Shown here: piece after piece, positions 1 to 64,000 of the stretch
Numbering within the stretch: position 1 is the first letter of the stretch
Layout of the letters: each line of letters begins with the position of its first letter
Source: Gilliamella bombicola
GTDB taxonomy: Bacteria; Pseudomonadota; Gammaproteobacteria; Enterobacterales; Orbaceae
Length of the DNA stretch: 64,000 bases
Assembly: GCF_900094945.1 (NCBI RefSeq)
Contig: NZ_FMAQ01000005.1
Coordinates: forward strand, 30,258-94,257
Direction: 5' to 3'
Position numbers and translations under genes: made by a program
The notes under the pieces: generated by a model
Database searches by the model: none
What the model saw: only the letters and a program-made list of their open reading frames with translations
Told to the model about the DNA's origin: nothing

Positions 1-160
1 TTTTTAACATAAAAACAACTCACCCAAAACACCTAAGATTATGTTATTTGTCCTATTCCGGCGTCAGAATGTGCCGACAACAGAGCGAGGTTAGCACGCC
101 AAACAGGGATGTTTGGCGAGTTTGTGGTGCGCCGGGAGCGCGTCCACAAACGGTGCGTTA
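1..160. repeat. GC-rich double-hairpin dispersed repeat, copy 1
   Basis: This GC-rich stretch lies in an otherwise AT-rich window, downstream of the lectin-like gene at 327-1814. It has two adjacent inverted repeats: CGCCAAAC (97-104) with GTTTGGCG (111-118), and GTTTGTGG (120-127) with CCACAAAC (144-151). The loop of the second contains a smaller GCGC/GCGC stem. The segment 44-118 resembles 25661-25734, upstream of the other lectin-like gene: both have a 'ttgtc..ttccgg.gtcaga' start, an 'aggtta.cacgccaaac' middle and the same hairpin arms. The function is unknown; a terminator-like or mobile repeat is possible. The 161-326 remainder holds an 8-bp inverted repeat (GCGGGGGC 240-247, GCCCCCGC 288-295) and no gene. 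Confidence 0.5.
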
Positions 161-326
161 AGACCGAGCGGCGGCGGGGACGGCGCGATTGTGGCTTCGC
201 CGCAACAGTGCAACCCTAAGGAAAAATGCCCCAACTTACGCGGGGGCTTTATTCTTTGTTAGATTATCCTCTATCTACACCATAACCGCCCCCGCAGCCC
301 AAGGATTAAGGACTAAGAAATAAAAG

Positions 327-1814
327 CTAAGGTGCAGAACAAAGGCCATAATGGTAGTACCTGGCACTGTTGCTGTTAACGGCGCCGTTCGCCGCGTCGA
401 CAATGAAGAAGCCATCGCTACCTGATGCGTCGCTCGTCCAGTAGTCGTAGAAGGAGAAGTCCACATCATACTCCTCCATGTAGCCCCACTCCGTGAAAAA
501 CCCAGCACCTATGTGACGCTGGAAATAATTATTAGATGAAGATGGTAAGGCACCAGAAATAGAAGGACTATCTGTTTTGACTGCATTGGTTAAATCCTTT
601 ACTTTTGGCAAACGATAACCCAAACTTCTACACCAAAAGGATTGGTAAGACTGACTATCGCTTACATTATCCCGATGGACGAACCACTGCTGTAACACAA
701 ATCCATACCTCAACTCATTACCACTACCATCCCTACCTACCAACTCAAAGGTCTGCGGCAAAGAGGGGACATCTAGCGGACTAGGATTACTTGAATTTTT
801 CTGAGTATCATCAGCCCTAGGACCGCTTAACTTAACTCGTGCGACAACATTTCTTCTCTCAATACTAGGAATCCATATATCACTAGGTCTAACGTTTGTC
901 ACGGTAGCGGTTATACTACTACCATTCGTGACAACAGACCACGTCAACTGACTTGCATCGATTCCACCTATGTCCAAATCAAAATATAATCCATCAGCAC
1001 CTGTTGTCGGAAAGTTTCGGTTATAAGATGATGGACTTGTTGACTGAACTAAAAAACCCTTATAAGGGTTCCATATGTTAGTTGCGTGATTGCTTACGAG
1101 ATAACCATCAAGATTTGGCCTTGCGTAACAAATACGAGGAACATTGTCATACGGATTGATATAATAATCCACCTCAGATCCACTAAAACTACTACTCCTT
1201 GGCACCCCATACTGGGTAGTTAAACTTCCCCCTGTACTCATTAAATTTACCCGATAAGGAGCATCACAAATACTTAATGCATCACTACGACTTACTGTTT
1301 GACCATTCTTATTCCTAATCCATACCGATATACTCCCTGTAGCAGTAATACCACTTGTACCCTGTCCATCCCCATCATCATCCCCCCAATAATTATATCG
1401 AGTGATTAAATCACTTAAATCAACTGAACTAGCCGATGACGGGACTATCATATCTATATCATCCAGAGTATTCCCTGCATAAGGCAATCTTATTGGATTT
1501 GATACACTTGATGTATTAGTAGACGGCGTGATGACTGAGCCATCCTGCAACTTAATAGACAACAAACTATCCGTTGAAGTAACCCTTGTTCGACCACCGT
1601 CGAACGTTAAATACGGCGCAGTACCTTCAATAGTTTGTGATGTATAAACCGATAACGCCTGTACACTAAACGAAGAAAGTAATAACAAAGGTGTCAAGCT
1701 CAGAGAAAATACTAATAATTTCGCTAAATTCAGCGGTAAAAATAAAACTCGTGAGGAATCTTGATAACTACAACTTTGATAACCAAAAAGATACACTGAG
1801 GAATTGCAATACAT
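327..1814 (-). CDS. secreted lectin-like (invasin-tip-like) protein, paralogue 1
   Basis: This is a 495-residue protein of no assigned function. A hydrophobic stretch near residues 32-50 ending SFSVQA looks like a signal peptide with a long n-region, so export is likely. The body has an acidic loop (YWGDDDGDGQG, about residue 143) and a conserved TFELVGRDGSG segment. The C-terminal ~120 residues carry spaced W, C (WCRSLGYRLP), FFTEWG, YWTSD and a last C near the end. This is the pattern of C-type-lectin-like adhesion modules at the tips of intimin/invasin proteins (family knowledge). There is no beta-barrel or LysM part, so it is a stand-alone tip or the remnant of a larger adhesin. It aligns along its whole length with 23698-25344. 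ATG 1814, with AGG about 9 bases upstream, is preferred over a TTG at 1823. Confidence 0.7.
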   Translation of the reverse strand: MYCNSSVYLFGYQSCSYQDSSRVLFLPLNLAKLLVFSLSLTPLLLLSSFSVQALSVYTSQTIEGTAPYLTFDGGRTRVTSTDSLLSIKLQDGSVITPSTNTSSVSNPIRLPYAGNTLDDIDMIVPSSASSVDLSDLITRYNYWGDDDGDGQGTSGITATGSISVWIRNKNGQTVSRSDALSICDAPYRVNLMSTGGSLTTQYGVPRSSSFSGSEVDYYINPYDNVPRICYARPNLDGYLVSNHATNIWNPYKGFLVQSTSPSSYNRNFPTTGADGLYFDLDIGGIDASQLTWSVVTNGSSITATVTNVRPSDIWIPSIERRNVVARVKLSGPRADDTQKNSSNPSPLDVPSLPQTFELVGRDGSGNELRYGFVLQQWFVHRDNVSDSQSYQSFWCRSLGYRLPKVKDLTNAVKTDSPSISGALPSSSNNYFQRHIGAGFFTEWGYMEEYDVDFSFYDYWTSDASGSDGFFIVDAANGAVNSNSARYYHYGLCSAP

Positions 1815-2022
1815 ACCAACCAACCTGTTAAGTGAGTTTTTTATAAGAATTTTAGAATTATTTACTTATTCAACTAACGGGACTTTTGTCCTATAACGAA
1901 ATTATATTCCGCATCATAATGGACAACTAATTTTTTTTTATTTATTTTTGTAAAGTTTTATTAATAAAGTAATGTCTTGAAAAACGTTTTTTTTGCTGTT
2001 TTTTGAGTAAAAACAATCAAAT

Positions 2023-2065
2023 AAAAACTTAAATAAAATCAATGCCTTTCCTGACCAATTTTTGG
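2023..2065. repeat. dispersed AT-rich motif, copy A
   Basis: The core is AAATAAAATCAATGCC followed by TTTCCTGACC and TTTTTGG. Related copies lie at 5535-5580, 23174-23213 and 25571-25616, all in the same orientation. This copy is 209-251 bases upstream of the lectin-like gene start (1814) and downstream of the glnS remnant. The 1815-2100 gap holds nothing else that I can identify. Confidence 0.45.
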
Positions 2066-2100
2066 ATAGTGATGGTAGCGTTGTCGGGATTGGAAAAATT

Positions 2101-2728
2101 AGATTGAAGTAAAGGGAATTGAAGTGGTTATTGTGGATATTTGCCGACTCAATAAGTCGGTGATAATTGAGTTAAATTATGCCTCGTTCTAGCTATCTCT
2201 TAAATCCACAGTTCGATTATGCATGCGCTTTTCTTCTGTTGCATATGCGCAAGGTGCGTTTTCGTTCAGGTCTTCACGAATACAAAACTCAAGGGTACTC
2301 ATTTCGACAATGTTTTCTTGCTTGGTCACCCCAATTCGACGGCAAAATTCAAGGATCTAGGAAGGTATATAACCACGACGACGTAATTCTGATACCGTTA
2401 GCATGCGTAGATCGTCCCAACCATCGACGATTTTTTTCAGCTACGAGTAGATTTAATTTACGTTTAAATGTAATGGCGTACTCTAAATTTAATTTTGAAA
2501 ATTCATACTGGTGTGGACGCGCTTCTATCGTAATATTGTCTAATACCTAGTCACGCAAACGACGATTGTCTTGGAATGCAAGCGTACAGAGTGAATGGGT
2601 GATGTTTTCAATCGCATCTGAAATACAATGGGTAAAATCGTACATTGGGTAAATGCACCATTTGTTGCCTGTTTGGTGATGCTCGGCAAATTTGATGCGG
2701 TATAACACCGGATCACGCATCACAATAA
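2101..2728 (-). pseudogene. decayed partial duplicate of glnS with its 3' flank
   Basis: The minus strand matches the 3' part of the intact glnS at 3655-5331. Position 2177 corresponds to the glnS stop, and the match runs to about 2728, which corresponds to 4769. About 560 bases (intact 3726-4287) are missing at a junction near 2248. The copy has many substitutions, an in-frame stop (a tag read as CTA at 2548-2550 on the other strand) and no 5' half, so it cannot make a synthetase. The similarity also covers the 3' flank, including AGATTGAAGTAA-like bases (2101) and the GCCGAC/GTCGG stem (2143-2160), so the duplicated unit extended beyond the gene. The plus-strand reading frame inside it is an artefact. 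Confidence 0.85.
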
Positions 2729-2755
2729 TTAGAACAGGGCGAAAAGGAAAATAAA

Positions 2756-2893
2756 ATGAATGAGAGAAGAAATAAAACTGAATTTACCCCATCGGTTCGG
2801 GTAGAGTTAAGTTATTTGCAACAGATTGACGGCTTATACTTTTTAAATGATGTATTGTTTAGTGGATTGGCTTATGACCATCGGAATAACTAA
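2756..2893 (+). CDS. 45-residue ORF resembling a YwqK/MORN-type immunity fragment
   Basis: A short frame has ATG at 2756 and AAGGAAA about six bases upstream, so it is plausibly translated. Its end, [17 protein letters not shown], resembles the repeat unit of YwqK-like (MORN-variant) antitoxin/immunity proteins, where a 'G.xY.NG.LFTG.AY' pattern is usual (family knowledge; weak match). It is far shorter than that family, so it is either the N-terminal stub of a lost immunity gene or a free-standing micro-ORF. It starts directly after the glnS remnant. The following 2894-3050 is AT-rich with no gene. Confidence 0.35.
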
Positions 2894-3050
2894 ACTTAAT
2901 AAGTATATTTAATAATAATCAATAGAATAATCAATACAGAAGTGAATATTATCACATTGAATTAATAACAGTAATTATGTTATTTTACTCAGTTAGTTTC
3001 AATGTATTGATTCATTGATAAATAATGTTTTAAATAGAAGATAACTTAAT

Positions 3051-3569
3051 ATGATACTTGCAATTGATGTTTATTACATTGATAACCGCGCCAAATCGGT
3101 CGGCGTTTTATTTCATCATTGGACTGATTCAACCTCAGCAATTGAACAGGTAATCACAGATTATCAAGATAATGTTGCGCCCTATCAATCAGGTCAGTTT
3201 TATCAACGTGAATTGCCTTGCATTATGTCACTGCTTGATAAAATTGATTTAAGTAAACTTACCTGCATTGTGATTGATGGTTATGTGCATTTGGATGAAG
3301 GTAAGATAGGGCTAGGTGGGCATTTGTATCATGCATTAAACAAAACCATTCCTATTATTGGTGTTGCTAAAAAGCCGTTTTCAGGCAATAGCGAGTATTT
3401 GATCGAAGTTCTTCGTGGTCAAAGCAAGCACCCGTTATATGTTACCTCGATAGGCATACCGCTAACAAATGCAGCCAATAGCGTGCAATCAATGGCAGGT
3501 AAACACCGAATGCCTGATGTGCTGAGCTATTTAGATCAACAAACAAAATTGTTTAAACACGAAGAATAA
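3051..3569 (+). CDS. nfi: endonuclease V-like protein (divergent, short)
   Basis: This 172-residue protein has the pattern of endonuclease V, which cleaves DNA one nucleotide 3' of deaminated bases such as inosine. Visible elements are an early Asp in AIDVYY (catalytic D position), YQSGQFYQRELPCI (equivalent of the Tyr-wedge plus catalytic Glu segment), VIDGYVHLDEGKIGLGGHL (second catalytic Asp and the conserved GLGxHL) and IPIIGVAKKPF. It lacks the ~40-residue N-terminal extension of typical 220-residue enzymes, so the family is clear but activity is not assured. It sits convergent with glnS, between the intact gene and its decayed copy. The start is ATG 3051 after an A-rich leader with a weak ribosome site. 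The nfi symbol is by family only. Confidence 0.65.
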   Translation: MILAIDVYYIDNRAKSVGVLFHHWTDSTSAIEQVITDYQDNVAPYQSGQFYQRELPCIMSLLDKIDLSKLTCIVIDGYVHLDEGKIGLGGHLYHALNKTIPIIGVAKKPFSGNSEYLIEVLRGQSKHPLYVTSIGIPLTNAANSVQSMAGKHRMPDVLSYLDQQTKLFKHEE

Positions 3570-3620
3570 TTTATTGAATTAGATTGAAGTAATGTAAATG
3601 AGGTGGCAACTACAATCATT

Positions 3621-3641
3621 CGCCGACCCAATAAGTCGGCG
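3621..3641. terminator. stem-loop between convergent nfi-like gene and glnS
   Basis: CGCCGAC (3621-3627) pairs with GTCGGCG (3635-3641) around a 7-base loop. It lies between two convergent genes, which suits a shared terminator, although no strong U-tract follows on either strand. A degraded version is at 2142-2161. Confidence 0.4.
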
Positions 3642-3654
3642 ATAATTGCGTTAA

Positions 3655-5331
3655 TTATGCTTCGTTCCAGCTATCTCTTAAACCTACGGTTCGGTTAAAC
3701 ACAAGCTTATCTTCGGTTGCATATTTATTATCTAAACAGAAGTAGCCTTCACGTTCAAATTGGTAAGCATACTCGGCTTGTGCATGTTGTAAACTTGGCT
3801 CAACAAAACCTTGTTTAATAATTAATGAATTAGGATTAATGGTTGATAAAAAGTCCTCGGCTGCACCTGGGGTTGGCGTATTAAATAAACGATCATACAG
3901 ACGAATTTCAGCCGGTTTGGCAAACTTAGCCGAAACCCAATGAATGACGCCTTTCACTTTACGACCATCTTCCGGATTTTTATTTAATGTTGCAGGGTCG
4001 TAACTACAATAGATCGTTTGGATGTTGCCTTCGGCGTCTTTTTCAACGCGCTCAGCACGAATAACATAAGCATTACGCAAACGCACTTCTTTACCGAGTA
4101 CTAAACGCTTGTAGTTTTTGTTAGCTTCTTCTCTAAAATCAGCTCGGTCGATGTAAATTTCACGCGTGAAGGTCACTTCGCGAGCACCTAATTCTGGGCG
4201 GTTTGGGTGATTTGGCATGCTAAGCACTTCGTCAATCGTGTCTGAGAAGTTCTCGATCACAACTTTAACGGGATCTAGCACTGCCATTGCGCGAGGTGCG
4301 TTTTCGTTCAGGTCTTCACGAATACAAAACTCAAGGGTACTCATTTCAACAGTATTTTCTTGCTTAGTCACCCCAATTCGACGGCAAAACTCACGGATTG
4401 AAGCAGGTGTATAACCACGACGACGTAAACCCGATACCGTTGGCATGCGTGGATCGTCCCAACCGTCAACAATGTTTTCTGATACTAATAGATTTAACTT
4501 ACGTTTAGAGGTAATGGCATACTCTAAATTTAATCTTGAAAATTCATACTGGTGTGGACGCGCTTCGATCGTAATATTGTCTAATACCCAATCATATAAA
4601 CGACGATTGTCTTGGAATTCCAGCGTACAGAGTGAATGGGTGATGTTTTCAATCGCATCTGAAATGCAATGGGTAAAATCGTACATTGGGTAAATGCACC
4701 ATTTGTTGCCTGTTTGGTGATGCTCGGCAAATTTGATACGGTATAACACCGGATCACGCATCACAATAAATGGCGATGCCATGTCAATTTTGGCACGTAG
4801 GCAGGCTTTACCTTCGGCGAATTTGCCTTCTTTCATTTGTATAAAAAGAGCTAGGTTTTCTTCAACACTACGATCACGATAAGGACTATTTTTACCCGGT
4901 TGCGTTAAAGTACCACGATATTCACGAATTTCATCAGCAGACAGTTCATCTACATAAGCAAGCCCTTTATTGATGAGTTCAATTGCATAATCATATAGCC
5001 GGTCAAAATAGTCAGATGAGTAACAAATCTCGCCATCCCATTCAAACCCTAACCAACGGACATCTTGTTTAATCGACTCAACATACTCTATATCTTCTTT
5101 AGCAGGATTCGTATCATCAAAACGCAAGTTACACTTACCCTGATAGTCTTGCGCAATACCAAAATTTAAACAAATTGATTTAGCATGCCCAATATGTAAA
5201 TAGCCATTTGGTTCTGGCGGAAAGCGGGTATGCGTTGTTTTATATTTGCCAGCAGCAAGATCCGCATCAATAATTTGACGGATAAAATTAGTCGGACGAG
5301 TTTCAGTCTCTGTCGGTAGTGAACCGCTCAT
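3655..5331 (-). CDS. glnS: glutaminyl-tRNA synthetase
   Basis: This cytoplasmic class I synthetase charges tRNA-Gln with glutamine using ATP. The 558-residue length matches the bacterial GlnRS family. The HIGH motif is seen in [15 protein letters not shown] (about residues 38-52), and the KMSKS equivalent in [10 protein letters not shown] (about residue 275), typical of the GlnRS subgroup. The C-terminal half forms the two anticodon-binding beta-barrels, with conserved segments such as [10 protein letters not shown] and GLRDSW near the end. It is a single gene, with a 272-base gap before the rstB end that contains dispersed motif B and no gene. A truncated, mutated second copy is present at 2101-2728. 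Confidence 0.97.
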
Positions 5332-5534
5332 AAAAAAACCTCTGATGATATATTTATTAGTAACAAATTAAGAATATTTGCTTTGCTATTACTTCTTGTA
5401 TTGGTTGATGAATATAACAAATTTTTGTTATTTCTGAAACGAAAAACAGGCTATTTGTATCGACAAAATTGGCTTTTGGTTAAACAATGCCATTTTTTAA
5501 TAAAATAACCCATGTGTTAACTAAAAAACACAAA

Positions 5535-5580
5535 CAAAAAACTTCAATAAAATCAATACCTTTTCTGACCACTTTTTGAC
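5535..5580. repeat. dispersed AT-rich motif, copy B
   Basis: CAATAAAATCAATACC followed by TTTTCTGACC and ACTTTTTGA closely matches copies A, C and D. It is 204-249 bases upstream of the glnS start and just after the rstB stop. Confidence 0.45.
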
Positions 5581-5604
5581 CATGTTTCCAAATAAATACA
5601 GTCG

Positions 5605-6948
5605 CTATTCATCACCCGATTTTAACGAAACCACAAATCTTGCTCCACCTAATGGACTTGTAACAACAAACGCTTTGCCATCATGAAATTCTGCCATTAA
5701 TTTTACATAAGCTAAACCAAGCCCATAACCACCGGTTGAACGTGTACGGCTAGTGTCAAGTCTGGCAAAAGGCATAAAAATCTTTTCGCGCGCATCAAAA
5801 GGAATACCTGCGCCATCATCATCGATCTCAAGGATAACACGATTTTCATGTTTGGTGATATTTAAAACCGCTTTATGAGCTGCATATTTAAACGCATTAA
5901 GTAGCAGATTTTTAACAATGGTTTCAACTAAATTGGTATCAATCATAGCGTATGCATCTTGGCTATTACAAGTTAGTTCAAACTCTTTAGGTTTGAATAA
6001 CGCCAGTGATTGGCACACCTTTTCACCCCACTCTTTGAGTGCTACACGTGTTAAGTTTAGCTCGATATTGCTTTGCTGCATTTTAAAATAATTCAAGCTG
6101 GCATTGATTAATGTTTCAAGCTCGTTAATATCATCACTCATGCCTTTTTGTAAAAGACGTTTTTCTTGTTCGTCGTTAGCTTCTTCAAGCATACTAAGTT
6201 CAAATCGCATTCTTGCAAGCGGAGTGCGTAGTTCATGTGCCATTGCATGAGAAATCGTTTGATTGGTACTTACTAAGTGTTCAATATGTGTGCCCATATT
6301 GTTTAATACGTTAGCGAGCGGTTTAAACAACCAACCTTTTACATTTTCGGTTCGTGCTTTTAAATTACCTTGTCCTAGTTGTTCGGCGGTCTGCCTGATA
6401 TTAACCAAATCTTTCCAAACAGCGCTAAACGCCATATAAATTAAAATAAAAAAGATGATGGCACTAAATACAGCCCAAATAATAAGAAAGATGGTCAATG
6501 ACATGGTGTTGGATGCCAAAATGTCTCGCATAGCAATTGGACCTAATTGGAGCAAATTACCATCTTTTAAATCAATGTAAACGACCTCTCTGTCGCTATC
6601 ATAAGAAAAGTCCAGTTTGTGTAACTCGTTAAGTACCGCATCGGGTAAGGGTGTATTAATTGGCAAGACTTCAATAGGGTAACCAAAATAAGGTTGTAAT
6701 TCATTAACCACGTCTTGAAGGGGACGATCTTTGTGCTCGTTAATTTGCATACGAATCAGGTTTACCGTGCCTCGTTGAGATTCTCGAAATACAATATGAT
6801 CATCAGGCATATCGGTTAACGATGAAGGTAATGAATCGAAAACCAATAAAGCACCATAAGCAATGATACTTTGCAATAAAAGTAAAATGACTAAATAAAA
6901 CACAATTCGGCGATTAAAAAATAGTGGTTTGGCTAATAATTGGCTCAA
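5605..6948 (-). CDS. rstB: sensor histidine kinase RstB
   Basis: This is an inner-membrane sensor kinase of the RstB type. Order: TM1 at about residues 16-38, a periplasmic sensor of ~110 residues, TM2 at about 149-174, a HAMP linker, a HisKA dimerisation helix with the phospho-acceptor His in AMAHELRTPLARMRFEL, then a HATPase domain with N box (NLLLNAFKYA), DDDGAGIP and GGYGLGLAYVK. Its start overlaps the rstA stop by four bases (ATGA), so the two are translationally coupled. In enterobacteria RstB acts with RstA under PhoP/Mg2+ and acid control (family knowledge). Nothing in this sequence proves the signal. Confidence 0.9.
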   Translation of the reverse strand: MSQLLAKPLFFNRRIVFYLVILLLLQSIIAYGALLVFDSLPSSLTDMPDDHIVFRESQRGTVNLIRMQINEHKDRPLQDVVNELQPYFGYPIEVLPINTPLPDAVLNELHKLDFSYDSDREVVYIDLKDGNLLQLGPIAMRDILASNTMSLTIFLIIWAVFSAIIFFILIYMAFSAVWKDLVNIRQTAEQLGQGNLKARTENVKGWLFKPLANVLNNMGTHIEHLVSTNQTISHAMAHELRTPLARMRFELSMLEEANDEQEKRLLQKGMSDDINELETLINASLNYFKMQQSNIELNLTRVALKEWGEKVCQSLALFKPKEFELTCNSQDAYAMIDTNLVETIVKNLLLNAFKYAAHKAVLNITKHENRVILEIDDDGAGIPFDAREKIFMPFARLDTSRTRSTGGYGLGLAYVKLMAEFHDGKAFVVTSPLGGARFVVSLKSGDE

Positions 6949-7673
6949 TGGCTTTCTCCCTCTCGCATAAATAAATAGCCTTTACCACGCACGGTTTTGA
7001 TGCGCGATGGATTATCTGGATCATCGAGTAATTTTCGACGAAGTCTTGACACCCGTGCATCAATAGAACGATCGCTACCATCAAAATCGATCCCTCTTAC
7101 CTGAGAAAAAATATCATCTCGGGATAAAATTGTCCCTGCATTATGCGCAAGTAACCATAGCAGATCAAATTCAGCGGTTGTTAAATCAATTTCTTGCTCT
7201 TGCAAAAGCACTTTTCGGTTTTCGCCATCGATAACTAAATTGTCAAATATTAGCGTTTTATTATTTGATGGCACAATCAATTCTTTATGATTGTCTTTGT
7301 CGGTTTCTATCTGTTTTCGTCTTAATAAGGCTCGTATGCGGGCAAGCAGTAATCTTGGCTCAACGGGCTTAGCTAAATAATCATCCGCCCCCAATTCCAG
7401 TCCAACGATTTCATCAATATTATCTTCGCTAGCTGTCATTATAAGGATGTAGTTAGTAAACCATGTGCGTATATCACGACAAATATCAAAACCCGTTTTT
7501 TCAGGTAACATCACATCTAATATAACCAGATCTGGATTAAGCTGTTGAATTCTTTCTTCAGCGCCTGCACCGCTATTATGCCATTCAACAAGATATCCTT
7601 GCCGAATAAGATAAACTTGAATTAGATTGGCTAACCGCTGATCATCTTCGATGATTAATATACGTTCACTCAT
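6945..7673 (-). CDS. rstA: response regulator RstA
   Basis: This 242-residue OmpR/PhoB-class regulator is the cognate partner of the kinase encoded directly downstream. The receiver domain (1-120) has the acidic pair at D10/D11, the phospho-acceptor D53 in LVILDVMLPEKTG and the conserved Lys in YLAKPVEP. The winged-helix DNA-binding domain (about 140-240) ends with DARVSRLRRKLLDDP and IKTVRGKGYLF. It is divergent from the HAD phosphatase gene at 7834, with a 160-base AT-rich spacer that should hold both promoters. I could not identify a confident RstA or PhoP box there. Confidence 0.92.
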   Translation of the reverse strand: MSERILIIEDDQRLANLIQVYLIRQGYLVEWHNSGAGAEERIQQLNPDLVILDVMLPEKTGFDICRDIRTWFTNYILIMTASEDNIDEIVGLELGADDYLAKPVEPRLLLARIRALLRRKQIETDKDNHKELIVPSNNKTLIFDNLVIDGENRKVLLQEQEIDLTTAEFDLLWLLAHNAGTILSRDDIFSQVRGIDFDGSDRSIDARVSRLRRKLLDDPDNPSRIKTVRGKGYLFMREGESH

Positions 7674-7833
7674 TATTTGTTCTTAATTACTGCCACTTTT
7701 ACTTAGAGATGCCTCATTATACAGACAATTATCCCCTCGTTACAAAATATATACAAAGAGCCTACAAAGTTTATAGTTACTCTATGAGAGAATTTGCGCC
7801 AATATCTTTAAATAGGCTATTTTTACATTAAAC

Positions 7834-8565
7834 ATGAATACTTTTTCATCAATTACAAACTTTCTTTTTCATCCATCTTATACACAACATCACTCGCCAA
7901 TTGTCTTGTGTGATTTTGATGGCACAATTAGTGTAAAAGATGTTACCGATACGTTACTGAGCCATTTCGGTCAGGATGGTTGTGATGAGCTTGAAGAATT
8001 ATGGGTTAATGGCAAAATTGGCTCTCAAGAATGTATGAGTAAACAAATTGCCTTAATGGATGCAAGCTTAGATGAGCTTAATGAAGTCTTATCACAAATC
8101 GAAATAGATCCAGATTTTAAATCTTTTATTGATTATACTGAACAAAATAACATCCCTGTTCATATAGTTAGCGATGGGCTTGATTATGCCATTGAGTTTA
8201 TTTTAAAACGTCATGGTATTAAACAGTTGCCAATTTTTGCCAATAAATTACTGCATAATAATGCGCGCAGTTGGCGCCTTGAGTTCCCCTATGCAAACAA
8301 AGACTGCATCAAAAAAAGCGGTAATTGCAAATGTAATCATGTAAAAAAACAACAATATTTTCCACAAATACTTTATGTTGGTGACGGTACGTCAGACTAT
8401 TGTGTGTCGCATAATGTTGATTTTGTCTTTGCTAAAGATAAGTTGGTTAACTATTGCGAAAAAAATAGCATAGCACACACGCAAATCACCAGCTTTGCCG
8501 ATGTCACAACCGCATTAGAACAAGCTCAACAGGCGGTTATTCCTGTGATGATGGTAAAAGAATAA
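7834..8565 (+). CDS. MtnX-like HAD-IB family phosphatase
   Basis: This 243-residue soluble HAD-superfamily phosphatase has motif I as CDFDGTIS (nucleophile Asp plus acid/base Asp), motif II Ser in HIVSDGLDYAI, a Lys in the KKQQYFP region and motif III/IV as LYVGDGTSDYC. The motif II SDG and the cap layout fit the MtnX/PHOSPHO-like HAD-IB branch. The substrate cannot be deduced, and no methionine-salvage genes are nearby. Two cysteines in GNCKCNH are unusual. It leads a tight run with an alpha/beta hydrolase (9-base gap) and two small EamA proteins, facing a convergent arginase-fold/GNAT/aminotransferase set. The genes may serve one pathway (inference). Confidence 0.75.
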   Translation: MNTFSSITNFLFHPSYTQHHSPIVLCDFDGTISVKDVTDTLLSHFGQDGCDELEELWVNGKIGSQECMSKQIALMDASLDELNEVLSQIEIDPDFKSFIDYTEQNNIPVHIVSDGLDYAIEFILKRHGIKQLPIFANKLLHNNARSWRLEFPYANKDCIKKSGNCKCNHVKKQQYFPQILYVGDGTSDYCVSHNVDFVFAKDKLVNYCEKNSIAHTQITSFADVTTALEQAQQAVIPVMMVKE

Positions 8566-8574
8566 GGAACGTTA

Positions 8575-9408
8575 ATGAGTACAATCGAAGATTTATCTTA
8601 CTTTCTACCAGGTAATAAAAATGGTGTGCTGTTAATTCATGGCTTAACCGGTACCCCCAATGAAATGCGGATTTTAGCTAATGGTTTAAATAAAGCTGGA
8701 TTTACGGTTTATGCCATCCAGTTAGCAGGACATTGCGGTACGGAAGAAGATCTGTGTAAAACAACTTGGCAAGATTGGTATAAAAGCGTGCAAGATGGCG
8801 CCGATTATTTAGCGCAGCATGTAGATAATATCTTTGTTGCCGGGCTATCAATGGGCGCACTACTTGCGCTCAAACTGGCAGTAGACAGACCTGAACAAAT
8901 CAAAGGAGTTGGCGTGTTAGCGCCCACATTTTGTTACGATGGTTGGAGTATGCCATTTTGGGCAAAAAAACTGTTTTTCTTACTTGTTTACTTTAAAAAA
9001 TTGGGTATTTTTCAAAAACAGGTTTTCATTGAACAACCACCTTATGGGCTTAAAGATGAACGCATTCGTGCGGTGGTCTCTGAAAGTATGTTAAGTGGTG
9101 ATGCTGCATCAGCAGGCCTTGCAGGAAATCCATTCCCTGCGCTTGCCGAAATGCAGTTATTGGCAAAAGCGATGCGTAAGCAATTGCCCCAAGTAGTTTC
9201 GCCTTGTTTAATTATGCATTCAGGTAACGATGATATCGCCAATATAGAAACGAATGCCAAATTGGTCGAAAAGCAAGTATCAGGACCAACAAAGTTAGTG
9301 GTATTAAATGATAGCTATCATTTAATTACCATTGATAGCCAGCGCCGCGAAGTAATCAAGGAGTGTGCTTCTTTCTTTGATAATATAGCAGAAGGAATAA
9401 AAGCATAA
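8575..9408 (+). CDS. alpha/beta hydrolase (esterase/lipase family)
   Basis: This 277-residue alpha/beta-hydrolase has oxyanion-hole HGLTGTPNEM near residue 23, the nucleophile elbow GLSMGAL (Ser about 100), an acid Asp in HSGNDDIAN and the catalytic His in NDSYHLITID. The full Ser-Asp-His triad is present, so it should be active. It is closest in pattern to carboxylesterase/monoacylglycerol-lipase types. No signal peptide is seen, so it is cytoplasmic. AAGGA lies six bases before ATG 8575. Its stop overlaps the next start (TAATG), which indicates translational coupling to the EamA pair. The substrate is unknown and could be an acyl or aminoacyl ester made by the neighbouring enzymes (inference). 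Confidence 0.75.
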   Translation: MSTIEDLSYFLPGNKNGVLLIHGLTGTPNEMRILANGLNKAGFTVYAIQLAGHCGTEEDLCKTTWQDWYKSVQDGADYLAQHVDNIFVAGLSMGALLALKLAVDRPEQIKGVGVLAPTFCYDGWSMPFWAKKLFFLLVYFKKLGIFQKQVFIEQPPYGLKDERIRAVVSESMLSGDAASAGLAGNPFPALAEMQLLAKAMRKQLPQVVSPCLIMHSGNDDIANIETNAKLVEKQVSGPTKLVVLNDSYHLITIDSQRREVIKECASFFDNIAEGIKA

Positions 9409-9764
9409 TGTCACCATTAGTTATTTTACTTTGGGTTAGTAACATTTGTTTCGATACTTTAGGACAAGTCGCTTTTAAATTTGCCGCCATCGCACCCAAC
9501 AATCGCGATGGTTGGTACTATTGGCTAGATTTAGCAAAAAATAAGTGGATTTGGATTGGCGTTACCTCGTATATTGCTGAATTTTTATTATGGTTAGCCT
9601 TTTTAACTTTAGTGCCTCTTTCTCAAGGGGTATTACTTGCCTCATTTAATATTATTACTATCATGCTAGTTGGCCGTATTATTTTCAAAGAATTACTAAC
9701 TAGTTACCGCTTGATCGGAATGCTATTAATCACCGCCGGTGTTGTTTTTGTAGGGATGTCTTAA
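9408..9764 (+). CDS. small EamA/SMR-type membrane transporter, subunit 1
   Basis: This 118-residue protein has four predicted membrane helices, starting LVILLWVSNICFDTLGQVAFKFAA and ending LIGMLLITAGVVFVGMS. It has the half-size architecture of SMR and ArnE/ArnF-type drug/metabolite transporters, which work as dimers of two four-helix chains. It is coupled to the hydrolase upstream by a TAATG overlap and is one base from the second small transporter. The pairing of two unequal chains suggests a heterodimer, as with ArnE/ArnF, which flips a lipid-linked sugar. Whether the cargo here is lipid-linked or soluble cannot be told. Confidence 0.7.
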   Translation: MSPLVILLWVSNICFDTLGQVAFKFAAIAPNNRDGWYYWLDLAKNKWIWIGVTSYIAEFLLWLAFLTLVPLSQGVLLASFNIITIMLVGRIIFKELLTSYRLIGMLLITAGVVFVGMS

Positions 9765-9765
9765 T

Positions 9766-10161
9766 ATGGCTAGATTTTACTTAATTGGTTTTTCTGTATT
9801 GCTCTTTTTTGACACAATTGCTCAATGTAGTTTTAAATTAACAGCGATTGAAGCTCAACCGTTAGAGATGAGCATTGAATGGTTAATTCGCGTATTTACT
9901 AACCCTTGGATCTATATCTCAATAGCAGGCTATATTCTGACATTTTTTACTTGGATGACGTTATTAAAAAAAGCCCCTGTAGGACCCGCTTTTGCCGCAT
10001 CACACTTTGAAGTTGTGACCGTGATGGTTGTTTCAATTTGGTTATTTCACGAACCAATTACCTTATTCAAGTTAATTGGTACAATATTAATTGTTTCAGG
10101 CATTCTCTTTTTGGCATTAGCAGAAAGTAAATTATCTCAACAAAATCCGCACAACCATTAA
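9766..10161 (+). CDS. small EamA/SMR-type membrane transporter, subunit 2
   Basis: This is a 131-residue four-helix membrane protein. The first helix has LLFFDTIAQCSFKLTAIEA, mirroring the DTLGQVAFKFAAIA of the preceding gene, so the two are diverged duplicates. The last helix LIGTILIVSGILFLALAES matches the end of the partner. The polar C-terminal tail (SKLSQQNPHNH) is unique to this chain. It most likely forms a heterodimer with the 9408-9764 product in the inner membrane. It ends the plus-strand run; the next gene is convergent, 72 bases away, with no clear terminator hairpin between. Confidence 0.7.
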   Translation: MARFYLIGFSVLLFFDTIAQCSFKLTAIEAQPLEMSIEWLIRVFTNPWIYISIAGYILTFFTWMTLLKKAPVGPAFAASHFEVVTVMVVSIWLFHEPITLFKLIGTILIVSGILFLALAESKLSQQNPHNH

Positions 10162-10233
10162 CCCTAAGCTCCAATCATAATGGAAAGCTGGCCGTTTTAT
10201 ACTTAAGCCTACTTTCCTGAAACTTTTAAAAAT

Positions 10234-11106
10234 TTATACTGTTAATGCTTTTAATAGCGTCAAATTAAGTTGATGCTGTTCTTGCTGCCAATTAAGAAGG
10301 TTATTTGGTGATATGCTCGGTTGTTTATCAAGAGAACTAAGCAAACGTTTAAACCAATTAGATGGCTGCCATATTGATAGTTCACCGGTAATATCACTGC
10401 CGATAATTCTAGGTTTAATTGACGATATAGTATCAAGCAGATGATACGTTTGTAGTTTGCCTTGATCCCAGTTGGTGTGAACCACCTCTTCGCTTAATAC
10501 GTCTTTATCAATCGATAAATAGACCGGTTGTGCGCTATGATATTGTTCGGATAAGAAGTTGGCAATAAGGTCATCTGGTGTGGCAAAATGCCTAAAAGCA
10601 TGTCCTAAGCCAATTTTTTTTGCCCATGCAACATTGACATCTAGGCTCCAGTAAGTCAATTTTTTATGAAGCAGCGGTTTCCATCTATTTTCCCAAAAAT
10701 GGGCTATACCAATATCATGGGAGGTAATGCCAAGCACATGTACATGACTCACAAAAGGCAAACTTGCCACATAACTAACCCATGATCCACAATGCACACC
10801 AAATAGATAGCGCATATTGTCTGGATGATTATCAAAAATCACAACTTGGATCGGATTATCTGCGGAATAGTGCTTTGCTAAACGTTCAATAAGTAGTAAT
10901 GAAATATGATGAAAATCACCACTGCCCATTAATACCGTGCCATGGCTTTCGGGTAAAGATTGCTGTAATACCTGTTTAAATTGGCTAAATTGTTTCTTAG
11001 TGCAACCAAAACGAATTGTATCTTGCCACTGCGTAACATCAACCGTTTGAGCATGACAAATATCACCCACGCTTCCATCAAAGTTGAGAATAATAGGACA
11101 GGTCAT
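10234..11106 (-). CDS. arginase-fold family hydrolase
   Basis: This 290-residue protein keeps the metal-ligand motifs of the arginase/agmatinase superfamily in altered form: GSGDFHHIS (for GGDHS), FDNHPDNM (for DAHxD) and LSIDKDVLSEE (for SxDxDxxDP). The His and Asp ligands for a binuclear Mn site are therefore largely present, while the residues that read guanidinium substrates differ. It is likely a C-N hydrolase, but arginine cannot be assumed. Its ATG overlaps the stop of the GNAT gene upstream by four bases. With the aminotransferase this forms a three-gene minus-strand run. Confidence 0.7.
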   Translation of the reverse strand: MTCPIILNFDGSVGDICHAQTVDVTQWQDTIRFGCTKKQFSQFKQVLQQSLPESHGTVLMGSGDFHHISLLLIERLAKHYSADNPIQVVIFDNHPDNMRYLFGVHCGSWVSYVASLPFVSHVHVLGITSHDIGIAHFWENRWKPLLHKKLTYWSLDVNVAWAKKIGLGHAFRHFATPDDLIANFLSEQYHSAQPVYLSIDKDVLSEEVVHTNWDQGKLQTYHLLDTISSIKPRIIGSDITGELSIWQPSNWFKRLLSSLDKQPSISPNNLLNWQQEQHQLNLTLLKALTV

Positions 11107-12152
11107 GCTACTTTCTCCTTATCACTTTCAAAGTGACCAATCAATCTGCGTAATATAGCTCTTAATAATGGATTGCGAATATAAACAAGATGCTTAGTAA
11201 AAGTAAATTTTGCACCGAGTGATGCTTTTACCTCAGGATCGGTCCAACCCGCAATATAATGACTAAATCCTTGCTGCAAAGCATATTCAAGATTTACAAA
11301 CCAGCTTACAAAATAGAGATTGAGCTCTCTTGCCTGTGGATAAACCATACCGATATACTTATCAACTAACATATTGTTCACAACAAAACAAATATTGTAC
11401 CCCACCAACTTATCATCATGGTGATAAGTCACAATATGCGCATTTTGGGTTTTGCTTTGTAATAACTGAGTAAAAAAGGGTTTAGTCAATAAGTCGAAAT
11501 GGATTTCACTTTGCTGATAAACATTAAGATATAATTGATAATACTCATCTAAAACCGCTTGGTCATAAAAACACTCATCACCACTATGCAAGATATTAAT
11601 GGTTAATTTTTCGCGCGATTTTAGTTTTCGCCTAAAATTTTTACGTCTACTATAAGAAAATCGTGAAAAAACCTCATCTATATTTGCAAAATCAATTGGT
11701 AGCCAAGCCAATGCTTGTCCTTCAACTTCAATAAAACCCTGTTTTTTTAATGACGTAATAAGATGCATTGAATAATCATTTTCTTTTTCGCTCAGTAAAG
11801 GCGATGAGACAGGTATATCTTTAACAATCAAAAAAGGATATTGCTTAGCATAAGCCATTTTAAGATGTTGTGCTAATTGATTAGCATCCACTTTATCATT
11901 TAGTAACGCATATTCCGAAACAGTTGCGCCAACAAAACAAGTATTGGGTTGTAAATAGCGCTGCCATTTATGGTAAAAAGGCAGTTTTTGAATTTTATGT
12001 CTGAAATCATCATCTGCAGTAGTAAGAAGATCAAACTTGGCAGAAAAAACAGGCACCCCATCTTCACTCAGCCATGCGGAAAATTCTTGTGGAGGATGAG
12101 CTAGAAAATTGTCTATTAATTCTTTTGGTTCTAACTGATTGATATATTTCAT
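11103..12152 (-). CDS. FemAB/GNAT-like acyl- or aminoacyl-transferase
   Basis: This soluble protein of about 349 residues has the look of the FemAB-like/peptidoglycan-bridge-related GNAT group. It has an N-terminal half without clear motifs, then FSRYSRRKNFRRKLKSRE, a basic segment seen before the second GNAT fold, and HIVTYHHDDKLVGYNICFVV with YIGMVYPQARELNLYFVSW in the acyl-acceptor half. The family transfers an acyl or aminoacyl group to an amine; the substrate is unknown here. ATG 12152 is preferred over a TTG at 12194 that has no ribosome site. It lies between the aminotransferase upstream (75 bases) and the arginase-fold gene downstream (ATGA overlap). Confidence 0.6.
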   Translation of the reverse strand: MKYINQLEPKELIDNFLAHPPQEFSAWLSEDGVPVFSAKFDLLTTADDDFRHKIQKLPFYHKWQRYLQPNTCFVGATVSEYALLNDKVDANQLAQHLKMAYAKQYPFLIVKDIPVSSPLLSEKENDYSMHLITSLKKQGFIEVEGQALAWLPIDFANIDEVFSRFSYSRRKNFRRKLKSREKLTINILHSGDECFYDQAVLDEYYQLYLNVYQQSEIHFDLLTKPFFTQLLQSKTQNAHIVTYHHDDKLVGYNICFVVNNMLVDKYIGMVYPQARELNLYFVSWFVNLEYALQQGFSHYIAGWTDPEVKASLGAKFTFTKHLVYIRNPLLRAILRRLIGHFESDKEKVA

Positions 12153-12226
12153 AACGTTAAATATAAGATTGGCTGTAACTCGCGGTCCCGCCAATAGACA
12201 TTGACGGGAAAATGAAAATAAAACAA

Positions 12227-13636
12227 TTAAAGCTCTTTTTTGGCTCGAGTAATTAATTGATCCAACAGTTCAATACCCTGATCAATTTCTTGACGAGAGA
12301 TGTGTAACGATGGGGCAAAGGTAATCACGTTTTTATAGTAACCACCAATATCAAGCACTAAGCCCATTTTGGTACCTTTCCAATCAAGATCACCTGACAT
12401 ACCAATATCAACCATTTTATCAACTAAGGCTTTATTAGCTGTAAAGCCATCTTCTGTACAGATTTCAGCACGAAGCGCTAAGCCTAAACCATCAACTTCA
12501 CCAATTTCTTTGTGTTTTTTCTCAAGTGTTTTTAAACCTTCAAGGAAGTAAGCACCACTGTCCATGACCATTTTTTCGTAATCGGTTTCAGAAGTCATTT
12601 TTAACACTTCAAGACCAACTGCTGTACCAAGTGGATTTGAGGCAAATGTTGAGTGAGTTGAACCAACTGGGAATACTTGTGGATTAATTAATTCTTCACG
12701 TGCCCATAAACCACCTAGCGGATTAAGACCATTAGTTAATGCTTTAGCAAAAACCACAACATCAGGTTTGACATCAAAGTGTTCAATTGACCAAAGTTTA
12801 CCGGTACGGTAAAAGCCCATTTGGATTTCATCAACGACTAATAAAATACCATACTGATCTAATACTTTTTTAAGACCTTTAAAGTAATTACGAGGAGGCA
12901 CAATATAACCGCCTGTTGCTTGTAAAGGTTCGGCATAAAACGCTGCATATTCCGCTTGTCCAACTTTTGGATCCCAAACACCGTGGTATTCGGTTTCAAA
13001 TAAACGGGCAAATTCAGCCACCAAATGTTCACCATATTCTTCTGCTGTCATGCCTTTCGGACGACGGAAAGGATATGGGAATGGAACAAACATAGCACGA
13101 TCGCCAAAATGACCATAGCGACGACGATAACGATAACTTGATGTAATGGATGATGCTCCTAAAGTACGGCCATGGTATCCACCTTGGAAAGCAAACATTA
13201 ACGATTTACCGCCAGATGCATTACGAACCAATTTTAAAGAGTCTTCAATACATTGTGAACCACCCACATTGAAATGTACTCGTCCTTCATAACCAAAGCG
13301 TTTTTCCATGCCTTGGGCAATGGTTTTGGCTAATTCAATTTTAGTTGGATGCAAATATTGGCTAGCGCACTGTGGTAAGGTATCGATTTGCTTTTTAAGC
13401 ACATTATTTAAACGTTCATTAGCATAACCAAAGTTACACGCAGAATACCACATTTGTAAGTCAAGGAAAGCTTTGCCTTCTTTGTCATACATGTAACTAC
13501 CTTCACAACCATCAAAGATTTTTGGTGGTTCAACATAGTGCACAGTATCGCCAAAAGAACAATATTTAGCCTCATCCGCTAACAATGTCGCATCATCGGG
13601 ACGACTGTTAATCATTTCTATAGTTGGTTTACTCAT
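12227..13636 (-). CDS. class III PLP-dependent aminotransferase
   Basis: This 469-residue fold-type I aminotransferase belongs to the class III (ornithine/4-aminobutyrate-type) group. Visible are GGSQCIEDSLKLVRNASGGKS (phosphate-binding region), GGYHGRTLGAS, the Asp of VVDEIQMGFYRTG that pairs with the pyridine nitrogen, and the Schiff-base Lys in VVFAKALTNGLNPLGG. It transfers an omega- or alpha-amino group between an amino donor and an aldehyde or keto acid; the substrate is not readable from sequence. It is first in a run with a FemAB-like transferase and an arginase-fold enzyme. It is divergent from the MipA-like gene, and the 200-base gap should contain its promoter. Confidence 0.85.
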   Translation of the reverse strand: MSKPTIEMINSRPDDATLLADEAKYCSFGDTVHYVEPPKIFDGCEGSYMYDKEGKAFLDLQMWYSACNFGYANERLNNVLKKQIDTLPQCASQYLHPTKIELAKTIAQGMEKRFGYEGRVHFNVGGSQCIEDSLKLVRNASGGKSLMFAFQGGYHGRTLGASSITSSYRYRRRYGHFGDRAMFVPFPYPFRRPKGMTAEEYGEHLVAEFARLFETEYHGVWDPKVGQAEYAAFYAEPLQATGGYIVPPRNYFKGLKKVLDQYGILLVVDEIQMGFYRTGKLWSIEHFDVKPDVVVFAKALTNGLNPLGGLWAREELINPQVFPVGSTHSTFASNPLGTAVGLEVLKMTSETDYEKMVMDSGAYFLEGLKTLEKKHKEIGEVDGLGLALRAEICTEDGFTANKALVDKMVDIGMSGDLDWKGTKMGLVLDIGGYYKNVITFAPSLHISRQEIDQGIELLDQLITRAKKEL

Positions 13637-13837
13637 AATTATCTCACTAATCCATATTCAAACACGATAAAATGTGGCATTATTATTCAAGAAATTTGTT
13701 TGTTACAATGTATAATTACTGTATGAATTGTGTGACAATAAGCAAAATAAAAAAATATACTAAAAAGATAATAAAATCTGCGAAATGATAACAAGCGCTC
13801 TCTTTTATAGATAACCACGATATACGGGCATCAAAAA

Positions 13838-14587
13838 ATGAAAAAAATACCTTATGCACTTTCTTTTTTATCAATAATAGCATTAGGAACTACCCAGATC
13901 GCATTAGCTGAGCCCACTTCCCTTGGGATTGGTATTGGTTGGGAAAATTCACCTTATAAAAGTTACAGTGCTCATTATTCCCCTATCCCTCATATTGATT
14001 ATGACAATGGGCTATTTTTTATCGATGATTTATCCGCTGGATTTTATGTTTATCATTCTGACGAGCAAAGTATTTCACTTGGTGCTCGCTACTTATCTAA
14101 TGAATTTAAACCACACAATTCAGATAATCACCAATTAAAACAACTTGATAGCCGTCACGCAACATTATTGACGGAAATAGAATATTCCCTTATAACCAAC
14201 TGGGGAGTGTTTTCTAGTAGCGTTGGGGCTGATATGCTAAATAAAAGTAATAGTATTTTAGTTAATAGCGATTATACCGTTCCTTATATGCAAGGCAATT
14301 TCATTATTGCACCAACCATTGGTATAAATTGGGCTAATGGTAAACACAATAGTTATTACTATGGTATTTCGCATAAAGAATCATCTCGTTCAGGATTGAG
14401 ATACGTCAATGCTAATAGCTCATTGACACCTTACGCCGAAATCGCAGCACAATATTCATTTACCGAAAATATGGCTACTTTTGGCGGTATTCATATCGAT
14501 AAATTAACTGGCGACGCAGCTGATAGCCCAATGGTTGACAAAAGCACTGTCACCTCGATTTATATGGGTGTATCTTATAATTTTTAA
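13838..14587 (+). CDS. MipA/OmpV family outer-membrane protein
   Basis: This 249-residue protein has a signal peptide (MKKIPYALSFLSIIALGTTQIALA, cleavage before EPTS) followed by alternating beta-strand segments and a terminal aromatic residue (GVSYNF), typical of an outer-membrane beta-barrel. The SLGIGIGWENSPYKSY opening and the YDNGLFFIDDLSAG and GARYLSNEF segments fit the MipA/OmpV family, whose members act as scaffold or osmotic/antibiotic-response porin-like proteins in other bacteria. It is monocistronic. A TATAAT at 13711-13716 could be its -10 (weak -35). Confidence 0.8.
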   Translation: MKKIPYALSFLSIIALGTTQIALAEPTSLGIGIGWENSPYKSYSAHYSPIPHIDYDNGLFFIDDLSAGFYVYHSDEQSISLGARYLSNEFKPHNSDNHQLKQLDSRHATLLTEIEYSLITNWGVFSSSVGADMLNKSNSILVNSDYTVPYMQGNFIIAPTIGINWANGKHNSYYYGISHKESSRSGLRYVNANSSLTPYAEIAAQYSFTENMATFGGIHIDKLTGDAADSPMVDKSTVTSIYMGVSYNF

Positions 14588-14668
14588 TTAATATATATCA
14601 GCACTAAGTTATTAGCTGTTTAAGTGAAATAAAATCATTACCACAAAAAACTCAGGAAATAGAAAAGT

Positions 14669-15577
14669 ATGCTTTGGTTTAAAAATGCCATCATTTATCA
14701 ACTCAATAATGACACATTACTTAATAAAGATGCGATTGAAAACGCACTAAAATCGCATCTTTTTACCCCTTGTGGTAATTTAGACACTACCAAAATGGGT
14801 TGGGTATCGCCTTATCATGATAATAATGACGATGCTTTTATTATTGATATGCAAGGGCATTTATTATTAAGAATCAAAAAAGAAACCAAAATATTACCCA
14901 CCCCTGTTATTAAACAGGCATTATTAGAGAAAATTGATAAGCAAGAACACGCACTCAGTAGAAAACTAACTAAAAACGAAAAAGCTACCTTAAAAGACGA
15001 AGTCATGATTGATCTCATGCCAAGAGCATTTAGTAAATATAATCACTATTGGTTGTGGATTGATACACAGAATAAACGCATTATTGTTGATTGTAGTAGC
15101 TTTAAACAAGCCGAAGATATCTTAGCCATTTTGCGCAAAGAGCTTGGATCACTTGCATTAACGCCGTTATCAATTGATAAACCACTTGAACAAATTATGA
15201 CGACCTGGGTTAAAGAAAACCTGAGTTTTCCACCATTTATATTAGGTGATCAAGCCGAGCTCAAAGATCCTCTTGAAGGTAATGGAATTATCAATTGCAA
15301 AAACCAAGAGATCACCGGTGACGAAATGCGTGTTCATTTTGATTCTGGCAAATGGGTCACAAAAATTAAAATTATTGATGAAAGAGGTGTTAGCTTTATC
15401 ATTAATAATGACTTAACATTTAAACGAATTAAATTTGATTCGATTATTTTAGACGAAAATGAAGATATCGGTTCAGATGAATTTGATAAAAGACTAGAAG
15501 CTGACTTCATTATTATGGCTAATTCATTAGCCAATACTATTAATGACTTTTACATAACAATTAACAAAATCATTTGA
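14669..15577 (+). CDS. rdgC: recombination-associated protein RdgC
   Basis: This 302-residue cytoplasmic DNA-binding protein matches RdgC in length (303 in E. coli) and pattern: N-terminal MLWFKNAIIYQL, FTPCGNLDTTKMGWVSP, the LPRxF-like MPRAFSKYNHYWLWID region and GDEMRVHFDSGKWVTKI. RdgC forms a ring dimer on duplex DNA and restrains RecA-driven recombination. It stands alone between the MipA-like gene and ompA. ATG 14669 follows a CAGGAAATAG ribosome site. A 196-base gap then leads to ompA. Confidence 0.93.
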   Translation: MLWFKNAIIYQLNNDTLLNKDAIENALKSHLFTPCGNLDTTKMGWVSPYHDNNDDAFIIDMQGHLLLRIKKETKILPTPVIKQALLEKIDKQEHALSRKLTKNEKATLKDEVMIDLMPRAFSKYNHYWLWIDTQNKRIIVDCSSFKQAEDILAILRKELGSLALTPLSIDKPLEQIMTTWVKENLSFPPFILGDQAELKDPLEGNGIINCKNQEITGDEMRVHFDSGKWVTKIKIIDERGVSFIINNDLTFKRIKFDSIILDENEDIGSDEFDKRLEADFIIMANSLANTINDFYITINKII

Positions 15578-15617
15578 TAAAATTATTTAAATTTTTTTTG
15601 TATTATACCATCATTAG

Positions 15618-15650
15618 TTATGGATCTGCCTATTAACTATGCTATACTAT
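15618..15650 (+). promoter_or_regulatory. ompA promoter with extended -10
   Basis: TG (15640-15641) plus TATACT (15643-15648) is a good extended -10; a weak -35-like TTATGG lies at 15618-15623. It would give a 5' leader of roughly 115-120 bases before ompA, a long leader as in enterobacterial ompA. Confidence 0.45.
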
Positions 15651-15773
15651 GAAACAGATTATGGGTAACATAATTATATAAAAATAAGTATTGTTCTTTT
15701 TATTTGAAGTGAATTTTAAACAATAAAAGAAACTAAACATCGTCTATAACAACATATAAGTTGAGGCAATAAA

Positions 15774-16868
15774 ATGAAAAAAACTACTCTAGCTCTAGCA
15801 ATCGCAGTTGCAAGTTTAACAGCTACTGCAGCTAATGCAGCATACGAAGACAACACTTTTTATACAGGTGCTAAATTAGGTTGGTCAGAACTTTATCGAT
15901 TAGATGCGAATAAAGTTCGTGTATGGGATAACGTTGGTATTAGCACTTCAAACCGTAGTAATATTGCTGGTGGTGCTTTCCTTGGTTTCCAAGCAAATCC
16001 TTATTTAGCTTTTGAATTAGGTTATGACTGGTTAGGATCTGCTAAATACAAAAGATCTTTCCATTATGCAGGCACAAATTATGATGTAGGTCATAGTAAA
16101 GTTTCTGCCCAAGGTGTATCTTTAACTGGTAAATTAAGCTACCCTATCATTGACAACCTAGATATCTATGGTCGTGCAGGTGGAATGGTAACTATCGCTA
16201 AATGGAAAAACGGCGGTTTAGTAAAAGATGGCGACAAACTTGACAATGGTACAAAAACCGACCTATCTCCTGTGTATGCGTTAGGTCTTGACTATCGTTT
16301 CGACGAAGACTTCTCTACTCGTTTAGAATACCAATATGTTCAACATATTCATACTAAAACTGACGCATCTCCAGATGCGGGACTAGTAAGTTTAGGTATT
16401 ACTTACCGTTTAGGCGCACCAGCTGCTCCAGCTCCAGTTGAGTTAAAAACTGAAGTAAAACGTTATGTATTAAATGAAGATGTTCTATTTGCTTATGCAA
16501 AAGCTGACTTAAAAGCTGAAGGCCGTCAAGCATTAGACAACTTATTAACAAGCCTTGTTAAAATTAACCCAACTGAAAGTGCTGTTGTTGTAATTGGCCA
16601 TACTGACCGTATCGGTTCAGATAGTTACAACCAAAAATTATCAGAACAACGCGCTAATTCTGTAATGAAATACTTAATTTCTAAAGGTGTTCCTGCTAAC
16701 TTAATCAGTGCTCATGGTGTAGGTAAAACTCAACCAGTAACTGGTACTAAATGTAATGCACTTCGTGGCGCTGACTTAAAAGCATGTTTAGCACCAGATC
16801 GTCGTGTTGAAATTGAAGTTAAAGCACGTAACGTTCAAGAAGTTCAAGTAACTAATTCAACAAATTAA
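15774..16868 (+). CDS. ompA: outer-membrane protein A
   Basis: This 364-residue OmpA has a signal peptide ending TAANA before AYEDNTFY, an eight-strand barrel to about residue 215, and a Pro/Ala hinge (APAAPAPVE). The periplasmic OmpA/MotB domain that binds peptidoglycan contains GHTDRIGSDSYNQKLSEQRA and the Asp/Arg ligands near APDRRVEIEV. The two cysteines in TKCNALRGADLKACL match the conserved disulfide pair. A strong ribosome site (GAGGCAATAAA) precedes ATG 15774, and a hairpin terminator follows. The codon usage looks regular and highly expressed. Its position directly before dnaA is unusual compared with E. coli. Confidence 0.95.
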   Translation: MKKTTLALAIAVASLTATAANAAYEDNTFYTGAKLGWSELYRLDANKVRVWDNVGISTSNRSNIAGGAFLGFQANPYLAFELGYDWLGSAKYKRSFHYAGTNYDVGHSKVSAQGVSLTGKLSYPIIDNLDIYGRAGGMVTIAKWKNGGLVKDGDKLDNGTKTDLSPVYALGLDYRFDEDFSTRLEYQYVQHIHTKTDASPDAGLVSLGITYRLGAPAAPAPVELKTEVKRYVLNEDVLFAYAKADLKAEGRQALDNLLTSLVKINPTESAVVVIGHTDRIGSDSYNQKLSEQRANSVMKYLISKGVPANLISAHGVGKTQPVTGTKCNALRGADLKACLAPDRRVEIEVKARNVQEVQVTNSTN

Positions 16869-16894
16869 TTTTTGTTTTTTTAAGTTATTCATTA

Positions 16895-16921
16895 AGACCC
16901 GGTTAAAAGCCGGGTTTTTTT
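16895..16921 (+). terminator. rho-independent terminator of ompA
   Basis: ACCCGG (16897-16902) pairs with CCGGGT (16910-16915), followed by a run of T to 16921. Confidence 0.85.
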
Positions 16922-16963
16922 ATCTCTCTTTTTTGTTAACAACTAAATATATATCACCTTAGA

Positions 16964-16994
16964 TCTACAAATTATCCACAAAAGGGATTATAAT
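16964..16994 (+). promoter_or_regulatory. dnaA promoter with embedded DnaA box
   Basis: TATAAT at 16989-16994 is a consensus -10, with TCTACA (16964-16969) as a 4/6 -35 at 19 bases. A perfect DnaA box, TTATCCACA (16972-16980), lies between them. DnaA bound here would block RNA polymerase, the classical autorepression layout. Only one box is visible, so this is not evidence for oriC. Confidence 0.65.
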
Positions 16995-17035
16995 GCTTTA
17001 CGGTATTGTTAGTAAGAAAAATTGAAGGAGTTGCC

Positions 17036-18394
17036 GTGCCTACCGCGATTTGGCAAGATTGCCTTTCTCAATTACAAGAAGAAATTCCTACAACGGAATT
17101 CAATTTATGGATTCGCCCGTTGCAAGCGGAAATGGTCGATAACAAACTTTATATTTATGCGCCAAATAGATTTGTGCTAGATTGGGTAAGAAATAAATAT
17201 TTAACTACTATATCCCAATTACTAAATAAGCTTTTTAATGATGATTCTTTAAAATTATTTCTTGAAGTTGGCTCGACCGTATCGACAGATAAAAAAGCCC
17301 AAAGTAGCCAGCGCAAAATGGATGTTTTACCAGCTTGGCAAACAACAAAAGAAACAAATCAAAATCATATTTACCGTTCAGGTATTAATCATAAACACAC
17401 TTTTAATAGTTTTGTTGAAGGTAAATCAAACCAACTAGGTGTTGCGGCGGCAAAACAAGTAGCTGAAAACCCCGGCAAAGCTTATAACCCATTATTTTTA
17501 TATGGCTCTACTGGTTTAGGAAAAACGCATTTATTACACGCAGTGGGCAATCAAATAATGGAAGAAAAGCCCAATGCAAAAGTGGTTTACATGCATTCAG
17601 AACGCTTTGTGCAAGATATGGTGAAAGCACTACAAAATAATGCTATTGAAGAGTTTAAAAATTACTATCGTTCAGTTGATGCTTTGTTGATTGATGACAT
17701 TCAATTTTTTGCTAATAAAGAGCGCTCTCAAGAGGAGTTTTTTCACACGTTTAATTCGTTATTAGAAGGCAATCAACAAATTATTTTAACCTCGGATCGT
17801 TACCCTAAAGAAATTGATGGTGTTGAAGACCGGTTAAAATCACGTTTTGGTTGGGGATTAACCATTGCCATAGAGCCCCCAGAGCTCGAAACGCGGGTTG
17901 CCATTTTAATGAAAAAAGCCGAAGAAAATCATATTAAGCTACCTGAAGAAGTTGCTTTTTTTATTGCTAAACGATTACGTTCCAATGTTCGAGAGTTAGA
18001 GGGTGCACTTAATCGCGTCATCGCTAATGCTAACTTTACGGGAAAAGCCATTACCATTGATTTTGTTAAAGATGCCTTAAAAGATCTATTGGCGCTACAA
18101 GAAAAACTGGTTACCATTGAAAATATTCAAAAAACCGTTGCCGAATACTATAAAATTAAAGTATCAGATTTACTTTCTAAACGTCGTTCGCGTTCGGTTG
18201 CAAGACCACGACAAGTCGCAATGGCGCTTGCCAAGGAGCTCACTAACAAAAGCCTACCTGAAATTGGTGACGGCTTTGGTGGAAGAGATCATACAACCGT
18301 ATTACATGCGTGTAGAAAAATTGCAGAATTAAAAGAAGAAAGCAATGCAATTAAAGAAGATTATTCCAATTTAATTCGAACATTATCAACTTAA
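17036..18394 (+). CDS. dnaA: chromosomal replication initiator DnaA
   Basis: This AAA+ initiator binds DnaA boxes and melts oriC. From GTG 17036 it is 452 residues. That start has GAAGGAG five bases upstream and gives the family N-terminus ([28 protein letters not shown]). A TTG at 17006 lies too near the predicted transcription start. Order: DnaB/DiaA-binding domain I, a short linker, AAA+ domain with Walker [12 protein letters not shown] and Walker [10 protein letters not shown], and the C-terminal box-binding domain with [21 protein letters not shown] and [15 protein letters not shown]. It is first of dnaA-dnaN-recF-gyrB, 15 bases before dnaN. Confidence 0.97.
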
Positions 18395-18409
18395 AAAAGA
18401 ATCAATACT

Positions 18410-19513
18410 ATGAAATTTATTATAGATCGTGAAAAACTGATAAAACCCTTGCACCTTGTCAGCGCTCCACTGAGTAATCGCCCGACGCTACCAATTTTGG
18501 GGAATCTATTATTACAAGTCAATGACAACAGGCTATCAATGACGGGAACGGATCTTGAAATAGAGATGATATCCCATCTACAATTAACCGAACCAAGTGA
18601 GCCGGGTGCAACTACCGTACCAGCAAGAAAGTTTCTTGATATCTGCCGAAACTTACCTAATGATGCCCAAATATCGATAAGCGTTGACGATAACCGATTG
18701 ATGATTCAATCCGGTCGTAGTAAATTTTCTTTAGCAACGCTACCTGCTAATGATTTTCCTAATTTGGAAAATTGGCAAAGCGATGTAGATCTTTCTGTTC
18801 CACAAAAAACCATAAAACGACTGATTGATGCAGTACAATTTTCAATGGCAAACCAAGATGTCAGATATTATTTAAATGGCATGTTATTTGAAATTGAAGA
18901 TGGCCTATTAAAAACAGTTGCAACCGATGGACATCGATTAGCACTATGCGCACAACCAATAGAACAAGATACACAAACTACTCACTCCGTTATTTTACCA
19001 AGAAAGGGGGTGCTTGAGCTTGCAAAACTGGTTAGCGATAACGACGAACTTATCACGATGCAAATTGGTAATAATAACTTACGTGTTAACCTTGGTGATT
19101 TCACTTTCACATCGAAACTCATTGATGGCCGATTTCCTGACTATAAACGCGTATTACCACGTAACCCAGATAAACCACTTGAAGTCTCTTGTGAAGAACT
19201 TAGAAATGCCCTATCACGGGTTGCTATCTTATCTAATGAAAAGTTCCGAGGTATTCGACTTCATGTCCATAACAACCAAATAAAAATTACTGCAAACAAT
19301 CCTGAACAAGAAGAAGCTGAAGAAGTTGTTGACGTAAAATATGAATCAGCAGAGCTTGAAATTGGCTTCAATGTCACCTATTTACTCGACATATTAAATA
19401 CATTGAAATGTGATAGCGTACAACTATTACTTACTGACGCCGTATCAAGTGTGCAAATTGAAGATATCAACAATCAATCTGCCACTTATGTTGTTATGCC
19501 AATGCGCTTATAA
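18410..19513 (+). CDS. dnaN: DNA polymerase III sliding clamp (beta)
   Basis: This 367-residue beta clamp forms a ring dimer around DNA and tethers polymerase III and other partners. It has the three repeated clamp folds, with MKFIIDREKLIKPL at the start, SGRSKFSLATLPANDFPNLE, VATDGHRLALC and the C-terminal YVVMPMRL, which lines the partner-binding cleft. It follows dnaA by 15 bases and probably shares its transcript. A very stable hairpin lies after its stop, before recF. Confidence 0.97.
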   Translation: MKFIIDREKLIKPLHLVSAPLSNRPTLPILGNLLLQVNDNRLSMTGTDLEIEMISHLQLTEPSEPGATTVPARKFLDICRNLPNDAQISISVDDNRLMIQSGRSKFSLATLPANDFPNLENWQSDVDLSVPQKTIKRLIDAVQFSMANQDVRYYLNGMLFEIEDGLLKTVATDGHRLALCAQPIEQDTQTTHSVILPRKGVLELAKLVSDNDELITMQIGNNNLRVNLGDFTFTSKLIDGRFPDYKRVLPRNPDKPLEVSCEELRNALSRVAILSNEKFRGIRLHVHNNQIKITANNPEQEEAEEVVDVKYESAELEIGFNVTYLLDILNTLKCDSVQLLLTDAVSSVQIEDINNQSATYVVMPMRL

Positions 19514-19530
19514 TCAACTCTTACTTAATT

Positions 19531-19548
19531 TTCCGGCTTCGGCCGGAA
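19531..19548 (+). promoter_or_regulatory. UUCG-capped hairpin in the dnaN-recF gap
   Basis: TTCCGGC (19531-19537) and GCCGGAA (19542-19548) enclose a TTCG loop closed by C-G, which is the exceptionally stable cUUCGg tetraloop. No T-run follows, so it is more likely an mRNA stabiliser, processing site or attenuator lowering recF expression than a full terminator. Confidence 0.6.
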
Positions 19549-19561
19549 TAATTGATAGCAT

Positions 19562-20635
19562 ATGACTCTTTCAACCATCAACGTACATCATTTTCGTAAT
19601 ATTGATTACGCAAAACTTACCTTATCACCGCATTTCAACTTCATTGTTGGCGATAATGGCAGTGGCAAAACTAGCCTACTTGAAGCCATTTATATGCTTG
19701 GGCATGGACGAGCATTTAGGCACGCGCAATCAAATCGCATCATTCAGCACGAACAGCCTGAATTGGTATTATTTAGTGAAATAAAAAACACCAACCAACA
19801 AACACATTCAATTGGCCTTGCTAAATCACGCAATAGTGAAAATAAAATCAAAATAGATGGAGATGAAGGCTTTCGACTCACTGATCTAGCCAAATTGCTC
19901 CCTATCCAACTCATTACTCCAGAAGGATTTGACTTATTAACCGGAGGACCTAAATATCGACGTTCATTTCTCGACTGGGGGTGCTTTCACCATTACCCTG
20001 AATTTGTCCATTTATGGAACAACTTAAAACGTCTATTTAAACAACGCAACGCACTACTAAAGCAAGCTAAAAATTATAACCAATTATTACCTTGGGACAA
20101 AGAAATCGCGCCCATTGCAGAAAAAATTAGCCAAATCAGAGCAGATTACTCACAACAAATTTTCCCTGAAATAATCCAAACGTGCCATGACTTTTTACCC
20201 GAATATAAGCTAAATTGCCAGTATTTCCAAGGTTGGGATCACGACACAGATTATGCTCTAATACTCCAAAAACAGTATGAACGCGACAAACTACTCAACT
20301 ATACCTCGACCGGCCCGCATAAAGCGGATATTCGCTTACGCATCGACAATATCCCCGTTGAAGATCTATTATCACGTGGGCAACTAAAGTTATTAATGTG
20401 TGCTTTACGCCTATCGCAGGGTGAATATTATTCAAAGAAAAATACCCAAGCTTGTGTTTACTTGATTGATGATTTTGCATCTGAATTAGATAATAACAAA
20501 AGAACATTATTAGCCAAACGGCTCAAACTAGCTAATTCACAAGTATTTATTACAGCCGTCAATCAATCGCAAATTACCCATATGATCGATGAAAATGATA
20601 AGATTTTTTACATAAAATCTGGTATAATCTCGTAA
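19562..20635 (+). CDS. recF: recombination mediator RecF
   Basis: This 357-residue SMC-like ATPase loads RecA at single-strand gaps with RecO and RecR. Walker A is VGDNGSGKTSLLEAI near residue 30; the signature region LLSRGQLKLLMCALRLSQG and Walker B CVYLIDDFASELD are clear. The SSTGPHKADI-like segment (YTSTGPHKADIRLRID) is also typical. It lies between dnaN and gyrB in the conserved order. ATG 19562 has a weak ribosome site right after the tetraloop hairpin, in keeping with the low RecF level in other bacteria. Confidence 0.96.
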   Translation: MTLSTINVHHFRNIDYAKLTLSPHFNFIVGDNGSGKTSLLEAIYMLGHGRAFRHAQSNRIIQHEQPELVLFSEIKNTNQQTHSIGLAKSRNSENKIKIDGDEGFRLTDLAKLLPIQLITPEGFDLLTGGPKYRRSFLDWGCFHHYPEFVHLWNNLKRLFKQRNALLKQAKNYNQLLPWDKEIAPIAEKISQIRADYSQQIFPEIIQTCHDFLPEYKLNCQYFQGWDHDTDYALILQKQYERDKLLNYTSTGPHKADIRLRIDNIPVEDLLSRGQLKLLMCALRLSQGEYYSKKNTQACVYLIDDFASELDNNKRTLLAKRLKLANSQVFITAVNQSQITHMIDENDKIFYIKSGIIS

Positions 20636-20665
20636 ATATACAGAATGATATAAACAATCAAATAA

Positions 20666-23089
<2,424 letters not shown>

Positions 23090-23114
23090 AAATTGTCGTG
23101 ATAAAAAAGTAAAA

Positions 23115-23140
23115 AGACCAGACGTAATGTCTGGTTTTTT
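23115..23140 (+). terminator. rho-independent terminator of gyrB
   Basis: ACCAGAC (23117-23123) pairs with GTCTGGT (23129-23135) with a T-run to 23140, 26 bases after the gyrB stop. Confidence 0.9.
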
Positions 23141-23173
23141 ACTAGATATGGAATAAATGAGTTTTATTTTATG

Positions 23174-23213
23174 AAAAACAAAATAAAATCAATTACTTTT
23201 CTAACTTATTTTG
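23174..23213. repeat. dispersed AT-rich motif, copy C
   Basis: AAATAAAATCAATTAC, then TTTTCTAACTTATTTTGC, is the most diverged of four related copies. Unlike A, B and D it follows a plus-strand gene. Confidence 0.35.
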
Positions 23214-23697
23214 CTAGGGATTTTTGGCTTTGCATGATGTCATTTTGAGGGCCAAGCAGTTGATGTTTTAGATATAACTAAATCAAAAACCATTCGTGCT
23301 TCGATCGGGAAGTTGCAACCTAACATGCGTATGTCTCTGGTTTAGTGATATCTCCTTACCTTCGACTTTTTTATCAGCAAGCGCGTGATAATTTTGGATT
23401 AAAAGTCTTGGGTAATAAGTTAATGGCTGTGCTAGCAGTGCTAATTTTACTGTTAGGCATATTAATATTATGTCAAACATTTAATAGATGCCTTTCATCA
23501 AATTAACACCGCTGTATTAAAATGCACAGCAAAACACTTACCCTTACCACCAACTGCTTGGTTATTCTTACTTATTTTATATTAATCATTACATACCCCT
23601 AATCTTATTTACTCGTAGCTCTTACCTCGCGTGGGGGCACAGTTCTTTATTAGTTTGTCCAACTAAAGTCATATTCCCCCGAAGCAAGGATTAAGAA
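23214..23697. other. gene-free stretch with a possible decayed coding remnant
   Basis: No intact gene is seen. On the plus strand, around 23380-23480, a broken frame reads YQQARDNFGLKVLGNKLM followed by a hydrophobic helix-like run (AVLAVLILLLGILILC), with stops on both sides, so it may be the residue of a membrane-protein gene that I cannot name. The last ~75 bases (23623-23697) resemble the flank just downstream of the other lectin-like gene (239-326), including a G-run and AAGGATTAAG.ACTAAG. Confidence 0.35.
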
Positions 23698-25344
23698 CTA
23701 AGGGGTGACACAAACTGCCTTCCTATAATAAGCAGTAAGCGTCTGCTTCTCCCATACGCCACCGCTGTCCGAGCCGACAGCAGTGCCCATTTTGTCCTTG
23801 ATATCACTCATCCAGTACAACCCTTGGAAGAAGTTTGCATTAGCGTAATGCTTCATGTCTCCCCACTCAGTAAAAAAGCCTGAATTTATTGGACGCGTAT
23901 TAGTATCATATCCAGGAGGATAAGTTGGGGATTCGTTGCAATTTCTACCACAAATTTTGAAAGTCAAGTCCTTGGTCCGTGACAAACGATAGCCTAAACT
24001 ACTACACCAAGATGATTGGCTAGCTTGATTTCCTAATTCATTACCCCGATTGACGAACCACTGCTTCAACACAAATCCATATTTTACCACCACATTACCA
24101 CTTCTATCCCTGCCTTCCAGCTCAAATGTCTGTGGTAAAGATGGCACACTTAAAGGACGTGGGTTACTTGAACTTCTCTGCCTACGACTTGCTCTAGGAC
24201 CATTTAACGTTACCCGCGTTACATACTTGGATTTATCCTTAATAATCCATTTATCGTATAGTATTATGTTTCCTACTGAGTCTGTGTATGAACCAGTATT
24301 AGGCCTTGTCCACTTCACTGTAGCAGTTATTCCTCCCCGAGTAACAGGAGACCATGTCAATTGACTTCCATCCACTCCTGCTATGATTAAATCAAAGTAT
24401 AAACCATCAGCACCTGTTGTCGGAAAATTAAGGCCGTAAGAAGATGGATCGGTTGATTTAACCAAAAAGCCATTAAAACTATCAAATCTCTCGCCTATAC
24501 TAGGAGCAGTATTTGGCCTTACATAACAAACAGATACAGACGGACTCGAATCAAGAAAATACCTCGCTGTTTTAGAGCCAAAATTTGTTCTATTTGGTAT
24601 CCCGTACTGTGTTATTAACTCCCCACCTGAACTATTTAATATTATCTGATAAGGTCCCCAGCATGGATGCAAACTATCATTACGACTTACGTTAAAATTA
24701 AATTTATTTCTAAGATCAAACGATAAATCCCCGCTCGCCTTAACCCCATTAGCACCCTGTCCATCGCCATCATCATCTCCCCAATAATGATATTTATTCA
24801 CTAAATCATTGAAACTCACTGAGCTTCCTGATTCAACTGATGGTGGTACCAACATCCCTATACTACTAAAAGAAGTCCCTACAGGTAAAATTATCGGATT
24901 TTCTTTACTTGAAGGATTGCTTGATGGTGTAAATACCCTACCATCCGGTAACTTAATAGCCAATAAACTATCCAATGAAGTCGCCTTAGTTTGGCCACCA
25001 TCAAATGTAAAATATGGTGCAGTACCTTCAATCGTTTTTAATGTCTTAGTTGATAAAGCCTGAGCGCTAAACGAATACATTAATAGCGACAAGGGTACAA
25101 AAACCAATAACGATTTTGATAAGAATGCCGATTTTGATAAAAAGGCTAAGAATTTCGCTAAATTTAGCGATAGAAATGAAGTTTGTGAGAAATCTCGAAA
25201 ACTAAGGTAATTAAAAAGATTTAAAATATAGGTTTGCCAAAAGCGATGCCCGATGCCCGATGCCCGATGCCCGATGCCCGATGCCCGATGCCCGATGCCC
25301 GATGCCCGATGCCCGATGCCCGATACAACTCCATGATACTGCAT
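23698..25344 (-). CDS. phase-variable secreted lectin-like (invasin-tip-like) protein, paralogue 2
   Basis: This 548-residue paralogue of the 327-1814 product shares LKTIEGTAPYFTFDGGQT, YHYWGDDDGDGQGANG, a TFELEGRDRSGN segment and the C-terminal WCSSLGYRLSRTKDL, FFTEWGD, YWMSD and final cysteine. Residues 8-34 are heptapeptide repeats (GIGHRAS) encoded by eleven 7-base units. Then come a long n-region with a repeated FLSKS and a signal peptide ending SAQA near residue 96. AGGAAGG sits five bases before ATG 25344, so translation starts upstream of the repeat. Loss or gain of one unit shifts the frame to stops within about 10-15 codons after the repeat. An exported adhesin-like role is inferred; the ligand is unknown. 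Confidence 0.72.
   Translation of the reverse strand: MQYHGVVSGIGHRASGIGHRASGIGHRASGIGHRFWQTYILNLFNYLSFRDFSQTSFLSLNLAKFLAFLSKSAFLSKSLLVFVPLSLLMYSFSAQALSTKTLKTIEGTAPYFTFDGGQTKATSLDSLLAIKLPDGRVFTPSSNPSSKENPIILPVGTSFSSIGMLVPPSVESGSSVSFNDLVNKYHYWGDDDGDGQGANGVKASGDLSFDLRNKFNFNVSRNDSLHPCWGPYQIILNSSGGELITQYGIPNRTNFGSKTARYFLDSSPSVSVCYVRPNTAPSIGERFDSFNGFLVKSTDPSSYGLNFPTTGADGLYFDLIIAGVDGSQLTWSPVTRGGITATVKWTRPNTGSYTDSVGNIILYDKWIIKDKSKYVTRVTLNGPRASRRQRSSSNPRPLSVPSLPQTFELEGRDRSGNVVVKYGFVLKQWFVNRGNELGNQASQSSWCSSLGYRLSRTKDLTFKICGRNCNESPTYPPGYDTNTRPINSGFFTEWGDMKHYANANFFQGLYWMSDIKDKMGTAVGSDSGGVWEKQTLTAYYRKAVCVTP
25245..25321 (-). repeat. heptanucleotide tandem repeat (GGGCATC)11 inside the start of a CDS
   Basis: There are eleven perfect copies of GATGCCC on the plus strand (GGGCATC in the sense of the gene), 77 bases in all, beginning 23 bases inside the ORF. 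Seven is not a multiple of three and 77 leaves the present frame open. All three frames of the unit are stop-free, but only one continues into the protein; the others meet TAA shortly after the repeat. This is a typical slipped-strand contingency locus. Confidence 0.9.
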
Positions 25345-25570
25345 AATATCCTTCCTGTCAATTAACTTTTTGTTTTATTTACTTTTTTTATTGCTAATAG
25401 CTCACAAAATAAGCTTCTTATGCTAAGCCTTTGAAAGTATAGCTTATTTTAAAAATGGGTAACTATTTTTTTTGTTAAAATTTGTAATGTTTTGCTTGGA
25501 TTAAAGTTAAGCTTTCACAAAGAAATGTTAAAAAATGTTTTTTTGGGATTGTTTTCGATTAAAAAAATAA

Positions 25571-25616
25571 CATAAAAATTTCAATAAAATCAATATGTTT
25601 TTTGACTTATTTTTTA
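25571..25616. repeat. dispersed AT-rich motif, copy D
   Basis: CAATAAAATCAATATG, then TTTTTTGACTTATTTTTTAG, lies 227-272 bases upstream of the lectin-like gene start, nearly the same offset as copies A and B have from their genes. Confidence 0.45.
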
Positions 25617-25660
25617 GTAACTCTTATATCTTTTTTAACAAAAACTATGTAAAGCTATTT

Positions 25661-25750
25661 GATTTGTCTTGTTCCGGTGTCAGAGGCGTTGCTAGTGAAG
25701 TGAGGTTAACACGCCAAACTTCCTTGTTTGGCGTGCCAAGTTTTTTTTAG
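25661..25750 (+). repeat. hairpin dispersed repeat, copy 2
   Basis: This resembles bases 44-118: TTGTCTTGTTCCGGTGTCAG, AGGTTAACACGCCAAAC and the 9-bp stem ACGCCAAAC (25711-25719)/GTTTGGCGT (25726-25734). A T-run (25742-25750) follows on the plus strand, so this copy could act as a terminator in that direction. The second hairpin of copy 1 is absent. Confidence 0.5.
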
Positions 25751-25951
25751 TAGTTGTGCTCCATGCGTATCAAAACTGGATCAATAGCGTTGTACTACAA
25801 TGAAAACATTGATAGCAACAACGTTATTAACGTTAATAGGATGTCAAATAAACTCATTTGTTATGTAAGTATAACTATTAAATATAAAATACGGATGAAA
25901 TTTTTTGCAAAGAATGGTAAAGAAAAATCAAAAAAACAATAATAAAATTAA

Positions 25952-26034
25952 ATGGATAAAAAGCAATCAAAGATTGATCAGTGCTTAACTAATTTTAAAA
26001 CAAAAAGTGATCAATCACATAGTGACCTATCCAT
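25952..26034. repeat. nested inverted-repeat element
   Basis: The outer arms ATGGATA (25952-25958) and TATCCAT (26028-26034) enclose inner arms GATTGATCA (25972-25980) and TGATCAATC (26008-26016), an 83-base structure with two concentric stems. It could be a structured RNA, a binding site or a miniature mobile-element remnant. No function is assigned. Confidence 0.4.
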
Positions 26035-26263
26035 CTTTAAAAAATAATGCCTAATTTTGCTTTTTTATATCACATTTCAAAGAAATTTAGGCTGAAACAA
26101 TTTGCTAAGACTAACTTTGGTTAGGCTTTAGAGACGTATTACTTTGTGAGTTGATTTTTTTAATTGAATCAATATAACTTTCAACAACTTTTAGTCAATT
26201 TTGTTGATGATAAGGATTGTTTGGGTGGGTAACCTACAGTAGTTATCCCTCCCTATTTTGTTT

Positions 26264-27706
26264 TTATTGGCATATTGGCCTGTTGATTTTTAAACTTGAG
26301 ACCGCATTGTTCATTTGTTTAATCATATCTTGTGGACTTTGGGCTATGTAGACTTTTCCTCCAGTGGCATTAGCAATGCAATCTATTTTATGTTCGCCAG
26401 CAATATCAACGATGTTAATTTTTAATCGTGGTTTTTGTGCAGCAATATAGTTAGCCAAAGTACAAATATTATTTCTTGTACAACTGTCTTCGCCATCACT
26501 AATAATAAGAATATAATCATCACGTGTTATACCATCTAGTATTTTACTGGCTTTTTCTAGACCACTATATAAAGGTGTTCCAGCCTCGCTTGTTGTAGAG
26601 GGTGTTAATTGCTTAATTTTATGCTTTAGTGACACGCGATTAGTGTACTTATAAAATGGCGAAACATCGGCTGCGGGGCAATTCGCCAAGGTTACTAGCG
26701 ATATATCAATGTTCGGTTGTATGCTGTCAATGCTAGAAGTAGCTACACTTTTACTACTTGATAAACGAGTTGGTAAGCGCGTCATACGCTTTTCATATTT
26801 GATTTTTTCTTCCTCTGACATATTACGGCCATAATCATCCCACAAATATCGAAAGTATCGCTCAACCTCTGATGGCGATTCATTCAATGTCACTGTCATC
26901 GATGGTGAATTATCAAACACTATTGCCATTTTAGATGGATTAGGATCTTTGTTCATCTCTTCTTTAGTTATACAGTTAGGTGGATTTTTTACCTTTGGTG
27001 CTGGTGGTGGCACCGGTTTTGGTTTAGGCTCAGATATTGCTGTTGGCGTAGCTTCTTCTGGCACAGTATCTTTTGGCTCACTAACAGGCTCAGGGGGCGA
27101 TTTAGGTTCTGGTTCTGGTTTCTTTACTACAACAACTGCCATTGGATGGTGAACAGCTGACTTTTGTTTACCAAATGGGCAAAATAAATACCACAGAATA
27201 CCAAGTAAACTAATAAGCAATAAGGCTAAGAGTAAAAAATGCCACCAACGCCAAAATGGCGTTGGTGGAATAACGGGGACCACTGCAGGTAAAACCGGTT
27301 CTTCAAAGGTATTGACAATAACCGGTTCATCATTAATCACATAAATTTGGTTACCTAAACTTTTAATTCTTGGAAGCCATGCCGAAACTAAACTTCGCTC
27401 TTCACCGCTTAATGGCATTAGTTTAATAGCATTTTCAATATCATTAATACGTGTTTGTAACGTTTTGATTATCTTATTTTTATGCGATTTGTCAGCAATA
27501 CTATCAAGTAAAAGCGGTTGCCCTTCAAGATTGGTATACCAGCCTAGGTGTTGATTGTTATCAATTAGCTTTGGTGATGCTAAAATCGAAAAAGTGCGAT
27601 CGGTTAAATGTGATTTTAATAATAATAGTAAGGAATGATATTGTTCTAATAGAGATATCTTCTCTGGGTTATTATAATCAAAGGCTATCCGCATTATTCG
27701 TTGCAT
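26264..27706 (-). CDS. inner-membrane VWA protein of the srf operon (copy 1)
   Basis: This is a 480-residue single-pass protein. Residues 1-~145 form a soluble N-terminal domain with no known name (RIMRIAFDYNNPEKISLLEQY). A TM helix beginning FWRWWHFLLLALLL lies at about 151-174. Then come a Pro/Glu-rich spacer and a C-terminal von Willebrand A domain with the metal site IVFDNSPSM (DxSxS), EAGTPLYSG (Thr ligand) and LIISDGEDSC (Asp ligand). With no signal peptide and a basic residue cluster near the helix, an inside head and periplasmic VWA is the likely topology. It is a tandem paralogue of the next gene upstream and the last gene of the operon. A perfect hairpin lies inside the TM-encoding region. 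Confidence 0.72.
   Translation of the reverse strand: MQRIMRIAFDYNNPEKISLLEQYHSLLLLLKSHLTDRTFSILASPKLIDNNQHLGWYTNLEGQPLLLDSIADKSHKNKIIKTLQTRINDIENAIKLMPLSGEERSLVSAWLPRIKSLGNQIYVINDEPVIVNTFEEPVLPAVVPVIPPTPFWRWWHFLLLALLLISLLGILWYLFCPFGKQKSAVHHPMAVVVVKKPEPEPKSPPEPVSEPKDTVPEEATPTAISEPKPKPVPPPAPKVKNPPNCITKEEMNKDPNPSKMAIVFDNSPSMTVTLNESPSEVERYFRYLWDDYGRNMSEEEKIKYEKRMTRLPTRLSSSKSVATSSIDSIQPNIDISLVTLANCPAADVSPFYKYTNRVSLKHKIKQLTPSTTSEAGTPLYSGLEKASKILDGITRDDYILIISDGEDSCTRNNICTLANYIAAQKPRLKINIVDIAGEHKIDCIANATGGKVYIAQSPQDMIKQMNNAVSSLKINRPICQ
27242..27268. repeat. perfect 11-bp inverted repeat inside the VWA gene
   Basis: CCACCAACGCC (27242-27252) and GGCGTTGGTGG (27258-27268) flank AAAAT. The left arm is shared with the paralogue (28750-28760 region), but there the right arm has diverged, so the palindrome is specific to this copy. 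Confidence 0.7.
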
Positions 27707-27830
27707 TATTGATTTAATTCCTTGCAGTTGACTATTATTCTTATACTAAAATAACACTAACTTGAAACGTTTTTACGAATAGAAATATCAAAAACGAGAT
27801 ATTCAATTATCTAATATTATTTGTAAATAA

Positions 27831-29213
27831 TTATTCACATATCGGTTTACTAATATTCATATTCGAAACAGCATTATTCATTTGTTTAACTATCTGTGTT
27901 GGGTTTTGAGCGATATAAACCTTACCTCCTGTTTTTTCCGCTACACAGTCAATTTTATGCTGTCCAGCAATATCGACAATATTTATCTTTAGATGGGGTT
28001 GTTGAGCTGCGATCTTGCCGGCTAAAGTACAAATATTCGCTTTGGTACAATTATCTTCGCCATCACTAATTACTAAAATGTAATCATCATGGTTTACGCC
28101 ATCAAGCATTTTACTAGCTTGTTTTAAACCACTGTATAAAGGCGTTGCACTGTTATTTTCTAATGGATTTAACCGACTAATTTTATTTTTTAGTTTACCT
28201 CTATTTTCATAATGATAAAACGAGGTAGTTTGTGCAGCAGGGCAAGCAGAAAGAGTAACTAACGCAATATTAACATCGGGTTGTATTTTATCAATAGTCG
28301 ATAATGCAACCTTTTTACTACTTGATAAACGATTAGGTAAACGTGTCATACGTTTTTCGTATGCATCAGCTTCTTGTTCGGTCATTGAATACCAATCAGA
28401 ATTTAAGTATTGATTAATGGAGGCTTGAGATTCCATCAATGTCAATGTCATTGAGGCTGAATTGTCAAATATCATAACCATTTTAGGCTTGTCAGTATTA
28501 TTTGCAATTTCTTCACGAGTAATACAATTTTTAGGTGCTGGCTCTGGTATCGGTTCAGGCTCCGATTTTACAACGGGTTGTTCCTCTTTAGGTAGCTCAA
28601 CAACTGGATCTGGTTTCTGTTCTTCAACAGGCAGAGTAATGACAGGTTCAACATCAGCAATCACTGGCTTTTCTTTTCCATATGGACAAAATAAATACCA
28701 AAGAATACCCAGTAACCCAAGGATTAATAAGGCTAAAAGTAAAAAATGCCACCAACGCCAAAATGATTTTGGTGGAATAACTGGGACTGGTGCAGGTAAA
28801 ATGGGATCTTCAAAGATATTGACAATAACTGGGTCATCATTAATCACATAAATATGGTTACCTAAACTTTTAATTCTAGGTAACCATGATGAAATAAATG
28901 TCCGCTGCTCAGCAGTGATTGACATTAACTTAACCGTAGCTTCAATATCGTTAATACGATTTTGTAACGTTTTTTCTATCTTAGCTTTATGTGATTGATC
29001 GCTAATTTCACTCAATAAGATAGGCTGCCCTTCTAAAGGGCTGTACCATCCAATATATTGATTATCATCAATCAACCTTGGTATAGCTAAGATCGAAAAA
29101 GTACGTTCAGTTAAATGCGGTTTTAGCAATGCTAACAAAGAATTATATTGATCGAATAAAGACATCTTTTCAGAATGATTATGATCAAAAATAATTCTTG
29201 TTATTCGCTGCAT
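27831..29213 (-). CDS. inner-membrane VWA protein of the srf operon (copy 2)
   Basis: This 460-residue paralogue of the following gene has the same four parts: an N-terminal domain (RITRIIFDHNHSEKMSLFDQY), a TM helix beginning FWRWWHFLLLALL at about 151-174, a Pro/Glu-rich linker and a VWA domain with MIFDNSASM (DxSxS), SATPLYSG and VISDGEDNC. The heads and VWA domains align closely while the linkers differ, as expected after tandem duplication with a spacer under weak constraint. It lies 64 bases after the 160-residue lipoprotein gene and 124 bases before its paralogue. The paired metal-site domains may form a heterodimer in the periplasm (inference). Confidence 0.72.
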   Translation of the reverse strand: MQRITRIIFDHNHSEKMSLFDQYNSLLALLKPHLTERTFSILAIPRLIDDNQYIGWYSPLEGQPILLSEISDQSHKAKIEKTLQNRINDIEATVKLMSITAEQRTFISSWLPRIKSLGNHIYVINDDPVIVNIFEDPILPAPVPVIPPKSFWRWWHFLLLALLILGLLGILWYLFCPYGKEKPVIADVEPVITLPVEEQKPDPVVELPKEEQPVVKSEPEPIPEPAPKNCITREEIANNTDKPKMVMIFDNSASMTLTLMESQASINQYLNSDWYSMTEQEADAYEKRMTRLPNRLSSSKKVALSTIDKIQPDVNIALVTLSACPAAQTTSFYHYENRGKLKNKISRLNPLENNSATPLYSGLKQASKMLDGVNHDDYILVISDGEDNCTKANICTLAGKIAAQQPHLKINIVDIAGQHKIDCVAEKTGGKVYIAQNPTQIVKQMNNAVSNMNISKPICE

Positions 29214-29277
29214 TGCTAATTCATTCCCTTTTATTTAGCTTCTGTTTTATTTAAACATTGATTTAGTAAAAATATAT

Positions 29278-29760
29278 TTATATATTCAGTGCTTTTTGCA
29301 ATTGTTGCAGCTTTTTATTTAACTTTTCAAGCTCAACTTGTTTTTCAAGTTCAGAACTATTTGAATTGTTGACCTTATTTAGTTGCTGTTCAATATCTTT
29401 TACTTGAGCCTGCAAATCGTCACGACCTTTGGCTTTTTGTTTTACTTCATTTGTCAGTTTAGTTAAATCAGTTTTCAACTTTTGCTGCTGTGCCTGTTTT
29501 TGTTTAATGCTTAACGAGGTGGCATTTTTTTGCTTCTCGATGGTGGCATAAATCTCTTTAAACTGCTGATTAGCTCTTACTTCATTTTCTAGAATTTGTT
29601 TTTTCTGATCAATTCGAGCCTGATAATTGCCTGAATAATTACAGCTGATTTTATCCATAATTCCAATATTGGTATTAGTCGGATCGCACTGTTCGGGCGT
29701 TGTTGAACAACCAGCTAAAAAAATAAGCGGGCTGAGTAATAGAAGGTATCTTTTTTTCAT
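29278..29760 (-). CDS. coiled-coil lipoprotein of the srf operon
   Basis: This is a 160-residue lipoprotein. The signal sequence MKKRYLLLLSPLIFLAGC has a lipobox with Cys18; the +2 Ser favours the outer membrane by the Lol rule. The rest is Lys/Gln/Glu-rich with heptad spacing (EKQKNATSLSIKQKQAQQQ, KDIEQQLNKVNNS), so it is predicted to be one long coiled coil. No named family is recognised. It is two bases from the 230-residue lipoprotein gene, and the two coiled coils may pair with each other across the periplasm (inference). Confidence 0.65.
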   Translation of the reverse strand: MKKRYLLLLSPLIFLAGCSTTPEQCDPTNTNIGIMDKISCNYSGNYQARIDQKKQILENEVRANQQFKEIYATIEKQKNATSLSIKQKQAQQQKLKTDLTKLTNEVKQKAKGRDDLQAQVKDIEQQLNKVNNSNSSELEKQVELEKLNKKLQQLQKALNI

Positions 29761-29762
29761 AA

Positions 29763-30455
29763 TTAGCTCACCTTAACTGCTGAACGTTGTTTGGTAACAA
29801 GATTAATTTGATTTTCAAGTACTGATATTTGTTTATGCAATTGACTAATTTGTTGATCCAGCCTTGATACTCTAACACCTGATTGTCGTTCTTGAGAAGA
29901 TATTGAAACCCAATCATTCTCAACTTTTTTCATGCTTTTTAATTTGTCTCTTAAATAAGCGATATTTGCATCAATTTGTGTCAAATCATTTTGTGCTTGT
30001 TTTTTATTTAATGTGTCATTTTTTATTTGATTATTTAATACTTTCAGTGTTGCTAAATTCTTATCTAATACTGCTTTAGCTGTTTCGGTCACCGCTTGTA
30101 CTTCGTAAGTGTTCTTTTGAACGTCTTGAATATAAACATCTAGACGCATCTCATCATCAGCATATTCAGCCCGTTTACTGTCAAGATAATAGTTAGCCCC
30201 CATCATCACACCACAACCAACAGCCGCAGACGCAAGACATACTCCTGTTTTTCCACCAGCTAACATACAGCCAATACCACCTAAACCAGCACCGATAGCA
30301 CAAGATTGCCAAGCTGATTTGCTAAAAAACTTAGCTGTATTGCTTTTTGTTAATGCAGGATCGACATTTCTAGAACTTACTCCTCCAGAGCCTTGACACC
30401 CTGTTAAAATAAGCGATATACACAAAGTCAGTGTTACTATAATTTTATTCATCAT
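29763..30455 (-). CDS. glycine-zipper and coiled-coil lipoprotein of the srf operon
   Basis: This 230-residue lipoprotein has signal KIIVTLTLCISLILTGC with a lipobox at about Cys20. Residues about 50-80 are a Gly/Ala/Cys-rich hydrophobic stretch (AIGAGLGGIGCMLAGG, ASAAVGCGVMMGANYYLD) of glycine-zipper type that could insert in a membrane. Residues 95-230 are helical with coiled-coil spacing. The ATG overlaps the upstream FGE-like gene by four bases, so translation is coupled. No family is recognised. The zipper suggests it helps form or line a membrane passage (inference). Confidence 0.6.
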   Translation of the reverse strand: MMNKIIVTLTLCISLILTGCQGSGGVSSRNVDPALTKSNTAKFFSKSAWQSCAIGAGLGGIGCMLAGGKTGVCLASAAVGCGVMMGANYYLDSKRAEYADDEMRLDVYIQDVQKNTYEVQAVTETAKAVLDKNLATLKVLNNQIKNDTLNKKQAQNDLTQIDANIAYLRDKLKSMKKVENDWVSISSQERQSGVRVSRLDQQISQLHKQISVLENQINLVTKQRSAVKVS

Positions 30456-32068
30456 TTTTTTCCTTTTATCTCATTACACGTTTGTAGCCAAGCTGTCCGC
30501 TCGATCTTCCCCGATTCAATATATTGATTAATATGTTTGAAATAGAGTTTTAAATAATCGCTCATATTCGCTTTACCGCTATTTTCGAGAATAAATTGCG
30601 TTGATTTAACTTGATCATTAATCGTATTTTTCTCGTAATTTGACGCTGTATTAACAATCGTGTCGGAATAATATTTTAATATAAAGTCCCTAGCACTTTT
30701 AGACTCATCAACGACTTGTTTTAAATTATCAAGCTTCACTTTTGAGCACATATTGTCATCGGTTACAGTATCTGCCTCTTTTGAATCACAAACTTCATTA
30801 ATCATTGTTTTATATAAATTATCATTATACTCAAACTTGCCATTCAAATCTGAAACATTAGCGCACAAAAATGCACCTAATTGTAATGCAGATTGAATAG
30901 AACGATCTCGTTGCTCATCACGCGCTTGATTGGCGCTACGTAAAAGTGTATTGAGTTGATTTAATTCTTTTTTTGTTTTTTCATCTTCAACTTGTTTAGT
31001 GATTTTTTCAAGTTCACCGACAACATTACCATTTTTTGTGCTATCAGTTTCACTGCCTAATTCACTCCATTCTTTGTCCAGTTCTTTTATTTTGTCATTC
31101 GAATTCATCACTTCAGTTGTATAAACTAAACGAAATCCAACATCTTTACTTTTATAAGCATTTTTATCATCATAGAAAGGCTTTTCAGTACGAAAAGCAC
31201 TGGTAGTTGAAGATTCGGGCGTTAAATAGCTGCCCCCACGCACAATCATTCCGCCTTGTTGACCGTGGTAGCGATCAAGTTTATTCATTCTAAACGAATC
31301 AAACATCATTTCGCTCGCATTACCTAAAATATCATACAGATCTAGGGGATTAGGATCTAACCTACCAATAAGTTGCAATTTACCATTAGCAGACTTGGCA
31401 CCAGAAAACCACGCATAATTTTCAAGATTTTTAGTCATAGGAAACCGTGATTCACGAAATTCTGATTCTGTCACTTTTGAACCACCCCGAGCGGCATATT
31501 CCCATTCCGTATTATTGGGTAAACGGACATAACCATTCGGTAAATTTATTGATTTTATTTTTGACTGGTTTGCAAGTAACCAACGATTATATTTATCTGT
31601 AAAAGCGATAGCATCAAACCAGCTAATATCGGTGATAGGAAAGGAAAGACTTATTTTAGGAGTTGGACAAGTATCATTCATGACGGATTGATATTGCAAT
31701 GCGGTGATCTCATATTTACCTATCAAATAATAGCGCTCTTTACCTGCATCAGAAAAGCTACCAGCAATATAATTGGGCGTGGCATACTCGGCAAAACCGA
31801 GCTCTTTTTGATTACTTCCTAAAATGACTTTGACATCATCTAGCGGTTTATCGGTAGGGGTAAATACCTTTTTCATCACTAAACTACCATCACATGGCAT
31901 AGGTAAAATAACATCATCTTTTGTAGGCTTGGGATTATAAAATTTACTATCCCAAGGTTCAGCAAAGCTTAATGCCGGTAGTAAGCTAATTGTAGCCAAT
32001 CCCCAACAAGCTAATCGGATATAATTATGCTTCACGTAAGCTTTCTGCTGGTTGAATTTGAATAGCAC
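30452..32068 (-). CDS. periplasmic FGE-sulfatase (SUMF1)-fold protein
   Basis: This protein of about 538 residues has a signal peptide (YIRLACWGLATISLLPALSFA). Residues ~90-320 form a formylglycine-generating-enzyme fold: GKYEITALQYQSVM, FPITDISWFDAIAFTDKYNRW, RLPNNTEWEYAARGG, LYDILGNASEMMFDSF, GGMIVRGGSYLT and KDVGFRLVY. The C-terminal 200 residues are helical and without name. No paired catalytic cysteines are evident, so it is probably a binding or scaffold member, as are many SUMF1 proteins in secretion and conflict systems. GTG 32068 has AGGAGG five bases upstream but overlaps the permease gene by 44 bases. A GTG at 32035 would give a more usual signal peptide; the choice is open. Confidence 0.75.
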   Translation of the reverse strand: MLFKFNQQKAYVKHNYIRLACWGLATISLLPALSFAEPWDSKFYNPKPTKDDVILPMPCDGSLVMKKVFTPTDKPLDDVKVILGSNQKELGFAEYATPNYIAGSFSDAGKERYYLIGKYEITALQYQSVMNDTCPTPKISLSFPITDISWFDAIAFTDKYNRWLLANQSKIKSINLPNGYVRLPNNTEWEYAARGGSKVTESEFRESRFPMTKNLENYAWFSGAKSANGKLQLIGRLDPNPLDLYDILGNASEMMFDSFRMNKLDRYHGQQGGMIVRGGSYLTPESSTTSAFRTEKPFYDDKNAYKSKDVGFRLVYTTEVMNSNDKIKELDKEWSELGSETDSTKNGNVVGELEKITKQVEDEKTKKELNQLNTLLRSANQARDEQRDRSIQSALQLGAFLCANVSDLNGKFEYNDNLYKTMINEVCDSKEADTVTDDNMCSKVKLDNLKQVVDESKSARDFILKYYSDTIVNTASNYEKNTINDQVKSTQFILENSGKANMSDYLKLYFKHINQYIESGKIERTAWLQTCNEIKGKK

Positions 32069-33248
32069 CTCGCCCTCCTATAACCACAATGCCCGCTGAA
32101 ATAAATAAAGTCAGTAAAAATGCAATAATAAGATGATAAAATTGTAATTGACTCACAACCGATTGTGAAAGCAAATTTTTACCTAACACTAAATTAAAAG
32201 CACAATTTCCTACCGCAAACAGCCCACAAGAGATTATAAAAGCAAAACAGCTCAAAATCATTGCTTGATTAATTAAATAAAGCATAATGCCTTTCGAGCG
32301 AAATCCAAGTAATCGCATAAAAGCAATATCTTTGCGTTTACGTTCAATATTCGATAAAAATGCCCCAGTAAATGATAAAACACATCCCAATACTGCCGTA
32401 ATGGCAATAACGCTAAAAATAAAATTAAGCACTCGATCGATTGCTTGCATATTTTCAATTGCATTAGCCTCGGTACGCGTTTCTATATGTTTTTCTCGTA
32501 ATTTAAATGCTAATGGAGCCACATTATCCAGTGAGTTTGCATAAATACGGGCCCGCGCAAACGACGTATGGTGAGGTGGATTTAATTGTCCAGTAGAAGT
32601 CACAAAAACATCACTTTGATAACCATCATAATAATTTTCCATCTCAATTAGTAAATCTAAAGAGACAAAAGCCGCTGCACGGCTATAACGATTTTCGGGA
32701 ATAATACCTACCACTTCTAATTGTGTCATTCCTTTTTCAAGTTTTCCATCAAGCTGCCTTGTGATCACCATTTTCACACGACTTCCCATCGTGACTTGCA
32801 TTTTTTCGGCCGATAATGAACTTAATAAAATTTGCTTTTTATTATTAGGTAATGGCAAATTTTTTGTTATTGGATCATCTTTAGCCGTGGGAATAATTTC
32901 GGCATTATTAACAAAATGGCTAGCATCTTTCATTAAATCAGCTTGTGTATTTAATGAACGTGTGAGTGGAATAACAAAAGCTGTTTCAGGTTGCTGTTTT
33001 ATCCACTCAAACATTTCATCTTTAAGTTGCAAATTCCCCACAATTTTTATTTCTAAATTTTGCGGATCACTGAGTAATTGCTCTCGAAGCTGTGAAACAA
33101 CACCGTATTTTAAACTAAATAACAATAATAATGGCGTAATCACTGATATTACTGAGGCAATAATACAAAATGATACTTTTTTGTCATACCATAAGTCCGC
33201 TAACGATAAACGAGTAACAAGTAACCATTTTGATATTGCTTTAGTCAT
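32025..33248 (-). CDS. FtsX/MacB-type ABC transporter permease
   Basis: This 407-residue permease has one N-terminal TM (about 25-47), a large periplasmic domain (to about 270) and three TMs at the C-terminus, the LolC/LolE/MacB topology. The FtsX core is visible as GCVLSFTGAFLSNIERKRKDIAFMRLLGFRSKGIMLYL, whose coupling helix contacts the ATPase. Proteins of this type do mechanical work on periplasmic partners or lipoproteins instead of carrying solutes through the membrane. Three bases separate it from the ATPase gene upstream. A single permease gene implies a homodimer. Two lipoproteins encoded downstream are possible clients (inference). Confidence 0.82.
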   Translation of the reverse strand: MTKAISKWLLVTRLSLADLWYDKKVSFCIIASVISVITPLLLLFSLKYGVVSQLREQLLSDPQNLEIKIVGNLQLKDEMFEWIKQQPETAFVIPLTRSLNTQADLMKDASHFVNNAEIIPTAKDDPITKNLPLPNNKKQILLSSLSAEKMQVTMGSRVKMVITRQLDGKLEKGMTQLEVVGIIPENRYSRAAAFVSLDLLIEMENYYDGYQSDVFVTSTGQLNPPHHTSFARARIYANSLDNVAPLAFKLREKHIETRTEANAIENMQAIDRVLNFIFSVIAITAVLGCVLSFTGAFLSNIERKRKDIAFMRLLGFRSKGIMLYLINQAMILSCFAFIISCGLFAVGNCAFNLVLGKNLLSQSVVSQLQFYHLIIAFLLTLFISAGIVVIGGRGAIQIQPAESLREA

Positions 33249-33251
33249 TTT

Positions 33252-33968
33252 TTACGCCTTATCTTGTAACGGTGAAAATTCTGAGGATTGTGGCGAGGTT
33301 AACTTGGCTGATAACGTCAATAACCCTTTGTTAGCTATACATTGCAAGTCATGTGTGACAATCATGGCAGTAATATTATCTTGCTGAGCTTGCTCAATAA
33401 TTAAATCAAACAGTAAATTCGCATTATAGGGATCCAATGCCGAAGTCGGCTCATCGGCAAGTAATAACGCGGGTTTATGAATAATCGAACGAATAAAAGA
33501 AGCTCGTTGCCTTTCACCAATGGATAACTGTTTAGGGTGTTTATTGAGCAAATGTGCGATATTGAGTTTTTGCACTAGATAATCAAACCGGCTATTATCC
33601 ACTTTTTTTTGTAATAACTTTAATGATAATAAAATGTTGTCACGAATCGTCAAAAATGGCAGTAATCCACCTGTTTGCAGCATAAAGCCTAAATATTGAG
33701 CGCGAATATCAGCAAGTTCATCGATTTTATCTTGCTTGATTAGCGTTGCGATATCAATATCATAATTATCAACAACTAAGTTATAACTATCAATGTGGTC
33801 TGGTTTTAATATCATTCCCACCATTTCAAGTAGCGTGCTTTTACCTGCACCACTATCGCCTTGAATAACAACAACGTCACCTGCTTTGACAGTAAGCTTT
33901 GGCAGGCAAACGCTAAAAAAGGATTTACCTGTTGAGCGTGAAATCGATAATTGCTTAATATTTAACAT
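33252..33968 (-). CDS. ABC transporter ATP-binding protein (LolD/MacB-like)
   Basis: This 238-residue ATPase has Walker A GDSGAGKST (about 36-44), a Q-loop in FMLQTGGLLPFLT, signature LSIGERQRASFIRS, Walker B ALLLADEPTSALD and the switch His in IVTHD. It belongs to the LolD/FtsE/MacB group that pairs with FtsX-type permeases such as the product of the next gene. It is one base after the VWA gene and three before the permease gene, so the three are likely co-made. Confidence 0.88.
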   Translation of the reverse strand: MLNIKQLSISRSTGKSFFSVCLPKLTVKAGDVVVIQGDSGAGKSTLLEMVGMILKPDHIDSYNLVVDNYDIDIATLIKQDKIDELADIRAQYLGFMLQTGGLLPFLTIRDNILLSLKLLQKKVDNSRFDYLVQKLNIAHLLNKHPKQLSIGERQRASFIRSIIHKPALLLADEPTSALDPYNANLLFDLIIEQAQQDNITAMIVTHDLQCIANKGLLTLSAKLTSPQSSEFSPLQDKA

Positions 33969-33969
33969 A

Positions 33970-35934
33970 TTATGGCAACATTTCTAATGGTATAGGATAC
34001 ACATTTTCACGCGGATCACTGCCGTCAGCTAATGAAATCCAACGATCGACATCCGCATTACATTTTTGATAATAGCGAATTTTACTGTTTAAATTACGGA
34101 TAAATTTTTCTTGTTCAAGCCCACTCATACTTTTCCATGTATCTTGATCAAGTCCAGTGACATCGCTTTTATAAGGGATATTATCTAAATATTCACCCAG
34201 CAAACCTAAGTCAGCAATTTTTGTGACAGAATCGGATTTTAATTTACTTGGATCTTGCCCCATTGCCGCAGCAACAGAACGAAGCTGAGAGAACATATCA
34301 TCGGCTGAAATCAATCCATCATTAGCCGCATTAGCGATTTTGCTAACCACGTCGCTCAAATCACTCAGTTGCGATTTTGTTAATAATATACGTGGCTCTG
34401 CTGTTGGAATAGTTGGTTTGACAAAATCTTTATCGGTAATCCATGCTTTAAAAACTGACGGTGCTTGAGTGCCCTTAACATCCCCCAAATAAGCCAGTTG
34501 CATTGCCTTGCTTAGTAGCAATGCATCTTTTAACATGTCTGAGTTATCATCTTTTGCATTGATGGCATTACCAACAGAAGCTTCACCTTTATAAGCAAGT
34601 TTAACTTGTTCAGACAATGCTTTTGCTAGCAAATCAACTTTTTGACCAAACTCATTTACATCACCTGCATTCACTGGGTAATAAAGTGATTTATGAATAA
34701 AATCGTTATACGTTAAGTCCGAATATTGTTCTGCCGCAATTTGATGATCTTTTGCACCACTTGGCGTTTTTAAATGTAATGCATAAATCGCAACACCTTT
34801 ATGCTGAGCTTCAAGTCTTAATTGCGCTGCATCCATGCCAGTGCTAGAGAGCTTATCATCACCAGGAATTGCACTCGCATCTGTTATTAAAATCATATAA
34901 CGCGCACCAAAACTATTCCAATTAATATCATTTAATGCTTGAGCAACACCCGCATAAGAGTCTTCAGCAAAATACGAGGTAGAAACGGTAGCTTGTTTAA
35001 GCGAAGAACTCAGTTGTTTAAAATCTTCCTTATCTTTAACTTTATTAGGATCCGCAAAAATTTTGGTCACAAATTCAAGCTTATCTGATGCCTTTAAGCT
35101 TGACCGAAAGGAAACCAATCCAAACTTAACTTGATTTTGCAAATTCTCTTTTTCAATATGTTGATAAACTCGCTCTACCGCTTCCTTAGTCCTTGAAATA
35201 TAAGGATCCATAGAAATAGTCGAGTCAATAACAAACACTATGGCGGCTTTAAAAGGGGCTACTTGGTTGGCACTATCATCAGTCGTTTGGGTAGTTGTTG
35301 GTTTTGTGTTATTTTTTATCAATGATTCTTGTTTACTGACTGAGGCAACTTCTAACACTCGCTCATAAAACCCTTGCCCATTCATCACTTCCTCACCTTG
35401 TAAAATAGGTAATAAATAGAAGTTACTTTTAAAATCAACGAACTCTTTAGGTTCTTGAGCCACCACGTCTGAAGCGGGTTTATTGGCTTTTAATGCATCA
35501 CGAATAGGTTTTAATAAAGCTTCAGGCTTGTCTGCATCCACAATTGCTGTTAATGAGGCCTTATCTTTAAAAAAGAGCAAAGGATCACGATCCACTGGAT
35601 TTGTAAAAACCAATGTCATTTGCATATTCCAAGCTATCGCACATGAATTATTAATCCAACCAATGGTTTTTCCGTAAGAATCTGGACCAACACTAAGCCA
35701 CTCTTGATTATTGTCATTTTTGCGTTCATAAACATAATAACGGGAAAATGCAGGCAAGGATTTGCCTGTAGCATCGGTAATATTGTTTTTTAATTCACAC
35801 GTTGGGGTACTTAATACTCGTTGGTATAGGGTTGTTTTTCCAGCCTGTTTAAGTGGCTCAGTTGCAAACCCTATCAAAGGTAAGCATGTTAGACCTAGTG
35901 TGCAAATGAGTTTCGAGATAGCTAGCTTATTCAT
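33970..35934 (-). CDS. periplasmic VWA-domain protein of the srf operon
   Basis: This 654-residue exported protein has signal peptide MNKLAISKLICTLGLTCLPLIGFA before TEPLKQ. Residues ~30-105 read like a small SH3-type module (TLYQRVLSTPTCELKN, TIGWINNSCAI). A VWA domain at ~228-440 has its metal site as FVIDSTISMD (D-x-T-x-S, a mild variant) and MILITDASAIPGDD. The C-terminal ~210 residues are helical with a conserved-looking DVDRWISLADG end. GAGGAGC precedes the ATG. It follows the repeat-domain protein gene by 12 bases and precedes the ABC ATPase by one. Its fold resembles extracytoplasmic VWA regulators, but I cannot name the family. Confidence 0.7.
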   Translation of the reverse strand: MNKLAISKLICTLGLTCLPLIGFATEPLKQAGKTTLYQRVLSTPTCELKNNITDATGKSLPAFSRYYVYERKNDNNQEWLSVGPDSYGKTIGWINNSCAIAWNMQMTLVFTNPVDRDPLLFFKDKASLTAIVDADKPEALLKPIRDALKANKPASDVVAQEPKEFVDFKSNFYLLPILQGEEVMNGQGFYERVLEVASVSKQESLIKNNTKPTTTQTTDDSANQVAPFKAAIVFVIDSTISMDPYISRTKEAVERVYQHIEKENLQNQVKFGLVSFRSSLKASDKLEFVTKIFADPNKVKDKEDFKQLSSSLKQATVSTSYFAEDSYAGVAQALNDINWNSFGARYMILITDASAIPGDDKLSSTGMDAAQLRLEAQHKGVAIYALHLKTPSGAKDHQIAAEQYSDLTYNDFIHKSLYYPVNAGDVNEFGQKVDLLAKALSEQVKLAYKGEASVGNAINAKDDNSDMLKDALLLSKAMQLAYLGDVKGTQAPSVFKAWITDKDFVKPTIPTAEPRILLTKSQLSDLSDVVSKIANAANDGLISADDMFSQLRSVAAAMGQDPSKLKSDSVTKIADLGLLGEYLDNIPYKSDVTGLDQDTWKSMSGLEQEKFIRNLNSKIRYYQKCNADVDRWISLADGSDPRENVYPIPLEMLP

Positions 35935-35946
35935 TCTTGCTCCTCA

Positions 35947-36945
35947 TTATTTTTGTAATTCGGTTAAACGATCTTTAACGAACGTATTATTTGCATCGTT
36001 AGTCAAAGACGTTTCATACCAATAAATAGCCGTTTCTTTATCTGCTTTAAAGCAATTATTTGCTTCATAATATTTTTCGTCATACTCTTTTGCATATAAC
36101 ATCGCAATTTTAGAATTAGTTTGAGCCTGATTTGCATATAACCGCTGAGCAATATTACATTTTTCAGTTTTTTTAGCTTCAGTAATGATTTGAATAATGG
36201 CATCCGTCTCTGGTTTGGTCTGTAAACATTGTTGAATAAAGGTTAAATCATCAGCAGAGGCGTTGTTCAAACTACATTGACCACTAATTTGCACTGCTGG
36301 AGTTGGTTGTGATTGATTTTTGGGAAATAAAAAATACCATGCAGCAATACCAAGTCCAATTAGCACTATACAACCGATAATAATAGCCACAATTAACCCT
36401 AGGCGACTTTTGGATTTAACTGGTTCCACTGGTATTATTTCTAGTTCTGGTTCGATAGGTTCCGCTAACGTTCCACTTTCAGGATCAAGGCTAGATTCTT
36501 CAATTAATGGTGTTTGCTCTTCAATAATAGAATCACTAACAGGATCTGGCTGCGCTATAGTTTGCTCGTCATTCGGTAATGCGGTTTGTAAGTTTAATGC
36601 TGTTGATGCAAGAACTGAGTCAGCAATACTCACAACTCCTCCATCAACATAATTCTCATTTTGCTTATCACGAATTTGTATAAGAAATCGAATCTGGCTT
36701 TCTTGTGATAATAAAGAGTCGACCAGCCATTCACCAATTTGTCCTGTTAATTGTCCATTATAAACGGACATATTTTCAACGGCGTGCCAGTTTTTTTCAG
36801 GACTCCATTGATTCAAACCAGATAAATAATAGCCGTCTTGATTTCGTTGTATAAGCATATCAATGTTAGAACTACCACTCCATTTTTGAGCTAAAAACTT
36901 CGCAATACCGGGTTTATAACCATCTAATTCTATTCTTAATGCCAT
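35947..36945 (-). CDS. single-pass membrane protein with periplasmic repeat domain, srf operon
   Basis: This protein of about 332 residues has a cytoplasmic head (1-~95; ALRIELDGYKPGIAKFLAQ, IGEWLVDSLLSQESQIRFLIQ), an acidic Pro/Glu linker, one TM helix (LGLIVAIIIGCIVLIGLGIAAWYFLF, about 185-210) and a C-terminal Cys-containing helical domain with TPR/Sel1-like spacing (YEANNCFKADKETAIYWYETSL). ATG 36945 with AGAGGA just upstream is preferred to an ATG eight codons earlier. The head-linker-TM-domain plan matches SrfA and both terminal VWA proteins. A 106-base gap separates it from srfC, the only sizeable gap in the front half of the operon, so an internal promoter is possible. Confidence 0.62.
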   Translation of the reverse strand: MALRIELDGYKPGIAKFLAQKWSGSSNIDMLIQRNQDGYYLSGLNQWSPEKNWHAVENMSVYNGQLTGQIGEWLVDSLLSQESQIRFLIQIRDKQNENYVDGGVVSIADSVLASTALNLQTALPNDEQTIAQPDPVSDSIIEEQTPLIEESSLDPESGTLAEPIEPELEIIPVEPVKSKSRLGLIVAIIIGCIVLIGLGIAAWYFLFPKNQSQPTPAVQISGQCSLNNASADDLTFIQQCLQTKPETDAIIQIITEAKKTEKCNIAQRLYANQAQTNSKIAMLYAKEYDEKYYEANNCFKADKETAIYWYETSLTNDANNTFVKDRLTELQK

Positions 36946-37051
36946 GATATCCTCTATTTTTATACTCAAATATGTAAGTACTTTTTATCTGAGCTATTGA
37001 ATAGGAAAGGGCGTTTCGCTCAAAAAGACTTTCCTACTATACTTTGTTATT

Positions 37052-39724
37052 TTAACTAATCCGCGATTGCTTGAAAAAAGCAAGAATTTCGCCCAATCGG
37101 CTATTTTGTTCTTGGCTAATTTCGCGTCCTGCATGATGCCCTACATTTTCTTGCGCAAGCATAGCAAAGGCAATAAACCAATCAAATATTGCATACTGAG
37201 AATAATTTTTAGTGTTGTCGTCCAGTTTTGGTAATAAATGCGATGATTGCACATTAAATTCGCTTAATGGTGAAGAAAATATTGGTTTACCCTGATTAAC
37301 TTTGCTCATTGGTATATCACTTGCTTGCCCTTGAATAAAACCAAGCCAAGCAATAAAGTCGGCCAGTAACGTATGAATAGTACTGACTTGTCTAGACTCT
37401 AGATCATCACGTTTACTACCTGTATTTTCATTATGCAAAATGCGTTCACTTAAACTTGCTTCAAGTTTCATTCGATTTGCAGCAGTAATCAGTTCTTCTA
37501 CCATAAAAGAGAGTGATTTTTGACTGATACCAAAAAAATCTAAGATATGCTTATCTAGCACAATATTTCTTAAATGATCTAACCATGCCGAAAAAACTGT
37601 TTTTGCAAACTTTGATTCCGTAGGTAATAGGGTGCTTTGTTTGGTGGTTGATGACGAATTAACATCAGAGAATAGTTCAAAGTCAGCCGTTAAACCAAAA
37701 TCATTAGATAAATTATCTAACAAATTATCATTGCCAGCTTGCTGCGTTTCATTTTCGACAGTATTGGAGTGATAAAGCGCTCTAATGGTTTGATCTGGCA
37801 GTTCAAACACTTTAAGTAGCTCGCCTAATAATAGTGCTTTACTCTGTAATTCTTTAACGACATCAGCAATGATTTGTTTTTTCTTAGCTAGCTCTTCAGC
37901 ATTGTCTGCTTGATACCAAGTATCAAAACGCATATTAATGATATATGCAATTTTTTCATTAAGCTGTTCAACAATTCGTTGCTGTTTAACTTCAGTAATA
38001 GCCACTTGTTCTAAGTATTGGCTAATTCGTCCTATACCACCATCATTGAGTTTTAACATGGCATCCCATGTTTCTTCTGGCTGGAACACGTACTGTTTGA
38101 TATCACTATTTTGCACAAATGTACTTCTTAATACATTCATTTTATCTTGATAATTTTCATTATAAGATTGCTCTTGGCAGGTGTTCGGATCGACATTTAA
38201 AAACGGTACATCAAACCCCGGTTTGCGGACAAGAAAGACATTATTAAATTGATGCTCGTTAGACCAATTGCTTAACCAATCGTAACTACCAAAGCGTTCT
38301 AAAATAGTTTGCTGAAGTAACCCACCTTTACCCCAGCTATTTTTAAGATTGTCTTCTGATAGCGTTAATGAGGTACCAATACGTTTATCAAACATGGTAA
38401 TTGCCCATAATAACCCTGCTTTTTTCGTTGCTCTTTTTTCAGCTGTTTCACCTTGGGTTTTATCGATCCAACGCTCAAGTACTGGACCAACATCATTAAC
38501 ATCTGATTGTTTATCTGACGGAGTGCAAACAACTAGCACATTCATTTCTTGATTATCAGTATATTTTTCAAAAAGATAAGCAACTTTACCACGCAATAAA
38601 AGCTGAGCAATGGGGTTGCCTTCTTTCACATCTGAAATCGATATCAAATTTAAACGCCCACGATATCCAGGAAAATCAAGTAAATCCACATTTTCAAAAG
38701 TTGGCACTCTGGTTTTATTGACTAATGGGAAAATTAATTCGGCGGTTAAAAAAGCCAATTGCGCTAAAGATATTGATGTTGGTTCACTATTTAACGGCGT
38801 TATGGTAATCGATGAATCTTTGTCGGTATTTAATCGCTCAAGAATATCAACATTCATAATACTGTCAATTTGCGACTTGGTACCATTATTATCTTTCACT
38901 AATACTGAAAGCGGTGCATACACAGTTTCAGCATGGTGTAAACTTGATAATGTGGTGGCTAATTGAGTATAAATTATCGTCAGTTCAGTAATTCCACCCC
39001 ATAAGACAGAAAACAGCTCACCACGCTCAGCTATTGATAAATAAGGAATAAGGTGCGTTACTTTTTCCCAATATCCCCCTTTCAATTCTTCAAGCGAATT
39101 ACCAAAGTTTTCAGATAAATAATCGTAAAGATCAACAATATCATCCTCGCTAACACCACCAACATAATTGGTTTGTTTCTGATTTTCTAAGCGTTGAATG
39201 GTCTGATTTAACGGTGCAAACTCGATTTTATTAGATACTTTTTGCTGATCAAAATCTTTAAAATAAGCATTTATCAAGATTTTGACTATTTCGATCTCTT
39301 TAAATAATTTTAATTCTAACGGATAGTTAGGTATGCCCCCTTTGGCAATGCGGCTAAAGCGAGTGACAAGCCCCGTCGCCTCTTTGCCACTACCTACGGG
39401 ATTAACATGGTCAATAAAATCTAACACTTCATTATCGACAACCGTTTCAAGCTTACCATTTTCACCAGCTGCAAGTGCTGAAATAAGGTAAGATTTACCT
39501 GCCTGTGATAATCCAAAAAAACCAACTGCAACAGATTTAGTTGAGACATCTCCCAATCGTTTTGCGCTGTTACGCAAACGACGCAAATCCAAAATTAAGT
39601 TATCCGCTTCGCTATTTAAACGTTTAGATGAATGCCGTGTTTGGTTCACCCACTCAATAGCCTTTGCAGATGCTTGATAGACCTGATCCCAAGATTTAGG
39701 CAGTTGTTCATTTAAGTTTTTCAT
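37052..39724 (-). CDS. srfC: SrfC-family dynamin-like GTPase
   Basis: This 890-residue protein matches the putative virulence factor SrfC. A large GTPase-type domain has the P-loop GLSQAGKS (residues 71-78), the G3-like DLLDFPGYRGR and the G4-like AITMFDKRIG, followed by long helical regions, as in dynamin-like proteins. No signal peptide or TM is seen, so it is cytoplasmic. srfC overlaps srfB by four bases (ATGA). In Salmonella srfABC was named as SsrB-regulated genes, and a Xenorhabdus SrfABC was reported toxic to animal cells (recalled, not checked). The mechanism is not established. I infer an NTP-driven remodelling role at the inner membrane with SrfA and SrfB. Confidence 0.82.
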   Translation of the reverse strand: MKNLNEQLPKSWDQVYQASAKAIEWVNQTRHSSKRLNSEADNLILDLRRLRNSAKRLGDVSTKSVAVGFFGLSQAGKSYLISALAAGENGKLETVVDNEVLDFIDHVNPVGSGKEATGLVTRFSRIAKGGIPNYPLELKLFKEIEIVKILINAYFKDFDQQKVSNKIEFAPLNQTIQRLENQKQTNYVGGVSEDDIVDLYDYLSENFGNSLEELKGGYWEKVTHLIPYLSIAERGELFSVLWGGITELTIIYTQLATTLSSLHHAETVYAPLSVLVKDNNGTKSQIDSIMNVDILERLNTDKDSSITITPLNSEPTSISLAQLAFLTAELIFPLVNKTRVPTFENVDLLDFPGYRGRLNLISISDVKEGNPIAQLLLRGKVAYLFEKYTDNQEMNVLVVCTPSDKQSDVNDVGPVLERWIDKTQGETAEKRATKKAGLLWAITMFDKRIGTSLTLSEDNLKNSWGKGGLLQQTILERFGSYDWLSNWSNEHQFNNVFLVRKPGFDVPFLNVDPNTCQEQSYNENYQDKMNVLRSTFVQNSDIKQYVFQPEETWDAMLKLNDGGIGRISQYLEQVAITEVKQQRIVEQLNEKIAYIINMRFDTWYQADNAEELAKKKQIIADVVKELQSKALLLGELLKVFELPDQTIRALYHSNTVENETQQAGNDNLLDNLSNDFGLTADFELFSDVNSSSTTKQSTLLPTESKFAKTVFSAWLDHLRNIVLDKHILDFFGISQKSLSFMVEELITAANRMKLEASLSERILHNENTGSKRDDLESRQVSTIHTLLADFIAWLGFIQGQASDIPMSKVNQGKPIFSSPLSEFNVQSSHLLPKLDDNTKNYSQYAIFDWFIAFAMLAQENVGHHAGREISQEQNSRLGEILAFFKQSRIS

Positions 39725-42700
39725 CGTTTTATCATTCCACTATCAAGCCAATATTGCGTACTTATTAACCCCGAGTTAACCATGGTGTTTAAACTTAGTT
39801 TAATATCCTGATTTTTATTACAGGCTCGCCCATCTGAGGCTTTTACTTCTTTAATATAAAAATTTTCGATCGTTTTTTGTTTATTTTTTATGCCTAAAGT
39901 AACTTCTAGAACGACGCCTTCAGCACTTAATCGCTTAGCTACCTCACTGTTTTCAATCGTTAAAATATAGATAGGCGATGCCGGCCAACGGTCAACGTCA
40001 AGTTGCCTAAAGCCAAGTCTTGTAGTACCTCGAATTTCAAATGAGAGATCAGGAAAATCATAATCAGGATTATCCAAATCAATATCTTGGTAATAGACAT
40101 TTTCTTTTTTAATCATATTAAGATTATCTAAAAGTCCAATGTACTTAACGGTTGAATATAAATCTATATTAGAGGATCTAAAATAGAAATTAGGTAATCG
40201 TAAATTCTTGCTTAAAAAGCATAGCATCGCCCCCACGGCTGCCGTTGTTTTAGGATCATCAATTCGCTCTTGTTTATGGAAAGGATACCAACCACCTGTA
40301 TAATAACCATGCAAAGGTAAAATTCGTCCAGCAGGCATAGATAAGCGTGATCGGAAATAACTTTGGATACCAGGTAAACGCGAAGGACGACCAGTTAACA
40401 AAAGAACATCACACTGATAACAACTAATAATTTCGGATAATGCATCAAACGTTTTACAAATATTGTAATAATCACCCCGAATAAACAAATAATGAATACG
40501 TTTAAGGTTAATCTCAATACTTAAGTTAAGTACTGAAAAATCAGGATTATTTAATGCGCGCTTAATCGGTTCATTAATAAAATTGAGCACGTTATCGGTC
40601 ATCATATTGTGTTGTAATAATTCACCGAAAGTAGAACAATAGACATGTTGCTCTGTGTGTAATGGGTCATAAAGTTCGTACGCTTTTAATATTTGTAATC
40701 CAATTGGTGTAAATAGCTGTAAGGTAAGTTGCTGGCGTAATACCGCATCTTGAATGGATAGTTGCTGAGAGCCAATAATGGTGGACAAAATTGGGTTAGG
40801 GTCTGCAATTCCAGCTTGTTTTAAACCATTGGTTAAAGCCGTTATAACGGTATCTTGGATAATATCGAGTAAAATATCATCCCCAGCGACTTTGAACCCA
40901 TCACGAAAAAGCTGAGTTGGCACAATATAGGCATTACTACTGTTGGCTTGCCCGTTAACGCCGTAGTCTAATTGATAATCGTTAATCACTAAATCGGTTG
41001 TGCCACCACCAATATCAACCGTTGCAATCGTTAGCTTTTGCTTATCAGCTTTCCCCGGACGGATCATTGAGGCAATAAACTCTTCACATCGCCCATTATA
41101 ATTATTTTGTGTTTCATTAAAAAGATACACAACTTGGCCACAAGTCGCTTCATCCCATTGAATATAAACTTCAGGAATATTTGGCCAAACACTTTTTAAT
41201 TGCTCAGGGTTATTGAAATCAATATTGTCATCTGAACTATCCCAACCAAGGCTTTTCCAAACCAAACCGATGGCTTGATATACGCAACTTTTAAATATTG
41301 CTTGTTCGGGTTTTGGCATGGCTGGCGGAATCGTTAAAATAATTGAACGTAAATTACGTGGTGTTTTCGCATGCTCTAGTTTATTACGCTGAGCGACACT
41401 ATTCATTTGCATTAATGCATGCATTAATACTTCACATAACATAAACGTCATCAAAGAACTGCGAGAGTATTTTGGGTGGAAAACCGGCATTTTGCGATCA
41501 TACTCTTCTTGAATATCATTGCTAAGAATATGCAACGCTTCACCATATTCATTAATTAAACTCGAAAAAGGCTCTGCCGTTGCAAATGGTTCATGATCAC
41601 TTTTTACATAATGAGAGTTAAAACGCCACCCTTGTTCATATTTATCTTGATCCCACAAATAACGTTTTGGGCTTGAAAGTCCCGTTGCGCCTTCATTGCC
41701 TTCACGCCGACTGGCAAGTCGGCTTGCTTCTTGACCAACACGGACAATACTTGGCCAACGAAACGTGTCACGTCGCCCACTTTGCAAAGAAAAATGTTCC
41801 TTGCCAAAAAAAGTTTGGGCAAATTCAACTCGACTTTCAAACGGTTCATTATAAATATGTTCAGGCTGAGTTAAATCACGGATTTCAAGCTCATAACGAT
41901 GATTTAAACTATCTTTATCTTGGGCATGATCTTCAATTAGAATCCCACAAGTGCGTGAATTACCCACATCTAAAATCATATCGACAGGAATTGATTTCAC
42001 CACATCATCTTTATTATTTGATACAATTTTAATTGTCGGTAATTGCAATGAATCGGCAAGTAAATGGATAATATTTAGGTAGTGTCCATAATAAGATTTG
42101 CTTTTAATTTCTTGATTAAGATCATCTTTATGGATCTTTAACCGCTCAGATTGTGGCGCCAGCTCTTGAAAGAGATCAATTAACCAACTGGTTATCCATT
42201 TGAGCTCTAAATACCATGAAACCTGATCAGAACGATGTGCTAAACTAAAGACTGCACCAGTCATCACATCATTTTCGGTTGGAGCAAGATAAGCCACATC
42301 TTGTAAGTTAGCAAATACTTTTGTATCAAAAGCAAACGTAATTCGATGTGTATTACCATCAGGATCTTCACCTTCAGGAATGCTAACAATTCGAACTCGG
42401 CTCCAATTATGCGGTCCTTGATCAAAGCGCTCTGGCGGTATTGAACGCAAAACAGGCACAGGTAACCAAATACCATCGTATAATTTTAACGACTGATCAA
42501 CACTAATTTCTTGTGTTGGTTTGACAGCAAATGTTGGATTATCAGGTGTAAAAAATTGACCACTTTCCACATCTTCAATCAATCTGATGAGTGCACCACT
42601 TTCTGATGGATCAATAAAGGCTCCATTGACTTTACTGCGCCATTGATTATCTTTCCAATCGATTTTAAGTGCAAAATCAAGAAACTGAATACCACTATTC

Positions 42701-42747
42701 ATAATCAGTGTCACTTCTTGACCATAATTGCGTAATTCTGGAAGCAT
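39721..42747 (-). CDS. srfB: SrfB-family Hsp70/actin-fold ATPase
   Basis: This 1008-residue cytoplasmic protein belongs to the virulence factor SrfB family. It has an ASKHA (actin/Hsp70) nucleotide fold: phosphate-1 MILDVGNSRTCGILIED at about 257-273, phosphate-2 IATVDIGGGTTDLVINDY near 575-590, and the adenosine motif VLLLTGRPSRLPGIQSYF near 780. The N-terminal 250 residues and the C-terminal beta-rich part are specific to SrfB. It starts nine bases after srfA and overlaps srfC by four. An ATP-driven switch paired with a GTPase and a membrane anchor is the plausible role (inference); the substrate is unknown. Confidence 0.85.
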   Translation of the reverse strand: MLPELRNYGQEVTLIMNSGIQFLDFALKIDWKDNQWRSKVNGAFIDPSESGALIRLIEDVESGQFFTPDNPTFAVKPTQEISVDQSLKLYDGIWLPVPVLRSIPPERFDQGPHNWSRVRIVSIPEGEDPDGNTHRITFAFDTKVFANLQDVAYLAPTENDVMTGAVFSLAHRSDQVSWYLELKWITSWLIDLFQELAPQSERLKIHKDDLNQEIKSKSYYGHYLNIIHLLADSLQLPTIKIVSNNKDDVVKSIPVDMILDVGNSRTCGILIEDHAQDKDSLNHRYELEIRDLTQPEHIYNEPFESRVEFAQTFFGKEHFSLQSGRRDTFRWPSIVRVGQEASRLASRREGNEGATGLSSPKRYLWDQDKYEQGWRFNSHYVKSDHEPFATAEPFSSLINEYGEALHILSNDIQEEYDRKMPVFHPKYSRSSLMTFMLCEVLMHALMQMNSVAQRNKLEHAKTPRNLRSIILTIPPAMPKPEQAIFKSCVYQAIGLVWKSLGWDSSDDNIDFNNPEQLKSVWPNIPEVYIQWDEATCGQVVYLFNETQNNYNGRCEEFIASMIRPGKADKQKLTIATVDIGGGTTDLVINDYQLDYGVNGQANSSNAYIVPTQLFRDGFKVAGDDILLDIIQDTVITALTNGLKQAGIADPNPILSTIIGSQQLSIQDAVLRQQLTLQLFTPIGLQILKAYELYDPLHTEQHVYCSTFGELLQHNMMTDNVLNFINEPIKRALNNPDFSVLNLSIEINLKRIHYLFIRGDYYNICKTFDALSEIISCYQCDVLLLTGRPSRLPGIQSYFRSRLSMPAGRILPLHGYYTGGWYPFHKQERIDDPKTTAAVGAMLCFLSKNLRLPNFYFRSSNIDLYSTVKYIGLLDNLNMIKKENVYYQDIDLDNPDYDFPDLSFEIRGTTRLGFRQLDVDRWPASPIYILTIENSEVAKRLSAEGVVLEVTLGIKNKQKTIENFYIKEVKASDGRACNKNQDIKLSLNTMVNSGLISTQYWLDSGMIKR

Positions 42748-42756
42748 ATATAACCT

Positions 42757-44319
42757 TTATTGTTTTTTCATCGTTATTGGGAATGCAGTCCCATTATTAT
42801 AAATTCCTTGGCAATTGGCTTTATTATCTTTGCCTGGTGTGCATTGAATTTTGGGTAATTGATATTTGGTGTTATCACTGCAAACAGCCTCAGTATTACC
42901 CGCTATACCTAAATTAGCATTTTTAATATCGGTGCCAACATTACCTGTACATTTTACACCGTCACTACGCGTTATAGTGACTTCGCCATTACCATCTTTA
43001 AAGTTATAACTTAATTGCAACGGTTTACCTGTGGCTTTGTCTTGAATACCCCCATTGGCAGACCATTGACCATCTAAGAATTTTGTAGAGCCTTGCTTGA
43101 TTGCATCTGCTGGTAAGGCTAAATTATTGGTTTGATCAACCGCAGAGTTAGAATCTGCTTTATTGTCTTTATCTGATGGCGAAGAAGTTTGGTCAGCGCT
43201 ATCTTTGTCTTGTCCATTTTGAACATCTGTATTATCTTTTTTATCGGGAGCGGTAGGCGTTGATTTTTCATCTTTATCATCTGTTTTACCCACATCAGGC
43301 GCAGTCACTTGATCATTTTTATTATCTTGCGCATCTGGATTTGAAGTATTATTACCCTCATTTGCATTATCTGGTGCTACAGAATGATCAACCGAATCAC
43401 TTGCTACATTGGGGTTAGTTGGAGTATTGGTTGCATTGTCTAAAATCGTGCCATTTGGTATAGCACTACCCGTGACACCGAACCGATTATCAACAACCAC
43501 ATCTCTTGGCTCAGTTTTTAATGCTGGATCTATCGCTTTTTTATCCTGTTTGTCATCCTTTTCAGGTTGACTAATATTGTTATTATCTAAAGATACATTC
43601 GGATTAATCGATAGCTCAGGTTTTAACCAACAACCGCGTAGCAAAAATAACGCTAATAGAAGCAACAATAATAATGGTAATAACCCTAGCAACCATATCC
43701 ACCAACGTTTCCACCATGGTTTATTATCAATAAGCGTCGCAGAAGTAACTGCTGCTGCTTGTGCAACTTTTGCTACCGGCTCTAAACTATAGAATGGAGA
43801 ATTTCCCTGAGAGATGTGCGGATACACAAATCCCCAGAAAGTAATCACCGGTTTACCGTTAACAATATAAACAAATTGATTACTGGGAAAACGTATTGCC
43901 ATCAAATTAGGTTCAGCACTATCAACATTATTTTTTGGATCATAAATAAGACGGCTAAAAAGCAGTTGATCACCTTTTAAATTAGGATTACTGGCTAGCT
44001 GTTTGCCAAAATTCATCACTTTATGTTCAAATTCTTTCAGTAAAGCCAGCGCTGACTGTTGCTCAGATTCACTAGCTGAAGTCCAAGGAACAATATCATA
44101 TTGCCCATCAGGCTGATTTGAATCAAAAGGAATATACCAATCGATAATATTACCTTGATCATTGCGTTGAGGAATAGCTAAATAATCGGCATATTGTTTG
44201 CCTAATTTAACTCTAAACATTTCACGGATTTGAGCTGCAACTAAATAAGCGGCTTTACCATCATGCCCTAGCATTTTAAAATTTTTAATATCACCACTTC
44301 GAAGTAATGTATTTGCCAT
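42757..44319 (-). CDS. srfA: SrfA-family membrane protein
   Basis: This 520-residue protein opens with the conserved SrfA head (TLLRSGDIKNFKMLGHDGK, YLAIPQRNDQGNIIDWYIPF, DIVPWTSASESEQ). A Trp/Arg-capped TM helix (WWKRWWIWLLGLLPLLLLLL, about 203-230) follows, then a 190-residue Asp/Asn/Lys-rich low-complexity linker and a C-terminal ~95-residue domain (FLDGQWSANGGIQDKATGK, four cysteines) placed in the periplasm. The linker could reach across the peptidoglycan. AAGGAAC precedes the ATG. It is the first gene of the 12-gene operon, so the 44320-44590 gap should contain the main promoter. Confidence 0.82.
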   Translation of the reverse strand: MANTLLRSGDIKNFKMLGHDGKAAYLVAAQIREMFRVKLGKQYADYLAIPQRNDQGNIIDWYIPFDSNQPDGQYDIVPWTSASESEQQSALALLKEFEHKVMNFGKQLASNPNLKGDQLLFSRLIYDPKNNVDSAEPNLMAIRFPSNQFVYIVNGKPVITFWGFVYPHISQGNSPFYSLEPVAKVAQAAAVTSATLIDNKPWWKRWWIWLLGLLPLLLLLLLALFLLRGCWLKPELSINPNVSLDNNNISQPEKDDKQDKKAIDPALKTEPRDVVVDNRFGVTGSAIPNGTILDNATNTPTNPNVASDSVDHSVAPDNANEGNNTSNPDAQDNKNDQVTAPDVGKTDDKDEKSTPTAPDKKDNTDVQNGQDKDSADQTSSPSDKDNKADSNSAVDQTNNLALPADAIKQGSTKFLDGQWSANGGIQDKATGKPLQLSYNFKDGNGEVTITRSDGVKCTGNVGTDIKNANLGIAGNTEAVCSDNTKYQLPKIQCTPGKDNKANCQGIYNNGTAFPITMKKQ

Positions 44320-44590
44320 ATGTTCCTTTCTATTATTTTATTTCTAGCATTCCTACTCAACAAAAATAAGTTTAACAGAAAACACCATTATTGTAATTGA
44401 TATGATTATGGATATTATGAATTTTTAGTCATATTTTTGATAAGTTTCACCATAAATAAAAATATTTATATAAACTATAAACAAAAAAAGATAACCAATT
44501 GTTTTATAAAAATTTTAATATCAATCATTACACCTATACGAGTTACAAATTTATACTGAAACACATACTTTCCTGAAATTTTTCCCTAAA
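44320..44590. other. AT-rich gap upstream of srfA
   Basis: These 271 very AT-rich bases lie between the srfA start and the gss stop, both on the minus strand. They should contain the srf operon promoter on the minus strand. I could not fix a -35/-10 pair because many AT-rich candidates exist. Such composition is a usual target for H-NS-type silencing (inference). Confidence 0.4.
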
Positions 44591-46465
44591 TTATTTTAAA
44601 AAATCTTGATCCGTCAATACACGTAATGGTTGCATATCGCTTTCACCTTTGATAACTAAAGTAGGATCAGAACGTAGACAAGTACCACCATAATGACCGC
44701 CTACCGTAAAAGTACATAATTGTAGATAGCGGTCTTCGACTTTTGGTAAGCACCATAATTCTTGGTAAATATTTTCTTGCTTAGCAAAACTTCCAACGGT
44801 TTTATCAAGGATCTGTTCTTGGTTACTTACTAATTGAATATCACTTCCACGACGCCCTGCTATTGGTTTTACTGCATAACCTTTTTTAATTAGGCTTTCA
44901 TTAAGTTTGAACGTTGATTCTAATAAATAGCGATGATTTGGAAACAATGACCATAATACTGGCAAAATAGCTTTATTACTTGGAATCACCGTCCATAAGG
45001 GCTCAAAAACCGATACTTCTGGTCGCAATAATACATCAATTAACCTGACCGTATTTTCTGGATGCCAAGTACGGATCGGCAAGCCGGCAATCTGCGCTTC
45101 ACTTTCTTCACGAAGTTGATCTAATACAGTTTCCCAAGCCCATGTTTTCCAAACGCAGGTGACTTGGCGCTCTTCATCATCTACAAGTCGACCCCGTTTA
45201 TCCCACCTTAGCCCATTGAGCCCCCTCAAAATTTTACTGTCAAACCCTGCCTGAGTAAGGGCTGTTTGCATAAATAACGCATGATAATTTTCTTCACTGT
45301 CATCATCTTGCATGATATGAATAAAAGGTTGAGCATCACTATGCCGCCAACAGTTAGCTAAAGAATTGAGTAAGCCACAACCAGGATTAGTACCTATATT
45401 TAACCCAGCTTGATCCGCCCATTTTTGTAAAATATCCCCGGCTTCTGTATGACATGAAGCTGAATCGGCGTTATATTCATACACTTTTAAGCCGCGTTCA
45501 TCCATACAAAAATCTAATCGTCCTGTTATCATTTGATAACGACGTTGCTGCCATGAAAGTCTTAACCTTGGCCATAGTATTTCGGGAATATTGAAGTTCT
45601 TTAACAGAGCATTATTTTTTAAAACCTTGTCAGTCGCATGCAAATACATTAGATGTAATTCATTAGTGGCTCGAATTAATTCTTGCTCAGCACTTTCAGA
45701 AATCGTGAAATAACGATAATGATCATCATGACTAATAGCATGACCTGCAGCAAATACATAGGCATTTTCTAATGGATTTGACTCATTAAGCCATTTTTTT
45801 TCAAATTGCCCTTCGTTTTTAAGGTGAGCACTATGAATCATCAATAATGGATTAGGAACTGTCGGTTGTGGCAAGCTGTGCTCTGTATCATCGGTTTGTA
45901 TCATCCACCCTAAGATCTTGGTATCGTCAAATGTATCATGCAATTCGTAGCCTTCGCTCGTTACTGACATTTGAAGTTCACGGGTCCATTGCTGTCCAAT
46001 GGGTAATCGTATATGGATGACATTTTGTTCTGCAACTCGTACTTTATCTTCAAATACTTCAGTGATAACCGCAACATGACCCGTTCTATCAAATACACCG
46101 CCATCATCCCATATCAATAAAGAGCCTGCTTCTGGCTTTTTTTTACTACCATTGGCAAACGCCTGCAAAGGTAAAATCGCCTCGTTAACTACTTGTCTTA
46201 AAAAACGTAACGAAAAAATTTCATGCGCCATCCCTACATCAGTAAATACGATCCCATAATTTAAAAATAAAAATCGCCTTGCAAATTCAACACATTGCCA
46301 TTTATATCCCATATACTCATACCCACAATAACTACGAAATGATGCATCATTGGGATACAGTTTTTTATCCAAGGTTTCATAATCAGATGAATAAATAGCA
46401 ACGCCGCCCGGTGCATAACCTAGTAATGTGCCGAAAGGTTCTTTATGATTGGACTTAGATAACAT
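44591..46465 (-). CDS. gss: bifunctional glutathionylspermidine amidase/synthetase
   Basis: This 624-residue protein matches E. coli Gss (619). The N-terminal CHAP/NlpC-type amidase (1-~200) has the nucleophile Cys in GYKWQCVEFARRFL and the His in RTGHVAVITEV. The C-terminal ATP-grasp synthetase (~210-620) has YRYFTISES, RLDFCMDERGLKVYEYNADSASCH, KAILPVLWSLFPNH and GRRGSDIQLV. It joins glutathione and spermidine and also cleaves the product, tuning polyamine and thiol pools. It stands alone on the minus strand, upstream of the srf operon and divergent from ybeD. Confidence 0.93.
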   Translation of the reverse strand: MLSKSNHKEPFGTLLGYAPGGVAIYSSDYETLDKKLYPNDASFRSYCGYEYMGYKWQCVEFARRFLFLNYGIVFTDVGMAHEIFSLRFLRQVVNEAILPLQAFANGSKKKPEAGSLLIWDDGGVFDRTGHVAVITEVFEDKVRVAEQNVIHIRLPIGQQWTRELQMSVTSEGYELHDTFDDTKILGWMIQTDDTEHSLPQPTVPNPLLMIHSAHLKNEGQFEKKWLNESNPLENAYVFAAGHAISHDDHYRYFTISESAEQELIRATNELHLMYLHATDKVLKNNALLKNFNIPEILWPRLRLSWQQRRYQMITGRLDFCMDERGLKVYEYNADSASCHTEAGDILQKWADQAGLNIGTNPGCGLLNSLANCWRHSDAQPFIHIMQDDDSEENYHALFMQTALTQAGFDSKILRGLNGLRWDKRGRLVDDEERQVTCVWKTWAWETVLDQLREESEAQIAGLPIRTWHPENTVRLIDVLLRPEVSVFEPLWTVIPSNKAILPVLWSLFPNHRYLLESTFKLNESLIKKGYAVKPIAGRRGSDIQLVSNQEQILDKTVGSFAKQENIYQELWCLPKVEDRYLQLCTFTVGGHYGGTCLRSDPTLVIKGESDMQPLRVLTDQDFLK

Positions 46466-46657
46466 GATGTTTAGCCTTATTGGTAAATAGCAAGATACTT
46501 TTATTTTACTATGTTAGAATTTCCTTATCATAGCTCAAAATATATACTTAAAAAAGCGATGTTTATTGTTCGTTACTTGAAGAATGCTAAACTGCCTATA
46601 TATACTAATCATTCTTGATACCGATACATCGAACCAGTAACTGAGAAAATTAATATT

Positions 46658-46924
46658 ATGCAACCAACAAAATTAAATGAATTATTAGAGTTTCCATGTT
46701 CTTTTACCTATAAAGTTATGGGGGAAGCTAAGCCTGAACTTGTCGACAAAGTAGTAACTGTGATCCAGCGGCATGCTCCTGGTGATTATACGCCATCAAT
46801 TAAACCGAGTAGCAAAGGTAACTATCATTCGGTTTCAATTACAATTAATGCTACCCATATTGATCAAATCGAGAACCTTTATAAAGAATTAGGCGAAATC
46901 GATATTGTAAGAATGGTTTTATAA
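46658..46924 (+). CDS. ybeD: YbeD/DUF493 family protein
   Basis: This 88-residue cytoplasmic alpha/beta protein matches the UPF0250 (YbeD) family in length and pattern: [25 protein letters not shown] and [19 protein letters not shown]. The fold resembles ACT-like regulatory domains, and its role is unsettled. In E. coli ybeD lies between dacA and lipB; here neither is adjacent, and it is followed by metY 66 bases later on the same strand. Confidence 0.88.
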
Positions 46925-46957
46925 TACTTTACTTTTTTGATATTTTTTGCACAAAAT

Positions 46958-46987
46958 AGAGCCTTATTATTATAATTAAGAGGCTCT
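46958..46987 (+). promoter_or_regulatory. hairpin covering the metY ribosome site
   Basis: AGAGCCT (46958-46964) can pair with AGGCTCT (46981-46987). The right arm overlaps AAGAGG, the likely Shine-Dalgarno before ATG 46991, so folding would mask it. Whether anything controls this is unknown. Confidence 0.4.
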
Positions 46988-46990
46988 CAT

Positions 46991-48268
46991 ATGAAACCAG
47001 AAACAGCTGTTCTTCACGCAGGCTATAATCCTGAACCAACAACGCACTCAGTCGCTGTACCAATTTATCAAACAACTTCTTATGCCTTTGATGATACTCA
47101 GCATGGCGCCGATCTCTTCGATTTAAAAGTAGCCGGTAATATTTATACACGAATTACTAATCCAACTAATGCCGTACTTGAAACTCGTGTCGCTACACTT
47201 GAAGGAGGTATTGGCGCATTGTCAGTAGCATCAGGCATGGCAGCCATCACTTATGCTATTCAAGCCATTACTTTTAGCGGTGAAAATATTGTTTCGGTAT
47301 CAAAACTATATGGCGGTACTTATAATTTACTTGCTCACACTTTACCCAATTTTGGTATTACAACAAAATTTGCTCCACATGATGATCTTGAGGCAATTGA
47401 AAAACAAATTGATGAAAAAACTAAAGCAATATATTGTGAAAGCATTGGTAATCCTGCTGGCAATATTGTTGATTTAACTGCACTAGCAACCATTGCACAT
47501 CGTCATGGCATCCCTTTAATTGTTGATAATACTGTTGCAAGCCCTGCTCTTTGCCGTCCATTTGAATTTGGTGCTGATATTATAGTTCATTCTTTAACTA
47601 AATACATTGGTGGACATGGTAATAGTTTAGGTGGGATGATTGTTGACTCAGGTAAATTTCCATGGAAAAAGTATGCTGACAAATATCCAATGTTAAATCA
47701 ACCTGATCCATCTTATCATGGCGTTTCATATACTGAAACATTTGGCGATGCCGCCTACATTGCTCGATGTCGTGTCATTCCATTACGAAACATGGGAGCA
47801 GCATTATCACCATTCAATACTTTTTTATTGTTACAAGGTCTCGAAACGTTATCTTTACGAATAGAACGACACTGCCAAAATACGCTTAAAGTTGCCAAAT
47901 ACCTGGAGTCTCATCCACAAGTTAGCTGGGTGAATTACGCAGGTCTTGATAGTCATCCAGAACATCACTTAGCAGTAAAACAGATGGATAATGGTTTGCC
48001 TGCAGGAATTTTATCATTTGGTATAAAGGGTGGTAAGCAAGCAGGAGCTAAATTTATTGACGCTTTAAAGTTGATTATTCGCCTGGTGAATATTGGAGAC
48101 ACACGATCATTAGCTTGTCATCCAGCATCAACAACACACCGTCAACTTAATGATGAAGAACTGCAAAAAGCAGGAGTCAGCCAAGAAATGATTCGTTTAT
48201 CAATCGGCATTGAACATATTGACGATATTATCGCAGACCTAGAACAAGCCCTTAAAGCAACGCAATAA
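46991..48268 (+). CDS. metY: O-acetylhomoserine sulfhydrylase (MetY)
   Basis: This 425-residue PLP enzyme belongs to the Cys/Met-metabolism family. The length, [32 protein letters not shown] and [12 protein letters not shown] fit O-acetylhomoserine aminocarboxypropyltransferase. The cofactor Lys is in [18 protein letters not shown], and [11 protein letters not shown] is the substrate carboxylate segment. It makes homocysteine (or methionine with methanethiol) from O-acetylhomoserine and sulfide, a direct-sulfhydrylation route unlike the MetB/MetC route of E. coli. The ribosome site can be masked by a hairpin. A bidirectional terminator separates it from adk. Confidence 0.9.
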
Positions 48269-48280
48269 TATAATTAACAG

Positions 48281-48314
48281 AAATAGCAAGATAGATTTAA
48301 ATATCTTGCTATTT
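48281..48314. terminator. bidirectional terminator of metY and adk
   Basis: AAATAGCAAGATA (48281-48293) and TATCTTGCTATTT (48302-48314) form a 13-bp stem between convergent genes; A/T ends on both sides serve either direction. Confidence 0.8.
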
Positions 48315-48328
48315 CAATTGATAACCAA

Positions 48329-49263
<935 letters not shown>

Positions 49264-49266
49264 AAA

Positions 49267-50736
49267 CTATTTTCGCCCTCTAACATGTTTCATCAATCGG
49301 CGTCGTTTACGTTGCTGTGATGCGGTTAAACTATTTTTCCGTCCTTCAAATGGGTTAGCCCCTTCTTTAAACTGAATTCGAATTGGTGAGCCCATAATTT
49401 TTAGCGAGCGTCTAAAATAGTTCATCAAATAACGCTTATAGGAATCAGGCAAGTCTTCAACTTGATTACCATGAATAACGACAATGGGTGGATTATACCC
49501 CCCAGCATGCGCATATTTTAATTTAACACGACGCCCTCGCACCAAAGGAGGCTGATGATCATCTTGTGCCATTTGCATAATCTTAGTCAATAAGGCGGTG
49601 TTGACACGGCGCGTTGCACAATCATACGCTTCTTGAATGGAGTCAAATAAGTTACCAACACCACTACCATGCAAGGCAGAAATAAAATGTACACGAGCAA
49701 AATCAATAAAGTCTAGCCTATCATCTAGTGTCGTTTTAACTTGTTCTTTGATATCTTGTGACAAGCCATCCCATTTATTAACAGCTATCACAAGTGAGCG
49801 CCCACTATTAATAATAAACCCTAGTAATGATAGGTCTTGATCGGATATACCTTCACGGGCATCTATAACTAAAATGACAACATTAGCATCTTCAATGGCT
49901 TGTAACGTTTTAATGACAGAAAACTTTTCAACAGTTTCGGTGACTTTTCCACGCTTACGAACGCCAGCGGTATCAATCAAGATATACTCACGTTCATCGC
50001 GTGTCATGGGGATATAGATACTGTCACGCGTTGTGCCTGGCATATCATATACAACTACGCGCTCTTCCCCTAAAATTCGATTAGTTAGTGTGGACTTACC
50101 CACATTTGGACGTCCCACTATAGCAACTTTTATAGGTTGGTTAATTAATGATTCTGTATCATCAAGATCAGAATCATCATAACATTCAGATAAGTCGTTA
50201 GATTGTTCATCGTCGTCAAAATCGCTATTTTGTTCATCATCAAACTGAAAAATAGGATCTAATACCGTTTCAATTAACGAGCTTACACCTCGACCATGGC
50301 TAGCTGCAATAGGATGAATTTCACCCAATCCTAAGCCATAAAAATCAGAAATCGCAGTATCGGCATCAATACCATCAATTTTATTAGCCACTAAAAAAGT
50401 GGCTTTTTGACGAGAACGTAAGTGTTTAGCAATAGCATGATCGGCAGGCATCGCACCCGCTCTAGCATCAACCAAAAAAAGAACAATATCGGCTTCTTCT
50501 ATTGCTTGCAGGGATTGTTCAGCCATAAAGCTCTCAACCCCATCTTCAGAGCCATCAATACCACCAGTATCAATCAAGATATATTCATGGCCCTTAATTT
50601 CTGCTCTTCCATACTTACGATCACGAGTTAATCCAGGAAAGTCAGCCACTAAGGCATCTCGGGTTCGCGTTAACCGATTAAATAAAGTCGACTTTCCAAC
50701 ATTTGGACGACCAACAAGTGCTACAACAGGTACCAT
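49267..50736 (-). CDS. der: GTPase Der (EngA)
   Basis: This 489-residue tandem GTPase is needed for 50S ribosome assembly. Two G domains each show GRPNVGKST (about residues 8-16 and 210-218), DTGGIDG / DTAGVRKRG and NKID / NKWD. An acidic linker ([21 protein letters not shown]) lies between them. The KH-like C-terminal domain ends with basic [17 protein letters not shown], which binds rRNA. It follows bamB by 32 bases. Confidence 0.97.
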
Positions 50737-50768
50737 GTTTATTCTCTAAATTACTTTAATTTTGTGTA

Positions 50769-51941
50769 TTAATTTTTTGTAAAAGCATAAATATCACCAT
50801 TTTTAGCTTGAACAATGACTTTATTGTCTACTACTAATGGTTTAGATATTAATCCGCTACTACTTACTTGTGTTTTTGCGGCAAGTTCACCATTTTCAGC
50901 ATTTAGCCAATATAGGTAACCTTCAAAATCACCAAACACAACATAATTTTGGTAGATCACTGGATCAGTTAACTGACGATGAGCAAAGTTTGATTGAGTC
51001 CAAAGTTCACTACCACCATTCTTAGCAATAGCTTGAACGTTGTCGTTTTGGTCAATAATAAATAATCGATTAGTATCAACAGCAAAGCTATGAATAGAGC
51101 CAAGTTCTTTGCGCCAAACTGGTTGACCGTCACTTAAGTTAAGCGCAACGACGCTACCATTATAACCAACGGAATAAACTAAATTACCTTCAACTACAGG
51201 TGTAGAATCCACATCATTTAATTTTGCAATTTCAGTAGAGCCCGATGGTTGTGAAATACGCTGTTGCCAAATTAATTGCCCATCATTAATGTAGTAAGCA
51301 TTTACTCGACCATTATCATCCCCAACAATAGCTGCACCATGAGCAATCGTCGGTGTAGAGTTACCTCTTAGAGACAATGCAGGAACTTCAAAGGATACAT
51401 CCCACAAATTGTCGCCTGTATCACGATTAAGACCTTGAAGAATACCGCTTGCCGTATGGATGATTAATTTATCTTCGGATGGTACAGGTCGAGCAAGCAC
51501 CTCGCCTTTTACTGTTTTTTCCCATACTGTTTTACCGTCTTGGCGATCTAACGCATACACAACAGCACGCTCACTGCCCACATAGACATATTTATCATCA
51601 GCACTTACACCACCAGAAAATAGTGCTGTTTTACTGCTAAAAAGTGTACTCTGTGATAGGTTTACATCCCACAATGTGCTACCGCTCGATAAATCAATGG
51701 CTTTAACTTGCCCACTACGACTTGCTGCATAAATCGCATTATCATAATTAATCGGACCTAATAATGAATAAATATGAGTATTGCCCGTCGTGCTATTTCG
51801 CCACACTTGTTGAATAGGAAATTGGTTGTTTACCGTTGGGGACGGGGAAACTTGAACTATTTCTTCTTCCCCACCGAATAAAGAACACCCAGCAAGTGAA
51901 AACATAAAAACACCAGTAAAAAGATATTTTGATAACTTCAT
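50769..51941 (-). CDS. bamB: outer-membrane assembly lipoprotein BamB
   Basis: This 390-residue lipoprotein has signal MKLSKYLFTGVFMFSLAGC with Cys19 (+2 Ser, so outer-membrane sorted). The rest is an eight-blade PQQ/WD-like propeller, with repeated VYALDRQDGKTVWE, VVALNLSDGQPVWRKEL and YLYWLNAENGELAAKT. BamB helps BamA insert beta-barrels such as OmpA. It lies in the conserved yfgM-bamB-der order, 26 bases after yfgM. Confidence 0.95.
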   Translation of the reverse strand: MKLSKYLFTGVFMFSLAGCSLFGGEEEIVQVSPSPTVNNQFPIQQVWRNSTTGNTHIYSLLGPINYDNAIYAASRSGQVKAIDLSSGSTLWDVNLSQSTLFSSKTALFSGGVSADDKYVYVGSERAVVYALDRQDGKTVWEKTVKGEVLARPVPSEDKLIIHTASGILQGLNRDTGDNLWDVSFEVPALSLRGNSTPTIAHGAAIVGDDNGRVNAYYINDGQLIWQQRISQPSGSTEIAKLNDVDSTPVVEGNLVYSVGYNGSVVALNLSDGQPVWRKELGSIHSFAVDTNRLFIIDQNDNVQAIAKNGGSELWTQSNFAHRQLTDPVIYQNYVVFGDFEGYLYWLNAENGELAAKTQVSSSGLISKPLVVDNKVIVQAKNGDIYAFTKN

Positions 51942-51967
51942 TGTATAGACCCTTATAGCAGGATAAA

Positions 51968-52729
51968 TTAATTGTTACTTCCTTCTGTTTCAGCTTGTTT
52001 TGCTTTCGCCTCTTGCTCGGCTTTTTGTTTCGCTGCCTGAGCTTCTTGTTCTGCCTTTTCTTTGGCTGCTTGTTGGGCTTCTTGTTCAGCTTGTTGTTTT
52101 GCTTTTAAATATTCAGCTTGATTCAGCTTCATTTTAATGCTTTCTTCTAAATCTGGGGTTGGGGAAGAAGTTAAAGCCACGTTATAAGCATCAACCGCTT
52201 CAACATAACGCGCCATTTTAACTAATACATCACCACGAAGATCATTAATTATTGCGCTCCAATTTTCATTAGCAACATGGTTTAGTGTTGTTAAACTTTC
52301 TTGATATTGACCTTGTTGATACTGTAAACGTGCGATACGAATATTAATAATTGTTTTAATTGGCGCTGAACTGGTTTTCTTTAATGCATCAACCAATAAG
52401 ACTTCTGCACCAGGGTAATCGTTTAAGACTTCGACATAAAATTTGGCCGCACGTAAATTAGCAAACACACCGTAAATTGTGTCATTGTCTTTAGCAAAAG
52501 AGACGAGTTCATTAACAGAATCTGTTTTAGTATTATCTAATTGAGCAATTAGTTGTTCATACTTATCTGAATATTCTATCGCCTTTTCAGCTTTATATGA
52601 CTGCCAATAGCGCCAACCATAAAAGGCTAATAATCCGATCACAAGAACTGCAACCATCATTTTCCATGTTTTAGCAAAAAAGCCCTTTATCTCTTCAAGT
52701 TGTTCTTCACTCGATAACTGATGACTCAC
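51968..52729 (-). CDS. yfgM: YfgM, SecYEG-associated TPR protein
   Basis: This 253-residue inner-membrane protein has a cytoplasmic N-terminus (SSEEQLEEIKGFFAKTW), one TM (MMVAVLVIGLLAFYGWRYW) and a periplasmic TPR region. YfgM links the Sec translocon with periplasmic chaperones such as PpiD. E. coli YfgM has 206 residues; the extra ~45 here are a Gln/Glu/Lys/Ala repeat tail (about 207-253; AEQEAQQAAKEKAEQEAQAA), probably a single helix or coiled coil. It lies between hisS (18-base gap) and bamB. Confidence 0.9.
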   Translation of the reverse strand: MSHQLSSEEQLEEIKGFFAKTWKMMVAVLVIGLLAFYGWRYWQSYKAEKAIEYSDKYEQLIAQLDNTKTDSVNELVSFAKDNDTIYGVFANLRAAKFYVEVLNDYPGAEVLLVDALKKTSSAPIKTIINIRIARLQYQQGQYQESLTTLNHVANENWSAIINDLRGDVLVKMARYVEAVDAYNVALTSSPTPDLEESIKMKLNQAEYLKAKQQAEQEAQQAAKEKAEQEAQAAKQKAEQEAKAKQAETEGSNN

Positions 52730-52747
52730 GTTTTTCTCCTATTTCTT

Positions 52748-54025
52748 TTACTTTATCGACAAGCAAGTTTGGACAACTTCTTTTTGTGCAACTTCAACTT
52801 GTTTGCCTGTTTGTAAATTTTTAATCATAACTGACTGATTAGCTAGTTCATTTTCACCAATAATGACAGCTATTTTAGCACCTAATTTATCAGCCTTGGT
52901 AAATTGTTTCTTAAAATTATTACTACCGTAATTCGTCATGATTCGCCAGTCAGGTAAACCATCTCGTAACTGCTCTGCAATATTTTGTGCAACTGAAATA
53001 GTTTTTTCATCGCCAGATGAAATCATATAAACATCAATTGAATTATCACAATTTAGCGATGGATTAACAGCTTGAACCAATAACACTAAACGCTCAACAC
53101 CCATTGCAAAACCAACTGCGGGGGTCGATTGTCCACCCAGTTGATTAACTAGCCCATCATAACGACCACCACCACACACGGTACCCTGCGCACCTAAACT
53201 ACTGGTTACCCATTCAAAAACCGTACGATTATAGTAATCTAAACCACGCACTAATCTTTGATTAATATTATATTTTATCCCAGCATTATCCAATAAACGA
53301 CATAGCCCTTCAAAGTGCTGTTTAGATTCTTCATCTAAATAATCAAACAATTTTGGCGCGTGATTGAGTAGCTCTTGGACAACTGGATTTTTTGAATCAA
53401 GTACACGCAATGGATTAGTATACATTCTACGTAAACAGTCTTCATCCAATTTGTCTTTATGTTGCTCAAGAAAAGCAACTAAAGCATTTCGATAATTAGC
53501 TCTTGCCTCTAGTGAACCAATAGAGTTGAGTTCTAAAGAGGTGTGCTTTTCAATACCTAAAGCTTTCCAAAAGCGTGCCGTTAATAAAATAAGCTCTGCA
53601 TCAATATTTGGTCCTTCAAGCCCAAAGACTTCAACACCAAATTGATGAAATTGACGATAGCGCCCTTTTTGTGGTTTTTCGTAACGAAAAGCAGGCCCTA
53701 AATACCAAAGACGCTGTTCTTGATTGTAAAAAAGACCATGTTCAATGCCAGCACGAACACAACCGGCAGTGATTTCAGGGCGCAGGGTAATGCTTTCATC
53801 ATTACGATCGTTGAAAGTATACATCTCTTTTTCAACAATATCGGTAACTTCACCTACTGCTCTTTTAAATAGCGCAGTATCTTCAACAATGGGCGTTCTA
53901 ATTTCGTTATAGCCATAACTGTTTAATACGCCTTTAACGATTTTTTCAATCTGTTGCCAACTTGCACTATCTGTTGGAAGTAAATCGTTCATTCCTCGTA
54001 TAGATTGGATCTTTTTTTCTGTCAT
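52748..54025 (-). CDS. hisS: histidyl-tRNA synthetase
   Basis: This 425-residue class II synthetase has [10 protein letters not shown] at the start, motif 2 around [26 protein letters not shown], the His-specific [15 protein letters not shown] and [14 protein letters not shown], and motif 3 [13 protein letters not shown]. The C-terminal anticodon domain is complete. It lies between ispG (24-base gap) and yfgM in the conserved run. Confidence 0.97.
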
Positions 54026-54049
54026 TTATTTATTCGCTATCTAATAAGA

Positions 54050-55159
54050 TTATAATTCAGTTGCTGTAATTCTGTTTTTTAATATTAATGCTTTAGCACG
54101 AATTTTAGCTTCTAACTCATCAATCATTTGTTCATTATCAATACGGCCAATACGTACACCATCTTCATAAAAACCACTTTTGTTATGACCGCCAGCAACC
54201 CCCATCGTTGAAGCTAACGCCTCGCCCGGACCGTTAACCACACAACCAATAATTGACACATCCATTGGTGTAATAATATCTTCTAATCGTTGTTCTAATA
54301 TATTGACGGTATTAATCACATCAAACTCTTGACGGGAACAGGTTGGACACGCAATAAAATTAATACCACGAGACCGTATACGCAACGATTTTAAAATATC
54401 AAATCCAACTTTTACTTCTTCAGTAGGATCAGCCGCTAAAGATACTCGGAGTGTATCGCCAATTCCTTCTGATAGCAATAATCCCAATCCAATAGCCGAT
54501 TTAATTGCACCACTCCGCACGCCACCAGCCTCAGTTATACCTAAATGTAATGGCTGCTTAATTTGCTTAGCTAACAAACGATAAGCATCAACTGCAGTAA
54601 ACACATCAGATGCTTTTACACTGACCTTGAATTGATCAAAATTAAGTCTATCAAGTATATCGACATGACGCATTGCTGACTCGACAATCGCTTTGGGAGT
54701 TGGCTCGCCATATTTCTCTTGGATATCTTTTTCAAGTGAACCTGAATTAACCCCAATACGTATTGGAATATTTTTATCTTTTGCACAATCGACAACCGCA
54801 CGGATCCTTGATTCATTGCCTATATTACCGGGATTAATTCTTAAACAATCAACACCATATTCTGCCACTTTTAAAGCAATACGATAATCAAAATGAATAT
54901 CAGCAATCAGCGGCACTTTAGCTTGTTGTTTAATCAATTTAAACGCTTCAGCTGCATCCATTGTTGGAATAGAAACGCGCACAATATCCACCCCAACACG
55001 TTCAAGCGCTTGAATTTGAGCTACCGTTTTTTCGACATCCGTAGTACGAGTATTTGTCATCGATTGAACAGCAATAGGCGCCCCCCCACCGATGGGCACT
55101 TTGCCGACGTAAATTCGAGTAGATTCTCGTCTAATAATAGGTGAATCTTGATGGCTCAT
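54050..55159 (-). CDS. ispG: 4-hydroxy-3-methylbut-2-enyl diphosphate synthase
   Basis: This 369-residue 4Fe-4S enzyme catalyses the penultimate step of the MEP isoprenoid pathway. The TIM-barrel domain shows [18 protein letters not shown] and [13 protein letters not shown]; the cluster ligands are in [11 protein letters not shown] and [11 protein letters not shown]. It lies between rodZ (86-base gap) and hisS. Confidence 0.96.
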
Positions 55160-55245
55160 AACATGCCTAATTATATAACAAAATAACTAGCTGGCAATCT
55201 TAACAAGATTTAAGGCAAATGTCTGTATGAGAATAAGAAAATTTG

Positions 55246-55686
55246 CTAACTATTAACATGATTGGAAGGAGATGGCGAAATATAATGACTTACTTCGACA
55301 AAATGGCTTTTATTGTCTTTATTAATATAATATAAAGTTACACCAAGTGCACCAAGAAGAATAAATATACCGATAAAGATAAGAGGAGTCTTTCTTGTTT
55401 TTTTCGTTATAAATGCTTGCGTTTGAATTTTTTTTTGTTGGGACTTAGATTGTTTTGTTAATTGATCAAGATAAGGCTGATATTGGTCTACTGATAAGCC
55501 AACAACTTCTGCATAAGAACGAATATAACCTTTGACAAACACAAGAGGGGCATGAGGCAATTGGTCTTTTTCGATATAATCAATCACCGTTTTTCGCACA
55601 TGAATTTTATTGGCAATATCATCTTGAGTTAATCCCATTTGTTCTCGTAAATCCGCAAGCATTACTCCTAATGAAATATCGTCCAT
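55246..55686 (-). CDS. rodZ: short RodZ-like protein
   Basis: This 146-residue protein has the RodZ N-terminal helix-turn-helix (LREQMGLTQDDIANKIHVRKTVIDYIE, residues 14-40, which binds MreB), the conserved FVKGYIRSYAEVVGL, a basic stretch and one TM helix (PLIFIGIFILLGALGVTLYYI, about 103-123). It then stops after about 23 periplasmic residues. E. coli RodZ has 337 residues with a large periplasmic domain, which is wholly missing. No frameshifted remainder follows in the 86 bases before ispG. The locus position (before ispG) is canonical, so this is a reduced RodZ, not a random HTH protein. Confidence 0.85.
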   Translation of the reverse strand: MDDISLGVMLADLREQMGLTQDDIANKIHVRKTVIDYIEKDQLPHAPLVFVKGYIRSYAEVVGLSVDQYQPYLDQLTKQSKSQQKKIQTQAFITKKTRKTPLIFIGIFILLGALGVTLYYINKDNKSHFVEVSHYISPSPSNHVNS

Positions 55687-55756
55687 TATCCCCTCATAAA
55701 TTCAATGCTAATCGTTTGTCAATTTTATCTTTACATATTCTTACACATTTTAATAA

Positions 55757-56623
55757 TTAATCAATTTTTTTCGCATTAAACCATTGAGTAGGCTTTTCTA
55801 TTTCATTCTGAGCAGCAACTAATTGTAATTCATATTCATCTTGTTTTAAGGTTTCAAGCATAACCGCATACACCGCCGAAGTAGTATGCTCTAAGGCTTC
55901 AACCAATGATTTTCCAAGTAAAATATTAGCTAAAAATAATCCACTTGTCATATCACCAACACCAACCGGCTGCCTTACACCAAAATCAACAAGTGGGCGA
56001 TCAATATGCCATGCTTCATCTTGAGTCACAAGCAACATTTCAAACCGATCAATTTGATATCCAGCTCGGCTTAAATGTTTAACTAAAATCGCTTTAGGCC
56101 CTTTTTTACATAATTCTCGACAAGCTAGAATAGCTTCTTCAACATTATTGACACGTTGTTTACCATTTAGCTCTTCAAGCTCCAAAATATTTGGTGCCAT
56201 CATATCTGCCATAGGCAGCGCTGTATTGCATAAAAACTCTGATACACCTGGGGCAACAAAGCAACCTTTTTCAGGATGCCCCATTACAGGATCGCAAAAA
56301 TAAATAGCATTTGGATTAACCGCTTTTACTTTTTTAACAATCTCAATAATAGCATTGCCTTGCTCAGGTGATCCCATATAGCCACTTAATACCGCATCAC
56401 AACGTTTTAGTTCATCAATTTCATGAATTCCATCAGCAATCTCAGTTAAATGAGATGCAGACATTACCGTTCCAGTCCATTGGCGATATTGAGTATGATT
56501 AGAAAATTGTACAGTATTTAAAGGCCAAACATTTACACCTAATCGACGCATAGGAAATTCCGCTGCGCTATTTCCAGCATGACCAAAGACTACATGTGAC
56601 TGGATCGATAAAATATTTTTCAT
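55757..56623 (-). CDS. pdxY: pyridoxal kinase PdxY
   Basis: This 288-residue ribokinase-like enzyme phosphorylates pyridoxal in the PLP salvage pathway. The start [20 protein letters not shown] is characteristic, with [14 protein letters not shown] and the catalytic Asp in [17 protein letters not shown]. It starts four bases after tyrS, so it is probably co-transcribed with it, as in E. coli. Confidence 0.95.
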
Positions 56624-56627
56624 AAAA

Positions 56628-57899
56628 TTAATTCCAAATTAGCAAACAGTAATATTTTTTACCGCGACGAAGTAAAGTATAACGATTAAAAAGTTTATCG
56701 CTATCAGCAAAACGGTAATCTGTTGTTGTATTTCTTTCACCATTAACTGAAATGGCATTGGATTCAATCATCGTTCTTGCTTGCCCCCTTGACGGAGCAA
56801 ACTGCGCATTAACGATTGCTTGTTGTAAATCAACATCACTTTCAACAACTAACGTCGGCATACCATCTTGAGCTAACTGCTCAAAATCAGCTTCAGATAA
56901 ATCCGTTAACTTACCAGAAAATAGGCTTTCTGTAATACGTTTTGCTGCAATGAGTCCATTCTCACCATGAACTAAACGAGTAACTTGTTCCGCAAGTACA
57001 TATTGAGCCCTTGGTGCAACACCACTATTTTTATCTTCTTCTTCCAAAGCGTCAATTTCATTTAACGGCATAAATGTAAAGAATTTTAAGAATCGATAAA
57101 CATCCGCATCTGCCGTATTAATCCAGAATTGATAAAATTTATACGGACTGGTCTTTTTAGGATCCAGCCATACTGCACCACTTTCAGTTTTACCAAATTT
57201 AGTCCCATCTGATTTAGTAATTAACGGCACAGTCAAGCCATAAACCTGTTTTTGATGTAAGCGACGAGTTAAATCAATACCGGCAGTAATGTTACCCCAC
57301 TGATCAGAACCACCAATTTGTAAAACAACATCATGCGATTGATTCAAACAAGCAAAATCATAAGATTGTAATAAGCTATAAGAAAATTCAGTAAATGAGA
57401 TACCCACTTCATCACGATCAATACGTTGCTTAACTGATTCTTTATTGATCATCGCATTAACCGAAAAATATTTACCAATATCACGTAAAAATGTCAGCAC
57501 ATTCATGCCACTAAACCAATCGTAGTTATTAGCCACAATTGCCGAATTTTCACCACAATTAAAATCTAAAAATGGGGAAACTTGTTGTTTGATTTTTTCG
57601 CTCCACTCAACAACTGTCTCTTCAGTATTAAGTTTTCGCTCAACGGCTTTAAAACTTGGATCACCAATTAATCCGGTTGCGCCACCGACTAAAGCTACAG
57701 GTTTATGTCCAGCTAATTGAAAGCGCTTTAAACAAAGCAATGGTACCAAATGCCCAAGATGCAAGCTATCGGCTGTTGGATCAAAACCACAATAAAGCGC
57801 AATAGGATTTTGTTCAATTTGTTCTATTAGTGCTTTTTCATCAGTAAGCTGCGCAATCAGTCCACGCTCTTGCAGTTGTTTGATCACATTTTTTGTCAT
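56628..57899 (-). CDS. tyrS: tyrosyl-tRNA synthetase
   Basis: This 423-residue class I synthetase of the TyrRS-S (bacterial) group has the HIGH motif as [15 protein letters not shown], a tyrosine-site [14 protein letters not shown], the KMSKS motif as [13 protein letters not shown], and a C-terminal S4-like RNA-binding domain ([19 protein letters not shown]). It heads tyrS-pdxY on the minus strand, 51 bases after the putP stop. Confidence 0.96.
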
Positions 57900-57949
57900 A
57901 TATTTTACCTATTAAATTTTATTACGTTTATATTCTACTTTAATGAAAT

Positions 57950-59437
57950 TTATACTGTTTTATTATGATAACGTTTATACGCTTGTTTAAAATGATCTTC
58001 CACTATTTCATTAGGTTTTTTATCACATAAGCTAAACACGACAATCGCAATTGAAGCAAATAAAAACCCGGGAATAAGAGAGTATAAATTAAACCAATTA
58101 AAATTAATCCAAAGCAATACGGTTGCCGCACCAATTATCATACCAGCTAATGCGCCATTACGTGTCATACGTGACCAAAATACGGAAAAAACGATAATTG
58201 GACCAAACGCTGCACCAAATCCAGCCCAAGCATGGCTGACTAAATCAAGCACACTATTATTTGGATTAGTGGCTAATAAAATCGCAATAACTGAAACTAA
58301 TAGCACCATTATACGCCCAACCCAAACAAGTTCTTTTTGTTTTGCTTTTGGTCTAAAAAAGGCTCGGTAAAAATCTTCCGTTATAGCACTAGAACAAACT
58401 AATAGCTGGCAACTTAATGTGCTCATTACCGCAGCTAAAATAGCTGCAAGCAATACACCTGCAATCCAAGGATTAAATAATAACTTTGAAAGCTCAATAA
58501 AAATGCGTTCATGTTTGCCGTTATTAATCAAATAAACAAACTCTGGATGATTAGAGAAAAAAGCAATACCCAAAAAGCCAACCGTAATAGCTCCAGCTAA
58601 GCATAAAATCATCCAAGTCATACTAATTCGGCGTGCATTTTTCATCACCTCATGGGAATCAGCTGCCATAAATCTGGCTAAAATATGGGGTTGACCAAAA
58701 TAACCGAGTCCCCAACCTAACAATGAAATAATGGCGATAAAATCCATGTGAGCAAATAAATTGGTGTAATCAGGATTAAGCGATTCAATATATGCCATTG
58801 CATCAGAAAAACCCCCAGCATTCACCATAACCATAATGGGTGTTAAAATAAGTGCAAACATCATTAAACTTGCTTGAATAGTATCAGTCCAGCTTACAGC
58901 TAAAAAACCGCCAATAAAAGTATAAGCAATTGTTGCACCAGCACCTGCTAACATTGCCCAACCATAACTCATACCAAATGTGCTTTCGAATAATTTTGCG
59001 CCAGCAACCACACCAGAAGCACAATAAATGGTAAAAAAGATAAGAATAATCACCGCTGAAATAATGCGAAGTAAAGAACTTTTATCATCAAATCGTCGAG
59101 CAAAATAATCGGGTAATGTTAAAGAATTATGGTTGATTTCGGTAAAAACACGTAACCGTCCAGCAATCAGTAACCAATTGAGATACGCACCAATTACCAA
59201 ACCAATGGCAATCCAACTTTGTGATATACCAAACAAGAAAACAGCACCAGGAAGCCCCATTAATAACCAACCACTCATGTCTGAAGCACCTGCTGAAAGC
59301 GCTGTGACAACACTACCAATACGGCGTCCACCTAGAATATAATCACCAAAGTTTTGCGTTGCACGAAACGCAAAAAAACCGATCGCAATCATCCCTAAAA
59401 TGTACACAGCAAAGGTGACAATCATTGGTAACGACAT
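57950..59437 (-). CDS. putP: sodium/proline symporter PutP
   Basis: This 495-residue integral membrane protein of the SSS family has about 13 TM helices. Sodium/proline-site patterns include GRRIGSVVTALSAGASDMSGWLLMGLPGA in TM2 and MSTLSCQLLVCSSAITEDFYR in TM9. It imports proline with Na+ as nutrient or osmoprotectant. No putA is adjacent. It is divergent from nth, with a 256-base AT-rich gap. Confidence 0.93.
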   Translation of the reverse strand: MSLPMIVTFAVYILGMIAIGFFAFRATQNFGDYILGGRRIGSVVTALSAGASDMSGWLLMGLPGAVFLFGISQSWIAIGLVIGAYLNWLLIAGRLRVFTEINHNSLTLPDYFARRFDDKSSLLRIISAVIILIFFTIYCASGVVAGAKLFESTFGMSYGWAMLAGAGATIAYTFIGGFLAVSWTDTIQASLMMFALILTPIMVMVNAGGFSDAMAYIESLNPDYTNLFAHMDFIAIISLLGWGLGYFGQPHILARFMAADSHEVMKNARRISMTWMILCLAGAITVGFLGIAFFSNHPEFVYLINNGKHERIFIELSKLLFNPWIAGVLLAAILAAVMSTLSCQLLVCSSAITEDFYRAFFRPKAKQKELVWVGRIMVLLVSVIAILLATNPNNSVLDLVSHAWAGFGAAFGPIIVFSVFWSRMTRNGALAGMIIGAATVLLWINFNWFNLYSLIPGFLFASIAIVVFSLCDKKPNEIVEDHFKQAYKRYHNKTV

Positions 59438-59693
59438 TTTTATAACAAACCTTGTATTATGAAATTAAAAATAGTGGGCTAGCTTATCACAAAAAGCGCA
59501 TGCTAAAAAGCAGACGATTTATGTATTTGAGTGAATAAAAACTAGATAATATTGTTATTTTATAATATTACAATCTACATATATCGTTGATAGCCAAAAC
59601 TAAAACATCTATAACAGCTAAATTTAACTTACAGATAAACTGCAAATACAGTATATAATACCAAACAAACTATTTTGGGATACTAATTATTTT

Positions 59694-60332
59694 GTGAAAC
59701 AATTAACTCGAATTCAAATTTTAGACAGACTAAAAGATCATATTAAAGATCCAACTACTGAGCTTGTATACCAAACGCCATTTGAATTACTTATTGCAGT
59801 TGTTTTATCTGCTCAAGCAACCGATGTAAGCGTCAACAAAGCAACAAAACCGCTTTTTGCTGTAGCCAATACAGCGCAACAAATTTTAGAACTTGGTGTT
59901 GATCAGTTAAAAAGTTATATTCGTACCATTGGGCTTTATAATAGTAAAGCCGAAAACATAATAAAAACATGTCAAATTTTAGTAGATAAATATCAAGGCG
60001 AAGTACCAGAAAATTTCGATTCACTTATTGAGTTACCTGGTGTGGGTAGAAAAACAGCCAATGTTGTGTTAAACACTGTTTTTGGTTGGCCAACCATTGC
60101 TGTCGATACGCATATATTTAGAGTAAGTAACCGTACAGGTTTTGCACCTGGTAAAACTGTCGAAGCCGTTGAAGAAAAATTGCTGAAGGTCGTACCCAAA
60201 GAATATAAAATAAATTGCCACCATTGGCTAATATTACACGGCCGTTATACTTGCATTGCCAGAAAGCCTAGATGTGGTTCTTGTGTTATAGAAGATTTGT
60301 GTGAATTTAAACAAAAAGTTTACCCAGAGTGA
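59694..60332 (+). CDS. nth: endonuclease III
   Basis: This 212-residue base-excision glycosylase/AP lyase has the helix-hairpin-helix and catalytic Lys in LPGVGRKTANVVLN, the Asp in VDTHIFRVSNR, and the 4Fe-4S ligands in CIARKPRCGSCVIEDLC. It removes oxidised pyrimidines. The start is GTG 59694, in the family position (MKQLTRIQILDRL). It lies six bases before smrB. Confidence 0.96.
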   Translation: MKQLTRIQILDRLKDHIKDPTTELVYQTPFELLIAVVLSAQATDVSVNKATKPLFAVANTAQQILELGVDQLKSYIRTIGLYNSKAENIIKTCQILVDKYQGEVPENFDSLIELPGVGRKTANVVLNTVFGWPTIAVDTHIFRVSNRTGFAPGKTVEAVEEKLLKVVPKEYKINCHHWLILHGRYTCIARKPRCGSCVIEDLCEFKQKVYPE

Positions 60333-60338
60333 AAATTA

Positions 60339-60881
60339 ATGCCAAATAAATTTAATTTAGACCAAGATGACATAAACTTGTTTAAAAATAGCATTGGTAA
60401 CACCAAAAAGCTAAAACAAGATACTGTTATTCATAAACCGGTGAAACGCTCAAAAAAAATAATGGAAACCCAAAAACTACAACATGAAAAAACGCATGCT
60501 GAGTTTTATTTTTCCGATAATTATCAACCTCTATTACAACAAGAGCCTATCCGCTATAGTCGAGAAGATGCCGATCCCTATGAAGTAAAAAAATTACGAC
60601 GTGGGTTTTATGAACCAGAATTTTTTTTGGATTTACATGGACTGACTCAGCAGGAGGCTAAAAAAGAGATTGCAGCTCTTATCGCCGCGTGTTTACGTGA
60701 AAGAGCACATTGCGCATGTATCATGTATGGACATGGAAAAAATATCTTAAAAAAACAAACACCAATGTGGCTTGCACAACACCCCCGCATTATTTGTTTT
60801 CACCAAGCACCAAAAGAGTTTGGTGGCAGTGCAGCACTACTCATTTTATTTGACATCGACAATGAATTAGCAAATAGCTAG
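60339..60881 (+). CDS. smrB: Smr-domain endonuclease SmrB
   Basis: This 180-residue protein matches SmrB (183 in E. coli), which cleaves mRNA between collided ribosomes. The N-terminal half is basic and helical, with YSREDADPYEVKKLRRGFYEPE. The Smr domain shows DLHGLTQQEAKKEI and the active-site region IMYGHGKNILKKQTPMWL. It probably shares the nth transcript. A RyhB-like RNA gene follows on the other strand. Confidence 0.93.
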   Translation: MPNKFNLDQDDINLFKNSIGNTKKLKQDTVIHKPVKRSKKIMETQKLQHEKTHAEFYFSDNYQPLLQQEPIRYSREDADPYEVKKLRRGFYEPEFFLDLHGLTQQEAKKEIAALIAACLRERAHCACIMYGHGKNILKKQTPMWLAQHPRIICFHQAPKEFGGSAALLILFDIDNELANS

Positions 60882-60919
60882 TACTGGAAGATTAAAATAG
60901 TTGTAAGTAACACAAAAAT

Positions 60920-61009
60920 AAAAAAGCCAGCTTAGCGATGCTAGTCTGGCAAACATTGGAAGCAATGTGAGCAATGTCATACTTTTTCAGAAGCTGTTTA
61001 GGCTCTAAC
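60920..61009 (-). ncRNA. ryhB: RyhB-like Fur-regulated small RNA
   Basis: On the minus strand, 60978-60957 contains CATTGCTCACATTGCTTCC, the pairing core of enterobacterial RyhB, preceded by an A-rich Hfq-like stretch (CTGAAAAAGTATG). It is followed by a terminator, GCCAG/CTGGC-type arms (60950-60926) with a U-run to about 60920. A TATTAT -10 at 61022-61017 predicts a start near 61009, giving about 90 nt, the size of E. coli RyhB. A perfect Fur palindrome overlaps the promoter. In other bacteria RyhB represses iron-using proteins (sdh, sodB, bfr) when iron is low. The 5' third differs from E. coli. Confidence 0.9.
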
Positions 61010-61020
61010 AAAGTACATAA

Positions 61021-61041
61021 TAATGATAATGATTATCATTA
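61021..61041 (-). promoter_or_regulatory. Fur box over the ryhB promoter
   Basis: There is a perfect 10-1-10 palindrome centred on 61031; its core TGATAATgATTATCA is the 7-1-7 Fur consensus. It overlaps the predicted -10 of the sRNA, so Fe-Fur would shut off transcription. No protein gene starts nearby in either direction. Confidence 0.9.
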
Positions 61042-61133
61042 CTAAAAGCAAGCATTTTTTAGGCCTTCCTAAATTAAATGAAAATAAATACCTGACTCAC
61101 TCATCTCATAAGAAAGTTTTTATATTCAACCAT

Positions 61134-61166
61134 ATAAAAAATAAGCAGAAAATTTCTTTTCTGCTT
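61134..61166 (-). terminator. terminator of the rplU-rpmA-yhbE-obgE operon
   Basis: AAGCAGAAAA (61143-61152) and TTTTCTGCTT (61157-61166) form a 10-bp stem; the minus-strand T-run follows at about 61142-61135, downstream of the obgE stop. Confidence 0.8.
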
Positions 61167-61221
61167 TTATAAAAGGATTTTACACAATAGCTAAATCAAG
61201 ATAAAAAGACCATAATACTGA

Positions 61222-63350
<2,129 letters not shown>

Positions 63351-63383
63351 ATCGCCATCAATTTTATATAAATTTCAAGAAAT

Positions 63384-63411
63384 GAAAAAAGCCCCACAAT
63401 AACTGTGAGGC
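63384..63411 (-). terminator. terminator or attenuator after rpmA
   Basis: GCCCCACA (63391-63398) pairs with TGTGAGGC (63404-63411), allowing one G-U; the minus-strand T-run follows at 63390-63385. It would separate the abundant ribosomal proteins from yhbE-obgE. Confidence 0.75.
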
Positions 63412-63438
63412 TTCTATAACTTTTAAACCGCTTTTAGA

Positions 63439-63699
63439 TTAGCTATTAGCAACTACACTAACATAACGACGGTTTTTAGGTCCTTTAACTTCAAACTTTA
63501 CTTGTCCATCAATTAAGGCAAATAGAGTATGGTCACGACCACAACCTACATTAGTACCTGGGTGGAATTGAGTTCCACGTTGACGAACTAAAATGTTACC
63601 AGCAAGAACTTCTTGACTACCATAACGTTTAACACCTAAACGTTTACTTTGGGAATCACGACCATTACGTGATGAACCACCAGCCTTCTTATGTGCCAT
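63439..63699 (-). CDS. rpmA: 50S ribosomal protein L27
   Basis: This 86-residue protein has the L27 start [20 protein letters not shown] and [22 protein letters not shown]. It lies near the peptidyl-transferase centre. It is 15 bases downstream of rplU, in the conserved order. Confidence 0.98.
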
Positions 63700-63714
63700 T
63701 GTTCGATACTCCTA

Positions 63715-64000
63715 TTAAGCGATTGCAGTGATCTTCACATCAGTGAACCACTGACGGTGACCTTGTTGTTTACGATAGTGTTTACGACGACGGAATTTAA
63801 CAATTTTCACTTTATCGCCACGACCGTGCTCAACAATTTCTGCTTTAATTGTTGCACCTTCAACAAACGGAGCACCAACTTTGATGTCTTCACCATTTGC
63901 TACCATTAAAACTTTATCGAAAACAACTTCTGCACCTGTTTCGACTTCAATTTTTTCCAAGCGAACGACTTGTCCTTCGCTAACTCGGTGTTGTTTACCA
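63715..64000 (-). CDS. rplU: 50S ribosomal protein L21 (5' end beyond window)
   Basis: The frame stays open to the window edge, reading [19 protein letters not shown] and then [20 protein letters not shown] near the C-terminus, which is L21. About eight N-terminal residues of the ~103 are missing. An internal ATG at 63960 is not the start. It is first of rplU-rpmA-yhbE-obgE. Confidence 0.97.

Follow-up and report, generated by a model that had tools for sequence, protein, structure and literature searches.

A twelve-gene srfABC operon of Gilliamella contains kinase-less homologues of the PpkA-TagTSRQ genes and may encode an envelope-stress sensing and response machine

Annotations of SrfB and SrfC go no further than "putative virulence factor". 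A linkage of srfABC to tagQRST and ppkA in host-associated Deltaproteobacteria was printed in 2013, together with the proposal that PpkA could trigger export of SrfC, as far as the accessible part of that paper goes (PMC3608642). In the accessible sections of other work, TagQRST-PpkA is described as sensing outer-membrane damage (PMC11881912), SrfA, SrfB and SrfC co-immunoprecipitate, and Xenorhabdus lysates as well as the GST-tagged proteins are cytotoxic to cell lines, SrfABC being read as a toxin (PMC6950479). Excerpts of two further papers report that loss of srfC or srfABC in Salmonella hurts swarming but not swimming, with the operon under FlhDC control (PMC4219756), and that other Gilliamella carry a type VI secretion system (T6SS) (PMC8125069). 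A published description of a kinase-less form of the sensor genes, or of a standalone lineage, was not found in the literature.

The window analysed here, a stretch of 64,000 nucleotides from Gilliamella bombicola, a genus of the bee gut, contains a twelve-gene cluster on the minus strand (26264 to 44319). All twelve reading frames were confirmed and all are open:

SrfA, 42757 to 44319, minus strand: predicted cytoplasmic head, transmembrane (TM) segment 208-226, outer domain with four conserved Cys; NF040486, 316 bits
SrfB, 39721 to 42747, minus strand: putative ASKHA-type ATPase by motifs, no hydrophobic segment; PF07520, 1357 bits
SrfC, 37052 to 39724, minus strand: P-loop GTPase by motif, possibly dynamin-like; PF10139, 997 bits
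orf340, 35947 to 36969, minus strand: predicted beta-sandwich head, TM segment 190-214, Sel1/TPR-like outer domain; likely start 36945
VWAsp, 33970 to 35934, minus strand: counterpart of the PpkA extracytoplasmic half with its own signal peptide and no kinase; 558-589 bits to PpkA
TagT-like ABC ATPase, 33252 to 33968, minus strand: ABC_tran; 246-259 bits to T6SS TagT
TagS-like FtsX/MacB-type permease, 32025 to 33248, minus strand: FtsX, four hydrophobic segments; 359-389 bits to TagS
TagR-like FGE-fold protein with signal peptide, 30452 to 32068, minus strand: PF03781, 124 bits; 279-299 bits to TagR
TagQ-like lipoprotein, 29763 to 30455, minus strand: placed by T-S-R-Q order; srf-built HMM gives 39-68 bits with T6SS TagQ
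Second coiled-coil lipoprotein (accessory), 29278 to 29760, minus strand: strong homologue beside TagQ in 5 of 80 srfB loci
VWA adaptor 2a, 27831 to 29213, minus strand: SrfA-type head, TM segment and VWA domain; AlphaFold2 pLDDT 85
VWA adaptor 2b, 26264 to 27706, minus strand: same architecture, paralogue of 2a with heads 70% identical

Signal peptides (VWA and FGE proteins) and lipoboxes (both lipoproteins) were judged by eye from the translations. Intergenic distances (bp) are SrfA-SrfB 9, SrfB-SrfC -4, SrfC-orf340 82, orf340-VWA 12, VWA-ABC 1, ABC-FtsX 3, FtsX-FGE -44, FGE-lipoprotein 1 -4, lipoprotein 1-lipoprotein 2 2, lipoprotein 2-VWA2a 64 and VWA2a-VWA2b 124. Taking the ATG at 36945 as the start of orf340, in agreement with its homologues, widens the gap behind SrfC to 106. 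The first-pass annotation was thus right about twelve genes on one strand and few gaps above 100 bases (one, or two with the later orf340 start); its "several" 4-base overlaps come down to two, SrfB-SrfC and FGE-lipoprotein 1. The families that it named, SrfB, SrfC, VWA, FtsX, ABC_tran, FGE-sulfatase and SrfA, all returned profile matches. A promoter scan upstream of srfA gave 8 sites versus 3.5 expected by chance, the best minus-strand one being 44617-44590; nothing resembling a terminator was seen on that strand in 25300-26400, and 23000-47000 had no Rfam match.

What had been overlooked is that the VWA, ABC, FtsX, FGE and first lipoprotein genes are, judged by sequence, homologues of the PpkA ectodomain, TagT, TagS, TagR and TagQ. 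They are homologous to, and in the same order as, the genes of nine T6SS PpkA-T-S-R-Q loci, in one of which (L127) PpkA is cut by the contig end. Nearly all of VWAsp aligns with the extracytoplasmic half of PpkA, from beyond the kinase, linker and TM segment to the PpkA end; the srf-built HMM covers residues 397-1016 of 1016 in locus L123. In six T6SS-carrying Pseudomonadaceae genomes TagS was the sole close relative of the operon's permease genome-wide (the next permease reaching 42 bits at most). The kinase half, in turn, is missing: no kinase domain was found in 6812 reading frames of 80 srf loci, and a profile of eight PpkA N-termini produced 12 matches with E <1 in these loci, all to orf340 reading frames and all by the shared linker and TM segment. 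Whole PpkA searched against PDB returned only kinases among the 60 matches listed. The Gilliamella genome itself had no match to Pfam Pkinase and none to TssC, the latter in line with the first-pass statement that a secretion-system core is absent. Absence of kinases as a general rule was rejected, as 11 of 16 genomes with a full operon and no TssC, among them Pseudomonas jessenii DSM 17150 (L035), have a Pkinase match above cut-off elsewhere; a separate kinase could therefore serve there.

Formylglycine-generating enzymes carry two catalytic Cys towards the end of their domain. In residues 135-401 of the TagR-like protein no alignment column had Cys in more than 20 of 60 rows, and the protein is probably non-catalytic; in PDB it gave weak matches to FGE-fold entries including PorK. 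The likeness of the first lipoprotein to T6SS TagQ is weak. Its match to NF041250 (E 7.5e-8) was discarded as generic lipoprotein noise, since this model also matches E. coli and Caulobacter proteins and, of 148 Pseudomonadaceae genomes, gives a match in 118 but exceeds its cut-off in just 18; the TagQ assignment therefore follows gene order and the srf-built profile. A PADLOC search with ten of the twelve proteins (all but VWA2a and lipoprotein 2) matched the ABC ATPase to mad3 at 75 bits and, more weakly, to other ATPases, and the remaining proteins to nothing or to weak coiled-coil or P-loop entries; no convincing defence system emerged among these ten.

SrfA, SrfB and SrfC are adjacent and all exceed the curated cut-offs (150 bits for NF040486). 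ASKHA ATPases combine two phosphate motifs with an adenosine motif. SrfB has conserved DxGNS, DIGGGTTDL and GRPSRLPG motifs, with D260, G262-S264, G268, D578, G580-T583, D585, L586, G786 and R787 identical in 81 of 81 rows, and on these motifs it is a putative ASKHA-type ATPase, as proposed before, with no sequence match in PDB. SrfC is by its P-loop a GTPase: G71, G76 and K77 are kept in 80 of 81 rows and S78 in 72 of 81, and DFPG is mostly kept. Its earlier description as dynamin-like is possible, though no profile confirmed it; the window protein matched Virul_Fac alone in Pfam, MMR_HSR1 was weak in 4 of 17 relatives, and the best PDB sequence match was GBP2 at E 1.3. Neither SrfB and SrfC themselves nor profiles built from them retrieved anything useful by sequence from PDB. 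SrfA has one TM segment, SrfB no hydrophobic segment, and SrfC a weak stretch of hydropathy 1.7; neither SrfB nor SrfC shows a signal peptide by eye. Conserved Cys columns (457, 480, 493 and 503 in SrfA) lie mostly in predicted outer parts.

Four proteins described earlier as head, TM segment and outer domain, namely SrfA, orf340 and the two VWA adaptors, indeed have a single hydrophobic segment each, and two of the four were modelled with AlphaFold2 (pLDDT of orf340 83). The 50 fold-search matches listed for orf340 are beta sandwiches of a generic kind (antibody, T-cell receptor, TEAD, CBM56), and its outer part is related to a standalone TM-Sel1 protein. VWA domains dominate the 50 matches listed for VWA2a, none of which corresponds to the SrfA-type head; a profile of that head also matches SrfA proteins. 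Homology of orf340, SrfA and VWA2a to PpkA was rejected, as the domain scores of 14-25 bits reflect only the proline-rich linker and TM segment. orf340 is present in 62 of 80 srfB loci. The loci differ in the VWA adaptors and in lipoprotein 2, with two weaker matches for lipoprotein 2 besides the strong ones, the 10-kb flank ending near TagQ in most loci. The first-pass idea of an envelope-spanning unit of cytoplasmic NTPases and periplasmic parts is supported, but not all twelve genes are core, and that reading is as a whole partly supported.

We tentatively favour, at somewhat short of even confidence, a reading in which the operon specifies a machine that senses envelope stress and responds to it, its single-TM adaptors signalling to the SrfB ATPase and SrfC GTPase. 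In the periplasm, the TagQ-like lipoprotein, presumably sent to the outer membrane by the sorting rule, the TagR-like protein and the PpkA-type VWA ectodomain would be arranged around TagTS, a mechanotransmission ABC complex, and sense damage or strain of the outer membrane in the way of TagQRST-PpkA in Pseudomonas. Because the PpkA kinase half is missing, carrying the signal through the inner membrane would fall to orf340 and the three SrfA-head proteins as single-TM adaptors; these would switch a cytoplasmic SrfA-SrfB-SrfC complex acting locally on the envelope, e.g., by inner-membrane remodelling. We infer that the signal sensed by the srf form is that of TagQRST/PpkA and that the adaptors contact SrfB or SrfC, and likewise the kind of output.

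A collection with one genome per species contains SrfB relatives in at least 519 stretches. One half of what would have contradicted the first-pass annotation, srfABC usually occurring without the other genes, did not hold: of the 76 srfB loci that could be evaluated, 60 have orf340-VWA-TagT-TagS behind srfC. They belong to Gammaproteobacteria, Alphaproteobacteria and a metagenome bin whose title names an Ignavibacteriota genus, and this order, kept in distant bacteria, makes a chance grouping untenable. The operon of genome G136 has no TagR or TagQ match within 4 kb after TagS. TssC is present in 57 of 76 carrier genomes, where crosstalk with a T6SS is possible; the full operon occurs without TssC in 16 of these 76 genomes, as judged by this one marker in genomes of unstated completeness. 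Clusters recurring in at least five loci revealed no extra neighbours beyond genus-level synteny. No sensor gene accompanies srfB in 14 of the 76 loci, 12 of them from Enterobacterales and 13 with SrfC, so SrfABC can work without the sensor. Conversely, TagS was found in 26 of 369 genomes (an even sample of the class), 19 of which contain a standalone TM-Sel1/VWA/TagT/TagS locus with neither srfABC nor a kinase, these being all 19 non-srf loci fetched; 22 genomes have TagS but no SrfB. Since either half occurs alone, and TagTS is of LolCDE/MacB type, sensor and SrfABC might be independent and share an operon for regulatory convenience; TagTS itself would then be the effector and act as an ABC machine on lipoproteins or lipids. 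We regard this as unlikely, though the best of the alternatives: the sensor genes stay behind srfC across great distance, and the srf-form orf340 has a cytoplasmic head that most of six standalone relatives lack, as expected if orf340 must reach SrfABC.

Less probable still is that the complex adapts the envelope for swarming as a surface or motility accessory. The Salmonella phenotype and FlhDC control fit this, as does flagellin in 44 of 47 carriers searched versus 200 of 369 class genomes, samples that are not matched for ancestry. However, carriers L015, L017 and L028 lack flagellin, G136 is not among the positives listed, and the loci studied do not include Salmonella.

That SrfABC is a tripartite exported toxin whose neighbouring Tag genes only regulate release appears very improbable, despite the Xenorhabdus cytotoxicity and the proposed PpkA-triggered SrfC export. 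SrfA has a TM segment, SrfB and SrfC lack visible signal peptides (as do injection-system effectors, and other export routes are conceivable), the Gilliamella genome lacks both TssC and Pkinase matches while its PpkA-like protein has no kinase domain, and the carriers include Halomonas, Azotobacter and many Pseudomonas, groups that are largely free-living. A degenerate leftover of a T6SS regulatory locus, suggested by the absence of TssC here while other Gilliamella carry a T6SS, is scarcely credible, as all reading frames are open, motifs are conserved over 62-81 rows, and the tree separating T6SS, srf and standalone forms places the srf form on its own deep branch (SH-aLRT 100 with 60 rows, 100/99 with 28 rows), not within T6SS.

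Under the envelope-stress reading SrfABC may be a machine that responds to damage, and not a toxin. Somewhat more cautiously still, we suggest that PpkA-TagTS could be at root a general, mostly kinase-less envelope module (TM-Sel1, VWA, TagT, TagS) and not a T6SS device, fitted with different outputs: a Ser/Thr kinase firing a T6SS, SrfABC, or none encoded nearby. In that case, SrfABC would be a machine powered by nucleotides and recruited for repair or remodelling to sites of outer-membrane injury. The link to a sensor of known stimulus makes the role of SrfB and SrfC testable. The sensing part of a well-known T6SS pathway appears wider, and perhaps older, than the weapon, so that its ligand can be studied in T6SS-free strains.

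Among described systems, the operon shares with the threonine phosphorylation pathway of the Pseudomonas H1-T6SS five homologues in identical order and a nearly full-length PpkA ectodomain; it differs in the missing kinase domain, a genome without TssC, a weakly similar TagQ and its own deep branch. With mechanotransmission ABC systems of the LolCDE/MacB type it has in common the FtsX domain, a LolD/FtsE-like ATPase and four hydrophobic segments, whereas other FtsX-type permeases of the six Pseudomonadaceae genomes score no higher than 42 bits against its TagS. The standalone operons (L158-L176) likewise have a kinase-less VWA ectodomain adjoining TagTS, but lack srfABC and any TagQ match, have TagR in one locus (contig ends, e.g., in L167 and L170, are not assessable), and most of their six TM-Sel1 proteins printed have no cytoplasmic head. 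The srfABC operons of Salmonella, Xenorhabdus and Deltaproteobacteria share SrfA, SrfB and SrfC, the linkage to tagQRST/ppkA being on record since 2013 in the accessible text (PMC3608642); compared with these, two VWA adaptors and a second lipoprotein are added in Gilliamella, whereas twelve enterobacterial loci of the 76 have no sensor.

All twelve ORFs of the srfABC operon were located on the minus strand of the window, and the families of SrfA, SrfB, SrfC, VWA, ABC, FtsX and FGE were confirmed by Pfam and NCBIfam. The gene order is:

26264-44319, minus strand: SrfA, SrfB, SrfC, orf340 (single-TM protein), VWA, ABC, FtsX, FGE, lipoprotein 1, lipoprotein 2, VWA2a, VWA2b

To build profiles, the window genes were combined with relatives found near srfB in 80 loci, and the profiles were compared with nine Pseudomonadaceae T6SS loci, chosen around TagQ matches above cut-off. 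All nine were matched in the order PpkA, TagT, TagS, TagR, TagQ, with scores of 558-589 bits for PpkA (cut by a contig end in locus L127), 246-259 for TagT, 353-379 for TagS, 279-299 for TagR and 39-68 for TagQ. In six genomes TagS was the sole near relative genome-wide, scoring 359-389 bits at the T6SS place and at most 42 for the next best match. Based on these profiles, VWA, ABC, FtsX, FGE and lipoprotein 1 are homologues of the PpkA-TagQRST sensor components. The VWA profile spans PpkA from behind the TM segment to the C-terminal end (residues 397-1016 in L123), and the PpkA kinase domain occupies residues 12-254 in L123 and 9-250 in L125, the two loci scanned.

The 80 loci were the best window matches among at least 519 SrfB relatives and the sample therefore leans to near kin; 76 of them, with at least 8 kb behind srfB, form the evaluable set. 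orf340, VWA, TagT and TagS occurred together in 60 of these 76, with TagR also in 59 and TagQ also in 58. None of the sensor genes was found in 14 evaluable loci, twelve from Enterobacterales (e.g., Yersinia, Pectobacterium, Dickeya, Brenneria) and the others from Azomonas agilis and a Thiocapsa (L056). Two loci were partial: L052 has orf340 alone, and in L083 an ABC ATPase match lies on the opposite strand. The Thiocapsa loci L052 and L056 carry SrfA-type head proteins and SrfB without VWA-TagTSRQ genes; L052 keeps orf340 and SrfC (a split ORF), and no SrfC ORF was found in the fetched locus L056. In an even sample of the class (369 genomes), SrfB exceeded the cut-off in seven genomes and TagS was present in four of the seven. 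Of these four, genome G013 has its srf operon split by a contig end, and no TagR or TagQ match was found within 4 kb past TagS in G136. Among the three SrfB genomes without TagS, one is cut by a contig end and two, of the same genus, have an SrfB-like protein and no SrfC nearby. These two loci (L178 and L179, from G068 and G199) represent a separate SrfB context, in which the SrfB-like protein is about 35% identical, SrfC is absent from the fetched stretch and genes of 333 and 362-367 aa flank the SrfB-like protein in both.

Proteins combining head and VWA were found in 13 of the 80 loci, and strong homologues of lipoprotein 2 in five, each adjoining TagQ; both counts are lower bounds because the 10-kb flank mostly stops near TagQ, short of their position in the window. 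Both the VWA adaptors and lipoprotein 2 count as accessory. In four loci (L064, L078, L081, L084) the operon is permuted: TagQ and lipoprotein 2 precede srfA together with a head-type protein lacking a VWA match, and TagR comes last. Beyond srfA and tagQ, no neighbour recurred in the 80 loci except by genus-level synteny. A glutathionylspermidine synthetase/amidase-like gene (CHAP + GSP_synth) lies upstream of srfA at 44591-46465 and adjoins srfABC in nine of the 80 loci, all titled Gilliamella. Past the operon, at 23698-25344, lies an orphan ORF of 548 aa without Pfam match, whose reading frame begins inside a short tandem repeat (ASGIGHR; by eye); Orbaceae ESL0727 (L015) has three ORFs matching it upstream of srfA. 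The nearest SrfB relative in the genome collection belongs to Gilliamella sp. Pas-s25 (99%).

The first 400 residues of eight PpkA proteins were made into a profile, which detected no kinase in the 6812 ORFs of the 80 srfB loci. Its twelve matches below E 1 were all orf340 ORFs, sharing the linker and TM segment, and were rejected. Of 61 VWA proteins, 60 measured 551-700 residues, and the single one of 967 was taken as an overextended ORF. The source assembly (2.32 Mb, 29 contigs, completeness 100) yielded neither a Pkinase nor a TssC match. TssC, a T6SS sheath marker, was present in 57 of 76 srfB genomes (36/49 and 21/27; L051, L022, L025 and L029 were left out); the 19 TssC-negative genomes, some of them metagenome bins, include 16 with the full operon. 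As 11 of these 16 have a Pkinase match above cut-off elsewhere in the genome, kinase absence as a simple genome-wide rule is contradicted.

TagS at E 1e-30 or better was found in 26 of the 369 class genomes, 22 of them without SrfB above cut-off. Loci from 19 of these 22 (L158-L176; three partial matches were omitted) were analyzed together with one srf control. In all 19, TagS is adjoined by TagT and a VWA gene without kinase (cut by a contig end in L176, broken in two in L159), and no kinase or srfABC match occurred in the fetched stretch. TagR was present in one (L174) and TagQ in none, counting some loci (L167, L170) that end too soon after TagS to show them. In 18 of the 19, the exception being the cut L176, there is also a small TM protein whose end resembles Sel1. 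By hhalign it matched orf340 in the outer part (99.4% over 119 columns); it lacked the cytoplasmic head in most of six sequences inspected, and none of the nine T6SS loci yielded it. In the class sample this standalone operon (19 loci) was commoner than the srf form (four genomes). In a 52-row tree of TagS and VWA ectodomain, leaving out L159, L176 and two T6SS loci, each form fell on its own side of a branch: srf (28 rows; 100/99), T6SS (7; 100/100) and standalone (17; 88/84), with L174 as a long branch and several rows of odd composition. An earlier 69-row tree including TagR, made by a quick method and carrying a warning that long branches meet, split srf from T6SS at 100. Since one of the three lineages has the kinase, parsimony leans towards, without proving, its gain on the T6SS branch, in a tree that is unrooted and draws its T6SS rows from one family.

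The nucleotide-binding motifs were well kept: SrfB motif residues were identical in 81/81 rows, and the P-loop glycines and lysine of SrfC in 80/81. TagT retained the Walker, signature and H motifs in an alignment including some other ABC ATPases, and the VWA metal site retained D237 and S241 in 62/62 rows and T239 in 60. Most conserved cysteine columns fall in predicted outer parts. SrfA additionally has column 230 and, in half of its rows, column 178; the others are:

SrfA, outer region: 457, 480, 493, 503
TagQ, outer region: 52, 63, 73, 81
orf340, outer region: 232, 248, 271, 306
VWA, outer region: 46, 98

One TM segment each is predicted in SrfA and orf340. In the AlphaFold2 model of orf340 (pLDDT 83), a beta-sandwich head is followed by the TM segment and an end of helical repeats; that of VWA2a (pLDDT 85) has an alpha/beta head, TM and VWA. 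Fold searches gave no specific match to either head among the matches listed. SrfA and the VWA adaptors share one head type: the adaptor-head profile matched SrfA proteins at E 2.3e-37 (L050), 2.9e-23 (L085), 9.4e-23 (L020) and 1.5e-22 (L087), among the matches listed; the pairwise comparison of VWA2a with SrfA of the window reached only E 7.5e-4. The SrfA ORF of Xenorhabdus griffiniae (L050:8089-9993) contains the head twice (profile matches 41-143 and 191-380).

In P. aeruginosa, PMC11881912 describes T6SS triggering via TagQRST-PpkA when a tip or polymyxin B nonapeptide damages the outer membrane, and for PpkA a VWA domain acting as outer sensor was proposed (PMC3224232). By homology, the srf operon carries the same sensor. 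If a signal is passed, a replacement for the missing kinase would be needed; candidates in the operon are the adaptors that have one TM segment and a cytoplasmic head. SrfABC would then be the output of the sensor, a reading suggested by the missing kinase, the headed adaptors and the reported complex of SrfA, B and C (PMC6950479). The Salmonella swarming defect without swimming defect described in PMC4219756 and the frequency of flagellin (44/47 srf carriers versus 200/369 class genomes, in unmatched samples) fit a surface role of SrfABC, though three of the 47 carriers lack flagellin.

According to PMC3608642 (2013), srfABC of host-associated Deltaproteobacteria occurs with tagQ, ppkA and often tagRST, only one of these bacteria had T6SS machinery, and PpkA is regarded as a kinase; T6SS-control genes beside srfABC are mentioned for Xenorhabdus in PMC6950479. 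In a full-text literature search, covering mostly papers outside subscription, no paper among the matches listed dealt with the absence of the kinase, the standalone operon or the division into three forms. In the T6SS pathway, PpkA carries its kinase N-terminal to the ectodomain, whereas the VWA protein of the srf operon corresponds to the ectodomain part alone.
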